From positions 930,001 to 994,000 of the forward strand of contig OW568869.1 of the NCBI GenBank assembly GCA_938743325.2: 64,000 bases of DNA, in the 5' to 3' direction. Origin of the DNA: Pycnococcus provasolii (Eukaryota; Chlorophyta; Pseudoscourfieldiophyceae; Pseudoscourfieldiales; Pycnococcaceae). How positions within the stretch are numbered: position 1 is the first letter of the stretch; every line of letters starts with the position of its first letter. The position numbers and the translations under genes are program-made. The notes beneath the pieces were generated by a model. That model searched no databases and was not told the origin of the DNA. It saw only the letters and a program-made list of their open reading frames with translations. Positions 1-64,000 of this stretch are shown one piece after another.

Positions 1-2394
1 TACCACGCGCCGCAGCGACGGCGCACGCCCAGCGCGACACAGCTGACATGGCAGCTCATGTGCCAAGGCTCGTGCATTAACGGCCAGCCGCCTTCCGTTT
101 TCGGCGTGTCGTTCGGCCTGCCGGATTCCGACTCGGCTGACGTGTTCGTAACGTACGGCAAGCGCCACCTTCGCTTCTGGGAACCTCAGCAGGAGACGCG
201 ATTTGACCGCGAGACGTACGCATGCGAGGAGGCAACGTTCGGGGGCGCAAAGAGCAAGCAAGATACGCTGAGCGCGTGCGCGTTGCCCTCTTCGACTGTG
301 GACAAGGAGTGGTTTGCCACAGGCCATCCAAGCGGCGAGGTGTACTTCTGGAGAAATCGCAAAATCTCCTTCATCCTTGCGATTCAGCCGGAGAAGACGC
401 CTGGCAGTGTCCCTGCCGATGCGCAGACGTCGGGCAATGCAGTAGCGGCAAGGCCGACATCCGTCCCTGGCACAGGAAAATCCAAGGCAACACCCGCAAA
501 GCCGATGAGTCACCGTGACGCGGCGCTCGGAGTGCGTAGTCTTACGCTGACCGAGGATGGTTCGCTCGTTGCTGGCTGCCTCGGTGGCACCGTGGCACTC
601 GACGTATCCCTTGGCATGTCCGGCAAGACTGACCTTCCTCTGCTGAAGTCTGGCGCACGCATGCATGCGTGGACGGTCGCAGCCGCGTCACAGAAACCCC
701 ACGACGTGGCTGTGCGCGGCATGGATCGCAAGCGCGCGACGCTACAGAAGCAGGTGGTGCATGTTAGCGCACGAGGCGACGGCGTGTGGCTCGCCGCGAC
801 CGCTAGCGGCGAGCTGTGGCGACTATGGCCCATCGGCGACGAAGGCACGATGGATGCAGAGATTGTGCTGCACCCTCACGTCTTTGGCTGTCGCGTACCC
901 GGTGTTGCACCTCATCCCGGGGACAGCAGGTACTTTGCCAGCGTCGGCGACGGCGACAGCTATGCAGCTCTCTGGGACGGTACGCTGTGCACACGATCGG
1001 CGAGCCTATACCTTGGCGACGACACGTGCGTGCGCGCCGCCGCAGGTGCGAATGCAGGAGCATATCACCTCGCGCGGCGTGCACGCTCATGTGCGCTGCG
1101 TCCTTCGGCTGGTGACGTGCTTGCTGTTGGGTTCTCGGACGGCGCCGTTCGTCTGTACGCATGCCGCAGCGCGTGGTCTGCGCGCGGCGCGGCGCTGATG
1201 AACCCCGCCATTCTCCTTGATCGGCCTGGTGCTGGACGGGGCTGTGAGATTCTTAAATTTGCGCCACACGGCAACGCACTCGCCGCGGGCTATCGATCAG
1301 GAAATGTCGATGTGTTCGGCGCGAGGCGCCGTGCGGTGGATGTGCCGCAGGAATGGAGGCTCGCCTGCACACTCCGCGGACACAGCGCGCTCATACGATC
1401 GCTCGACTGGGACGCCGCGGGGGTAAGCTTGAAGTCGTGTGATTCCGCGATGGAGCTTCTGTACTGGGACGCTCGTCGAGGGTGTCCACTGCACAGTGAC
1501 GTGCGCGACGTACCTTGGCAGGCGGATAGTACGAGTTTGTTGGGATTCGAGGTGCAGGGTATCTGGGCACCAGACTTTGATCCGAGCGACATCGGTGCGG
1601 TCACGGTATCGCCGAGCGGCGGCGGCATCGTTGCCACCGGCGACGACTACGGTCAGATCCGCGTCTTCCACTACCCGTGCTGCGCGAGCATGGACGCAAT
1701 GGGCGACTCCGCGTCGGCGGCATGCGTCACGTACAGGGGATATCACAGCGCTCACGTTGCGAGCGTGCGCTTCGCGTGCGATGACAGCTTTTTGTTTTCC
1801 ACCGGTGGTCGCGATGGCGCGCTGCTTGCATGGTGCGTGGAAGGGTCGACGCTGCTCCCGTCGCGAGAGGCTCTTAAGGCTGAGCGCTCCGCGGCTGCCG
1901 CACGTCTCGCCGGGCCGCGTGCTCCCGTGTCTACGTCGGATTCTCCCGATGCGGCGCTCAAGCAGCTTCTGGCAGACTCTCGTGCCGCACTTGCTGCGGC
2001 ATCTGATTCGGACGAATCTTCCGAGGGAGAGGGAGGAATGAATCCCGAGGCTCGTCGCCAGAAAGCCTCGGAGGATGCTGATCGCCGCGCCGCGGCAAGT
2101 CTCGCGGTTCGCAAGAGGCTGGCAAGCATCCGTAAGGAGATGCGCCGCGAGGTGCGTCGCCTTACGCGAGATGAGAGGGGCTTTCATCCCAACGCAGTCA
2201 AGCCACGCGCGGACGCGACTGGCAATGCGATGGTGTGGGGCGAGCTGCCAGAAGCGGAGGGCACCTCCGGCGGCCTCGGCGGCAAAGCCTTCGGTTGGGT
2301 GAGCGCATATACGCCGCCTGAAGGATTTATTAGTGGCGGTGGCGGTGGAGGAGGAGGAGGAGGAGGAGGAGGAGGAGACTTGGACTTGGACTAA
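1..2394 (+). CDS. EML-like WD40-repeat protein, 5' partial
   Basis: The reading frame is open from base 1, so the true start lies outside the window; the first in-frame ATG is at 58 and gives 778 residues. Repeated WD-like blades run through about residue 600. Hallmarks of echinoderm microtubule-associated protein-like (EML) proteins are an early VTYGKRHLRFW motif and a late blade reading FLFSTGGRDGALLAW. The tail is a basic, Arg/Lys/Glu-rich probable coiled coil followed by a Gly run just before the stop. EML proteins bind microtubules through tandem beta-propellers and are common in ciliated protists, which fits the other axonemal genes here. The HELP motif is not visible because the N-terminus is missing. 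Another microtubule- or cilium-associated WD40 protein is possible. Confidence 0.7.
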   Translation, partial: YHAPQRRRTPSATQLTWQLMCQGSCINGQPPSVFGVSFGLPDSDSADVFVTYGKRHLRFWEPQQETRFDRETYACEEATFGGAKSKQDTLSACALPSSTVDKEWFATGHPSGEVYFWRNRKISFILAIQPEKTPGSVPADAQTSGNAVAARPTSVPGTGKSKATPAKPMSHRDAALGVRSLTLTEDGSLVAGCLGGTVALDVSLGMSGKTDLPLLKSGARMHAWTVAAASQKPHDVAVRGMDRKRATLQKQVVHVSARGDGVWLAATASGELWRLWPIGDEGTMDAEIVLHPHVFGCRVPGVAPHPGDSRYFASVGDGDSYAALWDGTLCTRSASLYLGDDTCVRAAAGANAGAYHLARRARSCALRPSAGDVLAVGFSDGAVRLYACRSAWSARGAALMNPAILLDRPGAGRGCEILKFAPHGNALAAGYRSGNVDVFGARRRAVDVPQEWRLACTLRGHSALIRSLDWDAAGVSLKSCDSAMELLYWDARRGCPLHSDVRDVPWQADSTSLLGFEVQGIWAPDFDPSDIGAVTVSPSGGGIVATGDDYGQIRVFHYPCCASMDAMGDSASAACVTYRGYHSAHVASVRFACDDSFLFSTGGRDGALLAWCVEGSTLLPSREALKAERSAAAARLAGPRAPVSTSDSPDAALKQLLADSRAALAAASDSDESSEGEGGMNPEARRQKASEDADRRAAASLAVRKRLASIRKEMRREVRRLTRDERGFHPNAVKPRADATGNAMVWGELPEAEGTSGGLGGKAFGWVSAYTPPEGFISGGGGGGGGGGGGGGDLDLD

Positions 2395-2406
2395 GAAGAC
2401 TGTGTA

Positions 2407-3030
2407 TCATAAGAAGAGATCCTTTTTAATTCCCAGTCGTGCCTCTTGTGCGATTTCTTCAAATGTTGCCCCGTCAACAACTCGCCTTCGGCGCCGAGGC
2501 AGGAGAGGATAAGCAGCATGGAGGCGAAGCCTTTGCCGCCCTTCCAATGGACTCGTCCATCGAATATGGGTACCACCGTACCAGGCGATCACCTGTCTTG
2601 CTCTTCTTGACTCTGTTTGTGGCCACACTGATCGCGAGCGCGAGGGATGTCCTTGATGTTGGATGCCCACCATAGTTATCTCCGAAGTTATCTACTCCTC
2701 GATGCGTTGCTCGATGACGTTGATGCACTGCAGGCCCGATCCCTCAAGCGTTTAAGAAACAAGGACGGCACGAACCTACAATCGCACAACGACATCGCCG
2801 CGCGTAGCCACGCGCGGAACGTCGCCGCGTCGTAACGTGACGACACGTTCCAAGCGAAGTCACGCGCGTCCGCCGGCGTCCAATTTTGGAAGCTACGCGG
2901 GAGACCATAGAGTAACTCCCATGGCACTTCAGGTGGCGGCGGCGGAATTGACGGCGGCGGCGGCGGTTCATCCATATCTGTTTCCGCGTAACGGCCAGCC
3001 CCTCCAAAGTACACTTTCGGTCGGCCTCGG
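2407..3030 (-). CDS. Possible small spliced gene of unknown function
   Basis: The minus strand opens with an ATG near 3030 that encodes a proline-rich start (DEPPPPPSIPPPPPEVPW). A plausible globular stretch follows, including NWTPADARDFAWNVSSRYD, down to about 2780. The frame closes near 2688, but protein-like sequence continues in other frames; one ending VVDGATFEEIAQEARLGIKK stops near 2407. This looks like a gene of two or more exons with short introns, but I could not fix the splice sites. No family was recognised. The stretch would otherwise be a 920-base gap between two plus-strand genes. Confidence 0.3.
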
Positions 3031-3315
3031 CCCCTCGCCCCCTCCCGCCCGCACGGCAGCAAGGCTCGACGATGGCGGCGGCGGCGACGCTGCGCATGAC
3101 ACCACCGCCATGCTCCCTCCTCACTCAAGTCACCACCATCTCCGCAGCAACTTTCGTAGTACTCTTATTACACACAACAAATGGCTCGACCGGGATCCCC
3201 AGGGGCAAAAAAACTCATGCTAGCAAGAAGTTCATCTACGACGGATCCCCATCTGGCCCGGGCCCGGGCCCCCTGACCCCCTCACTCCGTCGTCGCAGAT
3301 TGTCCGTCAGTCACC

Positions 3316-4686
3316 ATGGCTGCTGGGTTGGCGGCTGTGCGCCGTCTGCTCACTCCTCTGGTTGTCAAGGCAACAGGCGGGATCCAAACGCACGGCGCAG
3401 GTCTAGCACGTGCGCATCCTTCCGCAGCGCCTGCCTGCGTTAATGGGTTGCGGTCTTGGTTCGGCTCGGTTGGTTCGGTGGGCCGCAGCTTCTCTTCGTG
3501 CGCGGGTGCAGACGAACCTCCTCCTCCTACACAAGTGGAAGGCACCGAGTCCTCCTCCTCTGACTCCTCCTCCTCCAAAGACGAAGAACTGCCTGAGCTG
3601 ACGTGGGAGCAGAAGATGGGCTTGAAAAAGTCGGAAATTCCTGACGGATGGAACCCCAGGACGTCCTTGCACCCGAAGGAGCGACCGCCGCCGCCGTATT
3701 TCGATATTGGCATACCGCGACGCGACGACCCTGACTGGGTGTATGAGTGGCTCGAAGATGCCACGAACCCGGAGTGGACGGATATCATCGACAGGCACGA
3801 CCAGTGGCACTTTGTGAACCTTGACGGCACGCCACTAGAGGAGGACTACGCGCACCTCCCCGGCGACGACGAGCCGGTGGAGATTCCGAGGCGGGTGTTG
3901 AACGGCATGCTCAGCTCCGACGCGTGTAGGGAAATCTACCAGAAGTGGAAGGACAACCCCAAGAAGAACACGCCGGAGGCGCTCGCGGAGGAGTACAACA
4001 TAGGATTTAAGCGCTGCTACGGCATCATCCGTCTATGGGAGGTGGAAGACAAGTGGATGTCAGGCGAAATCGAGTTGCCCGGCTTGGACAGGGTGCTCGC
4101 GCCCAAGATTGAAAAGTTCTACGACGGCAAGCATCATCGCTTCATGCCACACGGGCTTGATCCGGAGAGACACCGCCGCATCTTCCCGACCGCCCCTATG
4201 TTCATTTTTGGCACGAAGGAGGAGCTCGAGAAGCCACTGACTGAGGACAACCAGCCGATCGAAACGGACGAGGAGATCATATTGCGCGAGGAGAAGCTCA
4301 TCAACCGCCAGTTCGTTGAGAAGGTTGACTATAACATTGGCATCGTGGGAGGAGGCTTGATAAGGAATCAACGTCGCACGCGCAACGGGCCCGTGAAGCC
4401 GCCAGGTGGCCACGACATCCTTGTACAGCCGCTCCACGGCAAGAGAGGTGGATTCGCCAAGAAGAGGAAGCACCAGAAGGACAAGATTCGGCGCATCGGC
4501 GTCTACAAGGGTCCCTTCCTCGAAGGCGAAGATGAGAAAAAACAGCGAATGCGGGCGTACGTCAGCAAGCCGGATGGCACACAGAGAACACTCGACAGCA
4601 ACGAGGTTGCATTTTACAAGCGAAGGAAGCAGGGAATCATTCTGCGCAATCGCGAAGGCCACTTTGGCGAAGTCATGGGCAAGTAG
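3316..4686 (+). CDS. Mitochondrial small-subunit ribosomal protein, mS45/Bot1-like
   Basis: A protein of 456 residues. The first 65 or so are rich in Ala, Arg and Ser with almost no acids, as in a mitochondrial presequence. A Ser/Glu low-complexity linker follows, then a conserved-looking body. The segment near residues 210-245 (EIYQKWKDNPKKNTPEALAE and on through a Tyr/Trp-rich helix) resembles the core of the 'eukaryotic mitochondrial regulator' family, which includes Bot1 and the mitoribosomal protein mS45. The C-terminal third is very basic (KRGGFAKKRKHQKDKIRR), as expected for rRNA contact. The role in the mitochondrial small subunit is inferred from family resemblance. The start is the first ATG of the frame and fits a targeting sequence. 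Confidence 0.55.
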   Translation: MAAGLAAVRRLLTPLVVKATGGIQTHGAGLARAHPSAAPACVNGLRSWFGSVGSVGRSFSSCAGADEPPPPTQVEGTESSSSDSSSSKDEELPELTWEQKMGLKKSEIPDGWNPRTSLHPKERPPPPYFDIGIPRRDDPDWVYEWLEDATNPEWTDIIDRHDQWHFVNLDGTPLEEDYAHLPGDDEPVEIPRRVLNGMLSSDACREIYQKWKDNPKKNTPEALAEEYNIGFKRCYGIIRLWEVEDKWMSGEIELPGLDRVLAPKIEKFYDGKHHRFMPHGLDPERHRRIFPTAPMFIFGTKEELEKPLTEDNQPIETDEEIILREEKLINRQFVEKVDYNIGIVGGGLIRNQRRTRNGPVKPPGGHDILVQPLHGKRGGFAKKRKHQKDKIRRIGVYKGPFLEGEDEKKQRMRAYVSKPDGTQRTLDSNEVAFYKRRKQGIILRNREGHFGEVMGK

Positions 4687-4807
4687 CGTTCGCGTCGCGC
4701 TTCGCTCGAGAATGAACGGTACAGGTAATTACCATGTAAAGTGATGGAAGGTGCGAAAAAGCTCGATTACTACGTACAAGGGCAACTTCGCCAACCCATT
4801 TTCGGTA

Positions 4808-5419
4808 TCAGTCGGTGAGGGCAGCATTTCGCCAGTCCTTCTCAACATCCTCGAAGTGGTCGTCAAAGTCCACGACGCGCTCGTGGCGGTTTTCGTCGAC
4901 GTAGCTGTCGACGAGGTTCGTGGGATTTCCACCGACGCTCAGCCGTCCCGATGCACCACTGGCGCTGTGATCACCAGCACATGTCCACGACTGCCCTCCC
5001 CCCTTTACGAAAAGCTGAAGCCCGAGCGCCGCGGCCCCGCTTTCCGCGCGATCTGCGTCGAGGAGCAGAAGGCTCACGCCGCTCGCATCGCCACCGCTCG
5101 CCTGTGCCGCCGACACCGCCGCCTCGCCTAGCTTCGCGACGAGCGGCGGGACGCTTGTTAGCTTCTCTCCCCTGGCGTCAGCGTAGTAGAATCCGACGAT
5201 CTGCTCCTTACTCTGCTCCGCGTGCTTGGCGATGAGCGTGAGCGCCACCTCTATGCACGGCGCGAGCGCGAGCGCGACGTGCGTGAGAGGCACGGCGTTT
5301 GTGATATCTGCGTGCGAGCGTCCGAGGAGCACGCCCGAGACTGCGAGCTTCGGGTGTTTGAGCGCGTGCAGTGCCAGCACGGAGTACGCGCGCGAGGATA
5401 GGCTCACCTTGCCCGCCAT
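4808..5419 (-). CDS. EMC8/9: ER membrane protein complex subunit 8/9
   Basis: A 203-aa protein in the MPN-like EMC8/EMC9 family, the cytosolic part of the EMC, which inserts tail-anchored and multipass proteins into the ER. Visible hallmarks are the start MAGKVSLSSRAYSVLALHA, then HPKLAVSGVLLGR, an IVGFYYADAR strand and the family C-terminus VDFDDHFEDVEKDW. The MPN metalloprotease ligands are absent, as in EMC8/9 generally. I chose the ATG at 5419 because family members begin just before this motif, although the frame stays open upstream to 5641. The gene is divergent from the selenoprotein gene starting at 5650, so the two share about 230 bp of promoter. Both products act at the ER. Confidence 0.88.
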   Translation of the reverse strand: MAGKVSLSSRAYSVLALHALKHPKLAVSGVLLGRSHADITNAVPLTHVALALAPCIEVALTLIAKHAEQSKEQIVGFYYADARGEKLTSVPPLVAKLGEAAVSAAQASGGDASGVSLLLLDADRAESGAAALGLQLFVKGGGQSWTCAGDHSASGASGRLSVGGNPTNLVDSYVDENRHERVVDFDDHFEDVEKDWRNAALTD

Positions 5420-5649
5420 GGCTATGGCTATGGCGGCGCCGAAAAGGAGTGGAACGCGAGCGAACGTTCGGTTTCGGGGTTGCAAGCGGGAAGAAAAGGC
5501 GAGGTCAGGTTCGGGGTTAAGGGGTCTCCCTTTTCTCTCCGCCATTGCCGCCTTTCTCGCTGCGCTGGAGTTGTGGCTGCACCGCCCGCTTTCGCTGGCT
5601 GTAGCCCAGTTGCGCACTCCGCGCTGCACTGTAAGGCGCACTCACTCTT

Positions 5650-6075
5650 ATGGCCGGCCACGTGCTCGTGCTCCTGCTGGGGTTAGTGGGTTCCGCGACT
5701 TCATCGGCACAACCAACCGGTGTCCTGGCAGCGCAACCAACCGGTGATGACCTGGCAGCACCCCCCGCCCCGCCGCGCGTGTACCGCCCAAAGGCGATCC
5801 TCGAACTGCCCACGCAGTGACAGCTCAAAAGGTTCCCGCATCTCCTCGCGTTTGTCGACCGACGCGCGCATAATTACCCCACGCTGGAAGTGCGCACGTC
5901 TGGGAAAGGGCCTCGCCTAATATACACGAGCCATGGAGGCGAAGGCATACGGTCCATCGTCGATGTCAGCGACTATACCGTACGCACCCTCGAGGAGGAA
6001 CTCGAGTTCAACGGCGTGTGGCCCATACGCACAAGGAACGCGGGTGGAAAGGCGGCGGACGACGAGCTGAGGTAG
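5650..6075 (+). CDS. Sep15/SelM-family selenoprotein (in-frame TGA as Sec)
   Basis: The frame from ATG 5650 to TAG 6073-6075 encodes 141 residues with one in-frame TGA at 5818-5820, codon 57. The first 20 residues form a signal peptide (MAGHVLVLLLGLVGSATSSA). Around the TGA the sequence reads YRPKAILELPTQ-U-QLKRFPHLLAFV. This matches the Sep15/SelM thioredoxin-like fold, where AILE, then Cys-x-Sec or Cys-x-x-Sec, then a QL/KL-x-RFP-x-x-x-AFV segment are conserved. Family similarity continues for about 70 residues past the TGA. The usual resolving Cys is absent (PTQ-U). The C-terminus DDELR resembles an ER-retention signal plus one residue. With no Cys-rich UGGT-binding domain, it is nearer SelM than Sep15. 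A SECIS candidate lies 6-93 bases after the stop. Confidence 0.8.
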
Positions 6076-6080
6076 CAAAG

Positions 6081-6168
6081 CTTGTGCCCGTGACGTGCGT
6101 TGGCATAGATACGACCAAAAATACAAAACCGCCAGAACGGCGGTGGCTAGCGCACCGAGGCAAACAAG
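6081..6168 (+). promoter_or_regulatory. Candidate SECIS element in the selenoprotein 3' UTR
   Basis: Hand folding gives a SECIS-like hairpin. The basal helix is CTTGT (6081-6085) with ACAAG (6164-6168). The core quartet is TGAC (6091-6094) opposite CGAG (6156-6159), giving the tandem G.A/A.G pairs that define the kink-turn. Above it lies an uninterrupted 10-bp helix, GTGCGTTGGC (6095-6104) with GCTAGCGCAC (6146-6155), with two G.U pairs. The apex has an A-rich bulge (ACCAAAAATACAAAA) before a small stem, CCGCC (6129-6133) with GGCGG (6139-6143), as in form 2 SECIS elements. The apical bulge is longer than usual. Confidence 0.65.
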
Positions 6169-6236
6169 TTAGGATCACAAAAACCTCAGAGGATGCTGTA
6201 ACTCTCACTGTAAAATTTTATGATAACTGTTCTTCC

Positions 6237-8018
6237 TCATGTGCCTGCATTGTTCTCGACAACAACCTCAGCAGCCTGGTTCATCTTCTCGCGCCACTCC
6301 AAATTCTTTTTCGTTTCTAGCTGATGAAGGACGTCGAAGATGAAGTTCTCGAGTTCCCAGTATTCCACAATTCCATCCTCGGTTGTGTCAACCGCGCTCA
6401 TAACAGCCTCCACCTCCCACTCGCTGAGCTCCACCTTCGTTCCGTCCGCGGTTGTCATCATCTTCAGCATCTGCTCCAGCTCGTCCATCGTGAGAACGCC
6501 GTTCTGGTCAGCATCCACCATCACAAACGCTGTTCGCAGGATGTCAACCACCTCCTCGTACGGAAGGCCGTGGATCGCACGTGCTCCGGCGCTGTCCGCC
6601 ACCGTCATGGCGGCATCCAGCTCGATGTATTTTTTGTCCGCCGCCTCGAGTTCATACATGATGTGTGCAGCCACGGGAACGAATGCGGCGTAGCTAATCA
6701 TGCCATCCGCCTTCGCATCCGCCTCGCCCGCAATCGCAGCCACCTGGGCCTTGGACAGACACATGCCGTAGTCGTCGCTGAACATGATGATCGCCTCGTT
6801 CAAGTTGCGCCTTGAAAGCTGGCCAGTCTGGTCCACGTCCATGGCGGCAAAGTAGTCGAGCAATATCTGCTGCATCGCGTCGTCCGAGCTCAGCGCCTCC
6901 TCCTCCTCCATTTTCGCAACCTTGCGCTCGACGAGCACGAGGAAGCACATGGGGATGAACTCATCGTACGAGATCTTTCCGTCATCGTTCGCGTCGATCG
7001 AGCTCATCAGCAGGTTCACCTCCTTGCGCGAGAAGCCGAGCTGGCTCGCCTGCAGGCACTTTTTGAACTCCTTCCTGCTCAGCACGCCGTTGCCGTCCTT
7101 GTCGAAGTGCTGGAAGACGCGCAACATCTTCTCCTCGAGCTCGCCGCGTTGCATGCCCTTGATGAGGTCACCCACCGCCTCACGTCGCCTTTCCTCAGCC
7201 GCTTCCTCGCGTGCCTGGCGCGCAGACTCCTTTGCCTGTTGCATGGAGATAAGGTCGACCATCAAAGGAACGAACTCGTCGTAGCTGACGAGCCCGTCGT
7301 CATTCTCGTCAGCCTCTGCTAGAATCTCGCGCACGAGGTTATCAGACAGGTTCATTTCGCTCCCCTTGAGCAGCGTCTTAAGCTCTTTCCTGTCGAGCAC
7401 GCCGTTTTTGTCGACGTCGTACTCGACGAATACCTTCGTGATGGCTTCTCGCAGCTCGGCAGGCTCCATCAGCCAGAGTGGCACATCCACAGCCGTCGCA
7501 GGCTGCTCCTCCTTTAGCTCCTCCTCCTCGGCCAGGTGAAATGACCGCTGAACGAGGAAAGACATGGGGTTGTCCGGCTTCACGTCGAGAAGCTCTTCGG
7601 TGAGGCGCTGCATGAAAGCGTGCGCCGCCTTTCGGTTTTGCTCCGTTTCGTCCGCACTGAGCACCGTCGTTTCCCTGGGCGCGAGTCTTGGAAATCTTTG
7701 CAGCGCAATGTTTGCGAACGTCGCGGGAAACTTTGGTACATTTTGCTCGAGTTGCGCTTCGATGGCGTCAAGGACGGATGCGATGGACATGTATCGCGGC
7801 ATGAGCGACGCCTGCGAGTTATCGCCGGGTGCGAAGTTGTGCAAGGTCTTTAGGTACTTTTGTCTGTACACCACCTCGACCGCGTTGCTGCACGCGGCCC
7901 TTCCCTCGTGCGACACTTCGAGCGACGTCTGTGCGGCGAGCAGGTCGTCTTCTGCGAACTCCATGGTGTTGAGCGTGCCCGTGGCCACAGGCAGTGCGGC
8001 GCCGGTGACGGATAGCAT
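6237..8018 (-). CDS. Eight-EF-hand protein with N-terminal RIIa-like segment
   Basis: A 593-aa protein from the ATG at 8018; an alternative ATG at 7964 is possible. Eight EF-hand loops lie in four pairs between about residues 200 and 575, for example DVDKNGVLDRKE, DENDDGLVSYDE, DKDGNGVLSRKE, DANDDGKISYDE and DADQNGVLTMDE. The sixth (DAKADGMISYAA) lacks the final acid and is probably weak. Upstream, FMQRLTEELLDVKPDNPMSF looks like the RIIa/Dpy30-type dimerisation helix of axonemal docking proteins. The protein resembles the RSP7-like gene at 40852-42351 in architecture, so the two are probably paralogues. A calcium-sensing axonemal role is inferred. It converges on the selenoprotein 3' UTR. 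Confidence 0.72.
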   Translation of the reverse strand: MLSVTGAALPVATGTLNTMEFAEDDLLAAQTSLEVSHEGRAACSNAVEVVYRQKYLKTLHNFAPGDNSQASLMPRYMSIASVLDAIEAQLEQNVPKFPATFANIALQRFPRLAPRETTVLSADETEQNRKAAHAFMQRLTEELLDVKPDNPMSFLVQRSFHLAEEEELKEEQPATAVDVPLWLMEPAELREAITKVFVEYDVDKNGVLDRKELKTLLKGSEMNLSDNLVREILAEADENDDGLVSYDEFVPLMVDLISMQQAKESARQAREEAAEERRREAVGDLIKGMQRGELEEKMLRVFQHFDKDGNGVLSRKEFKKCLQASQLGFSRKEVNLLMSSIDANDDGKISYDEFIPMCFLVLVERKVAKMEEEEALSSDDAMQQILLDYFAAMDVDQTGQLSRRNLNEAIIMFSDDYGMCLSKAQVAAIAGEADAKADGMISYAAFVPVAAHIMYELEAADKKYIELDAAMTVADSAGARAIHGLPYEEVVDILRTAFVMVDADQNGVLTMDELEQMLKMMTTADGTKVELSEWEVEAVMSAVDTTEDGIVEYWELENFIFDVLHQLETKKNLEWREKMNQAAEVVVENNAGT

Positions 8019-8593
8019 GTCTTGCAGCTGAGGCGGTGACCAGTGATGGGCAGCAGGCCGTTGGTGGTGAACGCAATAAGAACTGATCAACTTAACTGTT
8101 CGTCGGCGGACCTTCTTACATTTGTATCGGGCTCCTATCTAAACGGTCTCAGACCACCTCGGGTGCTCTCAGTCTCACCATCACCTCAGCCCGTGCCTGG
8201 GAAGGTCGACCTCCCCAGCCCGTGCCTGAGAAGGTCACGGGTCACCTCTGTCTCGACCGTTTGTCTCGACCAGGAAGGTGGTACGACCTAATAACCTGCC
8301 ATGCCGGCGTCATGGCGTCGTCGCCGGCGGTGGCCGGTGGAAGCGCGCGTAGTGGCGCATCGTAGTTACGCATCGTCACATTGCTTGCTTGTCCGAAGGC
8401 GATGGATGATCGATGCTCGATGGATTGAAAGCGATCGCACGAATCTGCGCAGCCTTGTTCTCGGAAGGGAAAACGACAGCTCAGATTCCCACTGTAATCT
8501 CCCGTTGTTTTCCTCGCTTTGTTCGGGGACTCGTCGATACCGGGCCGCCTCTCCACGTCATACCCCCCTCCTCTCCGTCTGAGTTTGACTGCG
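8019..8593. promoter_or_regulatory. Divergent intergenic region, EF-hand gene / FBXO8-like gene
   Basis: No gene is seen. The region holds a near-repeat of AGCCCGTGCCTG around 8190-8230 and a tight direct repeat of GTCTCGACC at 8250-8258 and 8263-8271. The same GTCTCGACC pair, with the same 13-bp period, recurs at 43220-43241 in front of the RSP7-like gene. Confidence 0.4.
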
Positions 8594-9607
8594 ATGGTGG
8601 ACATCGACGACCTCCCGCCGCACCTCCTCGCAACCGTCGTGCGTGAAGGTCAGCTCGACCTTGCCAGCGTCATCGCACTCGCAGGCACGTGCAAGACGCT
8701 GCGCATTGGAATCGACGACGACATGTGCAGGCACGCGGTGGCGAGCGCGGCGGCGAGAAGGTGGGGCGCGGAGCGATGGAGAAACCACGGAAAAGATGCC
8801 ACTGACGATGGCGACTGCGGGCCGACGCCGCGAGAAGCGGCCGTTGCGCTGGAGGAGAACGTCACGAAACTCGTCGGAAAGCTCAGATTCGACGACGCGC
8901 TGACACGCGTGAACGCTTGCGCCGTGTCCGACCAAGTGGAACCTTGCGAACAAAGGTGGGCACGCGCTGTCACACCCTTGCTTCGCATCGCAGTTGCCAA
9001 AGGTGCAAGAACGGGACGTGCAGCGGCAGCGTGGGTAATTGGCATGGACCGAAAGAACTTTCGCAACCGAGCTCTGCCTTACGTCTTGCAACGGCTACGC
9101 TCGCTTAAGGGAATGAACGTACTCGACGCTCTACGAGCTGTGCTCTATCAGCTTCCTTTCCTGCCGATGGATGCAGGCCGTGGTGCCAATGCGGTGATTA
9201 AGGAAATTAGCTGCGAATACGTGCGCGTAAACCAGTCGCGATTTGGGGTGGTGGAGAGGAGCGCATCAGAAATGTCACGACTGCAAGACGCCGTGCACGT
9301 CATGCTGTACGCTCTCATAATGTTGAACACCGACCTGTGGAACTCGGCAATCAAGACAAAAATCACGTTCCAGCAATGGAGCGAAGGCATACGTGCAAGC
9401 GTCGCGAATGGGTATTTCAGATCTGCGGAGCTCCTGTTGTTCTACGACTCGCTAATGCACAGCCCACTTCGTGACCGCCCGAAAGACGACGAGCACGTTG
9501 TGCTCGTGAGAGACTACGTCACGAGACTCGAATATGGGATCAACAGCAGCTGGTGGGGACGAGGCTGGGCGGACATGTACCAACTCGTTGTCGCGACTCT
9601 CACGTGA
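8594..9607 (+). CDS. FBXO8-like F-box plus Sec7-domain protein
   Basis: A protein of 337 residues. It begins with an F-box-like helix set (MVDIDDLPPHLLATVV, then ALAGTCKTLR). The C-terminal half carries a Sec7 domain, recognised by SLKGMNVLDALRAVL, LPFLPMDAG and the family signature DAVHVMLYALIMLNTDLWN. F-box plus Sec7 is the architecture of FBXO8, which acts on Arf GTPases by ubiquitination rather than exchange. The glutamate finger of active Arf exchange factors (the E of LPGEAQ) is replaced by Asp in LPMDAG, so exchange activity is doubtful. The ATG at 8594 puts the F-box at the N-terminus. Only 14 bp separate its stop from that of the convergent mannosidase gene. Confidence 0.72.
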   Translation: MVDIDDLPPHLLATVVREGQLDLASVIALAGTCKTLRIGIDDDMCRHAVASAAARRWGAERWRNHGKDATDDGDCGPTPREAAVALEENVTKLVGKLRFDDALTRVNACAVSDQVEPCEQRWARAVTPLLRIAVAKGARTGRAAAAWVIGMDRKNFRNRALPYVLQRLRSLKGMNVLDALRAVLYQLPFLPMDAGRGANAVIKEISCEYVRVNQSRFGVVERSASEMSRLQDAVHVMLYALIMLNTDLWNSAIKTKITFQQWSEGIRASVANGYFRSAELLLFYDSLMHSPLRDRPKDDEHVVLVRDYVTRLEYGINSSWWGRGWADMYQLVVATLT

Positions 9608-9621
9608 GAAACAAGTTGTTA

Positions 9622-12600
9622 CTAACGGAGTGCTTCAATGTTATCGCTGACCTCAATGGTCACCTCGAATGCTCGAATGTCCCCCGGATGAAGTTCCACC
9701 TCCGTGCCTTTGTCATCGTGGCGGATGGCTTGGCGATCACCGCCGCTCGAGCTACTGTGGCACGAGGTATCCCAAACTAGTTTCTTGGCGTCGTATTCAG
9801 CAAGTGCCTGATTGCCGCTAAGTGTCACCTCCACCATGTCTGTCACTTGTCCATATCCCACAGCATTCGACAAGTCGACACTGACCGGAGTCATATGCGT
9901 TGCGTCCTCACCAGGCCCGAACATGTGAGACACCCTCACGAGCGCGTGAATCTGCCCTCCGCTGCTGCGTTTGCGGAGCACAACGGGTGCCTCGAGCAGC
10001 TCCACAGATGCCACGTACGCTAAGGGTGGCACCGCAGGCTCAGCACGTTCGCTGTGAGCAGCTAACGACGACGTCGACGACGTCGACGCCTTCTCGCTAT
10101 CTAGACTGCCGGTGTCTGCGGCGAAGAGAGCAACGAGCGGGTGGCGATTGTGGCGCTGCGCTGCACGCATTGCCGCGGGCATGCCACCTGCACTGCCGAG
10201 CACGACGCGATGTGTGCCAGATACCATCAAGCCACGGCACACGAGATCACCACCCGCCTCTTCTGGCAGGCACTCGTCCTCCGCCAGCGCCTCACCCACG
10301 CCAAGAGAGTCGTCGAATTGTAAGCGGCGGTGTACCATCACCTCGACCGCGCCATCGGTGAGACTGGCCGCCCCGCATGGGCGATCCACCGCAACGCCGA
10401 GTGCCGTGATGTCAGATGCAATGCTTGCGAATGCGGTGATAGGATAGTAATTTCCAGCCGCAGGCTCCGAGATGGGCTCATATCCGGGCTTTGTTCCACG
10501 CTCGCGCGGCATGGCACGATATCCGTTCGAGTCCGTAATCATGCGACCTTCCGACTTCACTGCACCCGCGGTGTCGTATGTGATTGACGGCTCGCTGCCG
10601 GCGAATTTTGCATCAGCACTTCCCTCCTCCATAAGTGGCCCGACGTGGTAATTCACCTCCACCTCGTCTGAGTCGGGGTACACGCGAAGGGTCGCCGACA
10701 ACGTCGCATCGAATGACATGTACACCTCCGATACGATTGGCCCGGCGGTTACCACGGCATTTGTCGACGACGGATGCAGTCGCACTGGATCCGAGCTATT
10801 GGGGCGGAAAATGTAGGCGCCTGAATTAGGGCCAGGGTACTGATCTAGACCAGGAACAGGAAGCGTGGATCCCGCGCGTCCGATTGGCCACTGATTGTCC
10901 GAGTCGTCGACGAACGGCGCATTCCCCGACGAGCTGTTGTAAAGTGCGATGCTCACCTTGAATGGAACGTCGCCATCTTGTGTGCTGACAGCCACGGGCA
11001 CACCAGATTCGAGCACCACCGCCGTGCCGCTCGAGTGCTGTTCCTTGGAAGAACGACCAGGAGCTCGCAGGTCCTCGCCCAAGGCGGTGGGACGCACTGC
11101 AACGCGCTGATTCATGACCGCCGACGTCGAAAAGACCGTTGACGGACGTGTTCGTGCATTTGTCGTTGCCATCTTGTCAATCTCAATGGAATATGCCGCA
11201 GTGGAACGAGGCTGCACGGAAATTGCAAAGACGAGCTGTGCCACCGCACCGTTGGTGGTAGTTGCGGCAGATGCTTTCCCGGATGTTGCGCTGTACAGGT
11301 ACCGAGCTCGGAATCGTCGCTGCGCGTCGTTAAGAGGCACCACCTGCGATTCGATCGGATCTCCCTTTGGCTGGTAATTTGCATCTAGCTCACGTACGAC
11401 GAGCCCAGCCGTCTCCGCAACGGGCACGCGGACGTATTCTTTCCTCTCAGTTGTGTCGGCGTTGAAGTACAGTGCCACAACGCGCTTCGTATCTGCACCA
11501 CCGCGCAGGCTTTCGCTGGCGGTGCATATGCTGGCATTCGCAAACGCGCACGGCGCGAATTTCAAGGCGGATGGCACGGTGCCATGAAGCTGCGGCACAT
11601 GCTCGGCGACGAAAGCCATGGTGCCGTCGTATCCCTTGGCAAGCTGTCGCGCGTAGTCATCGGCAACGTGCTGCTTTTCGGTGCCCGACACGCCGTCGTG
11701 GTGCTGAACCAGGCCGAGAGCAAGCGCGAGCCGCGCCGTGGGCAAGCCCGCGTTGAGCTTTTGCACATTCCACGACATGGTGGCGCGAGTTGCCACTTCG
11801 AGAATGCGAGCGGAGTACATGAGACGCTGCATTTCGTACACGTAAAATTTGAGCGCAGGACGCGAGGTAAAGTATCCCGTCCAATAAGAGTTGCCACGGT
11901 GTTCGTAAGGGAACAGGTCGTTCGGCTTGTCTGACCCAAGGCAAGGCCACGTGAGCGATTCGGCGTGCCTCGCCGCGGTGTACCTGTCCGGCGTGGAGTA
12001 AAATACATTCACTTGATCACCGTAGCGCTCGTTGACGTGGTGGATGAGCTTATCCATTTCCTTGAAATAGCCATACGCGTTGGCGTAGTTGAAGTCGCTA
12101 CCCATCTTGATCATAACGTTGCTTGCGTGCGTCTTAGTTGCCGGTGCGCTGTCGGGAAGGCGAGTGCACCATCGAGGCGGCTGATTGGCATCGTCACCGC
12201 CACACGTTCCACAGAGCCGGCACGTCGCGTCGGATTTGCCTCTGTATAGCGTAGCAATGGCGTGAGCCTTTGCGACGAAATCGTCGACAACGCCATCAAG
12301 GTTGTAGTCCTCGAGCCAAGGGTCGTCCTGGATGAAGTCGGACGCGCTGCGCGTCGGGTCCCAGTCAAACCCAGGAGGTGGTCCGTAGTTGCCCGACTCC
12401 ATGAGTCCCGCGAGACCTGGATCCTGCTCCGTCGAGGGCTGTCCTCGAAACCACCCGAATTCCAGTTCCTGCGCGAGTTTGCGTCGCAGCAGGTCGCCGT
12501 AGTCCTCCCTCCCAAAATACCACGCGTCGAATCCGACCCCACGCGTGAGCAGCGTCGCCTGCGTGTGCGAGTGCCCGAACGGGTCAACCTGCCAGCCCAC

Positions 12601-13059
12601 GCTTGGTGTGTAGTCGAACTCCTGTCTGAGGAACCTGTGCCCGACAGCCGTTTGGTCGAGCATGGCGACGTAGTCTGGCGCCGCCTCGTCGTGCATGCAG
12701 TACCCTCCGTTTGCGAAAGCGAGCTGTTTGTTTTGCACGAGCTGCTTGACGAGCTGCTTCGTGGCATCCGACTGGTCGCGCCACCACATGGTGAAAAATG
12801 CCATTTCCACATAGACGAAGGTTTTGTTCGCGTCTAGGGAGAGTTCGCGCACGACGGTGTCGAGTATGAGTTCCACACGGCAGTTCTGTATGTCGTTGCG
12901 CAGTCCCTTGTAATACTGGTCCACGGTCTTGAGCCATCCGACGTCGTCGTGCGTGTGCGGCACGACGTGAACGTTCAAGGTCGAGGCGCTGACGTGCGCC
13001 AGGGCAGACAGAAGGAGGAGCAGGAGGCGCGCCGTGACCGCCATCGTGGAGCTTGACAT
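9622..13059 (-). CDS. Lysosomal/vacuolar-type alpha-mannosidase, GH38
   Basis: A protein of 1145 residues without introns. A hydrophobic signal peptide (to about residue 26) precedes the catalytic domain. Zn-binding residues are visible in VPHTHDDVGW (about residues 33-42), and the nucleophile Asp lies in GWQVDPFGHS (about Asp159). The middle (DGVSGTEKQHVADDYA) and C-terminal beta domains are as in MAN2B1. The length agrees with lysosomal family members (about 1000 aa) plus short insertions. The enzyme removes alpha-linked mannose from N-glycans in an acidic compartment. An internal ATG six codons in would keep the signal peptide. A short TTAGGG-type block lies about 105 bp upstream of the start. 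Confidence 0.93.
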   Translation of the reverse strand: MSSSTMAVTARLLLLLLSALAHVSASTLNVHVVPHTHDDVGWLKTVDQYYKGLRNDIQNCRVELILDTVVRELSLDANKTFVYVEMAFFTMWWRDQSDATKQLVKQLVQNKQLAFANGGYCMHDEAAPDYVAMLDQTAVGHRFLRQEFDYTPSVGWQVDPFGHSHTQATLLTRGVGFDAWYFGREDYGDLLRRKLAQELEFGWFRGQPSTEQDPGLAGLMESGNYGPPPGFDWDPTRSASDFIQDDPWLEDYNLDGVVDDFVAKAHAIATLYRGKSDATCRLCGTCGGDDANQPPRWCTRLPDSAPATKTHASNVMIKMGSDFNYANAYGYFKEMDKLIHHVNERYGDQVNVFYSTPDRYTAARHAESLTWPCLGSDKPNDLFPYEHRGNSYWTGYFTSRPALKFYVYEMQRLMYSARILEVATRATMSWNVQKLNAGLPTARLALALGLVQHHDGVSGTEKQHVADDYARQLAKGYDGTMAFVAEHVPQLHGTVPSALKFAPCAFANASICTASESLRGGADTKRVVALYFNADTTERKEYVRVPVAETAGLVVRELDANYQPKGDPIESQVVPLNDAQRRFRARYLYSATSGKASAATTTNGAVAQLVFAISVQPRSTAAYSIEIDKMATTNARTRPSTVFSTSAVMNQRVAVRPTALGEDLRAPGRSSKEQHSSGTAVVLESGVPVAVSTQDGDVPFKVSIALYNSSSGNAPFVDDSDNQWPIGRAGSTLPVPGLDQYPGPNSGAYIFRPNSSDPVRLHPSSTNAVVTAGPIVSEVYMSFDATLSATLRVYPDSDEVEVNYHVGPLMEEGSADAKFAGSEPSITYDTAGAVKSEGRMITDSNGYRAMPRERGTKPGYEPISEPAAGNYYPITAFASIASDITALGVAVDRPCGAASLTDGAVEVMVHRRLQFDDSLGVGEALAEDECLPEEAGGDLVCRGLMVSGTHRVVLGSAGGMPAAMRAAQRHNRHPLVALFAADTGSLDSEKASTSSTSSLAAHSERAEPAVPPLAYVASVELLEAPVVLRKRSSGGQIHALVRVSHMFGPGEDATHMTPVSVDLSNAVGYGQVTDMVEVTLSGNQALAEYDAKKLVWDTSCHSSSSGGDRQAIRHDDKGTEVELHPGDIRAFEVTIEVSDNIEALR

Positions 13060-13164
13060 GCGCGAAAGACGACGTCTTTGCGGCTGACGGGACGTAGGGA
13101 GGGGCAGCGAAAACGGTTACCCCTTGTAATGATTACCAACGTGGCAGGGGGGAGGGAGGGAACC

Positions 13165-13181
13165 AACCCTAACCCTAACCC
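13165..13181 (+). repeat. Short interstitial telomere-like block (CCCTAA)
   Basis: Nearly three CCCTAA units in the 5' intergenic region of the mannosidase gene. Confidence 0.8.
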
Positions 13182-13280
13182 GGTCTTGTTCTCCCTTGGG
13201 TTGGGGGTCCATCCCGGGTCCCTAGTTTCAAAGGTGTATACTCGTATTACCACTTACTATCTATGAATATGCGGCACTCC

Positions 13281-13751
13281 TTAGCTCGGGTTGTCAGCCA
13301 CCGCGCCGCTCGCAGTCATGCCGTTCGCATCCGCGTAGCGTGCCATGAACCGAAGGAAGCGCTCGCGCTCGAACGAACTGCGCCACGTGTACTTGCACTC
13401 GATCCGACTCGGCTTGCCGTTCACGAACTTGGCGTTCACGTCGATGGTTTTGATTTCGCCCTCCTCGTCCAGCATGTACAGCCCGGTGATTTCCCCGAGG
13501 TCGCCCGCCGCGTCGAAGACGTCTGGGCCGTCGAAGCTGAAGAAGGCTGTTCCCGAGTTCCCGTCGCGGCTCGCCGTCAGGCGTACGTCCGGAACGATCG
13601 TCTCGTTGACGCCCTGGATGAACTGCATCGAGCAGTCAGGCGAAGCTTCCGCGACGGCGCGAACTGCCCGCGCGGACACGGCGGCGCGTCGCGGCACCGC
13701 CACGCGGAGCACGCGTGCCTTGAGAGCTGCTGATCGAGGTGCTGCGAGCAT
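13281..13751 (-). CDS. psb28: Photosystem II assembly protein Psb28, nuclear-encoded
   Basis: A 156-aa precursor. The first 36 or so residues are rich in Ala, Arg and Val without acids, as in a chloroplast transit peptide. The mature part matches Psb28 end to end: MQFIQGVNETIVPDVRLTAS, a GTAFFSFDGPDVF strand, EITGLYMLDEEGEI, NAKFVNGKPSRIE and a final RFLRFMARYADANGM helix. Psb28 binds CP47-containing PSII assembly intermediates and protects them during biogenesis and repair. A nuclear gene with a transit peptide supports a photosynthetic green host. It shares a 340-bp divergent promoter with the TBC gene. Confidence 0.95.
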   Translation of the reverse strand: MLAAPRSAALKARVLRVAVPRRAAVSARAVRAVAEASPDCSMQFIQGVNETIVPDVRLTASRDGNSGTAFFSFDGPDVFDAAGDLGEITGLYMLDEEGEIKTIDVNAKFVNGKPSRIECKYTWRSSFERERFLRFMARYADANGMTASGAVADNPS

Positions 13752-14093
13752 TTTTCTGTGCTACAGTGTGTGTGTTTGTGTTTGTGCTTCGGTTGTGGTT
13801 CTGGTCACCTTCCCAGCTGGGCGAGCGGAGGGAAGGGGAAGGGGGTCGCCCGTCTGCCCGTGGGGGTGAGATTCCACCCTGAGGCGATTGATTTGTGGCC
13901 CTGACAGCCTGAGGCGATTGATTTGACCCTTATCCCACACCGAGAGAGGGGAGGGGACGGGTTACGATAGGGTTTTATCATTCCTGTTAGGGTTAGGGTT
14001 AGGGCTAGGGTTAGGAGCAGGCACTCTACCCGAACCTTCACCTGCGGCGCGTCTGCCACCCCCTCCCAACATCACGCGGTTTCACTTCCTCTC
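13752..14093. promoter_or_regulatory. Divergent intergenic region, Psb28 / TBC1D20-like
   Basis: No gene is seen. The region contains a direct repeat of CTGAGGCGATTGATTTG (about 13879-13895 and 13908-13924, period 29) and a telomere-like TTAGGG block at 13986-14015 with one GGGCTAGG variant. Confidence 0.5.
13986..14015 (+). repeat. Interstitial telomere-like block (TTAGGG)
   Basis: About five TTAGGG-type units, one of them TAGGGC. It sits about 80 bp upstream of the TBC-gene ATG, within a divergent promoter. Confidence 0.85.
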
Positions 14094-15464
14094 ATGGCGA
14101 CGACGAAAACGGCGCAGGACACCGCGCGCGCCGTCAACGCCATACTGGACCACGTCGACGCGGCTGCGGAAGCGGAGTCGAGGAGAATCGCGTTGCGTGA
14201 CCTGCGACGCATCTCCGCCGTGCGTGGTCTCGCCACACAAGCCATCAGACGTCGCGCGTGGCCCGTGCTGCTCGGTTGCACCACGTCCTTCGACACGCCG
14301 TCCTCCTCCGCAGCATCAACGGCACCTTCACAAACACCGCCCAAAGACAGACAGCCCCACAGAGACAGCCGTGTTGTCGAGTGCGACGTCGCGCGCTCGC
14401 TCGTTCACTTCTCTGACGTCGCGTATTCAGGTGACGAGGAACTCGCCGAGAGAAGAAGGCAGCTCACTTGGATACTCGACAGCTGCTGCGAGGAGCACGT
14501 CGACGACGTGTACTACTACCAAGGGCTGCACGACATTGCGGGCGTGCTCCTGCTTGTCGTCGAGGATGCTAAGCTCGCGAAGCGCCTGCTGACGCGCCTG
14601 TGTCTGCACCACCTTCGCGACTGCACGCGCCCGGCGCTCGACGACGTGCTCGACGCACTGCAGCTCGTTCCCGCTCTTCTGCGACGGCACGACCCTCAGC
14701 TTGCCGAAGCTCTTGCGGATGCCGAGGTACCACCGCACTTTGCACTCAGCTGGCTGCTGACGTGGTTCAGCCACGGGTGTGCAACGCTTGCCGAGGCTGC
14801 GCGGTTGTTTGACCTGCTTCTCGGAGGGCATCCGCTCATGCCGCTGTACGTCGGCGTCGTGGCGATGTCGCAGCCTGCTTGCCGGCGTCGCCTGTTGGAG
14901 TGCAAGGCATCCGCTCAGGCAGACGACCCGGATTTCTGGCAGAGTCAGGCAATGGCACACATGCACAAGGCCCTAACGAGCCTCGCCATCCCGGGAAGTA
15001 CTGGCGCGGACACGCTCGCGAGGCTGGCATTCGCGCTGTACAAACGTCACCCGCCGGAGAAGCTCGACGGATACCGAACATTCATCGGCCCGCTCGCAGC
15101 TGCGCGCCTGTTTCCGTTTGAGGGCCGCTGGCGTGACGCGACGCCCGTGGCTGAGCAGCGGCGGTATGCTGCGCTACGTGCCCGACGGCAGAAGACGGGA
15201 CACTGGAATGGTTTGGAGCCACGCTGGCTGACCTGGCTCGCTTCTGCCGCGCGAAAACCTGGTGCACCGCTTGCACTGACGGGTGCTGCCGCCCTAGGTG
15301 TGTGGCTCGTGGTGCCTTCACGCGTTGACAGTGGCGGCGGCGGTGGAGCGGCCGCGTCGAAGAGGTGGGCGGCAGCTGGCTGGGCCATCATCGGAGCAGC
15401 GGTGGCGGTTGGCACGGCGGCGATGACATTTTCGGACGACTTCACGTTCGACTTTGATTTGTAA
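14094..15464 (+). CDS. TBC1D20/Gyp8-type Rab GTPase-activating protein
   Basis: A protein of 456 residues with a TBC domain. The arginine finger lies in VECDVARSLVHF (D-x-x-R, about residue 99) and the glutamine finger in YYQGLHDI (about residue 142). Further TBC1D20-type motifs are HHLRDCTRPALDDVLDAL, FALSWLLTWFSH and HPLMPLYVGVV. The C-terminus has hydrophobic stretches, including a Gly/Ala/Val-rich helix near residues 425-445, consistent with a membrane anchor. TBC1D20 and Gyp8 stimulate Rab1/Ypt1 GTP hydrolysis at the ER. The anchor, motif spacing and catalytic residues all agree with this subfamily. Convergent with the J-protein gene, 50 bp between stops. Confidence 0.85.
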   Translation: MATTKTAQDTARAVNAILDHVDAAAEAESRRIALRDLRRISAVRGLATQAIRRRAWPVLLGCTTSFDTPSSSAASTAPSQTPPKDRQPHRDSRVVECDVARSLVHFSDVAYSGDEELAERRRQLTWILDSCCEEHVDDVYYYQGLHDIAGVLLLVVEDAKLAKRLLTRLCLHHLRDCTRPALDDVLDALQLVPALLRRHDPQLAEALADAEVPPHFALSWLLTWFSHGCATLAEAARLFDLLLGGHPLMPLYVGVVAMSQPACRRRLLECKASAQADDPDFWQSQAMAHMHKALTSLAIPGSTGADTLARLAFALYKRHPPEKLDGYRTFIGPLAAARLFPFEGRWRDATPVAEQRRYAALRARRQKTGHWNGLEPRWLTWLASAARKPGAPLALTGAAALGVWLVVPSRVDSGGGGGAAASKRWAAAGWAIIGAAVAVGTAAMTFSDDFTFDFDL

Positions 15465-15514
15465 CGTACTTCTGGTTTTGTGGGTTTTGGTTGTTTACAA
15501 AGTTGTGTATAAAG

Positions 15515-16303
15515 TTAGTTTTGTGATCGAAGCGTTTCGTAAGCCTTGTTCACCTTCTGGAACGCCTCCTTCGCCTGCGGGTGGTTGCACTTGTCCGGGT
15601 GCACGGCACGTGCGAGCAGCCTGTAGTTTCTCTTGACGAGCGACATCTCCGCCGCCTCGAGTTTTCCAAGTCCGAGCACGGCGTGCGCCTCGTTCGTCGC
15701 GAGAATGCGTCGCACTTCCACCGCCGCCTCCTCTTTCGCGGTGGCATCCTTCTGCTCCGCGGCGAGTCGTTCCCAACGCTGCAGTCGTTCCGCCGCCGTG
15801 TCCGTGGCACCCGCCTCAACGAATCCTTTGACAAGGCTACTTGCTCTCGCCTTTCTCTTCGCTTCCTCCGCCTCTTCCGCGGCTCTTTTTCTTTCCGCCG
15901 CCGCCGTTTGCTCTGCACTGATGCGCGCCTGCTCCATTTTGATTCTTTCGACGAGCGCGGCACGCTCCTGCTCCTTCTTTTTGAGTCGTTCGGCGGTGTC
16001 GTCAACACGCTTCCACGTCTTCGCTTCCTTTTTCTTGGCAACTTCCTCCTTCTTCTTGGCGAGTTCCTCCTGCTTCTCCTGCTTTTTCTTGGCGAGTTCC
16101 TCGCGTCGTTTTTGCAGTTCCGCCTCCTTTTGTTCAATCAGTAGTTTCTGCGCGGCGATTTGCTCAGGCGTGGGTCCCGTTTGTCCTCTCACCCACTGCT
16201 TCGACTGCTTGTTCGTCTTCGATATCGTCTTGTTGAGAGTCGCGTGCAGGCCATGCGTGTTCGCAGGTAGGTCGCACGGTGATGGGTTGGCGGACGACGC
16301 CAT
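15515..16303 (-). CDS. Auxilin-like J-domain protein with long coiled coil
   Basis: A 262-aa protein from the ATG at 16303. Residues 50-190 are almost entirely Lys/Glu/Ala/Arg heptads (for example ELAKKKQEKQEELAKKKEEV), predicting a long coiled coil. The last 70 residues form a J domain with the HPD tripeptide in ARAVHPDKCNHPQAKEAFQ and a final VNKAYETLRSQN. A C-terminal J domain with a flat loop before HPD is the auxilin/GAK-type arrangement, so Hsc70 recruitment is expected. No clathrin-binding box is seen, so a link to clathrin uncoating is open. The frame continues upstream to 16402. Confidence 0.7.
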   Translation of the reverse strand: MASSANPSPCDLPANTHGLHATLNKTISKTNKQSKQWVRGQTGPTPEQIAAQKLLIEQKEAELQKRREELAKKKQEKQEELAKKKEEVAKKKEAKTWKRVDDTAERLKKKEQERAALVERIKMEQARISAEQTAAAERKRAAEEAEEAKRKARASSLVKGFVEAGATDTAAERLQRWERLAAEQKDATAKEEAAVEVRRILATNEAHAVLGLGKLEAAEMSLVKRNYRLLARAVHPDKCNHPQAKEAFQKVNKAYETLRSQN

Positions 16304-16663
16304 ATTATGATTACAATGTACCTCCTTCCTGCAGGGGACGTTGACGTTGAGCGAGTGAGCGAAGAATGAAGAGGGAAGTGGCGGGATGGGATGGGATGGC
16401 ACACCAACAACAACCCTGTAGGCTGTAACCAGCAGCTGCTATGGAGGGAGGGGAGGGGGGGGCTCATTCATGCCGTACCCTAACCCAGTAACCCTAACCC
16501 TAATAACCCTCATGAGGGATTGTTAATTTCCCCTTCCCCCTTCCCCTCCCGGGTACGTTCCGGAGCTCTCCGACACGCCCTCTTCCCCTCTGCCTTGCAG
16601 CCTTCCCTTGGTTTGGGCTTAAGCTGCGCTTGTACTCGCTTCCTTGAGGCTCCGATAAAGCTC
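16304..16663. promoter_or_regulatory. Divergent intergenic region with telomere-like block
   Basis: No gene is seen. The region holds G-rich and C-rich tracts and a degenerate CCCTAA block at 16478-16510, between the J-protein gene and the low-complexity gene. Confidence 0.5.
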
Positions 16664-17584
16664 ATGGAACCACCGCTGCAGTCAGCGTCGCCTCCTCGGC
16701 CAAGGCCGTCTGGGAAGAGAACGCTTCGACCTCAGGGGGGATTGAACCAAGACGAGCATAACATGCAAGCTAAGACATCACACGCGCAAACAAAAACGAG
16801 CAACGTCGTCGGCAGTGCTCTATCATCCGTCCGCCAGTCGCTGCGGTCGTTAAGCGCACGCGCCTTGCCCGCCGCCGCGGAGAAGAGAGCACAGCACCAA
16901 CAGCAGGTGTCGTCGTCGTCGTCGTCGTCGTCATCGGCGGCGGCGGCGGCGGCGGCGAAACAACCAAGTGAGCAAGGTGGTGGTACCACCGCAAGGAGAA
17001 GAAACGCGTCGCTGCTCGATAATATGCACAACCTGCTGGAGGAGGCGAGGTACGACGAGATTTCACGAGCTCGCTCAGAGTTGTTTGTGCTTGCCTACGG
17101 AGCACGATGGCTGCTGAGACGGACCGTACGTCTTCTAACATCCGAGGCGATGTCGACGGTGGAATCGGAAGTGAACCGGTGGGTGCAAGGGGGTGGTGCG
17201 GAGAAAGTTATGCGAGCTTCGCTCGTTCTGCCCTCGGACATGGGACAAGTTGCGCGTGCCGCAGCCGCCGCAGGACCACCACCTTCTTTGCCATACGACG
17301 ACGAGACGCACGAAAAAAGGCACCAGGAACTTGCATCGCGGTTGGATGCCATCACCGAGCGCCTTCGACGCATTGAGCTTGCAAGCAAGCCTTCGACGGC
17401 GGCGGCGGCGGCGGCGGCGGCCGGAAGTGGAAGCAGCACGCCTCTACGAACGAGCTCGCGTGCCAACCAGCAGCAGCAAACACCACAGCAAAAAGAATGG
17501 CGTCGAAGCCGCGAGATGACGAAGGAAACGTCACCCAACTCGCTGTCTCTCTCCGCGTCACGTGTGGGTGTGCCGAGAAATTGA
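16664..17584 (+). CDS. Low-complexity protein of unknown function
   Basis: A 306-aa frame from the first ATG. It contains runs of Ser (about 9) then Ala (about 7), a second Ala run and a Gln/Asn-rich stretch near the C-terminus. The only ordered-looking part is a central helix-rich segment (LLDNMHNLLEEARYDEISRA onward to VESEVNRWVQ) and a short coiled coil (LASRLDAITERLRRIEL). No family was recognised. Codon use and GC content match its neighbours, and the frame survives with simple-sequence codons in phase, so I take it as a real gene. Confidence 0.5.
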   Translation: MEPPLQSASPPRPRPSGKRTLRPQGGLNQDEHNMQAKTSHAQTKTSNVVGSALSSVRQSLRSLSARALPAAAEKRAQHQQQVSSSSSSSSSAAAAAAAKQPSEQGGGTTARRRNASLLDNMHNLLEEARYDEISRARSELFVLAYGARWLLRRTVRLLTSEAMSTVESEVNRWVQGGGAEKVMRASLVLPSDMGQVARAAAAAGPPPSLPYDDETHEKRHQELASRLDAITERLRRIELASKPSTAAAAAAAAGSGSSTPLRTSSRANQQQQTPQQKEWRRSREMTKETSPNSLSLSASRVGVPRN

Positions 17585-17769
17585 CGAACAGCCAGCCGTT
17601 GAAAACTGACGTTTGTGTTTGTACGTCTTTCTCGTTCTCCCTCCCTTGTATTGGAGTCTACAGTGTGCGTGGTGACAAACTAAAAGGCTGGCAAAACAAT
17701 CAAGTATTTAAAGAAAGAAGAAATTTTATTACAAGAGGAATGGGAGGTGATGAGTGTTACAGCAACCTC

Positions 17770-18294
17770 TCACTCAAAGGCACCTAAGAAGTCTTCTCGC
17801 ATGCTTCCGATGCAGTTTGTACTTCCAGGTTCCCACTTCAGGCCGACGATGCGCACTCGCACTTCGGAGTTCACCTTGATGCGGTAGTTCTCCGTCTCCT
17901 CGCTCACCCAGCACGGCTCACCCACGCTTTGGAATGTGAACGTCTCCGTGGCTGGGAACGTTTTCGACGACACGAAAATCAGAAGTGGGCCAGCCTCCGC
18001 AAAGAACCCCAGCTTGTTGACAGACGTGACGACGGCGTCCACCACCTCTCCAGGGAATGGCCTGTAGACGATTGCCGAGAACTTGACTTGAAACTGTGCA
18101 GCCCCCGTTCCGTCCATGATTGTGCCCTGTCCTCCCTCGTCGATCTTCACGACGGCGATGATCCACCCCAGGTTTCTGTCGCACGTGCCTTCGACTTCCT
18201 CGCACAGCTGTGCGGACATGGCCTCGTGCAGCTTCGGCCCGAACGTGCGCGGGCGCATGACGATGGTTCGCTCAATCTCCTTGACGAACCACAT
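17770..18294 (-). CDS. RPB7: RNA polymerase II subunit RPB7
   Basis: A 174-aa protein matching RPB7 over its whole length. It has the N-terminal RNP-like domain (HPRxFGP-type motif seen as MRPRTFGPKLHEAM, then EVEGTCDRNLGWIIAVVKID) and the S1-like OB domain (FRPFxGEVVDAVVT-type motif seen as YRPFPGEVVDAVVTSVNKLG). The end is IGSMREDFLGAF, as in other RPB7 proteins. It forms the RPB4/RPB7 stalk near the RNA exit channel. The related RPC25 and archaeal RpoE are less similar at the start and end. Divergent from the RVE8-like gene across 682 bp. Confidence 0.92.
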   Translation of the reverse strand: MWFVKEIERTIVMRPRTFGPKLHEAMSAQLCEEVEGTCDRNLGWIIAVVKIDEGGQGTIMDGTGAAQFQVKFSAIVYRPFPGEVVDAVVTSVNKLGFFAEAGPLLIFVSSKTFPATETFTFQSVGEPCWVSEETENYRIKVNSEVRVRIVGLKWEPGSTNCIGSMREDFLGAFE

Positions 18295-18976
18295 GATATG
18301 GTTGAGAAGAAACCACCCAAGTCTGTGTATCTATGTGCAGCAGAGAGACGGCTTGAGATGACGCTGCTGCTCGAGGAGAGACGGCAACAGGAGCAGCCGA
18401 CACGGAATGACAACACGCACTATCGTAGAAACCTTTCCCGCAGATGCAGAAATCCAACAAGTCAACTCCAGGCGGCGGAACCCTACTATGGAAAGGAAAG
18501 AGGACGAACCCTAAGTTTTAAAACCCTAACCAAGTCCACGGGGACAATGAAACTGTTTCTGAACGAAGGAGCTCCTGACCCTGGAAACAGTTGGCACAAA
18601 ACGACCTTCCCCCTGCCGCGCCCTCGGAGTCGAATCAGTTGCGTTGGAAGAGAGAGAAGCCCCCCGATATTTCCTGATATTTCGCCCCCCCCGACTGTCT
18701 GCTCTGCTTGGGTTTTTGGTGCTCGCGAACGTCTCCGTCTCCGTCTCCGCGCACACGGGCACACGCTTCTTCCTCCCTCCCTGCTCTGGGCACTCGAGTA
18801 ACTGGCGTCACTATCTACAGCTTTGGCAGCAGCTTTGGCAACAGCATTGCATTTACTCTTTCTCTGGTGGGTTGGTGCTTTCTACCACCTTGTCTTCTTT
18901 CCTTTCGTTTCGTTCCGAACATTGTGGCTCTGTCGCGGTTTTTTTGCGCAGAAATTAGCAACTTCGCTAAGCAAAA
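18295..18976. promoter_or_regulatory. Divergent intergenic region, RPB7 / RVE8-like
   Basis: No gene is seen. Two telo-box-like motifs (AACCCTAA at 18507-18514 and AAAACCCTAACC at 18520-18531) lie between the genes. In plants AAACCCTAA boxes are common in promoters of translation and growth genes. The part before the MYB ATG is pyrimidine-rich. Confidence 0.45.
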
Positions 18977-20221
18977 ATGGAACAACAAACAGCCACGGCT
19001 GACGTGAAGATGCAAGACGACGTACCCATGATCCCGTCAGCTTCACACAGCAACTTGGCCAACTCGGGTGCACTAGCACCGTCCCCCAATGCCGCTCCGG
19101 GCTTGGGAAGTTCCGCGAGTGCGGGAGGAGGGGTGGACGTTGCTCTCATGCACGGCTCCGCGCAGCAGCAGCAGCAGCAGCAGCATATGCAGCATATGCA
19201 GCATATGCAGCACCTCCACCACCTCCAACAGCAGCAGCAGCAGCAGCAGCTGTCCCACCCATACCACCAACAGCCAACTACACAACACCATCATCACCAG
19301 CAGCAGCAGCAGCAACAACAACAACAACAACATTTCGCTGCTGGTGGTGGTGGTGGTGGTGGTGGTGCTGCTGCTGCTGGTATCATGTCACAGCAGCAGC
19401 AGCAGCAACAACATCACCAAGCTGCTGCCGACCTTGGGTTAGCTGCTGACATCGACATTCAAAATAATCAGAACGCCGCAGGTGCTGCTGCTCCTCAAAC
19501 AACAACAACAACCAACCCTGCTTTCGACACGCTCACGAACAACGAAAGCGAGGACCCCAATGACCCCAAAATAAAGGTGCGAAAGCCTTACACCATCACA
19601 AAGCAGCGTGAGAGCTGGACGATCGAGGAGCACGACAAGTTCCTCGAGGCTCTTCGCATGTACGACCGAGACTGGAAGAAAATCGCGCTGCACGTGAACA
19701 CAAAAACGGTGATACAAATAAGAAGCCATGCACAGAAGTACTTTTTGAAGGTGCACAAGAACGGAACGGGAGAGCACGTCCCTCCTCCTCGTCCGAAGCG
19801 AAAATCTGCGCAGCCGTATCCTCAAAAAGCCAAGACGCCGAAGCGCAGTGGCGCGAGTGGTGCTCGCTCGGAGGGAATGGAGGAGGATGGTCGCGTCACA
19901 CCACATGGAGACCAGCTCATACCAACGACAGCCGCGACGCCAAATTTTGTTGAGGTGTACCACTTCCTAGCTCGTCTGTTTGACCCGCAGACGGCAACGG
20001 GAACCATGGCGAGTGAGCTGCGCGACATGGAAGCTCTGGAACGGCAGACGCTCGGGTTTCTCTTTGGCAACCTCACATTCAACCTTCAGTGCCAGTCTCT
20101 TTGGGACGAGCAGATGCAAAATGTCAGGCTTGGTAAGCCCAGTCTGGTGAACCAGACACTCGTCACGGGTGGGCTGTTACCCGACGGCGGCACCGAAGAG
20201 GTGGCAGAGGGTGGTGTTTAG
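18977..20221 (+). CDS. REVEILLE8-like SHAQKYF-class MYB transcription factor
   Basis: A protein of 414 residues. The first half is low complexity: long Gln runs, three HMQ repeats, His/Gln and a Gly run. A single MYB repeat follows near residues 205-265 ([20 protein letters not shown], then DWKKIALHV and the signature SHAQKYF), then a basic Pro/Lys segment. Near residues 320-380 is an LCL-type domain ([14 protein letters not shown], then a helix ending [12 protein letters not shown]). SHAQKYF plus LCL defines the RVE4/6/8 branch of the LHY/CCA1 family, which activates evening-phased clock genes. Clock function here is inference from the domain pair. The stop is followed within 3 bp by copy A of the stop-codon-associated repeat. 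Confidence 0.85.
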
Positions 20222-20223
20222 CG

Positions 20224-20308
20224 CTAAGATCGCTCATACAGTAATGAAGTGTACTTAACTCTCTATCCAGCGGTCGGCCAATCACACCATTCAGACCATT
20301 CACCGGTG
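20224..20308 (+). repeat. Stop-codon-associated repeat, copy A
   Basis: Starts CTAAGATCGCTCATACAG, then GTAATGAAGTGTACTT, a CAGCGGTCGG core and a tail of repeated CCATTCA units ending CACCGGTG. It begins 2 bp after the RVE8-like stop, in sense. Confidence 0.8.
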
Positions 20309-20457
20309 CCATGCATCTGACGAGGTGTTTTCGAAGGTTGTATGACTCCATCAGGGTTGAGTCATTTGACCTCAACTAATTTGTAGTAATAAATACGCGG
20401 CAGTTACATCCCAACAACACCGGTTTTTTTCTTTTCTTTTTCTTTTTTGCGTCATGC

Positions 20458-21981
20458 TCAAGTCATTGGCTTCGCCCTCGCGAGCTCCGCCCGGTACTTT
20501 GGCGGCACGCCCTGGATCTCGAGCTCGCCAAGCTTTCGTGACTTGATCAGGTCGAGGCGGCCCCTCTGCTTCGCGTACTCCTCTCGCATGCGAGCACCCT
20601 CCTCGAGGTGCTCCTTGCGCTCGGCAGCAGAGCGCTCCTCGTTCGCACGAATCTGGCTGAGAATTTCCTCCTTGTGGCGGCGACGCACCGCCATCTGCTG
20701 CTCCTTGATCATCGCCTCCTCCTCCTCGCGCTGGCGCTGAGCGTCGATGATACGCCTGAACTCCTCCTCCTCCTGAGCCGCCACGTCGGCAAGCTGCTTC
20801 ATCTTCACATTCTTCTGCTGCTCGCGTGCCTGCTTGAGGTCCCTGTTGATCGCCGCCTGGCGCTCCACCTCCGCACGCTCACGAGCGCGCCACTCCCGCT
20901 CGTACTGCTCCTGCGCCCTCATGGCGCGGATTTCGTCAAGCTCCGCCTGCTTATCAGCAGCCTTCTCCTGCTGAGCGCGCATGCGCGCCACCTCGAGCTC
21001 CTTCTCCTTTGCAATGCGCTCCTTCTCCTCCACCGCCGCCTGCTCCCTAAGGTCTCGCTGGCGAATGTACGCGGCGATGCGGTCGTCCTCCTCCTTCTCG
21101 AGCAGAGCAATCTGGTGCTTTCGCTCAATCTGCTCCTTGTTTGTCAGCGCAACCTCCGCGAGCAGCCGACGCCCAGCCTCCCTCTTCTCAATGATCTGCT
21201 GGATCTCCTCCTCCTTTATGCGCTCCACCTCCTTTATCACCTGTGCCGCCTCCTGCTCCTTCAACTCCTCCTGGCGCAACCTCTCCGCGGCACGCTCCTC
21301 AATCTGCTTCTTAAGCACGAGCGCGCCAGCCTTTCGCTCCTCTGCGCGGCGCTTCTCGCGCAGCTCGTAAGCCTCCATAGCCTTGATGCGTTCAACCTCC
21401 ATGAGCAGGTCGAGCCGAGCATCCTCCTCCAGCTGCTCTGCGATCATGTTCTTCTTCTCCTCCAGCTGCGCGTCTCGGATCGTCACGCACTTTGAGTAGA
21501 GCATCATCTGGTTCATCCGCTTCACGTCGTCGAGCTCCTCTTCAAGCAGCAGCGTCGCGCGGCTCTTCGTGTTGGCGTCACTCTCCTGCTTCTTCTGCTC
21601 CGTCTCCGTGGGCGGGTCGTTGCGCTTGCGCTCCTCCTCCGCCAAGAGCATGTTCTGCTTCTTCTGCGTGGCAAACTTACGCTCCTCCTCGAGCCTGGCG
21701 GAGTTCTGCGCCTTGATGGTTCGCACCTCCTCCGGGCTGAGGATGGTGGACGGTCCCTTCATGCGCTGGATGTCCGAGGCTGAGACGACGGTCTTGCCCG
21801 CGCTCGCCTTGGTTATGGAGGCTGTCGACTTGGTGACCACCTCCACCTTTGCATTGCGGCCGGTTTTTGTTGCGTTCGCGCCCGGCTTTGGGTTGCCGAA
21901 GAGCGTCTCGTCCACCTGCGACGTCTTGGATATCGTTCGGTACCCTCCCGAGCCTGTTCGCGAGGCTGTTCGCGTCGCCAT
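20458..21981 (-). CDS. CFAP45: Cilia- and flagella-associated protein 45
   Basis: A 507-aa protein from the ATG at 21981; the frame stays open upstream. After an 80-residue N-terminus nearly all of it is charged coiled coil. Family hallmarks are GPSTILSPEEVRTIKAQNSA near the start of the coil, MNQMMLYSKCVTIRDAQLEE, and the terminal KLGELEIQGVPPKYRAELAR. CFAP45 (CCDC19) is a microtubule inner protein in the B-tubule of doublet microtubules, so it implies motile cilia. The length is close to that of its homologues. The Glu/Lys/Arg-rich composition alone would not identify it, but the terminal motif does. Confidence 0.88.
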   Translation of the reverse strand: MATRTASRTGSGGYRTISKTSQVDETLFGNPKPGANATKTGRNAKVEVVTKSTASITKASAGKTVVSASDIQRMKGPSTILSPEEVRTIKAQNSARLEEERKFATQKKQNMLLAEEERKRNDPPTETEQKKQESDANTKSRATLLLEEELDDVKRMNQMMLYSKCVTIRDAQLEEKKNMIAEQLEEDARLDLLMEVERIKAMEAYELREKRRAEERKAGALVLKKQIEERAAERLRQEELKEQEAAQVIKEVERIKEEEIQQIIEKREAGRRLLAEVALTNKEQIERKHQIALLEKEEDDRIAAYIRQRDLREQAAVEEKERIAKEKELEVARMRAQQEKAADKQAELDEIRAMRAQEQYEREWRARERAEVERQAAINRDLKQAREQQKNVKMKQLADVAAQEEEEFRRIIDAQRQREEEEAMIKEQQMAVRRRHKEEILSQIRANEERSAAERKEHLEEGARMREEYAKQRGRLDLIKSRKLGELEIQGVPPKYRAELARAKPMT

Positions 21982-23264
21982 GGCTGCGGCCGGCGTTCGA
22001 GGAGTTGCGTACCCACTTGGCACGGGCCGGAGGGTGGGAGCGAGGTGGCGAGGGAGCAGCGGGACTCCAGGGGACTTTGGGACTTGGACTTGGGAGGGGA
22101 GGGGAGTAAGGTAAGGGGCGAGACGAGGTTGAACGAGCACAGGGACCAGGGGCACAGGTGCAGGGGAGGTGAGGTCTGAGCCTCTGAGGTGGGGTGGGCA
22201 AGAACAACGACGCAGAAGGACGACAGAAGGACGACGACGACCTGGTTCGGTTCGGTGGGGTTGGGTGGGCTTCTCTCGTCCCTCCCTAACTGTGAAGTTC
22301 CACGCCTAACCTCAACGCTGCGCGAGGGAGAGAGAAGCTCAGAAGCGTCTTCCCCTCGTCGCCTGCAATTCAGCCGGTTTGCCCGTTGCCCGTTCCCCCT
22401 CGCTCTCATCCCCTCGATGAGGCCATGCACTATGGACTATGGAGAACTGTGGTGGACTGTGGAGGCCTCGGTCGACGGTCAGACGGTCTCGGCCCATCCG
22501 CCCTGCCCGTGCAACCTACCGTACCGGTAGCAAAGACTGCAAACTGCAAAGGTCAAAGACAAAACGAAAGAAAGAAGCGTGGGCGCTCTCTTGGGAAACT
22601 CGCTCTGCTGAGCGAGTTAGCGAGTTTTTTTTTCTGGCCATGGACGTTCTTTTTCCGTTCTACGAGAGGAACCCCACTTCTTCCTGCCATAGTGCAAGCC
22701 TGCAGTTCCTAAAGGTATCCGTTGCCCTCTCTCTCTCTCTTTCTCTCTCTTGGCTGAAATGCCTGGCCTGAACTCTGAATGGTCTGAAGGCAGTAAATTC
22801 GCGAATCTTCCTGAATGAGAACCTCACACATGGCCCACACATGGCCCATGGACAATGGCGTGCTCCTACTAAATGGTATGGAGCATGAAGCATGCGTTTG
22901 TGACCAGGGACCGAAGAAGCGCGGAAGGCCGGCAAAAAAGAGAGCAGAAAAGAAGAGCGCGCGCCATCATGTCCGTTATGTAAGTTCTAAAGAGGCTGAT
23001 CCTCCAGGTCCTTCCGTTGTTTGTGATCCAGGAAGGCAGGAAGAAGAGGCCGGAAGCGAGGGTTTTGCCCCAGGGGTCTGCCCTCGGAAGGCGCCCCTTG
23101 GGAGTTCCCCTCCCCTCCCGTCCGCTCAAACACCAACCAGGTGTTCTCCCTCCGCAAGCCCGGTAAGGTTTTTAAGGTATCCTCTCGGCCTCTCCTCTCT
23201 CCCTCCCGCCTTCTCTCTCCAAACGAGGCCCTTCGTCTTTCGCAATCGGAAGCTCGCCTGAACC
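21982..23264. other. Long intergenic region, no supported gene
   Basis: The divergent spacer between CFAP45 and the ADF gene. It contains a CT microsatellite near 22728-22750 and pyrimidine-rich sequence before the ADF start. A plus-strand frame at about 22815-23261 includes an AT-hook-like KKRGRPAKK, but it is compositionally biased and I do not call it. Confidence 0.4.
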
Positions 23265-24225
23265 ATGGTGCGTCGTCTCGTCTCGTCTCGTCGTCGTGAG
23301 GAGCTCGGCCTGTGTCTGTGTGTCTGTGTGTCTGTGTGTCTGTGTTGCGTGTGTTGCGTGTGTGTGTGGTGGTCTTAAGGGTGTCTTGTGAGTGTGGTCT
23401 TGCGTGTGTTGATCAACCGCCAACGGGGCCTTGCACGGCCCTTTGGCCCTTTGGTGAAGTGTCCTCGCGGTGCGGCTCGGTGCTGTGGCTTGTTGCGCCC
23501 AGCGGCATGAGCTTGACGAGCTTGGCCGTGCTTGGACGCGTAATACCGGCCTTGCACGACAGTATTGCACGCCTGCTCAGGGGGTGGGAAGGTGTGGCGG
23601 GGCCATGCACGGGATCCAAAGAGAGGATTGTGGGTAACTTCCGAAACGTAACCCGTACGTTTCGCAACGAAGGGACGACACACCCCGCAGGTGGTGGGTG
23701 GTGTTGGCAGAAAGTGGGAACGAGACGACGGGATGGGCACGATCAAAAAGTGTCAAACACGACGCCGACTAACCAAACCAAACCAAACCAAACCTCAAAC
23801 AGGCGAACTCGGCATCTGGAGTTGCGGTGGACCAAACGTGCGTGCAGGAGTTCATGTCCCTGAAGACGAAGCGCACGTACAAGTTCCTGATATTCAAGGT
23901 GAACGACGACGGCAAGGAGATCGTTGTGGACGCACGGGGTGATAGAGATGGCAAATGGGAGCAATTGACGGAGCAGTTGCCAGAGCACGAGTGCCGCTAC
24001 GCCGTCTGGGATCACGACTTCACGAATAAGGAGGGCAGGCCAATGTCGAAGATCTTCTTCATTTTGTGGGTACCGGACACGGCAAAGGTGCGCTCGAAAA
24101 TGCTGTACGCGAGCTCGAAGGATAACTTCCGAACAATGCTCGACGGCATCAACTATGAGCTGCAGGCGACCGACGCGGACGAGATCGACTACGAGGTGAT
24201 CATCGACAGGTGCAAAGAAGCTTAA
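23265..24225 (+). CDS. ADF: Actin-depolymerising factor (ADF/cofilin), spliced
   Basis: Exon 1 is just the ATG (23265-23267). The intron is 23268-23802 (GTGCGT...CAG, 535 bp) and exon 2 is 23803-24225. The joined protein has 141 residues, starting M-ANSASGVAVDQTCVQEFM. ADF motifs are KRTYKFLIFKVND, a CRYAVWDHDF strand, the actin-binding helix SKIFFILWVPDTAKVRSKML and ASSKDNFRTMLDGI. It severs and depolymerises actin filaments. The N-terminal Ser that LIMK/CDPK-type kinases target is present at about position 4. An intron directly after the ATG is also typical of land-plant ADF genes. The intron is rich in GT and GTCTC repeats. Confidence 0.9.
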
Positions 24226-24385
24226 ACGGTCACGTAGCTGGGTTGTTCACCACAGCGTCGTCGATTTGTCGTGTGTCGTTCAGTGGTGGAGGCTTGAGGA
24301 AGCCGCTGGTTGGAGATTCAAAAAAAAAGATTTTATGCCATTTGTAAACCTGGTTTTGATCCTGACTTGACACAACGAACCTCGT

Positions 24386-27300
24386 TCATACCCAAGCACT
24401 CCACCCTTCGAACATAGCCGCAAGGCGGCGCTCGTCCGTTGCAAGGCTGATGAGCCACGACGCGCGGGCAAAGTCATCGTCGGCACGAGGGATTTCGCCA
24501 TGAGATTTACAGTCCCATGGCGGCGGCGCCAGCCCCGCAAGCTTTGCCGCCGCGCGTGAGAGCATCGTGGAAGCGTCAGGGGACGAGTAGCCTCCGCCGG
24601 CGGAGGAGGAGTCGCCGTTCCGGCCAAAGCTCGGCAGCGGGTCAGACTCAAAGCAACCTCGCAGCGTGTCTCCGAGCAGCCCCGCACGTGCACGGCTCGT
24701 GCGAAGTGCGTGCGCGAGCGCGGCGCGGAACGTGCCATTCGAAGCGCCGAGGGGACCGAGCGCACGCACAAACACGGGCGTGAGGCGAAATGGCACCGTC
24801 TCCGGAACTGCGAGACCCCAGCCCTTGTCGAAGCAGACGTTGTAGTCGATTTGAACGAGCTCGCTTGTGCGGCGATCGTACAGGATATTGCTGAGGTGCC
24901 TGTCGCCGAGACCAATCGCGTAGCTCAGGGCTGCGCTTCCGCCCATGCTCCGCGCGAGCGTTGACGCGCGCAGGCACCAATCTGCCGCGCTCGACGCATC
25001 CTCGGCAACGGCATGCTCAAGAAGGCTGTGCGGGGCCTCGGAAGCGAGCGTTCGGTAAGCGGCGTCGAGCATCTCCGCAGGCCACTCGTGCCGCGGGGGA
25101 GGTTGCGCCGAAGCGCTCTTAAGATGGCGCTGCATCAGCGGTGCAACCACCTGGAAGAATCGCTCGTTAGGCCTTGCCGACGCGACTGGCGGGATGCTAG
25201 CGCCCTCGTAGCGCGCGAGCTCGCGCCGCCGAGACTGCCACGCCTGGAAGAGCTGGTAAAGCGGCTCGGCACGGTCGCCAGCCCACTCCAGCACGCCCAC
25301 CTTCCACCCCAAAGGCACGACGCCATACCTGCGCACCGCGAGGCCTCGGCGCCGCGCTTCGCGATCGCCGTCGAGCGCCGTCTGCGCCACCTCGAAGAAG
25401 TGGCTCACGCGCTCGTCCAGGCGGAGATCTTCACTGCCCTTTAGCAGGAACGTGCGTGTTACGCCATCGCTTCCCAGGAGCTGCAGCTTGCGCGGCCGCG
25501 TCTTTGCATGAGCTAAAATCGTAAGCTCTGGCGCCATGCCAACTACCGTTGTCGTTGCATCGCACACCCCTCGCGAGGCGGGCATCGGCGCGGCGATTCC
25601 CACGCTGCTCTCCCAGTCGACGAGCGACGGGCTCACGTCCGCCAACGTCACGCGATTTCGCTCGAAGTAAGCCCGGTTGTCAGCATCTTCGTCAGAGGGG
25701 GCGGACGCCGTCTGGTCGGTGGTAGCATCATCGAGCGACTTTGCCGCGCTTGGCGTGCGCCTCAGAATCGTTGGCTGCTGCTGTGCCGTGCTCGGCGCGT
25801 CGTCCGTGGCAGCCGCGTGTCTGGTGCTCGAGCGAATGCCAAGAGATTTGGCAACCGCCCGAAGCGGTGAGAGTCGCGAGCCGGTGTCCAATCCGCCATC
25901 CTCAAGTGCCGCCGCGGCCGCATTGATTGCATCGCCGTAGACGGCGACGAACCGCTTCTCGCGCTCGCACGCCGGACTTTTCGGCACGAGAGAACGCAAA
26001 CGGTTGGCAAGTCCGGCCGTTCGCGCGACAACAACGCCGTCGTCGCCACCCTCTTCGCAGCGGCGCTCAGACTCCGCCAGCACGCGCTTCAACGCCACGC
26101 GCGCACGCTCGTCGACGAAACTCACGATAGAGTGCAGCGATTCCGCAAAGCGGCGCGCAGCTTCCAGCGACGCCTTCCCCGATGGCGTGGCGGCGAGATC
26201 TGACGCGGCCCATTGCGCAAATGCGTCGGGCGTGCTTGTTGCTGATGCCGCGCCACCATTCTCCGGAGATGGTGATGACGATGCTGGAATGTCCGCAGCC
26301 GTGGCGCGCACGACGCCGTAGACAGCCGCTGAAACATTGTGCTCCGCAACGATGCGAAACACACGGCGCAGGGCATCCATCGACGCGCCATCCGGCGTCA
26401 CGTGGCGCGCGCGCGCAAAAAGCTGCGGCACGACACGGCTCCAGGGAGCTGGAGGCAGTGGCAGGCGAAGAACGTGCTCCGCAGCCGCCTCTGCCGCGCT
26501 CGCGTCGCCGCTCGTGCCCACGATCAGCTCGAGGAGACGAAGGCACGCCTCTGCGGCGGAGGCATCGGCGGATGCCCCGCCACCCTGGGTCGGCGCGAGC
26601 GCGAGGTATGCCGCATAGCTCACGGCAGCTGCTCGGCGGTGTGCTCCGGCGGCTGGCGTGTCCTCCATCTCCAACGACGCATCGAAGCTGAGGCGAGCGT
26701 GCGCACGCCAAGCCTTGGCAAGAGAGGGGCACGTGCGACACGCGCGCGAGGCAACGTCGAGAGGACTTTCTGCGCTTGGGGTCATCGCCGCCGCGGTGCT
26801 GTCGTGCGCGGACCATCGGCTGAGGCGCAGCCAGGCGCGCGCGGCGACTCCCGCGACGTTGTCGCCTGCGCCGACGTGGCGATCGGTGGAAACAGCACTT
26901 TCTACGGCAAGCTGCTCGAGTGGCATTGCCATGATCGTTTTGTCGATGTGCGCGCCTGCCGCCAGTGCCGTGATCGTCTGCCGGCCAGCAAGCGGAACCT
27001 CCACCTGGCGGAGCTTGGCACGTTCGTATGAAATGGCGGGAGCGAGATGCGCAGCCCGTGCCGCGGCTGCATCCAGCGCGGCTCGAGCGAGGTGCACATC
27101 ACGGACACGCCTGGCAGCGCGCGCGAGGCAAAGACACGCATCCCCAAGTGTGGGGACGTTGAGTAGGCGCACGCACGCCTCCTCCCCCCGGGATGGCGGC
27201 GTGGCGGCGAGAAGGACGCGAAGGGAGCTTGCCAGCGGCTCGACACCTGCGGCAGCAAAGTTGTCGTCGTCGGCTGTGGTGATGAGCGCCTTGGCGGCGG

Positions 27301-29153
27301 CAGCACTAGTGTTGTCAGAAGAAAGTTGCAATGCACATCTCCAAGCGCATACGCTGGCAGCCGTGGTACGGCTCATCCCATGATCCAGCGGCGCGGCATG
27401 CCACGCGGTAGCGAGAGCTGCAGGATCGTCGTTGCCCTCACCAGGCCAACCGTCAGACACGGCTCTTGCTACATGTGCGAGCCTGTCCGCGAGTGCCGCG
27501 GATGCCGGGGCGATATCACTGAGATCACGCGCGCACGTGGTAAGGTCGGCAACCGCACACGCACCGCTCGACGCGATGCGACTTCCAGCACGCGCCAACG
27601 ACGCTAGGGAGGATGTGCACTTCCCAAAAGCCATCGATGAATCTTCGGTATATCTTGCGAGACCGTCGAGCCCATCAAAATCTCCAGCTTCGGCAAGCGC
27701 TGATGCCGCAGATGCCCAAATGGATTCCGGGCTTGCTGATGCGGGAGAGGTTGACGAAGAATCGTCGTTGGAGAGTGTGGTTGACGATGTGACGGAATCG
27801 ACGTTTGCCGAAGATGGCGACGGCGATGGCGCAATGATCATGGAAGACGTGTCCGCGAGCTTGTCTGACGACGTGTCCGCCCTTCGCAGGAGCACCGCGG
27901 GTCGGCTGAGCACCGACGGCGTTGTTGTCATTGGCGAGCCTTGCTTCCCACGCCCACTTCTATGCGCAGACTTTGACCGACTTTGCTGCTTCTGACTGCT
28001 CATCAGCTTTTGCGAAGCCTCCGCCTCCGCCGCGGCTGCTTTCTGAGCTTGGTGCAGGCGAATCAGATTATGTCGTGCGGCTGCAGGCGCGGCTCCTGCG
28101 GCTGACGCAAGAGTTGCTCGCGCCTTTCGCGTGCGCGAGAGAAACGCTTGGAACGCCGCGTCGTTAGCACGGAAAAAGTGGCAAGCACGTGCATTTGCAC
28201 GATCTGGGAGTCGGCCGCCGAGTGCCAGCGCAGCCGCGCGCTCGAGGCTGTCAAGCAGCTCGGTGCAAGCCAGCATGTGGATCATTTGTGAACGCGAGAC
28301 GTGGCTGTTGGATAGGCCACTGGCGGAATGCTCGTCTTTTATTGATTTAACGATAACGGCTCGAATGCGCGTTTCCAGCGTTGTGAGCGTCTGTCCCGCA
28401 TGTCCCCAGTTGCTTTGCAGTCGTCGCTTGGCCAACGAAATGCCCACTCCGCGAGCGGCTGCTGTTATGGCAGAGTTTGGGTCCCTGTTTTGGATTGGAG
28501 CGTCAATGGCGTCGTAGTACGTGCTTGCTGATAGCCTGCGCAGCGATTTGATCATGGCACTTGGGTAACTGGAGGTGTCCTCAGGAGGAGGAAACAGCGT
28601 GTCAAGAAACCTTCCTGCAAAAGCTGTGCTGAGGAGAACGTTTGTAGAAGAAGAAGAAGAAGAAGAGCCAGCTGTAGTATCGTCCCCCTGCGTTCGTTTA
28701 GGCAGGCGCGGTGCCTCAAGGCATAGCGCTGACGCAAATGCGCGTTGCATATTTTCCACGACGCCGTTGCCAGCCAACATGCATGCCGAAGTATTCGTCG
28801 TTGTTTGTGTGACTGCCGCGGCGGCTGAGCGAACGCACGCCTCCACGTCTGTGAGTGAGGATTGCGCTATGCGTTTGGCTGATCGTTCATCGGTGGGGAA
28901 TGCACCGAAGGCTTCGATGGTACTGGCACGTGTGATTCGACTTGACGCGTATTTGAACGTCGCCTCAAGGAACTCGTGCAGCACCTCTTCTGATGCCGAG
29001 TAGTCCGCCTGCTCCAGCAGTAGCGTTTTGACGAGGATCGCGACTTGGTTCATGACGACGTCCTGCAGCGGTGTGAGAGGTGCCGTCGGTGTACAAGTTT
29101 TTATATTTTTTATGAAAATTTTTAGTATTGTGGTTGTGGCAGCATCTTCGCGG

Positions 29154-29192
<39 letters not shown>

Positions 29193-29380
29193 CTGAGTTT
29201 GGCTGTAGTCTCTCGTAGAGCCCCAACAACTTTCTGCGCGGCTCGAGCCCGCGCCGAGAAGGACGACGTGGCGTTGGCCTGCTGGTCGTCGCCGAGCCAT
29301 TCGGCCAGGAGCGCGGAGGCTGCCTGCGCGTGTGACATGGAAGGATCACCGCTCGGAGCGATGACGAGGGCGGTGTTCAT
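24386..29380 (-). CDS. SMG1: SMG1-like phosphatidylinositol 3-kinase-related kinase
   Basis: A protein of 1664 residues from the ATG at 29380; upstream frame extension is possible. The kinase domain is in the C-terminal quarter: KLQLLGSDGVTRTFLLKGSED, the catalytic loop SYAIGLGDRHLSNILYD (about residue 1490) and QIDYNVCFDKGWGLAVPETV, where DYN replaces DFG as in SMG1. The last residues, ASWLISLATDERRLAAMFEG then WSAWV, form an FATC domain. SMG1 phosphorylates UPF1 in nonsense-mediated decay. A Gln run lies near the N-terminus and Ser/Thr-rich linkers in the middle. Animal SMG1 is about 3660 aa, so this is a strongly shortened form. TOR, ATM and ATR are less similar around the activation loop. 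Confidence 0.85.
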
Positions 29381-29633
29381 CAGCCCCACTCCGTCGCCAT
29401 TGGACGAAACAACTTCGATGGCGAAGGAAAATCGTAAAATACAAAGCCTTGCGCTAAAACGGCCGTGACTGGTCGTGGGAAAACAAACCGCGGCGCAGGG
29501 ACAAAATAGGGGAGATTGGGGGAGGTTGGCTCTTTGGGGGGGATACACCTTAGTACGAATACTCAAACCCTGCCGCTTGTCCTCGTTGTTGTGCTCCTTT
29601 CCCTTTCGCCATCAGATAACGATACCTAGCCGC

Positions 29634-30644
29634 ATGCTCGTGGCTTCCAAGGGCGCGCACAGGGTACACGTGTGCCGGCGCCTGACTGCGTCGGCGTCGA
29701 CGTCGCCGGCTCCACGACGCCTCCCGCCGGGTCTCTTGTCTCGTCCTCCGTCTCGACAAAACTCCGGGGTGACGCGCGCGCTCTCGCTCGACGACGCGCT
29801 GTACCGCCTCTCGCAGAGCGCAGACGCTGCAGTGGGAACGACGCTATCCGCATCGGGCGATGGGGCGGTCAACCCGCTGACGTGCGTCGTTGTGCTCGCC
29901 GCTGGACTCGCAACGAGCTTATCGCCGTGCACGCTCTCTGTTCTGCCGCTGACCATCGGGTACATAGGCTTCGACGACGCAATGGACGCGAAAGCTCGAG
30001 GCTCATCAGAAGGAGCGACCAAAACGGACGCTGACGAAGGGGAGGATGGTGATGGGGAGGAGGAGAAGACTGTCGTGCAGAGGAGCGAGAGCCGCGTCTT
30101 CAGACGAGCGACGAGCTTTGCGGCAGGATTGGCAACGACGCTTGCTCTGCTCGGAGTGTCGGCGTCTGCCGTAGGACGCGTGTACGGAACGGCGGGTGGT
30201 ACGGGAGCGAACGTGACGCTTACGGCTGGTGCCAGCTTGGTAGCCATTGCGATGGGTCTGAGTCTACTGGGAGTCATCGACGCGTCGCGTCTTGTGCCGA
30301 GTGCTGTCCAGCGTGCCGCCAACTTCGACGTGCGCGGATTAACCGCGCTCCCAGCTTGGCTGCGGGCGTACCTGGCGGGGGCACTGTTTGCCCTCGCCGC
30401 GTCGCCCTGCAGCACGCCGGTGCTCGCCACCCTCCTCGCGTATGCTGCAACCAACGACGGAGGCGGCATCTTACTTTTTTGTTATGCCTTGGGCTACACC
30501 GCGCCGCTGCTCGCCGCGGCGTACGCGACTGGCACGCTGGGCCAAATCATGGCTTCACGAGGAGTCACCGCCGCCGTGACGCCAATCAGCGGCGCGCTCC
30601 TCGTGACCGGGGGTACGTACGCGCTTTTGGACAGGCTTGTTTGA
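29634..30644 (+). CDS. CCDA: Thylakoid CcdA-type thiol transporter, plastid-targeted
   Basis: A 336-aa protein. Residues 1-55 are Arg/Ser/Pro/Ala-rich, as in a chloroplast transit peptide. The CcdA/DsbD membrane domain follows with about six hydrophobic helices. The two redox cysteines lie in ATSLSPCTLSVLPLTIGYI (about Cys98) and LAASPCSTPVLATLL (about Cys258). An acidic, charged loop of about 40 residues separates helices 1 and 2. The plant homologue moves reducing equivalents across the thylakoid membrane for cytochrome c6/f haem attachment with HCF164. The ATG at 29634 is the first in frame. Convergent with the DHQ synthase II-like gene, 56 bp apart. Confidence 0.88.
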   Translation: MLVASKGAHRVHVCRRLTASASTSPAPRRLPPGLLSRPPSRQNSGVTRALSLDDALYRLSQSADAAVGTTLSASGDGAVNPLTCVVVLAAGLATSLSPCTLSVLPLTIGYIGFDDAMDAKARGSSEGATKTDADEGEDGDGEEEKTVVQRSESRVFRRATSFAAGLATTLALLGVSASAVGRVYGTAGGTGANVTLTAGASLVAIAMGLSLLGVIDASRLVPSAVQRAANFDVRGLTALPAWLRAYLAGALFALAASPCSTPVLATLLAYAATNDGGGILLFCYALGYTAPLLAAAYATGTLGQIMASRGVTAAVTPISGALLVTGGTYALLDRLV

Positions 30645-30700
30645 GAAAAAAAAACTATTACAGTAACGTTGTATTTTCATGGTTTATAGACTTACCTTGT

Positions 30701-32136
30701 TCACCTCTCTTCGAGAAACTCGTCGATGCGCACACCGACGTGCCTGCCCCCGAGTAATTTCCCACCGCTATCCGTTGCGTCCTCCCAACCCAGTAGCGCG
30801 TCGCCGACACGCAGCGCCGCAACGGAAACCGCACCTTGGTACGTCGTTCCTTCTTTCGCATTATTGCACCTCATGAGTCGGACAGTCTCGGCGTTTTGCA
30901 AGACAATGCTGACGGGCCTTCCCGATGACTCGAATGACGCCTCGACCAACACCAGCGGGCGTCGCTCAACTTTCGCACGACCCACAAATGCACGAGATGT
31001 GGTACCTCGTGTTGCGTTGACAACCCGAACGATGCCACCAGTTCTCAATTCTGAGAGGTATCTCGTCTTATCGTCGACGGGATCGTACACATACATGTGA
31101 GTGGACCCCGCGTTGACACGAAAGGGACGCGATGCGACGAAGTCCTAATTTGTTAGTGCGTTAGAATGTTAGTGCGTTGCTTATCATATGCGCCTTGGCT
31201 GCTCAGAGGTTGACGTACATTTTCTGCGCACTCACTGTGAACGAGCAGATACGAGCCATTGTGATTTCCCACGAGCAATCCTTCGCCGTCACGCATTTCG
31301 GTACACAAGTCAGCGCACACGCGATGGCCCATGCCGAGCGGTGTGATGGCCGTCACCCGCGCGGCTGCCAAGGCACCTTGGTCACTTGCGCGCTGTTTGT
31401 TGTTTACTTGTCCATCGCAACGTGCGGCAACGTCCGCCGCAATGGCTGCGAGGTCGCTAATGTTTTCCGTTTTCACGATGATGCCGTCAAGTCCCATTTC
31501 AAGCGCGTCAAGCATCGCGGTTGCGGATGCGCGGTCGTACGCAACTCCCACGAGCGTTGGGCGGCAGCTGCTGTTTTGTTGCGCCGCCGCGACGATGTTC
31601 TCGCTGACGATGCTCGCCCAACCTGTGGCACCTGGGTCCAGTATGAAAATGTTGTGGGCACTTGCGCTGCCGACAGCCTTCTCCGCACTCCGCGCCTTTT
31701 CTCCGTTCGAGACGTCGAAAAACGTTCCGACGATGACTTTGTTTTCGTCAATGAGCTTGCCGTGCTTGCTTTTTAGGATGCGCACGCCCGCCGCGAGTGC
31801 GCGCATCGCGCTAGCGTTTGCCTCAGCCTTCGCCGATTTTGGCTCGTCTGCATCAACGATGGCGACGTTCGTGAGCCCAAGTTCTAGCGCTTTTGCAAAG
31901 GACGCTGGCGTCTCGGGCCAGTAAAACGCGAACGGCCGAGTCTTATTGCTCAGAATGTCAGCCGCTGCTGCAGAAGCTGTTGTTGTCTTTGCGTTGGTTG
32001 GCGCATCTTCGTTACTTGTTCCCGTTCCTTCTCCCAAGGAAACGCGCAGAGGCGGAGGGGCGCGCTTGCGTACCCGTGCGGCGTGCGTGCGTGTTCGCAC
32101 GTGTGTCGCTTGTGGGAGGTGGCAGGCGGCGGACAT
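30701..32136 (-). CDS. Archaeal-type 3-dehydroquinate synthase II-like protein, spliced
   Basis: Exon 1 is 32136-31219, the intron 31218-31145 (GTACGT...TTAG, 74 bp) and exon 2 31144-30701, giving 453 residues. The join reads HSECAEN-DFVASRPFRVNAG, which restores the conserved core of DHQ synthase II (Pfam 01959). Other motifs are GEGLLVGNHNGSYLLVHSEC, DDKTRYLSELRTGG, ERRPLVLVEA, SIVLQNAETVRL, VGDALLGW and GRHVGVRIDEF. In methanogens this NAD-dependent enzyme makes dehydroquinate from an aminodeoxy heptulosonate. The first 50 or so residues are basic and Thr/Ala-rich, consistent with a plastid transit peptide. What it makes in an alga is unknown. The start at 32136 is the ATG that best places the transit-like region. 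Confidence 0.85.
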
Positions 32137-32450
32137 ATCGCAACCTCTAATCGCACGTGCTGACGGGGCGGAAAAAGGGAGAAATGGGATGAGCCTGGGA
32201 CCTGGATAATTCCGACCGGATAATGCAGCAGGGTTCGGAATAATAGGGGTTGTAAAAACAAGTGGTGCAAAACAACGAGGTCGTGCTGAGGTCCCTTCCA
32301 AGAAAAAAATAGTCACGCACTCACTCCCCGCCCATAAGGTAACGTCCATAGCGCACTTCGCCTCTAGAGACACCTCCACGCTCCTCTATCGTAGAGATGC
32401 GGCGATTCAAGTCTGTTCTGCAAGGGAACAGTCGAGGTAAAGAATTTTTG

Positions 32451-34757
32451 TTACATGACAAAGTCCATTCCACAAAATTCAGCGCCTGCTTCCACCGCTG
32501 CTGCAGCGCGTCTCGCATATCTCATAGCCACTTTCCCACCGTCACCCAAACACGCAGCGACTCGTAAACTTAAATCTGCAACACACGCCTCCGAGCAACG
32601 CAACACTTTAGGCAATGCCACACTTAGCACTCTACGACTCCGATCAATACTCTGCCGTGGTAGCCATGCTGCTAAGACGCGAACTGCACTTGCCCACAAG
32701 AGCGTGTTTGGAACATCACGCAATGCCTCCAATAGAACTTCCAAACAAGCGTCGCCTGGCCACTCCTCCACATCATCACTTCCGAGCAGTCTCTCGGCTG
32801 CACGATCGCCGCTTGCTGCATACGATAGCACCCACAAAAGTACGTCGTCCAAACAAGATGCATACCTTTTCCGAGCTGCACGGGCCGCAGGATGGTCACC
32901 CTTTGTCTTCTGCACCGAGGGCGGGGGCGGAACGGGCGGCATCAGTTTCCCTTCGTGAAAAGGAAGCAAAGGTTGTGGCAGAATGAAAGCACCAGGAGGA
33001 TATAACGACGGAGGGACAGCTAGCTGAACAGCCCATGGTAGTTCTGAAACTTGAGAATGAGCATCTTCATCGTCACCCTCCGCGGCACGTGAGCGCGTTC
33101 TCACCCTGGTCAGCAATTTCACGCCACCGTCGTGCACATCCGCCGACCCAACAGCCATCGCACGTAAGCAAGCGACACCTGGTGCAACGACCTCTCCTGT
33201 GCTGTCGGACTTTTGCCACCACCCAAGTCCCGCATCCAGTGACACCTTAAGCACCTCGAGGCCAGCATGTCGATGATGAACAACCTCCGGACCATGCAGC
33301 AGCAGAGGCAAAGCAATTTGCTCGTATGCACCCATCGGTGTCAGCAAGTCGCTAAGAACCAACGCGCGAACAAGCTGACCCAGAGCTGCGATGTCTTTCT
33401 TGCGCACCAATTCAGCCACACCCTCCTCCTCCTCCATCTCCTCCTCCTCCATCTCCTCTTCCTCCTCTTCAATCTCGTCGTTTTCCTCTTGGCCACCACC
33501 ACAACGCGCAATCCAAGCGGCATAAATGCGTGAGACCAAAACGGGGCACGTCTGAAAAGCGCCAAGAACAAGCGAAGGAGGATTGCTGCCGCCGCTATCA
33601 TCAAAACAGACACACGAGGTTTCCACCAAAGTCTCAGCCACCGTCGACGGACACAGAAGCGATCCCGCCACGACCTCGACTGCGCCACGCTTACCAACAC
33701 CATTGAGATAGGCAACCATCGCAGTGCGTACGGCGTCACCGACATTTATCTGCAACGAAGAAATAAGGTGACTGCGCTTGTCTGCGGTCAGCAATGCTGC
33801 TGCAGATGCTGTGCCTTGTTCGCCAAATACAGCTGCTAGCGTGGAGATGGTGCGCTCTATAATATCGTCATCACCATTCGCTGATGTCAGAGATACCATC
33901 TCCGCGGCAAGCGCTGAAATCACAGCCTCGGCACGTTTACGCTTGATATTCTCGACAGTGGCGCGCGCCGCTGCATCTGTGGCTGCGGCACGTTTTGTTT
34001 GACTTGCAGAATCACGAGCAGGTGGCGGTGGCGGCAAAGGCGCTGCCGCACACCAAGGCGCCACCTGGCCGCACGGGAGAGGTGCACCGAGCCAAGCGGG
34101 AAGATGCAGCAAACGTAGCAGGTGTGCTTCACCACCAAGACATCGACGAACCAGCACCGCAAGGATCGTTGACACAGGTATGCGGCGCTTTCCTGCAGCA
34201 GTTCGAAGCGCATGCCATGTGCCAGGCGGAACTCCAGCATCCTGTGCAGCATGTTCAGCATCGACTGGTGACAGGTGTTGCGATGTCGTGCTTAATGCAA
34301 TCCTGCGAGCGAACGATTCCGCATGGGTAGAATCGACGCATACGAGCCACATGGGAAGACTGGCAATATCGTCGAGCTGAGCAAGCATCCTAGGAATATC
34401 ATCGTCATCCAGTGGCATGGCGCGATGCGCAAGCACATCATCATCATCATCATCATCATCAGAATCTCGCATTGCCGCCGTCCATGCCTCAAGCACGCAG
34501 CCGACGCATGCGGCAGCTGCAACGCCTTGTTGAAGACATGGGTGTGCGTGCTGCATCGTCCGTTGCAGATGACGGGACACTTCTTTGGCCCACGCGTCGT
34601 CGCGAGAAGCTGGTGGCACCGAGCAGGCAGCGTCGACGGCGATACGCAGGCTCATGATCATATGCGTGGCGTCCACGACACAAGCTTGCACAGCCTCCAC
34701 TTCCCGCGCGAGCGCAGTCGCCGCCGTTCGCGTCTGCACGTTCATGTGTTTTTCCAT
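32451..34757 (-). CDS. 768-aa helical protein of unknown function, third ORF of a coupled trio
   Basis: From the ATG at 34757 the frame gives 768 residues. The sequence is mainly Ala/Leu/Val-rich helices, as in HEAT-type solenoids, broken by an Asp run (about 8), a Pro run and a long Glu/Met block (EEEEEEMEEEEMEEEEG). No family was recognised. The frame is open upstream to 35273, but that extension overlaps two better frames and is Arg-rich. The ATG shares its first base with the stop of the 47-codon ORF upstream (TGATG), so translation would depend on termination-reinitiation, leaky scanning or a separate promoter. Confidence 0.6.
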   Translation of the reverse strand: MEKHMNVQTRTAATALAREVEAVQACVVDATHMIMSLRIAVDAACSVPPASRDDAWAKEVSRHLQRTMQHAHPCLQQGVAAAACVGCVLEAWTAAMRDSDDDDDDDDVLAHRAMPLDDDDIPRMLAQLDDIASLPMWLVCVDSTHAESFARRIALSTTSQHLSPVDAEHAAQDAGVPPGTWHALRTAAGKRRIPVSTILAVLVRRCLGGEAHLLRLLHLPAWLGAPLPCGQVAPWCAAAPLPPPPPARDSASQTKRAAATDAAARATVENIKRKRAEAVISALAAEMVSLTSANGDDDIIERTISTLAAVFGEQGTASAAALLTADKRSHLISSLQINVGDAVRTAMVAYLNGVGKRGAVEVVAGSLLCPSTVAETLVETSCVCFDDSGGSNPPSLVLGAFQTCPVLVSRIYAAWIARCGGGQEENDEIEEEEEEMEEEEMEEEEGVAELVRKKDIAALGQLVRALVLSDLLTPMGAYEQIALPLLLHGPEVVHHRHAGLEVLKVSLDAGLGWWQKSDSTGEVVAPGVACLRAMAVGSADVHDGGVKLLTRVRTRSRAAEGDDEDAHSQVSELPWAVQLAVPPSLYPPGAFILPQPLLPFHEGKLMPPVPPPPSVQKTKGDHPAARAARKRYASCLDDVLLWVLSYAASGDRAAERLLGSDDVEEWPGDACLEVLLEALRDVPNTLLWASAVRVLAAWLPRQSIDRSRRVLSVALPKVLRCSEACVADLSLRVAACLGDGGKVAMRYARRAAAAVEAGAEFCGMDFVM

Positions 34758-34900
34758 CAGTTGCGGTGAACTTGAAGATTGGCGCGCGCCCTTAACACCG
34801 CCAGCCAGTTGAGGATTCGTTGCGGTATGATCCACAGCAGCACGTACGCGAGAAGTACAAGCAGTACAAAGTCGGCGGCGGTGAGCGCGTACACGTCCAT
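34757..34900 (-). CDS. 47-aa single-pass membrane peptide, second ORF of a coupled trio
   Basis: The ORF runs ATG at 34900 to TGA at 34759-34757. It encodes MDVYALTAADFVLLVLLAYV continuing LLWIIPQRIL and a basic tail. One strong transmembrane helix (about residues 10-26) is followed by Arg-rich sequence. The ATG abuts the TGA of the NDEL protein (TGAATG) in the same frame, so read-through would fuse the two. Its own stop overlaps the next ATG (TGATG). No family was recognised, and it is too short for most gene finders. Third-position GC is typical of coding sequence here. Confidence 0.55.
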   Translation of the reverse strand: MDVYALTAADFVLLVLLAYVLLWIIPQRILNWLAVLRARANLQVHRN

Positions 34901-35323
34901 TCAGAGTTCGTCGTTTCCCACGAAGTTGACGCGCCCGTTGGGCCCTTCGACGCCGTCGAGTCCTTGGTTTTGTAGCTCCGCGATGCGTTCTCTGTTCCTC
35001 TTTCCCACGATTCGCAGTGTTGCCTTTTTCTCGTGGTCCGTGAGCGTGTCCCAGTTTGCAATTCTCTTTGCCGTGCCGTCCTTCTGTATGACGAGAGGTC
35101 CAATATCCGCGAACGCCGTTCGTTCGCCGAGCTTGAGCTTGTGCACCGAAGAGTCCGCTGAGTTGGTCGAAGCAGCTTCCGGGAGCGCCTCGACGGCTTC
35201 TCGTTGTTTGTCGCTGTGCGTGTTCGCGGTTGCACGAACGCTCGCGATCGCGAAGTTGACTGCGCACAGGCACAGCAGGAGACGTATGCTTGAGGCGGAG
35301 CGTATGGCGATGCGGCGGCGCAT
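34901..35323 (-). CDS. Small ER-lumen protein with C-terminal NDEL, first ORF of a coupled trio
   Basis: A 140-aa protein from the ATG at 35323. Residues 1-28 (MRRRIAIRSASSIRLLLCLC and on) form a signal peptide. The body is hydrophilic, with GERTAFADIGPLVIQKDGTA, then RIANWDTLTDHEKKATLRIV and KRNRERIAELQ, a pattern I recall from small plant and algal proteins of unknown role. The last four residues are NDEL, a plausible KDEL/HDEL-type retrieval signal. Signal peptide plus NDEL predicts an ER-lumen resident. The stop TGA is followed at once by the ATG of the membrane peptide. Copy B of the stop-codon-associated repeat and a long G run lie upstream. Confidence 0.65.
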   Translation of the reverse strand: MRRRIAIRSASSIRLLLCLCAVNFAIASVRATANTHSDKQREAVEALPEAASTNSADSSVHKLKLGERTAFADIGPLVIQKDGTAKRIANWDTLTDHEKKATLRIVGKRNRERIAELQNQGLDGVEGPNGRVNFVGNDEL

Positions 35324-35350
35324 GTAAAGTGACAGGAGCGAAAAAGAAGA

Positions 35351-35370
35351 GGGGGGGGGGGGGGGGGGGA
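35351..35370 (+). repeat. Poly-G tract
   Basis: A near-uninterrupted G run of about 20 bases, with more G-rich sequence to 35411, just upstream of the NDEL gene start. Confidence 0.8.
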
Positions 35371-35421
35371 GATTCGGGGAGGTTTGGGTTTCGGGTTTTC
35401 GAGGGGGGGGATTGCGCGTGT

Positions 35422-35504
35422 GCTGAATGGTGAAAGTGAACGGTGTGAATGGCCGGCCGTTGGACAGAGTAAAGTACACTTCATTACTGTATGAGGGATC
35501 TCAG
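35422..35504 (-). repeat. Stop-codon-associated repeat, copy B (supplies the stop)
   Basis: On the minus strand it begins CTGAGATCCCTCATACAG; its TGA (35503-35501) is the stop codon of the JmjC-like gene. It then runs through the GTAATGAAGTGTACTTTAC and TCCAACGG core into the CCATTCA-type tail. Confidence 0.85.
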
Positions 35505-37075
35505 ACTTTTACATTGCATGCCGAGAGCATCGCTTCTCTTAGCGCATCGCGGCCTTGCTTTCTAGCGGCGATGAATTTTTTCCTGTCCTTGACCGCATCG
35601 GCGAAGCTCGCTCGCTCCGGCCCGTAGCGCGGCTTGCCAGACTCGTGAATGACGGAACACCACCCGCCAGGTTCTACGCCGACGCTGCTGCTAGTGTTGC
35701 TTTTGCTGCCGCCGCTGCATGCCCAACCCAACCGTACGACTCCACGCTTCCCCTCACAGCTAGCCTCGAGAAGAGCCTGCTGCTCCAGTGAATATTCCAT
35801 GCGATCTGGAGGAGTCTCCACAACTGCCGCGCTGGGCAGCACAATTTTAGCGTTCTTCCTCAGGCACCTGAGTGACGCTGTGACACGCTCGCGCCACGCA
35901 CGTGGAACATTTTCGTCGTGATGCTGCGCCACGAGCGCTTCGCAAATTGCATCGGGAGCTGCGAATGTCGCGTCCTCACGCCCCCGCGCCGCCTCGCCAT
36001 CGCCGCCGCCGCCGCCGCCCTCGCTGTCTCCAAATATTGCGCGCAACACCGGATACACGATGGGGGGCTCCGCCCACGTGCGTGCTCTCGAGAGGAAATG
36101 CCAAGCCTCGTCCATGTGCGCGTGCAGAACGACTCGCTGCTCGCACATGCAGCAGTCCTGCTCGGTGACGACGTAGTGAGGTGCGTTCGGGGGACTCAAC
36201 AACGGCGCGCCACCAGCCGCGAGCGGCGCGACCATGATTATGGGAAGCTTGTCCGCGTCAGGCAATGCCCAGTCGGGTGTATCGAAGATGTCCAAGCTTG
36301 CCCACCTCCCGCTCTTGTTGCACTCCACGTCGTCGAAGATCATCGTGTACGCCTCACGTGGCACGAAGATGAACACCTTCACGACAACTGGCGAACCCTC
36401 CAGCCTTGTGTCTCGAATCACAGGCTCGACGAGTGGCCTTGCGCTGTCGCGCGCGGACACGTCCACAGGAAGGGCCACCTGCAGAGTCACCTCACCTCCG
36501 TCGTCGAGGTGCCACCACGTGACAGCGCCCGCTTGGCTGACCCGCGTCGCCATGTCGACGCGCGTTGCGAGCGGCGTCGCCGTGGCGTTCGCACCAGCCG
36601 CGTCACCGAAGAGCATCTCTGGAAGAGGCCAGTCAAGCAGCGCGGGAAGCAGCTTGTCGCCGTCGTCGTCGTCCCTGTGGAACGCCTGCAAGTTGACGCG
36701 TCCCGCGGGCGACGCGAGCGCCTCCGTGAAGCTTTCGCAGAACGTGACGTTATCGTCGTCGACGAGCGGCGTTCCCGGCGCGCCCCACCCTCCGAGCATG
36801 GCAAGCCTTTGTTTTTTGAATCCCCTATCGTTCGCAGTGACGTGCGCAAGTCCGTCTCTGCCCGCTGCGGCGTGCAGACGCGCGGCATACTTGGTTGGCA
36901 GCATGCACGGCGTTCCCGACGTGAGGTGGTGTGCGAGCACGTTCGCGTCGAGTTCTCCCGTCGTCGTTTCCGGGACGTGCGGCGCGAGCGTGGCCCTCCA
37001 CTTGTGCGACACCCTGTTTGCGTTCGGCACGCCCCACTGCTGCAGGAGCGTCTGCAGCGACTCGACGTGCGGCAT
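35501..37075 (-). CDS. JmjC/cupin-like putative Fe(II)/2-oxoglutarate oxygenase
   Basis: A protein of 524 residues. A probable facial triad is visible: His189 and Asp191 in AVTWWHLDDGGEVTLQVALP, and His300 in PLLSPPNAPHYVVTEQDCCM. The last resembles the PPGWWH-V motif of JmjC and cupin-8 proteins. Between them are beta-strand-like segments such as VVKVFIFVPREAYTMIF. The C-terminal 150 residues contain Gly and Ser/Asn low-complexity tracts. Substrate and localisation are unknown; histone demethylases usually carry reader domains, and none is seen. The coding frame runs directly into copy B of the repeat, which provides its stop. Confidence 0.5.
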   Translation of the reverse strand: MPHVESLQTLLQQWGVPNANRVSHKWRATLAPHVPETTTGELDANVLAHHLTSGTPCMLPTKYAARLHAAAGRDGLAHVTANDRGFKKQRLAMLGGWGAPGTPLVDDDNVTFCESFTEALASPAGRVNLQAFHRDDDDGDKLLPALLDWPLPEMLFGDAAGANATATPLATRVDMATRVSQAGAVTWWHLDDGGEVTLQVALPVDVSARDSARPLVEPVIRDTRLEGSPVVVKVFIFVPREAYTMIFDDVECNKSGRWASLDIFDTPDWALPDADKLPIIMVAPLAAGGAPLLSPPNAPHYVVTEQDCCMCEQRVVLHAHMDEAWHFLSRARTWAEPPIVYPVLRAIFGDSEGGGGGGDGEAARGREDATFAAPDAICEALVAQHHDENVPRAWRERVTASLRCLRKNAKIVLPSAAVVETPPDRMEYSLEQQALLEASCEGKRGVVRLGWACSGGSKSNTSSSVGVEPGGWCSVIHESGKPRYGPERASFADAVKDRKKFIAARKQGRDALREAMLSACNVKV

Positions 37076-37428
37076 GGACCCGCCTCAAGACGTGCAGCAG
37101 GACCCGCCGCCGGAAAAAAAGACGAATGTGACGGAGGGTCATGCGAAACCCCAATACGATTTCAAGAACTTACCCCTCCTAAACCCCTAACTAGCCCTGA
37201 TTCTTAGGGTTCGGGCAAACGACGAGGACGAGGGATAGGTACGAGGAAGGCACTGATGAGGTGTCCCCTGGAGGCTCAGCAATCCTATCCTTTAGGAGGT
37301 TGTGCTGACACCTCCCCCCAGGCACGAGGTGCTCCTCCCCCTCCCCCTCTCCCCCCCTTTCTCTCTCGTACTGCCCCGCCTCATTCCTCCTCGTAGCAGG
37401 CGGCTCACCTTGCCAATACTCGGCGGCG
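37076..37428. promoter_or_regulatory. Divergent intergenic region, JmjC-like / KEA
   Basis: No gene is seen. Only degenerate telomere-like words occur (AAACCCCTAACTAG at about 37180-37193 and TTAGGGTT at 37204-37211), plus a C/T-rich tract before the KEA start. Confidence 0.4.
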
Positions 37429-40400
37429 ATGAGTGGCACGTGGTTGCACCAAGTGTGCTCGACGCACGCACTACCTGGAAGAAAACAACTCCCAGTGGCA
37501 GCTGTCGTATCTGATCGGGATCGCGCGAGGAGACACCGGCGTGGTTCCCTTCGCTCTCGTCAAGTGGGGGCGCAGCACAGGAACGGGTCATTAGCCAGGC
37601 TGCAACCGCGGGGAGCGCCGCCAAGACCCGCAGTATGGGCCGCCGCCGTCAAAACGGGAGACGAAGATGAGGGAAAGGCTCCCGCTGGTGACGAAGCCGC
37701 CACCAACGCGGAAGCAGGTGGGGATGGGGATGACGACGCAGAAGACGAGACCGAGCCACAGAAGACTCTCGAGGAACTCGAACAGGAACGCGAGAGGGCT
37801 GTCAAGCGTAAGATTGAGTCGATCGAGTTCAAGGATCAGTGTGAGGCGGACGCGCAGATGTTCGCGGAGCAAAGCCTTGCCGCACAGGAGGCTTACGACT
37901 TCGCAGACAGCGTGCTGAAGGCTGCGGAGCAGGCGTTGGAAAAGGCGGTGGAGGTGGAGGAGATCGCGAAGGCGGCTGTTGAGGAGGGCATGCCCGACGA
38001 CGCTCCTGAGGTGCAGGCGTTCGCCGCAGCAGCGAAGAGACTCGACGAGTTGCGCTCAGAGGTTGGCGCCGCGCAGCTGGCGTGCGACGACTGCGCCGAA
38101 TCGCTCGCCGAGGCGGAAAAGAAGACGAGCAACGCCATGCTCAAGGCTGAGCTTGCCGTCAGCCAGGAGGCGGCTGCGCTGAGGTCGTGCGACGAGCTGG
38201 ACAAGATCATCGACGACGTCACCAAGGTCGACGACAGCGAGGAAGGAGCGGGATCAGCTTCTGCCGCGGTGCCACCCGCGCTTGTGGAGGATGTGCTGAA
38301 GTCTGTCGACGGGGCGGACGGGGCGGCGTCGCCGGCACCAGCTCCCGCCGCGGAATCGGCAGCAACCGTGGCGGCACTTTCGTCGGCTGACGAGGCGCTT
38401 TCGTCCGCCGACCTCGCGGATATGCCGTCGTCAGAGAAGGAGGAGCAGGAGAAGAAGGAACCCGTGGTGCGTCGCACAGCCACGAGCAGCCAGTACATGG
38501 CTGCGCCGCTGATGAGTGGCAAGGGAGACACGGTGGAGAACGACCTTCAAAATCTGAAGCGATTCACGAAGAAGGTGCTGAAGAAGGCGGTGGTCGTGCT
38601 GATTGTTGCAGCCACTACCATCTTTGCGGGAATGACTGCGAGCAAGCGATTTGGATGGAGTTTGCCAAGCTTGCCAAGCACTGCCACGTCCACGGGCGTT
38701 GGCAGCCTCAAGGGGCTGGAGCGAGGCATCGCGTTCGTCGGCGAGTCGGCGAATAAGGTGACGCAGTACCTATCCACAGACACCGGCAAGGAGGGAGAGC
38801 ACGGGCACGACGACGGCGGGATTGTGGATGTGATCGTGCTGCTTGCCACGGCGTGCGTTGCCGTGCCGCTGATTCAAAGGGTTCCCGGGGGATCGCCAAT
38901 TCTCGGTTTCCTGATTGGTGGGGCTATCATCGGGCCGAATGGCGTTGGGATCATCAGCCACGTTAACGCGGTAAAGGAGCTCGCGGAATTTGGCGTGGTT
39001 TTCCTCCTATTCAACATTGGGCTCGAGCTGTCTCTCGAGCGCCTGCAGAGTATGGCAAAGTACGTCTTCGGGCTCGGCATGGTGCAGGTGTGCGTATCCA
39101 TCGCGCTCGTGTACGCGCTCATTCCAGTTCTTCTGCCCGCTAGTCTCATCGCATCCGCATCATCAACCGGCATCGTCATAGGAGGCGCGCTCGCACTCAG
39201 CTCCACCGCCGTGGCGATGCAGGTTCTTGGAGATCGCGGCGAGACGACGGAGCGCCACGGGCGAATCACATTCAGCGTTCTGCTGTTCCAGGATCTCGCC
39301 GTCGTCGTGCTGCTCATGCTCGTGCCGCTGCTTGCGCCGCAGGCACCGGGCGCCGCCGGTGGCAGCAATGCCATCGGCGAAGCCCTGGTGAAGGCTGGTG
39401 TGCGTGCCGTGTTGTGCATCACGGCAATCATTGCCGGCGGGCGCGTGCTGCTTCGCCCAATATTTAACCGCATGGCTGGTGGGAACACACCAGCGGAGCT
39501 CTTCGCAGCGCTCACGCTGCTCGTTGCCATCGGCACCTCAGCTATCACGCAGGCTGCTGGCCTGAGCATGGCGCTCGGCGCTTTCCTCGCGGGCCTGCTG
39601 ATTGCCGAGACGGAGTACGTCATGCAGGTTGAGAGCGACATTGCGCCGTTCCGCGGGCTTTTGCTCGGACTGTTCTTTATGACAGTGGGCATGGAGGTGC
39701 AGCCTGGCATTCTTGTGAATGACGGCTTGTGGGTGCTCGGCGGGCTCGCAATTCTGCTCGGGCTGAAGAGCTTGGTCATGATCGTGGGAGGCGCCCTGTT
39801 CGGCCTCAGTGTGTTCACCGGCTTGCGCGCTTCGATGTTCCTCGCTCCAGGCGGCGAGTTCGCGTTCGTTCTTCTCGGCGAGAGCGTGCGAAACGCCATC
39901 GTGTCGAAGAGCTTGGCTGAACACCTTTACCTCGTGGTCGCACTGTCGATGGCGCTGACGCCATGGCTGGCGGCTGCCGGGTCGATGATCTCCAAGCGAT
40001 TCGAAAAGAGCGACTCGAAGAAGTTCCAGGTGACCACGACGGACACGGATGATATGAAGGGCCACGTGATTCTTGCAGGATACGGCCGCGTGGGGCAGCT
40101 CATCGCACAGCTGCTCAAGGAGAAACTCATTCCTTTCGTCTGCCTCGAGCTGCGCCCCGAGCGCGTTGCCGAGGGCCGCGCGAGGGGCCATAATGTCTAC
40201 TTCGGCGACGCTGGATCGGAGCAGGTGCTTCATAGCGTGGGCGCGCACCGTGCGGCATGCGCCGTCGTCACGCTCGACACGGCGAGCGCCAACTACCGAA
40301 CGGTCTGGGCGCTGAAGAAAGGCTATCCGAATGTGAAGAGCTTCGTGCGCGCTTTTGACGTGCAGCATGGCCTTGTGTTAGAGAAGGCTGGTGCCACGGC

Positions 40401-40650
40401 TGTTGTTCCAGAGACGCTCGAGCCTAGCTTGCAGCTTGCTTCCGCAGTACTGACCGAGCTGAAGATGCCGTCGACAGAGGTTGTGACCACCGTCGATGAT
40501 TTCCGCCGTAACCACATGGAAGAGCTCATGACCCTTGCGATGTCCGGCGGGGGTGGCATGGGCTACAGCACGACGAACTCCCCGCCACCACCTAACCTCG
40601 AAGATGCACTTGAGGCGGTGGAAGTTACGATGAAGGGAAAAAAGTTGTGA
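37429..40650 (+). CDS. KEA: Plastid K+/H+ antiporter of the KEA1/2 type (CPA2)
   Basis: A protein of 1073 residues. A basic, transit-like N-terminus is followed by an acidic and Ala/Glu-rich coiled coil (about residues 100-300), as in the stromal domain of plant KEA1/KEA2. The Na+/H+ exchanger membrane domain spans about residues 455-865 (PILGFLIGGAIIGPNGVG, FGVVFLLFNIGLELSLERL and the core FSVLLFQDLAVV). A TrkA-N/RCK domain begins near residue 875 with the nucleotide-binding GHVILAGYGRVGQLIAQLL and ends about 1010. KEA1/2 work in the inner chloroplast envelope in K+ and pH balance. The stop TGA coincides with the start of copy C of the repeat. Confidence 0.9.
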   Translation: MSGTWLHQVCSTHALPGRKQLPVAAVVSDRDRARRHRRGSLRSRQVGAQHRNGSLARLQPRGAPPRPAVWAAAVKTGDEDEGKAPAGDEAATNAEAGGDGDDDAEDETEPQKTLEELEQERERAVKRKIESIEFKDQCEADAQMFAEQSLAAQEAYDFADSVLKAAEQALEKAVEVEEIAKAAVEEGMPDDAPEVQAFAAAAKRLDELRSEVGAAQLACDDCAESLAEAEKKTSNAMLKAELAVSQEAAALRSCDELDKIIDDVTKVDDSEEGAGSASAAVPPALVEDVLKSVDGADGAASPAPAPAAESAATVAALSSADEALSSADLADMPSSEKEEQEKKEPVVRRTATSSQYMAAPLMSGKGDTVENDLQNLKRFTKKVLKKAVVVLIVAATTIFAGMTASKRFGWSLPSLPSTATSTGVGSLKGLERGIAFVGESANKVTQYLSTDTGKEGEHGHDDGGIVDVIVLLATACVAVPLIQRVPGGSPILGFLIGGAIIGPNGVGIISHVNAVKELAEFGVVFLLFNIGLELSLERLQSMAKYVFGLGMVQVCVSIALVYALIPVLLPASLIASASSTGIVIGGALALSSTAVAMQVLGDRGETTERHGRITFSVLLFQDLAVVVLLMLVPLLAPQAPGAAGGSNAIGEALVKAGVRAVLCITAIIAGGRVLLRPIFNRMAGGNTPAELFAALTLLVAIGTSAITQAAGLSMALGAFLAGLLIAETEYVMQVESDIAPFRGLLLGLFFMTVGMEVQPGILVNDGLWVLGGLAILLGLKSLVMIVGGALFGLSVFTGLRASMFLAPGGEFAFVLLGESVRNAIVSKSLAEHLYLVVALSMALTPWLAAAGSMISKRFEKSDSKKFQVTTTDTDDMKGHVILAGYGRVGQLIAQLLKEKLIPFVCLELRPERVAEGRARGHNVYFGDAGSEQVLHSVGAHRAACAVVTLDTASANYRTVWALKKGYPNVKSFVRAFDVQHGLVLEKAGATAVVPETLEPSLQLASAVLTELKMPSTEVVTTVDDFRRNHMEELMTLAMSGGGGMGYSTTNSPPPPNLEDALEAVEVTMKGKKL

Positions 40651-40732
40651 TTGCTCATTCAGTAATTGATTGTCCTTTACTTCGTCCAACGGTCGTATAA
40701 GTCTTAAGACCATTCACTTCATGAAGCACACA
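40647..40732 (+). repeat. Stop-codon-associated repeat, copy C
   Basis: Reads GTGATTGCTCATTCAGTAAT from the KEA stop codon onward, then CCTTTACTTCGTCCAACGGT and a shortened ACCATTCACTTC tail. Diverged in the middle; sense to KEA. Confidence 0.75.
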
Positions 40733-40851
40733 CACTTGCAGCGCGTTTATGGGCAGGATGTGGTGGTATCGACTACTCTGCACTACGATGTGGGCGTTTT
40801 TTAGAAAAAAAATCGGCTTCCCGAAAAACAAATTTCAAATTTCTTACGTTA

Positions 40852-42351
40852 TCAGATCATGGTGGCATCAAACGTGCCCTCCTGTGCCGCTTCGTATGCC
40901 GGGTCGATCGGCTCCGCCGGCGGCGGCTCGTCAGTCCGTGCTTCGTCAAACTCGCCTTCGTAGCCGTACATGTAGCCGTACTTCATCATTTCGTTCTCGA
41001 ACGCCACCTCCTGCACGTACGCCTCACGCTCGATGTGCATGAGGATGTCGAGCATGAAGTCGAGCAGCTCTTTGTACGACACCCTGCCATCCTCGTTTTC
41101 GTCAATTGCGTTGGCAATAGCACGAATCTCGTGAGGCCGCAGAGCGAGATCCGTGCTTCCCAGACTCTCGAGACATGTCATCATCTCGGCGCGGTCGAGG
41201 TATCCGCTCTTGTCCGCGTCGGCCTGCTCGAACGCGAACGCCATGATCTCCTTAACGCTCTCCTGAGAGAGGCCGCGCATGAGATGCGCGGCATCCGACT
41301 CGCTCATGGCACGGATCGCCTCCATGCGCTTCGACTGCGCCTCGTTGTCGATCATGCTGTAGATCATATTCGCGGCTGCCTTGGCGAACTTGAGGCAGTC
41401 GACGAGGTTGTCGTCGTTCTTCTCCGCCATGGACATGATGGAGAAGATCTGCATGTTAGTGAGCCCGAGAATCTCGTAGGAGAGATCCTCCAGGCAGCTG
41501 CGAAGCTCCTTGATGGAAGCGAAGCCATCTCCAAAGGCGTCAACGAGCAGGCTCTCGAGCCCGTCTGTTGAGTTGTACGCGCGGTCCTGGATGATGTTAT
41601 CCTTGAATCGTTCGACGAGGACGTTGAAGCACAGCGGCACGAACTCGTCGTAGGTGATCTTCCCGTCGCCGTCGATGTCCACCTCAGCCATGAGCATGTT
41701 GATGTCCTTCTTTGTAAGTCCAAGCTCTGCAGACTTGAGGCAGTTCCGGAACTCCGACCTGTCGAGGTACCCGCTGCCGTCACTGTCCGCCGCCCGGAAG
41801 ACGTTTGCCATCATCTGTTCCAGCTGCTCTCGCGACATGCCGCGCAGCAGGTACTCCTCCGCCTCAGCGCGCGCCTCCTCCTCCTCCTCTTCCTTGGCAG
41901 CCTCAGCATCCTCCTTCGCCTTCATAGCCTGCACAAGTCCAACCATAAGCGGCACGAACTCCCGGTACTCGATAACCCCGTCGTCGTTTTCGTCGCACTC
42001 TGCCATGATGGAGCGAATCTGCTTCTTCTTGAAGTTGAACGTCGAGCTCGACAGCACCTTTTTCATTTCGCGTCGGTCCAGGATGCCGTTTCCATCCTCG
42101 TCCGCCTCGAGGAACACCTCGAGGATGAACTCCTCGAGCTCGGTGGCACTGAGCTCTGTGATGCTCCTCTCCGAGGCGCGTCGCTGCGCCTCCAGCTCAG
42201 CGTTGCGCGCCTCTACGAGCTCGCTGAAGTACCTGGCCCCGAACTCGTATATGTTGTCGCACTGCGTGCGCAGTACTTCCCTTGCAAAGTTCTTGAGCAC
42301 CTGCGGGAACCCGTCTGGTATGGTGAACGCCTTCTGGTAGCGCGAGGACAT
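40852..42351 (-). CDS. Radial spoke protein 7-like: RIIa plus EF-hands
   Basis: A 499-aa protein from the ATG at 42351. An RIIa dimerisation/docking domain occupies about residues 10-50 (IPDGFPQVLKNFAREVLRTQ, then IYEFGARYFSELVEAR). Six recognisable EF-hand loops follow (DEDGNGILDRRE, DENDDGVIEYRE, DSDGSGYLDRSE, DIDGDGKITYDE, DADKSGYLDRAE, DENEDGRVSYKE), with a degenerate pair between the fourth and fifth. RIIa plus several EF-hands is the architecture of Chlamydomonas RSP7 in the radial spoke stalk, where calcium may tune motility. A Glu/Ala-rich coil separates the first two EF pairs. The tail is Tyr/Gly- and Pro-rich. Confidence 0.8.
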   Translation of the reverse strand: MSSRYQKAFTIPDGFPQVLKNFAREVLRTQCDNIYEFGARYFSELVEARNAELEAQRRASERSITELSATELEEFILEVFLEADEDGNGILDRREMKKVLSSSTFNFKKKQIRSIMAECDENDDGVIEYREFVPLMVGLVQAMKAKEDAEAAKEEEEEEARAEAEEYLLRGMSREQLEQMMANVFRAADSDGSGYLDRSEFRNCLKSAELGLTKKDINMLMAEVDIDGDGKITYDEFVPLCFNVLVERFKDNIIQDRAYNSTDGLESLLVDAFGDGFASIKELRSCLEDLSYEILGLTNMQIFSIMSMAEKNDDNLVDCLKFAKAAANMIYSMIDNEAQSKRMEAIRAMSESDAAHLMRGLSQESVKEIMAFAFEQADADKSGYLDRAEMMTCLESLGSTDLALRPHEIRAIANAIDENEDGRVSYKELLDFMLDILMHIEREAYVQEVAFENEMMKYGYMYGYEGEFDEARTDEPPPAEPIDPAYEAAQEGTFDATMI

Positions 42352-43062
42352 GGCCACCGAGTGTAAGGCGTGCCGTGGTGTGGAGAAGGGTGGGACGAGT
42401 GGGCGCGGTGGGAGGGGGAGGGGAGATGAGAGGAGGGGCAAGGTGTGGGGCAACGCAGCACGAGCACTGTTAATTCCTTTACTACCTCCCAGGGACAACA
42501 CAAGGGACTCTCCTCTCCGGTTGGAACCCTTCCCGTCGTCGTCGTCGTCGTCGTCGTTCCCCGGACACCGCACCATGGGCCTCACTGCACGGGGCAACGG
42601 CACTCTTAAGAACTACTCTTACTCTTACTCTCCCCCTCTCCAGTCTCCGCCCCGTCCTGCTCGTGGTCCTGGTCGAGGGCAGGGGTTTCTTCCACACTTT
42701 GGCTGTCGTCCAGTGACCAGTCCCCCCCTTGCCATCTGGCCGTCTTTGCCGAGTTGCCCGTGACCGGTCGGATACAACGCATCTGGCCAGTTGCCAATGT
42801 TCTTTGCCAATGGGCCCATGGCCCATTCATCGTCTTGGCACAACTGCACTTCCTTGTACTGTGCAGGCAACGGTGCACGGCAGTACGGCACAGGGACGCA
42901 GCCACGGCTCATAACTCATACCTTTACCTTTAGTTCGTCGTACACGTGCCCTCCCCTCAAGGTGAAGCACGATGAACATCATGCCGACGTCCATCCCACG
43001 CTCCCAGCCTGCGTCGTAACCTTATGGGTATGAAACCCCGACCAGGCTTTTTTGCATTAGAA

Positions 43063-43292
43063 GGAGCTCCTGGGTATAAGAAATGACATTTCGTGGGTAT
43101 AGCGATTCTGGACAAATTTGGTCGGGAGGGTTAGGTTAGGTTAGGGTTAGGGTTAGGGCTAGGGTTAGGTTTATAACAGTAAAATGGTCGAGGCCAAGTT
43201 AAACCCTAATCTGAAAGTTGTCTCGACCAAATGTCTCGACCAAAAGTTCGCTATACCCACGAAATGTCATTTCTTTTATACCCAGGAGCTCC
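43063..43292. mobile_element. MITE-like element with 43-bp terminal inverted repeats
   Basis: The left end is 43063-43105, starting GGAGCTCCTGGGTATAAGAA and ending GGGTATAGCGA. The right end, 43248-43292, is its reverse complement except for two extra T residues. The 140-bp interior has a telomere-like TTAGGG block (43128-43171), one reversed AACCCTAA (43201-43209) and a GTCTCGACC direct repeat (43220-43241). No coding sequence is present and no clear target-site duplication was found. It looks like a non-autonomous DNA element. Confidence 0.7.
43128..43171 (+). repeat. Telomere-like block inside the TIR element
   Basis: Mixed TTAGG and TTAGGG units with one GGGCTAGG variant. Confidence 0.85.
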
Positions 43293-43422
43293 CTCTAGCT
43301 TAGTCTAGTCTTTTTTGCCCGCTAGGTGCCTAACCACTTGCCTAACCCCGAAATCCCGAATCATAAATCCCGGTTCGGGGTTCCTCGTTTTTTTTTTCGC
43401 GTTTTTTTTTCATTCTTCCGCC

Positions 43423-45741
43423 ATGGCGCCCCCTCGGCCTCCTTCGTCCGCCCCCCCGCCGCCGTCCGCGACCAACTCCGCGCTCAAGTCCAAGAGTCCC
43501 GCGGAGTTCTTCGCGGACAACAAGGTCATCGCGGGATTCGACAACCCGGGGAAGAGCCTGTACACAACCATCAGAGAACTCGTCGAAAACAGCCTAGACA
43601 GCGCAGAAAGCCACGGCGTCCTGCCTGAAATCGAGCTGTCCGTGCTCGAACTCACGCGCGACGATCTCAACGCCAGGCTCGGACTCGCCAAGGCGGACAG
43701 GAAGGACGAAAAGCTGTACGGGGACTACGAAACGGACAAGATGAAGGCGAAGCGGCTGAAGCAGGAGGCGGCGGCGGCGGCCAAGCTGGAAAAGGCGGGC
43801 GGAGGAGCCGCCAGCCAGGCGCAAGCAAACCAAACGCCGGCGGCAGCCACCAAGGGAAAAGGCGCGTCGACGGAGAAGGTGTACTATGTCGTCACGTGCA
43901 AGGATAACGGTACGGGCATGCGGCACGGGGACATACCGAACATGCTCGGGCGTGTGCTCAGCGGAACCAAGTATGGCGTCAAGCAGACACGTGGCAAATT
44001 TGGCCTTGGCGCAAAAATGGCGCTCATATGGAGCAAGCAGAGCACGGGCTTGCCCATAGAGGTGTACAGCTCCACAGGAAATGGAAAGACGAGCTACTAC
44101 AAGTTGGACATCGACATCAACGCAAACTGCCCGAACGTGCACCAGTCAAGCGAACGTCCGAGCGAGAATGGCAAGTGGCACGGAACGGAAATTAGCGTGA
44201 CGATTGAAGGGAACTGGTCGAAATATGGGCATTACATTGTCAAATACCTGCGCCAGCTCGCTGTTATCACGCCGTACGCGAAGATTGACTTTCAGTACCA
44301 GACGGTGGCTGCTGCTGCTGCCGCGGCTGCGGCGGCTGCAGCAGCCGTGGCGGAAGAGGGTGCCGACGACGATCTCATGCCAATGTCGCAGGTGCCATCG
44401 GCAAGCCAGAGTCGAGCGCAGGCGAGCAAGGGGATCAACCTCGTGTTCGCTAGGCGCACCGAGTGCATGCCACGTCCCCCACGCGAAACGAAGCACCATC
44501 CAGCGAGCGTTGATGTGCAACTCATCAAGACACTCCTCACACAGACGACCCAGAAGGATATGGTGGCATTTCTTAACAAGGAATTCTCGTGCATCAATGC
44601 CTCGCACGCCAAGAAGCTCATCGCGGAGTTGGAGCACGAGGGTGTCGCGTCGAACACGCAGCCGCGTAAGGTTTCTGATAAGCAGGCACTGGCGATGAAC
44701 CAGCTCCTCTCGTCCGCGAAGTTCGGAACGCCGGATGGCGCACACCTGAGCCCCGCGGGAGAGTACAACCTAAGACTGGGCATATGCAAGGAGCTTAGGC
44801 CAGACCTTGTGGCTACGCACGAGAGCGAAGTGAAGGTGAACGAGGGCCACACCTTCGTCGTCGAGGCGGCCGTGAGCCTTGGCGGCTCGAAGGTGAGGCC
44901 TGGCCTGAACGTATTCCGCTTCGCGAATCGCATCCCTCTTCTGTTTGAGGCTGGCAACGACGTGATCACGAGGACTGCGCAGAAGCGCGTCAACTGGACG
45001 AGCTACAAGATCAATGCCAACACCGATCGCATCGGCGTGTTTGTGTCCATCGTATCCACGAAGATTCCATTCAAGGGAACGTCAAAGGAGTACATCGGCG
45101 ACGACGTCAAGGCGATGGCCAGCGCCGTGCAGGACTCCATTAGGGGCTGCTGCAAGCAGCTCAAAGTGAAGCTCCTTCGAATTAGCGCGGCGAAGGAACG
45201 CCAGCAGCGGAAGCGCAATCTTACGCGCTATATCCCAGACGTCGTGAACGCGCTACACACCGTGCTGGGAACGCTTTCCGAGGGAGCAAAAGAATCCGAC
45301 GAGGGTGGCGTGGTGGCGGCAAAGCGCAGGCGTATGTTGGCGGACTGCACGGTGGTTCGTCGCGACTGCGGTGACCACGAGGAGGATTTGGCAGCTGCTG
45401 GAACTTTCGCTGTGCTTGAGGGCAGTGCCGCGCAGGTGGACGAGAGTTTGATGAGCATGGTGAAGAATAATCGCATCTCGAAGGAGGCTCTCGTCGACGC
45501 CCTCACCGCGCACGTCAACGCTTCCGACGACGTCGACGACGACGGGGCTGGCGGTGCAGGCACGACGAGTGCCGGCGGTGACGCCGATGCAACACGAGCG
45601 GAGGAGCTGTGGCTCACTCCCTATGGTGCCATGGACGCGACCGGGAGCATACTGGATAATCATCGGGCACTCGATGATGGCCGTCGCACCGCCACGATTC
45701 TCTCACACCAGTTTCGTTTCCAACCGCTCGTGCCGTTGTAA
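43423..45741 (+). CDS. TOP6B: DNA topoisomerase VI subunit B
   Basis: A protein of 772 residues with a GHKL ATPase fold. The Bergerat motifs are IRELVENSLDSAES (N box), CKDNGTGMRHGDIPNMLG (G1 box) and TRGKFGLGAKMALIWS (G2 box). A transducer domain follows with the family segment RFANRIPLLFEAGNDVITRT. Insertions of Ala/Gln and an Ala run lie between motifs. In plants TOP6B acts with TOP6A (SPO11-3) in endoreduplication and gene expression; the meiotic partner MTOPVIB lacks this degree of conservation. TOP6A is not in the window. The ATG at 43423 gives the usual short Pro/Ser-rich N-terminus. Confidence 0.93.
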   Translation: MAPPRPPSSAPPPPSATNSALKSKSPAEFFADNKVIAGFDNPGKSLYTTIRELVENSLDSAESHGVLPEIELSVLELTRDDLNARLGLAKADRKDEKLYGDYETDKMKAKRLKQEAAAAAKLEKAGGGAASQAQANQTPAAATKGKGASTEKVYYVVTCKDNGTGMRHGDIPNMLGRVLSGTKYGVKQTRGKFGLGAKMALIWSKQSTGLPIEVYSSTGNGKTSYYKLDIDINANCPNVHQSSERPSENGKWHGTEISVTIEGNWSKYGHYIVKYLRQLAVITPYAKIDFQYQTVAAAAAAAAAAAAAVAEEGADDDLMPMSQVPSASQSRAQASKGINLVFARRTECMPRPPRETKHHPASVDVQLIKTLLTQTTQKDMVAFLNKEFSCINASHAKKLIAELEHEGVASNTQPRKVSDKQALAMNQLLSSAKFGTPDGAHLSPAGEYNLRLGICKELRPDLVATHESEVKVNEGHTFVVEAAVSLGGSKVRPGLNVFRFANRIPLLFEAGNDVITRTAQKRVNWTSYKINANTDRIGVFVSIVSTKIPFKGTSKEYIGDDVKAMASAVQDSIRGCCKQLKVKLLRISAAKERQQRKRNLTRYIPDVVNALHTVLGTLSEGAKESDEGGVVAAKRRRMLADCTVVRRDCGDHEEDLAAAGTFAVLEGSAAQVDESLMSMVKNNRISKEALVDALTAHVNASDDVDDDGAGGAGTTSAGGDADATRAEELWLTPYGAMDATGSILDNHRALDDGRRTATILSHQFRFQPLVPL

Positions 45742-45798
45742 CTACCGAACCACCAAAGTCCTTTGTACAAAGTAAAATGTTTTTTACCATTTTGTGGG

Positions 45799-45873
45799 GT
45801 GAATTTGAATGATGTGAATGGACGACCGTTGGACGAAGTAAAGTACATTCCATTACTGAATGAGCAATCTTAG
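45799..45873 (-). repeat. Stop-codon-associated repeat, copy D
   Basis: On the minus strand it reads CTAAGATTGCTCATTCAG, then GTAATGGAATGTACTTTAC, TTCGTCCAACGGTCGTCC and ATTCACATCATTC. It lies 44 bp after the DUF547 stop, in sense. Confidence 0.8.
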
Positions 45874-45916
45874 AGTATACGCGCGTATTGTTATATGCAC
45901 GTTATAGACGTTATAG

Positions 45917-47092
45917 TTATAGCGCAAGTCCCACCGCAGCTGCCATTGCAACACTCAGTGCTCGGTATGAGCTCGCCGTGTCGGACTTCATGCCCTCCCA
46001 TGTACCAACAATGTTGAGATTCCAGTTGTAGTTCATGGAGTTCACCCTGGGCAGAGACTCGCGCATGAATGAGGCGATAGATGTGTCAATCATGTCCATG
46101 TACTTGGCAACCCAGCCGAGAAGCGATCCATCCGGCGAGTCTCTTGTGAAGTCGCCGGTGTACCAGTCGGACATGATCGGGTTCAGATACACGACGTTTT
46201 CCTCCACCTTGGCGTGAGCACCCTTGCTAGAACTGCTCAGCCACCGTATCGTGGCACTTTGCAGCTGCCCGTCGAGGCCAGGTTCGTTGTACGGTACCTG
46301 CATCAAATCTGGACACGACACGGACGCGCAGTTGACCGCGGCGTGTACTCGCGCATCCTGCCATCGTTTGCGGATCACCTCGTGCTCAACCTCGTCCAGC
46401 GTCACTTTTTGAGCGTTGATTTTCGCAAAGCGGATCTTCCAAACGGGACGCCAGAGGGTACCTATATCGCGTATTGATTTCACACCCGCGTTGCGCGTGA
46501 TGAGGTCGACCGTCCACGCATTGTACGCGTTAAGGCTGAGTGCGAGGGCGTCCATGCTTCCCAGCGTAGCAAAGTCCAAATCCCCAATCATCTCAAGGTA
46601 TTTGTCGAGCTTCTCCGACGGCCCGCGCTTGATGCTGGCGTACCGCACACCAACGAGCTCGACGCCATCGATGCTGGTGACGTTTGTGTGCTCACGGAGC
46701 ACGTCAGCCCACAGGCTGTGATCCACTTTGGAGCAGTTTGCAGTGCAGGGAGGCGGCAGCTTAACAGCACGGTTCTTAAAGACTGTGAAGTACCAGACAA
46801 GCGCGGTGATGCCGAAGGCGACTATGACGAGGCTGAGCACGACGGATACGACGACACAGACCTTGCACTTCGTCGAGGCGTTGTTCCAGCGTCGCCTGAG
46901 GCATCCGTTTTGCGGTATGATTGCTCTCTGGAAGGCGTGCACGGGAGCGGGCTCGACGTACTGGTCCGCCGTCTTACCGTTTTCTCCAGCGAACGGCCCG
47001 AGTTCGGCCGACGCCGTTTCGGACTCCGCGGAGCTGTTGACGCGTTCCCTGCCCTTCGCGTCCGTCAAGCCCACCTCGGACGGCGTGGCCAT
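45917..47092 (-). CDS. DUF547 domain protein with N-terminal membrane anchor
   Basis: A protein of 391 residues. A cytosolic N-terminus of about 75 residues is followed by one transmembrane helix (about 78-102, VVSVVLSLVIVAFGITALVW). The DUF547 domain spans about 120-330, with ALALSLNAYNAWTVDLITRN, WRPVWKIRFAKINAQKVTLD, and the Cys-containing VHAAVNCASVSCPDLMQVPY. The C-terminus has another hydrophobic patch (ALSVAMAAAVGLAL) that could be a GPI-type or tail signal. DUF547 has no firm molecular function; plant members have been linked to ternary-complex-factor/MIP1-type proteins. No leucine-zipper partner domain is seen. Confidence 0.82.
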   Translation of the reverse strand: MATPSEVGLTDAKGRERVNSSAESETASAELGPFAGENGKTADQYVEPAPVHAFQRAIIPQNGCLRRRWNNASTKCKVCVVVSVVLSLVIVAFGITALVWYFTVFKNRAVKLPPPCTANCSKVDHSLWADVLREHTNVTSIDGVELVGVRYASIKRGPSEKLDKYLEMIGDLDFATLGSMDALALSLNAYNAWTVDLITRNAGVKSIRDIGTLWRPVWKIRFAKINAQKVTLDEVEHEVIRKRWQDARVHAAVNCASVSCPDLMQVPYNEPGLDGQLQSATIRWLSSSSKGAHAKVEENVVYLNPIMSDWYTGDFTRDSPDGSLLGWVAKYMDMIDTSIASFMRESLPRVNSMNYNWNLNIVGTWEGMKSDTASSYRALSVAMAAAVGLAL

Positions 47093-47440
47093 GTCGTGGC
47101 CGTGTGTGCGTGCGTGAGCGGTAAGAAATAGTGGTTGTGGTGCGGAGGGCGGGTAATACAGTAAGTGCCTTACCCCGTGGGAGGTGGGAAGAAGAAGCCT
47201 ACAGGAAGGGGGGAGATAAGCCCAGGGGAGGGGTGCGTGGAGAAAGGGGAAAGAAAGGCAGGGAAGGGAAGGGAAGGGAAGGGAAGGGAAGGAGAGGCGC
47301 GTGTCTAGGAAGCCTACTGGCAGACGTGTGGAGATACCTGAGATCAGCAGGAGGAGGAGCGGAGGAGGAGTGCAGAGGAGGAGGGAAGGACGCAGAGCAT
47401 TAGGGCTAGGGTTAGGGCTAGGGTTAACGGGTTAGGGTTT
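47093..47440. promoter_or_regulatory. Purine-rich intergenic region with telomere-like block
   Basis: Upstream of the DUF547 gene. It contains a GGGAA pentamer tandem array (about 47256-47290), (A)GGAGG-rich sequence, and a telomere-like block with GGGCTAGG variants at 47400-47440, directly abutting copy E of the repeat. Confidence 0.5.
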
Positions 47441-47518
47441 CTGAATGGTGTGACGAATGGACGGACGACCGTTGGACCAAACTAAAGTGCAACTTCATTA
47501 CTGAATGAAGGACCTCAG
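47441..47518 (-). repeat. Stop-codon-associated repeat, copy E
   Basis: On the minus strand it reads CTGAGGTCCTTCATTCAG, GTAATGAAGTTGCACTTTAG, TTGGTCCAACGGTCGTCC and ends CACCATTCAG. It starts 3 bp after the AHA1 stop (TAA at 47524-47522), in sense. Confidence 0.85.
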
Positions 47519-47521
47519 CTT

Positions 47522-48532
47522 TTACGCGCCGAAGCCCATGATTTGCCGCATGCGCTTCCAGTATCGCTCGTTCCAACCCTGCTCGACGACGTCAACGACA
47601 TTGTTGCCATACCTGTCCTCCTCGGGTATTCCAGTCTGCGTTAGCCTCATCACCGTGTTACCAGGACCATCGGGCTCGCTCAGCTCAATGCGCAGGTCGC
47701 TCCAGCACCCATCCTCCCAGTTGACGAAGCGCCACCTCTGCCGTATGAGTTTATTTTCCACGATCTCCTCGTTCACAGCCTCGACTTGCCCGTCGAACAT
47801 GCGGCATGTCGCTCCCACCTCGCGCGTGAGCTCCGCCCTCGACTGCGTAAATGTCTGCACACGACCCTCGTCGAAAAATGTGTTATAAATGTCGTTTGGA
47901 CGGCAGTAAAATTTCTCCGTCATCTTCACCGTACGTCCTTTCCGAGCAGGCTCCGGCGGCGGCTTGGACGCCGCGCTCTTCGCGGCGTCCGCCGAGGGGG
48001 CTGAACTGGGTGCCTTTTTCGGCGCGACCGCGCCGTCGGCGAACGGCCCTCCGTCTGCAAAATCCTTCACGAACTGCGCGAATAGCTTCTGAGCGACGGG
48101 AATTCCAGCCTTGTTTGTCGCGGTGCGCGCAACCTCGTCGTCGTCGCCACTTCCGTCGGGCAGCGCCTTGAGCTCAGCATCGTCGTCAGCGTTCTCGTCA
48201 GCGAGGTACGGGCAGTGCAGCTTGCCCGTTACCTTGTTGCCCTTCACGATCGCCTCGTAGCTCACCTTGACGTCGAGCTCGTACCCCGGTATGCGCTTTC
48301 CCTTGCGTGTGTTTAGGTACGCCTCCCCCGTGCACGAAGCCACGCCGCGCAGCGTGAGCGACTCGCATCCGTGCGCGCTGGCGTCGACGGAAACGTTCTC
48401 GAAGAGCTCGCCGAGCTTATCCTGACTCCACGGCAGGAGGTCCTTCTCGCTCCAGTGCCATCCGCGCACGTTCGTGCCGTCCTGTCGGTCCTCGACGATC
48501 CAGCGCTCGTCCGCCTCTCCGAGCTTCGCCAT
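47522..48532 (-). CDS. AHA1: Activator of Hsp90 ATPase (AHA1)
   Basis: A protein of 336 residues with both AHA1 domains. The N-terminal Hsp90-binding domain starts with NVRGWHWSEKDLLPWSQDKL and includes KGKRIPGYELDVKVSYE. After a Pro/Ala/Lys linker comes the C-terminal AHSA1/START-like domain (FYCRPNDIYNTFFDEGRVQT, RQRWRFVNWEDGCWSDLRIE, then VEQGWNERYWKRMRQIMGF). It stimulates Hsp90 ATP hydrolysis during client folding. The typical NxNNWHW motif appears as RGWHW. Start and end match the family. Copy E of the repeat begins immediately after the stop. Confidence 0.92.
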   Translation of the reverse strand: MAKLGEADERWIVEDRQDGTNVRGWHWSEKDLLPWSQDKLGELFENVSVDASAHGCESLTLRGVASCTGEAYLNTRKGKRIPGYELDVKVSYEAIVKGNKVTGKLHCPYLADENADDDAELKALPDGSGDDDEVARTATNKAGIPVAQKLFAQFVKDFADGGPFADGAVAPKKAPSSAPSADAAKSAASKPPPEPARKGRTVKMTEKFYCRPNDIYNTFFDEGRVQTFTQSRAELTREVGATCRMFDGQVEAVNEEIVENKLIRQRWRFVNWEDGCWSDLRIELSEPDGPGNTVMRLTQTGIPEEDRYGNNVVDVVEQGWNERYWKRMRQIMGFGA

Positions 48533-48752
48533 CGGGCTTATTTATGTGCGTGTGTGAGTGGCGGAGGAGGTGGGAGTCTTCCAGAAGAGGGACTCCATCA
48601 TCAGGTGTCTCCATCCGGCGGATGCAACTCGGGGTTGGGGAAACCTGTTGGGAAGCGGATTTTCGGGGTTTGCAATCCACGTCCGCGTCACTTTTCCGCT
48701 CTTTAAAACTTTATCAGTAACTTGTCGCGTTTTCTTCTTTTCTCTCCCACCC

Positions 48753-49585
48753 ATGGCCTACGCCTGCGCGACGCGTGGGCCAGCGCGCCTCACGAGCGTG
48801 CGCAAGACGTCTGCCGCCGGGCGTAACGGTGCAAGACAACGCGTGGTGGCGTCGTCGTCGTCGACGGCGACGGCGACGCTCGTCGAGGCGAAGCGCATCT
48901 ACGAGGCGGCGTTCGCGTCTCTTCCGCACTCGCGCTGCATGCAGCTTGCGCAAGGAAGTTCAAAGAGGAACGAACAGAACGACGAGTGGTTTTATGGCGA
49001 ACTCGACTTCTCAACCTTCGCAGCACTCCTGTCGAACCTATCACCTGGAGGTACTGGGGGCGAGTCGTTCGTTGACCTGGGAAGTGGTGCAGGCAAAGCT
49101 GTCGCTGTCGCAGCGCTAACGCAAGCCTACAAAAGCTGCATAGGTGTGGAACGTAAGTCTACCTCAAACCATCCGTGGCGGATAACCAACAGTCTCTAAC
49201 AGCCTAACACAACACATGCAATAAAACAGTTCTGCCCGAGCTGCATGCCGAGGCCACTGCGGCGCAAGAGAAGGTATTAGCTCTCGCGACGGAGAGTCAC
49301 CACGTCAACCTGCCTTGCAATTACGAGCTTAGAGAAGGGAACATGTTTGCCCACGACTGCAGAAACGCGGACATTTTGTATTGTCACGCAACGTGCCTTG
49401 GCCGCGAGACGATGCAGCTGCTCGGTTGGCAGCTCGAAGAGCAGCTCAAGCCAGGTGCACGGGTTGTGATCATGTCGAAGTCTCTCAACTCGTCGTTGTT
49501 CGAACCGTACGGTCCTGGCGTCATTAGCATGCCTCAGGGTCACTCGGAGGCGACGCTCGACTGCTACCTGTACGTGAAGCTGTAG
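48753..49585 (+). CDS. DOT1-like SAM-dependent methyltransferase, spliced
   Basis: Exon 1 is 48753-49152, the intron 49153-49229 (GTAAGT...ACAG, 77 bp) and exon 2 49230-49585, giving 251 residues. The join reads CIGVE-LLPELHAEA. Motif I is SFVDLGSGAGKAVAVAALT, and the following segment resembles the DOT1 fold (GELDFSTFAALLSNL before motif I). Exon 2 carries REGNMFAHDCRNADILYCHA and LKPGARVVIMSKSL, matching motifs post-I to VI. The first 35 residues are basic and Ser/Thr/Ala-rich, suggesting plastid or mitochondrial targeting. Substrate unknown; histone H3K79 methylation is not implied by the fold alone. Confidence 0.75.
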
Positions 49586-49627
49586 AAAAATGTTTGTTTG
49601 TTTCATAAAATCATAAAAATTACACAT

Positions 49628-52600
49628 TTACAAGCCGCTGCGATGGCGCTTGCGAAAGCCACCACCCACACCGGCGATCATGCCACCGCCACTGCCGCCG
49701 CCGCCGCCGCCGCCGCCTCGTCGGACAACAGTCGGCTCGTCGTCGTCGTCGTCGTAGTCGCCACCTCTCGAATTGCCGCCGACGATGCCGCCACCTTTCT
49801 TCCTCCCCTTGCGGGTCATCTCCGATTCCATAAACTCTTGAATCTCCGCCTCCTTAGCACGTATCACGGCACGCGTCATCCCCTCCGTCTTGATTGTGAA
49901 GAAGAGCGGCGCAAACTCCGCAAGCCACGCAGGTTCCACCGCGGTGACATGGTTCATGTACTCCTTTGACGTCATCACCACCTCGTGGTACACGACGTAG
50001 TCCGGGCTGTATCCAAGGCCGTACAGCGCGGACGTGGGATGCAGGTGCGCCTGCGCGCCGGTGCTGACGTGCACATATTCTCCCACACCCTTCTGCCGAC
50101 TTGCGTGTTGGTGATAGCTCTTGCAGATACAGCGTCGAATCACGTCCCAATCTTCGCCAGACACGCTGCGAATCTGCTGCTTCTGCTGGCGCATGATCTC
50201 GAGAAGCTGCGCGCGTACCTCGCGTGCCTTCTGCATCCCCTTACCGTGGATGAAGTGCTTATCGCACCAGCTCGACGAGCAGCCGTTGTTCTTCCATGTC
50301 ATGTACGTGTGAAGCAGCGTCAGGTGGTCGCTCTCCGGAACATAGAACTTTTCGCGCGCCGCGTCACTCTCCTCCTGCCGGTCGGATGGCCGAAAGAACA
50401 CCTGCGGAACACTCAGCATGCTAACGATGGTCAGCACCTCGAGGCTACATCCCATCTCCACGGACGTCACGAGAAGCTTGGCAAGCGGAGGGTCAAGGGG
50501 AAACTCGCTCAACGCAACACCGAGCGAAGTAAGCGTGCCGGAGCAGTCGAGAGCACCGAGCACCCAGAGGTTGAACATGGAGCTGACCAAGATATCCTGC
50601 GGAGGCGAGTCCATGAAATCAAATTCCAGAAGGTTATCGACGTCGAGGCTCTTCAGCAGCAGAACCACCTGCGCGAGGTTGGTTCGCTGAATTTCAGGCA
50701 CGGTGCTCTCAAGCATCTCGTGGAAGAAGGCGTGCTCAGTGTACAGCCTGTAGCAGGTACCCGGTCCGGTACGACCGGCGCGTCCCGAACGCTGGTTTGC
50801 GGCCGCCTGCGAGGACGGGTACACCTGCAGTGAATCCATGCCCATTTTCGCGGAGTAAACCTTGTACTTCTGATATCCGGTGTCAATGACGTAGTATATG
50901 CCGTCAACCGTCAGGCTCGTCTCAGCGACGTTCGTGGCCACGATGCACTTGCGCGAACCCTTTGGCGCGGGCTGAAAGATCTTCGCCTGCAGATCCGACG
51001 GAAGTTGACTATACATCGGCAGCACAAGAAGCGGCGGAACACTGCTCACCGCCGACTTGGGGTCGGCAGCGGAGGTGGCGGCAGCCTCCGCGCTTGCTTT
51101 TGCGACGCGCTCGAGGCGCTCCTGCAACTGGAAGCAGCAGCACTCGATTTCTTCCTGGCCCGTAAGGAAGATGAGGATGTCGCCGGGCGGTGATCCGAGG
51201 TGAATGTTAAGAGCCTGCTTGACCGCGGCATCGACGTAGTCCTCACACGGAGTTCGGCTGTAGAGCGTGTCCACTGGGAATGTGCGTCCTGGAATGTGGA
51301 AGATCGGAACGTTGCCAAAGAATTGGCTGAACTTATCCGCATTCATCGTAGCGGACGTGACAATCAGCTTGAAGTCGAGCCGTGAGCGGAGCACTCGCTT
51401 CATGATGCCGAACAGCACGTCCGTGTTCAGGCTCCTCTCATGCGCCTCATCCATAATCACGACGCGGTACTTGTCGAGCGTGGGATCCTTCAGCGTCTCA
51501 CGGAGCAGGATGCCATCCGTCATGTACTTGATGCGCGTTTCCGACGAGTCCGTCATGTCCTCGAATCGGATGGAGTATCCAACCTCCTTCCCTAGCTGCA
51601 CGCCCATCTCCTCGCTGACGCGCTTGGCAACACTCACCGCCGCAACACGGCGAGGCTGCGTACATCCAATCATGTGACTGCCGCTGGCGTAGCCATCCTC
51701 GTAGAGGTATTGCGTGAGCTGTGTCGTCTTTCCCGAGCCCGTCTCGCCAACAACTACAATTACGACGTTCTCGCGAATCACTTGCAGCAGAGCGTCGCGA
51801 ACACCAAACACGGGAAGCAGCTTGCGCTGTTCGGCAATGCTATTCTTCTTGGTGAATTCAGATCGCGCCGATGCAGCGCCGCCGCCTTCGAGGTGCGTCG
51901 CGAACTGGCTCGTCGCCTTAAAGTTAGCCAGCTCACCCGAGGCATCCGTGTCTGGTGCAACAGCAGCATCGTTCTCGTCCACTTTCTCTGGCTCGCCCAC
52001 GACTTTTCCCATCTTCGTTCCCGCCACGTCCCAAAAGCGATCGCGGCTCTTCGACTCCGCCTGCTTCTTCCGGTACTCCTTGATGAGCGTCGGCGTGCGT
52101 TTCGAGATGACGGCCAAATCGCTCGTCTGATCTTTCACGGGCAGAACCGGCTCGTGCTGCTTTGTGAACAGCTGTCGGCCGTCCAGAAAAGGCGGCCGCG
52201 TGTCGTGGAAGATGAGTACCACGCGCTCCTCGTCCATATCAAGGTTGGCATCCATCGCGAGGTTACCGACGCCGGCGCCACCCTGCCTCATTCGATTTTC
52301 CTCCCACAGTGCCGCGTCAGATAGCGTCTGACTTCTCTTTTTGCTCTCCGCGAGGCTCATCATCGTTCCGTCTTGCCGAGCGAGGCGCTTCTGCAGCACT
52401 CCGCCTCGACGCTGTGCTGCTGGCGCCGCATCGGCGGCGGCGGCGGCGGGAACCTCGTCATCGCCCGTGACAAAGGGCGTGTGCCCGTCACTCATATCCC
52501 ACGCCGTTCCGCCATCCTCGCCGCGGTCGTCATACCAGTGATCCATTAGATCACGCTCGCCCATGGCACGCACAGCCGGATCCAGCGGGCGCGCTTCGAC

Positions 52601-53149
52601 CTCCGAGGCGTTGTCTTCGCCGCCAGCGTCAGTACCTCCGAAGCTTGCGACCGTGGTGAGCTGCTCCGTCGTCGCGCCGCTTTGTCGCTCGAATGCGACG
52701 CGGTCACGCGCCCAGTTGACGCGCGGCGGAGGTGCGCTTCCTCCGCCTGCGTGTGCGGAACCCGCACGCGCGGGCGCGAGGCCTTCGAGAGACGCTTTCC
52801 ACGCTGATGACCCGCGGAGATTGGACGCACTGCGCGGCTGGGTGAGCATCGAAGATGCGGCCGCGGTGGCTGCGTCGGCGGAGTCGGCATTTTTGTTTGC
52901 CTGCTCCCCATCGTCAACGAAGCTGAGTGCTGTTTTTCTCTTACCCAGAACATCCGTGCTCGCCCTCTGTCTTCTTGCTTGCGCGAGTGCCGCCAGCCCC
53001 AGGCTGGACCTGCCAGCGTCGCCGTTGTTGTCCGTCGTTTGTCTGGCTTCGCTGTTGTATGCGTCACCATCGCCGTTGTCTCTCGCGGGTTTCCTGACGT
53101 TGAGCCCGAAGCGAGGCTTGTGCTTGTGCGTGTTTTCGAGCCCGCCCAT
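49628..53149 (-). CDS. PRP16: Pre-mRNA-splicing DEAH-box helicase PRP16 (DHX38)
   Basis: A protein of 1173 residues. The N-terminal 450 residues contain PRP16-type motifs, including [20 protein letters not shown] and [14 protein letters not shown]. The helicase core has motif I GETGSGKT, Ia [20 protein letters not shown], then [20 protein letters not shown], and the late motifs [20 protein letters not shown]. Ratchet and OB domains follow. The C-terminal tail is Gly/Asp/Arg-rich. PRP16 drives the remodelling between the two steps of splicing. The conserved N-terminal part distinguishes it from PRP2, PRP22 and PRP43. It is one long intronless gene. Confidence 0.92.
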
Positions 53150-53458
53150 CGTTGCGTGACTCCTATTGAGCGACAGAGAACGACGACAAGGCTGTGTTCT
53201 CGCGTGCTCGGATGAGCAAGAGAAGAAGAAGAGGAGAGAGGACGAGGCGCCGCCGGGGCTTCTTCGAACGGCGAAAACCCCAAATCAAAATCATAAAAAC
53301 CCCAACTCCAACTCTGCGCTTTTAATTTAGGGCTTTGTTGCTGCGATGTTGCCTCTGTGATCAACTAACTGATCGTGAGGTGACTGTGCGCCTGCTTGTT
53401 TCGTCTCCCCCCACGCGTTCGCCTTCTCGCATTCCCACAACCGGCACTCCACCCAAAA

Positions 53459-54760
53459 ATGGCGGCGGCGGCGGCTCACATGCCCGACGGAAAGATACCG
53501 GTGACGGTCGTCACGGGGTTCCTCGGAAGCGGGAAGACCACGCTCGTCAACTACATACTGCAGGAAAACCACGGACTCAAAATCGCGGTGATTGAGAACG
53601 AATTCGGCGAGGTGGGCATCGACGACGAGCTCGTCAGCACCAGCGTCGAGACGCAGGAGGAGCTCTTCGAGATGAACAACGGGTGCGTGTGCTGCACCGT
53701 GCGTGGAGACCTCGTGCGCATCCTCACGAAGCTCACACAGCGCAAGAAGCGCCTCGACGCCGTGCTCATAGAGACGACGGGGCTCGCGGACCCTGGTCCG
53801 GTGGCGCAGACATTCTTCGCGGACGAGGACCTGAAGCTGAAGCTTCGACTTGACAGCATCTTGACGGTGGTGGATGCCAAGCATGTGATGCTGCACCTCG
53901 ACGAGAAGAAGCCGGAAGGCGTCACCAACGAGAGCCTCGAGCAGGTTGCCTTTGCCGACAGAATTCTCTTGAACAAGGTGGACCTCGTCTCCAAAGATGA
54001 GCTGAGCGGCGTTCGCCACCGCCTAAAGCGCATCAACGCGACGGCGCAGGTGTTCGAGACAGAGCGAAGTCGCGCGCCGCTCGACAAGCTGCTTGGTCTC
54101 TCTGCATTTGACCTGAACCGTATCGTCGACCTCATGCCCACATTCTTGGACGATGCGACGTCCGACGACCACGAGCATAGTCATGGGCATGGCCACGGCC
54201 ACGAGCACGACGCGCACTGCGAGGATGAGCACTGCGGTCACGAGCATGGCCACGGCCACGAGCACGACATGGACTGCAAGGATGAGCACTGTGAACACGA
54301 GCATGAGCATGGCCACGGCCACGGCCACGGCCACGAGCACGACCCGGAATGCAAGGATGAGCACTGTGAACACGAGCATGAGCATGGTCATGGCAACGGA
54401 CATGACCATGAGCCGAAGCACAAGCATGCAAAGCACCATCACCACGACGACTCCGTGACGAGTGTGGGAATTCTTGCCGATGGCTCCTTGGATCAGATGA
54501 AGCTGAACAAGTGGCTTAGCAATCTGCTGCAGGAAAAAGGCAACGACATTTACCGATCCAAGGGTGTTCTTTCTCTGAGCCACTCAACGGACAAGTACGT
54601 CTTTCAGGGTGTGCACCATCAGATGACGTTTGCTTCGTCTACGGAGCTTGGCAAGCCTGGTTGGGCAGAAAACGAGAAGCGCGTGAACAAGATGGTGTTC
54701 ATCGGCAAACACCTCAATCGACAGGAGCTCGAGGACAGTTTCAAGGCTTGCATCGTTTGA
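53459..54760 (+). CDS. G3E-family (CobW/ZNG1-type) metal chaperone GTPase with Cys/His array
   Basis: A protein of 433 residues. The GTPase has Walker A GFLGSGKTTLVNYIL, switch and Glu motifs (VIENEFGEVGIDDEL), the metal-binding CxCC motif in NNGCVCCTVRGDL (about residues 72-84), Walker B-like ETTGLADP and NKVD. A CobW C-terminal domain starts near residue 340. Between them lies an insertion of about 95 residues, His/Asp/Glu-rich with three copies of a unit containing HGHGHEHD and C-x-DEHC. The insert resembles zinc-buffering arrays, here extended with Cys pairs. The family delivers Zn or other metals to client enzymes; an N-terminal CVNE-type peptide as in ZNG1 is not seen. Confidence 0.88.
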   Translation: MAAAAAHMPDGKIPVTVVTGFLGSGKTTLVNYILQENHGLKIAVIENEFGEVGIDDELVSTSVETQEELFEMNNGCVCCTVRGDLVRILTKLTQRKKRLDAVLIETTGLADPGPVAQTFFADEDLKLKLRLDSILTVVDAKHVMLHLDEKKPEGVTNESLEQVAFADRILLNKVDLVSKDELSGVRHRLKRINATAQVFETERSRAPLDKLLGLSAFDLNRIVDLMPTFLDDATSDDHEHSHGHGHGHEHDAHCEDEHCGHEHGHGHEHDMDCKDEHCEHEHEHGHGHGHGHEHDPECKDEHCEHEHEHGHGNGHDHEPKHKHAKHHHHDDSVTSVGILADGSLDQMKLNKWLSNLLQEKGNDIYRSKGVLSLSHSTDKYVFQGVHHQMTFASSTELGKPGWAENEKRVNKMVFIGKHLNRQELEDSFKACIV

Positions 54761-54856
54761 GCATTGATTAGTGACCAGCAGTAAAAGTCGACCCGTCGTG
54801 TGCGAGACCTCTGACTGTTTTTTTAAATGGAGTAATCGCACTTTCATTAAAATCTA

Positions 54857-55915
54857 TCATGACTTCTCCTTTCCCTTCCCCTTCTTGTTGCGATGGAGTC
54901 TTGCCATCTTCCCTGTGTGCGACATGTGTTGGACGCGATCGTGAAGGCGACTTGCGTCGTCCTGCATGGCGCCGATACGACTCGCCTGCTCGTCCAGCTC
55001 GCCGTTCATTGCCCGACTCATGTCTTTCAGCTGTCCCAAGTTCGCCGTCATTTTACGCAAAATCGTCTCTCCTTCTACGCGATCCCGATGCAAATCCTCG
55101 TGCATCGCTAGCATTTGGTCATCGATGCATCCATCATCATGAATCGTCTTTGAAACTAAGACGATGGCTGGACTAGGATATCCTGCGCCGCCGCTACCAC
55201 CACCGTCGTCGTCGCCGCTGTTGTTGTCGTCGTTTGCACTGTGTGCCGCCGCCCCCGCCGCCGCCGCCGCTGCTGTTGCTGTTGCCTCAGTCCTCCGTCG
55301 CGCCTTTTCGCTCACAGCGTCTTCTTCGTAACTTGCGCCCATGCAAAAGCACCGTAGCAACCAGTGACGGTTCATCTCTCGAAGATGCTTCTGTGCAACT
55401 TTTGTCTCTGCATCGAGGTCTGCAATTTCGTTCTGAATTTTCGAAACGACTTCGCCCTGTGCGTGCAGCTCATCCATGGTCGCACGAGCCACCTCGTTCA
55501 TCTTCTCAGAAGTAGCTAAGCTGCGGCCAAGTGCTTGTGTCGCCTTGCGTGACACTTCTTTCGTCTTTTGCACGCGTTCCTTCAGATCGCCGTCGTCGTC
55601 GTAATCAAGTGTTTCACGGCGATCACGACGTCGTTCGCCGCTTCCGCCGTATGTAAAGGTTTTACTTTTTATCGGCATATGGTTAGGATCGCCGACGTCG
55701 TCGTCATGCCAGTTGTCGTACTCGAGCGCAGAAACATGCGCGCTGCGACTGCCCGCCGAACGGCGACAAGACGACGACGACAATTTTTTTCGAGTATGCC
55801 GATTGTTTGATGATGACATTGTTGATTTCGACGATCCGACTCGCCGATACTCATCTTTCATCATCACCGGCGCATCTCGCACGTTGTCGTCAAGCTCGGC
55901 TGCTGTTGTTGACAT
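54857..55915 (-). CDS. SNAP25-like Qb+Qc SNARE
   Basis: A protein of 352 residues from the ATG at 55915. Residues 1-105 are charged and disordered. The Qb SNARE helix follows (DLKERVQKTKEVSRKATQAL to EIADLDAETKVAQKHL), ending before WLLRCFCMGAS, whose two Cys could be palmitoylated as in SNAP25. An Ala-, Asp- and Gly-rich linker of about 60 residues leads to the Qc helix (ILRKMTANLGQLKDMSRAMN to RLHDRVQHM). The C-terminus is Lys-rich. Such proteins (plant SNAP33, animal SNAP25/29) supply two helices to exocytic SNARE bundles. The zero-layer Gln in the Qc helix appears to be in DEQASRI. Confidence 0.75.
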   Translation of the reverse strand: MSTTAAELDDNVRDAPVMMKDEYRRVGSSKSTMSSSNNRHTRKKLSSSSCRRSAGSRSAHVSALEYDNWHDDDVGDPNHMPIKSKTFTYGGSGERRRDRRETLDYDDDGDLKERVQKTKEVSRKATQALGRSLATSEKMNEVARATMDELHAQGEVVSKIQNEIADLDAETKVAQKHLREMNRHWLLRCFCMGASYEEDAVSEKARRRTEATATAAAAAAGAAAHSANDDNNSGDDDGGGSGGAGYPSPAIVLVSKTIHDDGCIDDQMLAMHEDLHRDRVEGETILRKMTANLGQLKDMSRAMNGELDEQASRIGAMQDDASRLHDRVQHMSHTGKMARLHRNKKGKGKEKS

Positions 55916-56743
55916 GACGAGTGCAATAAGAGAAATTATTTGCCTGTCACTGGTGATTCGCACGTGCGTTACTGTTTGGTGTAGGTCCCGTTCGGGGTTC
56001 CAGCCCAGGGAAAGATTGGGGTTTGAGGTTTATATTTTCTGATAGGTGCCCTATGAACATTGCACACGTGCTTGCAGGTGCGTGTAGACGAGTACGCGTA
56101 GGGCGGTCAGAGGCGCGTCTTTTTTTTAGTGTGTGTGGTCGACTGTGTGGTGGGCGGAAGAAAATTAGAAAGGTGATCTCAACCGTGCGATGACCACGGT
56201 CGAACGGCCGCGCAGCGCGCGCCTTCCAACCAATCCAACGTTCACTGCCGAGCCAGCAGCCGCTGGTGTCCGGACCGGATCTGCTCGACACGTACAGCAA
56301 GTTTGTTTGTCTGTGCGACCAACGGCGGGCACGTCACGGCATCACCTGCGGGAGTGTGCGCTTCAATATGAACATGGTGAAGACTGAAACTTACACAATC
56401 TAAACTCCCACAACTACCCCTGAACAACAAACAAAAAGTTAAAAAAAATGCCGCCCCATTGACCCCCCCCCGTTTCTCGGTGCGTTGCTGAACTCCATAA
56501 CAGGACGCAGAGAACGTGGGGAAAGGCCTGGGCAGTACACGCACAACGCGTTTGACTACAAGGAGTGGGCGGACGTGAATACCGAACTTGCAGGAGGTGC
56601 TCCGGTGATTTCCGGTCGCCGCCGCCGCCGAGAAACAGAAAGACCGCGCACGAGAAAAAATTTGATTCGCGACGTTCTACAACGAGGGGATACGTAAGTT
56701 TACGGTCGCCGTGCAAGTGGTGTACACATAACCTTAAGTAATA
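55916..56743. other. Intergenic region with possible small spliced gene
   Basis: No firm gene. Two plus-strand stretches look weakly coding: about 56230-56400 (one frame gives SGPDLLDTYSKFVCLCD) and 56500-56697 (one frame gives GQYTHNAFDYKEWADVN and ends RDVLQRGDT before TAA). An AG acceptor (CATAACAG) precedes the second. They could be two exons of a small gene, but no donor was fixed. Confidence 0.2.
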
Positions 56744-56874
56744 CCGACCGTTGGACAAATTTTTTAACTTGTAGCTAGCTACCAATTTCCCGACCTTTTT
56801 GCTTATGTATTGTTGTGGAATGATTTTATGGGTATGTAATGTGCATTCCATTACACTGAATTGAGGGATGTCAG
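56744..56874 (-). repeat. Stop-codon-associated repeat, copy F (with internal insertion)
   Basis: On the minus strand it begins CTGACATCCCTCAATTCAG, GTGTAATGGAATG, is interrupted by about 60 bp of unrelated AT-rich sequence, and resumes at GTCCAACGGTCGG. It lies 107 bp after the Rubisco activase stop, in sense. Confidence 0.65.
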
Positions 56875-56884
56875 GTGAGACACG

Positions 56885-56940
56885 TGTACACACACACACT
56901 CTCTCTCTCTCTGACTCTCTGACTCTCTGACTCTCATTTC
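56885..56940 (+). repeat. CA/CT microsatellite
   Basis: (CA)n followed by (CT)n and three GACTCTCT units, in the 3' flank of the Rubisco activase gene. Confidence 0.85.
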
Positions 56941-56981
56941 CCACATCCCCCCCCTCAAATCAATCCCAAAGGTTTTTTTCT

Positions 56982-58223
56982 TTAAAAACCTCCCCCAACC
57001 AGGCTGGGAGATTGCTCAGGAACGCTCGAGCCATCGCTTCCAGCAAGCACGGCACCGTCGAGGTAGCTGTCGGCAAGCTGCACGCGCTTGATGTTGTCCT
57101 GCTCCTGCACGAGCATACTGCCGTACTGCATGAGCGTTTGCGAGTTCATCGACACCGTAGGGAACTGCACCGGGTTGCGGTTGTTCACGAGGAGCGCACC
57201 CATGCCCTCGATGCTCGTCGTGTCAATCCACTGACGGATGACGTCGTCGTACACGCGCGCGCGCAGAGCGCCGAAGAAGTCAATCGACTGTCCCGGGAAC
57301 TGGTCGACGAGCATCTCAATGTCTTGCCTCGTCACGTTGTCCTCCTTGAAGATGCCCAGCGCGACTCCGATGCGATCCTCGCGTGTCGGGTTCCAGTAGA
57401 ACTTCTCCATGCGTCCGTCACGGATCAGCGGCGCGTACAGCGTCGAGAAGTCGTTGCCCGTAGCCACGACGGGAACGCGCGGGATCTCCTCAACCTGGTA
57501 GTTGCCAGGCAGCTGAACGTTCGTCGGGTTGTCGGCGATGTTCATGAGCGTGGCGTTCACCATCTGGTTGTTGACAGTGTACTGCGTTGACCCGCCCATG
57601 CGACCTGCGCCGGCATCAAGGTCGTTGATGAAGAGCGAGCACATCTTGCCCTTCTTCACGACGTCCGAAGCCTCGCGGTAGCGCTGGCGAACGAGCTTCG
57701 CGGGTTCTCCGGCGTTGCCAGACTCGAGCTCTCCGGCGGACATGACGATGGGCGCAATGTCAAGCTTCTTGTAGGCGAGCGACGTCTGGAACGTCTTACC
57801 CTGTCCCTTGCCACCCCAGATGCCGAGGATAAGCGGCACCTTAATCTTCGGCAGCTCGAGGAAGTTCTTCGCCACGTGCAGCGTCAGCTTGTCGAGGAAC
57901 GATGGCGAGATGTAGAAGTCGTCAAGCATGTTGTCGAAGCTGCGCTGGCCCTGCGACTGGTAGTCCGTTGACGACATGATGGCGTTGTGGGTTCCCCCCT
58001 GTCCAAAACCCCCCTGGAACTTGGAATCCACCATGTCACGTCCACGTGCGATGTCCTGCTGATCGTCGGACACGTCCACGCCAGCGTCAAGTCCACGCCA
58101 GCGTCCACCGCTCTGGCTTCTCTGACCCGGGCCGGCCATGGCGACCACGGACAGCTTGCGCTGCGTCTTCGGCGTCGCCTTCGCTGCGGGGCGTGCACCC
58201 ACGGTTGATTTGGAGGAAAGCAT
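56982..58223 (-). CDS. RCA: Rubisco activase, nuclear-encoded
   Basis: A 413-aa precursor from the ATG at 58223. A Ser/Lys/Ala-rich transit peptide covers about residues 1-30. The AAA+ core has Walker [14 protein letters not shown], Walker B-like [16 protein letters not shown], sensor 1 [20 protein letters not shown] and the RCA-specific [20 protein letters not shown]. The C-terminus ([14 protein letters not shown]) has no redox Cys pair, so this is the short, beta-type form as in other green algae. It uses ATP to strip inhibitory sugar phosphates from Rubisco. Copy F of the repeat lies downstream. Confidence 0.96.
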
Positions 58224-58943
58224 CACTGTATAAGTCTGCAGGTTGTTTGGTTGGTTGTGGGTTTTGTTGGGAGCGTGAGTGCGTGTTGTGCTGTGCTGTG
58301 CAGTGCTGATTTGTGACGAGTGTGCACGCTGACACAGGTGTGGTGAGGCAAGACGGGCGGGCGCGTACCTGTAGGGAGAAGATGGGAGGAGTGAGGAGGT
58401 GCGTGTGTATGTCGTCCTGAGGGGCCGTTGCCGTGCCGTGTAGGCAGGGAAGGGAGGGGAGGGGGGGGGGCAGAGGGTGATTTATCCTTGTGTCCCCCTC
58501 CCTCCCCCCGGCTGTCCTAGTTGGCGAACCGTCGGGCGCTCTCACCAGCCGAGAGGTGGGATTGGATAAACCCCGAGGCAAACATGCGGTTATCAGAGAC
58601 ACATATCTCCATCTGAGCAGATGCAGAGGGGAAGAGGGGGGTCCTTCCAGACCACGCGAAGTCCCCATCGCCAGTTTGGGGGTTTCCCTTCATTCCAGAG
58701 ATTATTTTCTATTTGGGGGTTCGTTTTCCAGTCTCCTTCCAATCGGGTTGGCTCACGAGGAATTTTTTAGGTTCGAATCGCCGACCAAAGGCGACAATCT
58801 ACATCTGACCTCTACCCTTTTCCCATCGCCCCCCAAACACAACCAGAGAATCGTTCCCGACAACACCTCCCCTTCCCCTGCTTCCCTCCCCCTCCCGGCC
58901 TCTCCTCTCCAAGCACAGCACAACCATACTACAGCACTCTACT
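58224..58943. promoter_or_regulatory. Divergent intergenic region, RCA / secreted unknown
   Basis: No gene is seen. It contains C-rich and G-rich runs (for example about 58452-58470) and a TGTGCTGTGCTGTGCAGTGC stretch at about 58288-58307. A GGTTCGAATC word at 58770-58779 does not fold into a tRNA. Confidence 0.4.
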
Positions 58944-59522
58944 ATGGCAGCGGCAACACCGCTCCTCCGTCACCTGCTCGCGCTCCTATGCGTGGCTTGC
59001 GCTGTGCTGCACGCCAGCGCGGCAGCGGCCAAGCTCGTCGACTCGCTCGCGACGCTGGAGTCGTTCGAGTCCAAGGTGCTCAAGCTCGCGAACGGCAAGA
59101 AGATTACAACAGGCGAGTCGCCCGCAGCCCTTAAGGCTCTGCGCGGCTACCGCTCGGACTTGGGTGCGCGCGTCGCGCGTATGGCTGCGCAGGACAAAGA
59201 AAACCGTGCATCGGAGGAGGTTGTGAGGGCACAAAATGATGCGGCGAACCACGTGAAGAAGGAGAAGATTGTCGGGGACAGCCACATGGTGGAGTCGGCG
59301 CAGCGCACCATGAGCCTTGGTCCGAATGGCGCACGGCCTGTTGTCACTGCGCACGGAGTGAAGCAGACGTACGACCCCATCACCAACCCGAAGCAGCTTG
59401 GCACGCTTAAGCAGCTCCTTCCGAAGTCGAACGCGAACGACCTGCCGCAGGTGGCCATGTCGAAGGGTGCAAACAACCTCAGGACATCTTCGCAGTACGC
59501 CGGGATCTTCAAGCACACATAA
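58944..59522 (+). CDS. Secreted or lumenal protein of unknown function
   Basis: A 192-aa protein. Residues 1-27 are a strong signal peptide (LLRHLLALLCVACAVLHASA). The rest is hydrophilic, with no Cys after the signal peptide. An N-terminal helical part (LVDSLATLESFESKVLKLAN) precedes an Asn/Lys-rich middle and a Pro/Gly-containing C-terminal third (TYDPITNPKQLGTLKQLLP). No family or retention signal was recognised. Codon use is like its neighbours and it has its own intergenic flanks, so it is probably a real gene. It converges on BRX1 with a 147-bp AT-rich gap. Confidence 0.6.
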   Translation: MAAATPLLRHLLALLCVACAVLHASAAAAKLVDSLATLESFESKVLKLANGKKITTGESPAALKALRGYRSDLGARVARMAAQDKENRASEEVVRAQNDAANHVKKEKIVGDSHMVESAQRTMSLGPNGARPVVTAHGVKQTYDPITNPKQLGTLKQLLPKSNANDLPQVAMSKGANNLRTSSQYAGIFKHT

Positions 59523-59669
59523 TCCTTGGTGTAGACTTCAAATTGTTTAACAACACGAACGCAAAGACATTTTTTTATGAAAAAACACACGCGCTCTCCA
59601 AAGTTTATTGTTTGTTTTTTTTTATTTACATCGCCTCTGAGAAGACTCCTCAAAAAAACAAAAAAAACA

Positions 59670-60965
59670 TCAAAACAAAGAATCAAACTCGCCTTGCTCA
59701 GGAGGAAGCGACGCGACGTGCTTCTTGCGTGCAGCCTTGTCCTTCACCTTATTCTCGTAGCGCATCGCATCAGCCTTTCTCTCCTCCGCACGAACGGCGT
59801 TGGGAGAGACGTACACCTCGTTCGCAAACAGCGTCGAGCCTCCAAACGAGCCTGAAAATACCTTGATGAGGTTCATAGACAGGCGCGGGCCCACCTCCAC
59901 GAGACCAGTGCCGTCAAGAGAGCCAGCCTTGGCAGTGAGAGGTTCTGTAATCTGGTAGTTGCGCATCCACACGCATCCGTCAGCCACCGAGAACGACGTG
60001 ACATGGTCCACGAAAGGTTTCATCTTGTGGTGCCCACGCGGCACGCCAAACACGTGCGTGAACATCTCCTTGAGAACCTGCAGGTGTGGCAGCTCCTCAA
60101 AGCTGCGAGAAAACGAAAGAATTGGGCGAGACCCACGCAGGTGGTTCCCCACGAGCTTCATCTCTTCCATCGTGTGCACGTTCGAGACGTGGAACTTGGC
60201 GCTTGGCCCGTGTGGACTCTTGGCAATCCAGAGGTATAAGTCCCTCTTCTTCTTCACCTCGAAGTAGCAGCAGCTGCTGCAACCCTTCAAGTCCGCAAGA
60301 TCGTTGATTCCTCGAAGGTCTTTCTTCGTGTCAAGCTTCGAGTCCTTCTTGCAGTGAGGCATGAGCGAAACGAAGTCCTCCATCAGATGTCGGAATCTGT
60401 ATCGTGAATTTGTATATATTTTTTGTTTGTGTGTGAGAGACGTGTTTTTTTTTGGCGTGAGACGTGCTCTACCACTTCAGAGTTTATTTATTTTGACGAC
60501 GCCACCCACGTCCTTTCAACAACGTTCAAGCGCCCTAACGCGTAACGCGCACAAAATTCGTTTCGGAAACTTGATTCGTTGTCACGGCAAAATACAACAG
60601 GCTGGAAACCAGCCCGTTTTGCTCATTTGACACGCATGAATATGGATATTAGTTTGAAATCGGTTTGTCGTCACCAACGTTGCTGCCATTTTGTGCGTGC
60701 GCTTGCGCTTGCTGGAAAAGAAACACCTCAGCAAAATGAGTCAAGCACAAGAAAGAAAAGATTCGTACCGATATGTCACGCCACGCGAGCAAAGCACGAG
60801 CACCTTCTCCTTGTTCCGGAACCTTGGCGCTGGTTCAGCCGTTGACGCTGGAGCACTTTTCCCTGCCGCATCCCCTCGAGCAGCACGCTTGACGTCATGA
60901 CTCTCGTCGTCGCCGCCGTCGCCGCCGTCGTCGCGCTGTTTGCGCGTGCGCTTCGTAGCCTTCAT
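59670..60965 (-). CDS. BRX1: Ribosome biogenesis protein BRX1, spliced
   Basis: Exon 1 is 60965-60769, the intron 60768-60397 (GTACGA...ACAG, 372 bp) and exon 2 60396-59670, giving 307 residues. The join reads CSRGVTYR-FRHLMEDF, restoring the start of the Brix domain. Family motifs are FRNKEKVLVLCSRG, DLYLWIAKSPHGPSAKFHV, GSRPILSFSRSFEELPHLQV, FVDHVTSFSV and NLIKVFSGSFGGSTL. The N-terminus is Lys/Arg/Asp-rich. BRX1 works with EBP2 in early 60S assembly in the nucleolus. The C-terminal tail is shorter than in animals. The intron sits inside a codon (phase 2). Confidence 0.93.
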
Positions 60966-61380
60966 CGCTGGCTGGCTGGCTGGCTGGCTGGGCAGGTGTG
61001 TTGTCTGTGGGAGCCGCCGCCGCTTTTGGGACAGGTCCACCTTTTGGTCTACCTTGGGGAGAGGCAGATTCGGGGAGAGGCGTGCGAAACAGGTGTGCAA
61101 AACCCCGAAACCCCGGCAAAAAGAGTGTTCGCATGGCGTGAAACCTCAACAACAGACAACACAGAGCGCTCCACCGTTGTACAACGACACTGCATCGCAT
61201 AACTTTAGACCGGTAAGTTAGTCCTATGTACAGGGAGGAAGGACGCTCACAACCCCACCCCACCACGACCACCACCTCGACCACCACCAACAGCACGAGG
61301 CCCACAGCAAACACTGCACTTGTTAGGCCCTTTTGTCTCACAGGGCCCCGCACCAGTCAGTAGAGAACTACCTTGCGGCC
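60966..61380. promoter_or_regulatory. Divergent intergenic region, BRX1 / STPG1-like
   Basis: No gene is seen. It contains four GGCT units (60970-60985) and Cys/Pro-rich frames without family signal. No telomere-like block occurs here, only ACCCCGAAACCCCGG. Confidence 0.4.
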
Positions 61381-62634
61381 ATGACGACGACGGGGAGTGC
61401 AGACAACATGGCGCCCACCGCAACGCCTGCGCTGTCGCCCATAGGAAGGCAGAAGGGTAAGACTGTAATTGGCACGCTCAAGCGAGGCGCACCGGCAGCC
61501 ACCCTGCGTGAGAACACGGGTGCAAAGTCCACGAGCTCCATTCCGACGAAGTACGAGACGGTGCTGAGCACGACGCCGGTGGAGCAGGACGCCTTTGGAA
61601 CACGAACGCAGCGCTTTTCACACGCGGAGAACGACCTTCCTGGGCCGGGCAAGTACTACAAGCCGCGAAAGGCGATGTTCGAGTACGACAACAGCCAAAG
61701 CAGTCAAGTTCACCCTTCCATCTCCAAGCGAGGCTTTGGAGGCTTCGCAAGCCGGTCGAACCGGCTTCCAAGACCGGCAGTCGGCTCCGGACCAGGTCCC
61801 ATGGCGTACAATCACATGGCCATCATACAGTCCAAAGCTCCTCGGCAGGAGCACAACAAGGCGATGACGTCGTCGTCGTTTGCTCAGCCACTCGATAACG
61901 TCGGGCCGCCGCTCATGCCGCTTTACGTCACCGACGCAGGCCCAGGGCCGGGCTCGTACGTCGGTGTCTCGAACGCAGTCTCCGTTGCCCCCGCGAGCGC
62001 GGCGGTGAGCGTGTTCGCGTCCACCTCTGACAGACTCGTGACGTCCAAGGATGCGCGAAGCGCATCAAAGTTACCAGGGCCGGGTCAATACGCGTCGTCA
62101 CGTGGCGTCGGCGACACAACACGGCGAGGGAACATGGCACCTGCACTAAAGGCGAACGCGGGTGGGCATAAGACTGTGTCGCTTGCAGCACCCTCGGTGA
62201 TTTACGGCGATGTCATGCCGCACATCACGCCGGGACCTGGTTCGTACGAGGTGGGGAGCTCATTCGAGGGCGACGTGGCGTTCCGCTCCTCCGTTGGCAC
62301 GCTTCTGTCACCGCGCTCCGCCAGCAGCATGTTTGCAGAGACGTCGACAGACCGTTTCGGCCGGCCAGCACCAAGCACGCCAAATTCCGCGGCTGCTTCC
62401 GCTTCCCGAGTTTACATGCCACCAGGTCCTGGGCAATACGAGGTTCTCGTTCATACGAGCACAAACATGCGACGCGGTGGTGCTGGCAGCGTGTTCAAGA
62501 GTGCATCATCGCGAGGTGCTGACGGCGGATTCGGTGGAGTATTTCGCCCACCGGGCCCTGCATTTTACTCGCCCAACTTTGCCGCGACGTCGAAGAAGTC
62601 GTTCCACCTCAACGGGAAGAAGCACTGGCTGTGA
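61381..62634 (+). CDS. STPG1-like SHIPPO-repeat protein
   Basis: A 417-aa protein from the first ATG at 61381. It has about seven Pro-Gly-Pro (STPG/SHIPPO) repeats: LPGPGKYY, GSGPGPMAY, AGPGPGSYV, LPGPGQYAS, TPGPGSYEV, PPGPGQYEV and RPPGPAFYS. The C-terminus KKSFHLNGKKHWL matches the end of STPG1. SHIPPO-repeat proteins line microtubules, often as inner or outer proteins of ciliary doublets. With CFAP45 and the RSP7-like protein, this supports a flagellate. The stop is followed after 16 bp by copy G of the repeat. Confidence 0.85.
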   Translation: MTTTGSADNMAPTATPALSPIGRQKGKTVIGTLKRGAPAATLRENTGAKSTSSIPTKYETVLSTTPVEQDAFGTRTQRFSHAENDLPGPGKYYKPRKAMFEYDNSQSSQVHPSISKRGFGGFASRSNRLPRPAVGSGPGPMAYNHMAIIQSKAPRQEHNKAMTSSSFAQPLDNVGPPLMPLYVTDAGPGPGSYVGVSNAVSVAPASAAVSVFASTSDRLVTSKDARSASKLPGPGQYASSRGVGDTTRRGNMAPALKANAGGHKTVSLAAPSVIYGDVMPHITPGPGSYEVGSSFEGDVAFRSSVGTLLSPRSASSMFAETSTDRFGRPAPSTPNSAAASASRVYMPPGPGQYEVLVHTSTNMRRGGAGSVFKSASSRGADGGFGGVFRPPGPAFYSPNFAATSKKSFHLNGKKHWL

Positions 62635-62650
62635 TTGGTGTGAAACAAAT

Positions 62651-62749
62651 CTGAGATCCCTCATTCAGTAATGAAGTTGCACTTTAGTTTGTCCTTGACG
62701 GTCGTCCATTCACACCATTCACTTTCACCATTCAGCCCATTCACCGGTG
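62651..62749 (+). repeat. Stop-codon-associated repeat, copy G
   Basis: The most complete copy: CTGAGATCCCTCATTCAG, GTAATGAAGTTGCACTTTAG, TTTGTCCTTGACGGTCGTCC, then four CCATTCA-type units and CACCGGTG. It lies 16 bp after the STPG1-like stop, in sense. Confidence 0.85.
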
Positions 62750-63055
62750 TCCGGTGCCATCCACTTCGCGTTTTTGTTCATGGCGCGGGTGATTTTGAAG
62801 TTTGTATTGCTCGATCGATTAGGGCGTTTTGGTTGGCGTAGTGAGGTCTGTTGGAAACCACCGGCCTATACGTGAAGGGAGGGGACCACGGAGTGTTATG
62901 TACTTGAAGGTAACTTAAGGTCGTCTAGTGTTACACGAGATAACACTTAACAACAATAATAAACTCCGTACGTGGTTGTTTCCACCACGGAACCCACCTT
63001 CCCTTACAAGGTGGGGGGAGGGAGACTTCTCCGAGCTCCCTTTTTCTTCCAAGGG

Positions 63056-63134
63056 GTCACGTGATCCCTTCCAGGTATAACGTGATTCAGCCCTTTCGGG
63101 ATCACGTGATTCCTCAGGAGGTATCACGTGATTC
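63056..63134 (+). repeat. Tandem G-box-like array (CACGTGAT)
   Basis: Four units of about 22-23 bp, each with a TCACGTGAT or AACGTGATT core (about 63057, 63079, 63101, 63124), linked by CCTTCCAGG-, CAGCCCTTTC- and CCTCAGGAGG-like spacers. Confidence 0.75.
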
Positions 63135-63646
63135 TTAACCTTTGAACATGAATAACCCCCAATTATTCCATCCCCCAACACTCCTCCTCGCGGACCCATC
63201 TCCCATGAGTTCGCGCTTCATCATCCCATTCCCAATTAGTGGTGGCTTGCAGCGACGGCATAACTCATACCTGGATCTGGGATCCATTATTGGATCACTG
63301 GATATGTTGGAGTTTATTATGGTTTGGGAGTTAGTAGTTAGGACTACTAACTCTACAGGATATTATATAGAAAATGGAATCCCTAAGAGATAATGTGAAG
63401 GAGTCGACGTCACATGTCGACACCTGATTGGTTACCTATCAAGGGCACAGCATGAATTGACATTCCGCTAAGAGTATTAACAATTTGACCAACCTCGTGC
63501 AGCGAGTAAGTGCTTCGAATCAAACCTAACTGCCTAAAAAATGGCTGTTGTTATTGGCTTCGTTCTGCACGACACTGGCCGACGGTCGGCCGCATACCGG
63601 AGGCAAAATTTTTTTTTCAACATGTGTGTCAAACTGCCAGCCTGGC

Positions 63647-63718
63647 AATTAGGGTTACAATTAGGGTTACAATTAGGGTTAAAATTAGGGTTACAATTAG
63701 GGTTAAAATTAGGGTTAC
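63647..63718 (+). repeat. Variant telomere-like array, 12-bp period
   Basis: Six units of CAATTAGGGTTA or AAATTAGGGTTA, a higher-order variant of the TTAGGG unit. Confidence 0.9.
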
Positions 63719-63750
63719 ATACCCGGACCCCCCTTAGCATAACATTTCAG

Positions 63751-63792
63751 GGTTAGGGTTAGGGTTAGGGTTAGGGTTAGGGTTAGGGTTAG
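63751..63792 (+). repeat. Perfect TTAGGG-type array
   Basis: Seven perfect GGTTAG units in a row, 33 bp after the variant array. Confidence 0.95.
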
Positions 63793-64000
63793 ATAGGCCG
63801 AAAGTGACAATAAGAAAAAGTGACAATAAGGAATTCCCGACTTTATTCGTTGTTCAAGAGTGGCCCCCCCCCCGCAATTGTTTTTCCTTAGCCCTCCGTG
63901 GCCCCTCCTTGGTAATAGGTAGAATAGTAGTACCTATAGGCTTAATTAGGCTTCGGTCACTCAAAACAAACTATGCGAGCCGTTCAAGACGTCGCCGCCG

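Follow-up and report, generated by a model that had tools for sequence, protein, structure and literature searches.

The window, by which we mean the whole 64,000-nucleotide stretch of Pycnococcus provasolii DNA under study, is part of contig C9 of the genome that we scanned and carries seven copies of a dispersed element, each associated with the 3' end of a gene (Table 1). Below, the end of a copy that lies towards the host gene is called the near end and the opposite one the far end. A first-pass annotation had proposed these seven copies, and all of them were found when we scored the window with a profile derived from 30 genome copies: six at E 1.1e-13 or better and the seventh (56744-56874) weakly, in two pieces.

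Table 1. Element copies in the window and their host genes. Distance is counted in nucleotides from the end of the host stop codon to the element start.
Feature	Position	Strand	Profile E	Distance	Remarks
Copy 1	20224..20356	+	5e-16		Near end 20224; extent from three short matches to L035
Host of copy 1, RVE6/8-like gene	18977-20221	+		2	Stop TAG 20219-20221
Copy 2	35419..35504	-	1.4e-24		Near end 35504
Host of copy 2	35501-37075	-		-4	Stop is the element's own TGA, 35501-35503
Copy 3	40645..40717	+	1.1e-13		
Host of copy 3, KEA-like gene	37429-40650	+		-6	TGA 40648-40650, inside the first six bases of the aligned element
Copy 4	45796..45873	-	5.6e-25		Near end 45873
Host of copy 4, DUF547 gene	45917-47092	-		43	
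Copy 5	47418..47518	-	1.4e-19		Near end 47518
Host of copy 5, AHA1 gene	47522-48532	-		3	
Copy 6	56744..56874	-	0.1 and 0.22		Near end ~56874; diverged, split by extra sequence into two weak pieces
Host of copy 6, RCA gene	56982-58226	-		107	
Copy 7	62651..62849	+	5.1e-28		Near end 62651; element of ~199 nt by alignment to L035
Host of copy 7, SHIPPO/STPG1-like gene	61333-62634	+		16	

All seven copies (7/7) are in sense to the preceding gene. The start of 0-107 bp after the stop that had been given for them holds for five; in the other two (35504, minus, and 40645, plus) the host stop lies inside the element. Pfam backs the identities proposed for the RVE, KEA-type exchanger, DUF547, AHA1, RCA and SHIPPO-repeat (STPG1-like) hosts; at E 0.001 it gives no match for the protein that had been called JmjC-like. 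The hosts encode proteins unrelated to each other, in agreement with the annotation's view that gene duplication did not produce the repeats. Its argument that the shared orientation had a chance of 1 in 128 is weaker than claimed, because a copy between convergent genes is in sense to one of the two whichever way it points.

Abundance in the genome and position relative to stop codons

We scanned 32,333,900 bases in 46 contigs; for the published assembly of P. provasolii CCAP190/2 its authors give 32.2 Mb, 44 chromosomes and two organelles (PMC11130579). Proteins of Pycnococcus provasolii and Pseudoscourfieldia marina are 99% identical to the Rubisco activase of the window. The genome is gene-dense, with ~31% noncoding according to the gene caller. 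A 14-base core of the element, with at most one mismatch, occurs 155 and 147 times on the two strands, against 9 and 6 times for the reversed pattern. The 23-base near end, with up to three mismatches, was found 457 times genome-wide (233/224 by strand) and 0/0 times in the reversed-pattern control. The top 40 copies scored, from 426 candidates, share 93-98% identity over ~180-191 nt, and this indicates that the family spread recently. A search with one exact pattern gave 0 matches in viral contigs, and another such search 0 in bacterial and archaeal genomes.

To relate the copies to genes we picked them by sequence, ignoring gene context, from 28 loci of the exact-core list and 12 high-identity loci, and we took in any other profile match inside those loci and the window. 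Profile matches with E<1e-9 make up a set of 50 copies; L024:1632, L019:8759 and a nested fragment in L029 were excluded as weaker, and so were two matches with E>1 (L028, L034) and the split window copy at 56744. Eleven further loci form an additional set, in which the near end was found in eight and was absent from three pieces. Genes were predicted with a simple codon-usage caller that knows no introns. Our statements on anchoring cover 58 of the ~457 copies, and the sequence read amounts to ~1% of the genome.

A sense gene was called near the element start in 47/50 copies. The start lies within -21 to +60 nt of the sense stop in 46/50 copies and within -21 to +30 nt in 43/50, while random positions and orientations would place 4.5% and 2.4%, respectively, in these ranges in noncoding sequence, and 1.8% and 1.2% anywhere. 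The sole called gene outside the wider range belongs to the minus-strand copy of L022, at 76 nt; L012, L033 and L006 are without a called gene, and the call for the minus-strand copy of L003 is weak. Congruently, the near ends of the additional loci (8/8) all fall between -4 and +55 nt relative to a stop; one of them (C9) has a weak gene call.

In the window and twenty 10-kb loci the element overlaps 17/34 convergent, 10/32 tandem and 0/38 divergent intervals; these occupied fractions are inflated, since each of the twenty loci holds a core copy by choice, and the gene context was unchosen. Within tandem intervals the copies face the upstream stop. What carries the claim that the placement exceeds chance is how close the copies sit to the stop, together with the tandem cases and the lack of copies in divergent regions, more than the chance figure calculated for the window. 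Across the sample, the copies are neither oriented at random to genes nor mostly far from stops, the two outcomes that would have spoken against the original proposal.

Element ends, target-site duplications and supplied stop codons

The near end is fixed, of the type CTRAGATCSCTCATTCA, and the far end carries the near-end motif inverted (...GATCCTAG or a close relative). Complete copies measure from 130 nt to ~1 kb, their ends are inverted, and a target-site duplication of 8 bp flanks them. This duplication was present in 7/7 copies in which both ends and flanks were read, being exact in five (L034, 981 nt; L004, 130 nt; C24; C33; C35) and matching at 7/8 positions in two (L036, 361 nt; C29). 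When flanks were borrowed from other copies (~100 draws each), none equalled the duplications of L034, L004 and L036. By eye, the seven duplications have no common motif. Inverted ends together with a duplication of constant length indicate transposon-like integration, and the element is mobile.

The far end is where copies differ. A 27-base palindromic far end with the inverted motif occurs 8 times genome-wide (control, 0) and is missing from most copies; L036 and L004 keep only ~8 nt of the far end, and L035 and L039 extend to position 945 but lack it. The other 47/50 copies keep the gene-side end, and neither far end nor duplication was detected in them; L009 has a far end, but the repeat in its flanks is set apart from the near end and gives no clean duplication. 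This one-ended class includes the five copies that top the identity list (L029-L033). Measured on L035, the far-end position varies from 55 to 945 nt (49 copies; L006 unaligned), a value that divergence may shorten in old copies. Copy number declines from the near end outward, with 457 near ends, 100 candidate matches to the next stretch, 43 further out, 23 to the last 263 nt and 8 far ends, a series to be taken as indicative because the queries differ in length and method. Six of the 23 far-half matches (C5, C20:657735, C34, C11, C23 and C24:487354) have no near end in our lists and may represent copies that lack it. One-sided loss in the youngest copies, truncated copies free of duplication and a single orientation argue for an ordered reaction.

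The outermost bases of the element read C-T(G/A)A, and in 11 copies the called gene has this outermost C-TRA as its stop codon. Eight belong to the 50-copy set (L029, L038, L040, L027, L017, L039, L035 and window 35504) and three to the additional set (C33, with TAG; C35; C9, with the weak gene call). Such use is ambiguous in the minus-strand copy of L003. In the plus-strand copy of L003 and the KEA-like gene of the window the stop falls among the element's first six bases, though displaced, and the minus-strand copy of L015 has a near end without its first part. L037 uses the next frame, with TAA at +21, and no copy uses the third.

The C-termini of some host proteins were compared with homologues or empty sites. 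For the window gene 35501-37075(-), P0242 (58% identical) is two residues shorter at the C-terminus and the other aligned distant homologues end within ~10 residues. For the PIF1-like gene of L027, P0122 (37%) stops at the same column, and P0141 and P0143 extend further. Where an empty site could be read from a complete copy, the C-terminus was identical at the empty and the filled site in C33 (...LLGV, then the stop), and the filled-site protein was shorter by its last 14 residues in C35. Complete copies are spread from ~44 nt upstream of the original stop to 55 nt downstream of it. In view of this spread we rejected the idea that the stop codon is recognised exactly through TGA/TAA pairing, attractive as it is for the in-frame copies.

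Nature of the family and its relation to known elements

The first-pass annotation had offered a small element that inserts at stop codons as one of its two readings, and this one is well supported by the inverted ends, the 8-bp duplications, the 93-98% identity at unrelated genes, the anchoring at stops and the readable empty sites. We consider it fairly probable that the family consists of non-autonomous inverted-repeat mobile elements that inserted near end first, directionally, at gene 3' ends. The near end would join the gene-side DNA first, and the element would then be copied away from the gene. Where copying was completed, the far end would be joined with an 8-bp stagger, leaving the duplication; where it was aborted, the product would be a far-end-truncated copy without one. 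A near end that landed in the right frame would provide its C-TRA as the stop, and the protein would end at or near its former C-terminus. We infer near-end-first copying and an enzyme acting in trans, and targeting presumably follows the condition in which a gene end is found (a termination complex or open chromatin) and not DNA sequence. The template may have been DNA or RNA; the ends and duplications favour DNA. The far end may also have been deleted after insertion, instead of being lost by abortion at insertion. Counting against the inverted-repeat reading are the small number of clean complete copies (only seven), a truncation from a fixed end that is typical of LINEs, and the outcome of the search for an autonomous element.

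That search returned no autonomous element with these ends among the hAT, KDZ, MULE and RVT_1 matches looked at. The hAT profile had two weak matches; KDZ had 0, its control being silent too; MULE had 18, and the one copy inspected was without these ends. No hAT, KDZ or MULE match among those looked at was shown to be a partner. RVT_1 had 37 matches, from which five reverse transcriptase loci were fetched; judged by eye from their translations they are DIRS-, Gypsy/Copia- and LINE-like, and the near end was in none of them. A LINE with a known partner had been our first reading, from the polar truncation, and it was set aside as these five loci lacked the near end and the 8-bp duplications were found.

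A retroelement of the LINE/SINE type is, in our opinion, the main alternative, though a doubtful one. It would lie antisense to the host gene, the 3' end of its RNA (...GAUCUCAG) would be the near end, reverse transcription would be primed at a nick near the stop, and truncation would run towards the RNA 5' end. LINEs and SINEs have a fixed end and polar truncation, and the copies described here resemble them in having one fixed end, a variable other end (55-945 nt in 49 copies) and a copy number that declines from the fixed end; folded as that RNA, the sequence also forms a weak hairpin near the fixed end. However, complete copies have inverted ends and a duplication of constant 8 bp, the fixed end carries no tail, and 0/5 of the fetched loci contain the near end. 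Truncated LINE copies usually carry a duplication, whereas here it is confined to complete copies and is absent in 47/50, instead of appearing with variable length on the truncated ones.

It is improbable that an untargeted transposon was confined to gene 3' ends by selection alone, its copies persisting only where they are harmless. The gene density of the genome (~31% noncoding by the caller) agrees with such a filter, and the in-frame bias (11 C-TRA stops, one copy in the next frame, none in the third) is expected from selection too, which may be part of its cause. Nevertheless, the intervals left empty (0/38) are the divergent ones, which with a median of 661 nt are longer than the others; under uniform insertion, a near end within 30 nt of the stop is expected in just 4.7% of cases over 3'-side intervals and in 20% over convergent intervals alone; and in tandem intervals it is the upstream stop that the copies face. 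Frames and positions are surely subject to selection, which by itself leaves unexplained why divergent intervals are empty and why near ends lie only a few nucleotides from stops.

The other reading of the annotation, a host 3'-end regulatory module acting in termination, polyadenylation or mRNA stability and spread by selection, mobile or not, would account for the sense orientation and the position at gene ends but is very unlikely given the transposon ends and duplications, RNA folds close to the shuffled mean (z -1.18, 0.24, -0.82), six element loci with nothing in Rfam at gathering score (L012 has two matches below threshold, both outside the element), and a mean pairwise difference of 0.054 over the first 19 nt that is not below the 0.033-0.133 of the interior (17 long copies). 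Moreover, even in this element-enriched sample, 65 of the 103 well-called gene ends, those followed by enough sequence, are free of the element over 200 nt, and TGTAA, enriched after the stops of those 65 genes (16/65 against 4.3 expected), was not seen in the near-end sequences read. A role in polyadenylation or mRNA stability is unsupported rather than excluded.

With MITEs and other non-autonomous inverted-repeat DNA transposons the family shares inverted ends, a constant 8-bp duplication, the lack of a long coding frame and recent multiplication; unlike them, it lies nearly exclusively, and one way round, at gene 3' ends, and 47/50 copies are one-ended. Duplications of 8 bp are found in several transposon superfamilies. 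Most known targeted transposons have promoters, tRNA genes, rDNA or telomeres as their targets. Tn7 inserts directionally just downstream of a stop codon at attTn7, where it recognises one gene, glmS, by sequence; the Pycnococcus element also inserts directionally by the stop codon, but it hits many unrelated genes and its duplications show no common motif by eye. Helitrons have neither inverted ends nor a duplication, whereas complete copies here have both.

One-ended transposition of IS801/IS91, as described in PMC3189936, produces fragments that end at set tetranucleotides, and most genomic fragments are ascribed there to rearrangement. A fixed end, a variable other end and their origin as the product of a single event are the points of likeness (PMC3189936); the elements of that account are bacterial and of the IS91 type, and the resemblance here is one of copy ends. 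Introners are transposon-derived introns, known from a picoalga (M. pusilla); PMC9860276 gives target-site duplications in 49/130 assessable introner families and inverted repeats in 72/177. As described there, they too are non-autonomous, multiply in genes and are tolerable through a gene-structure signal (PMC9860276), but they supply or recruit splice sites and sit in introns, while the Pycnococcus element sits at stop codons and can supply the stop. By position its copies are unlikely to be spliced introns, since 46/50 lie at stop codons. Introners would be the nearest published idea, with the stop codon as the signal and the gene end as the place. We recognised no stop-codon-anchored transposon among the open-licence papers searched, which does not imply absence from print beyond it.

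More tentatively, and as a possibility we hold with little confidence, the family could be a 3'-end counterpart of introners: transposons that the machinery of termination or 3' processing guides to where transcription units end, with near-end-first, target-primed copying in which an event that is aborted would still leave the gene with a usable end and a built-in stop. The deposited alternate haplotype mentioned in the assembly report (PMC11130579) and the public proteins of other Pycnococcus and Pseudoscourfieldia assemblies make presence or absence of copies directly testable. If our reading is true, a stop-codon-fixed family would have found another means of persisting among densely packed genes; it would have reshaped the C-terminus or 3' UTR in several hundred of them, and would lend itself as a natural probe for studying the marking of gene ends.

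Gene ends occupied by the element

Some loci hold more than one copy of the proposed non-autonomous inverted-repeat transposon. In one genomic locus (L029) a fragment of an older copy lies directly after a young copy, as if the same gene end had received two insertions. In two others (L003 and L017) the genes form convergent pairs in which each gene carries its own copy, and the copies face each other.

Other repeats in the window

The window also holds interstitial telomere-like repeats and an inverted repeat that is perhaps a further small inverted-repeat element.

Coordinates of repeats and coding features (L, genomic locus; C, genome contig)
Feature	Position	Detail
Young element copy and older fragment	L029:701-1045	
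Inverted repeat	window 43075-43278	204 nt in total, 31-nt arms, 97% complementarity
Interstitial telomere-like repeats	window 63635-63797	unit order AATTAGGGTTAC/AATTAGGGTTAA, then GGTTAGGG
LINE-like open frame	L045:1959-3941(-)	660 aa
RVT_1 match near a match to the element's far half	C5:909982-912048	the two ~1.2 kb apart, same strand

Transposase and reverse-transcriptase loci

Four of the 18 genome matches to the transposase-type profile MULE score equally, each within a 765-aa open frame (C6:968533, C8:472659, C13:258723 and C18:308439), and the C8 copy has perfect inverted arms of 67 nt. The LINE-like frame, which by eye resembles the endonuclease and reverse transcriptase of such an element, adjoins a Rubisco activase-like frame. 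Since 13 of the 37 genome matches to the reverse-transcriptase profile RVT_1 each fall within a 2160-aa open frame (e.g., C5:31431, C6:412946 and C41:150938), our results suggest that a retrotransposon has been recently active in this genome.
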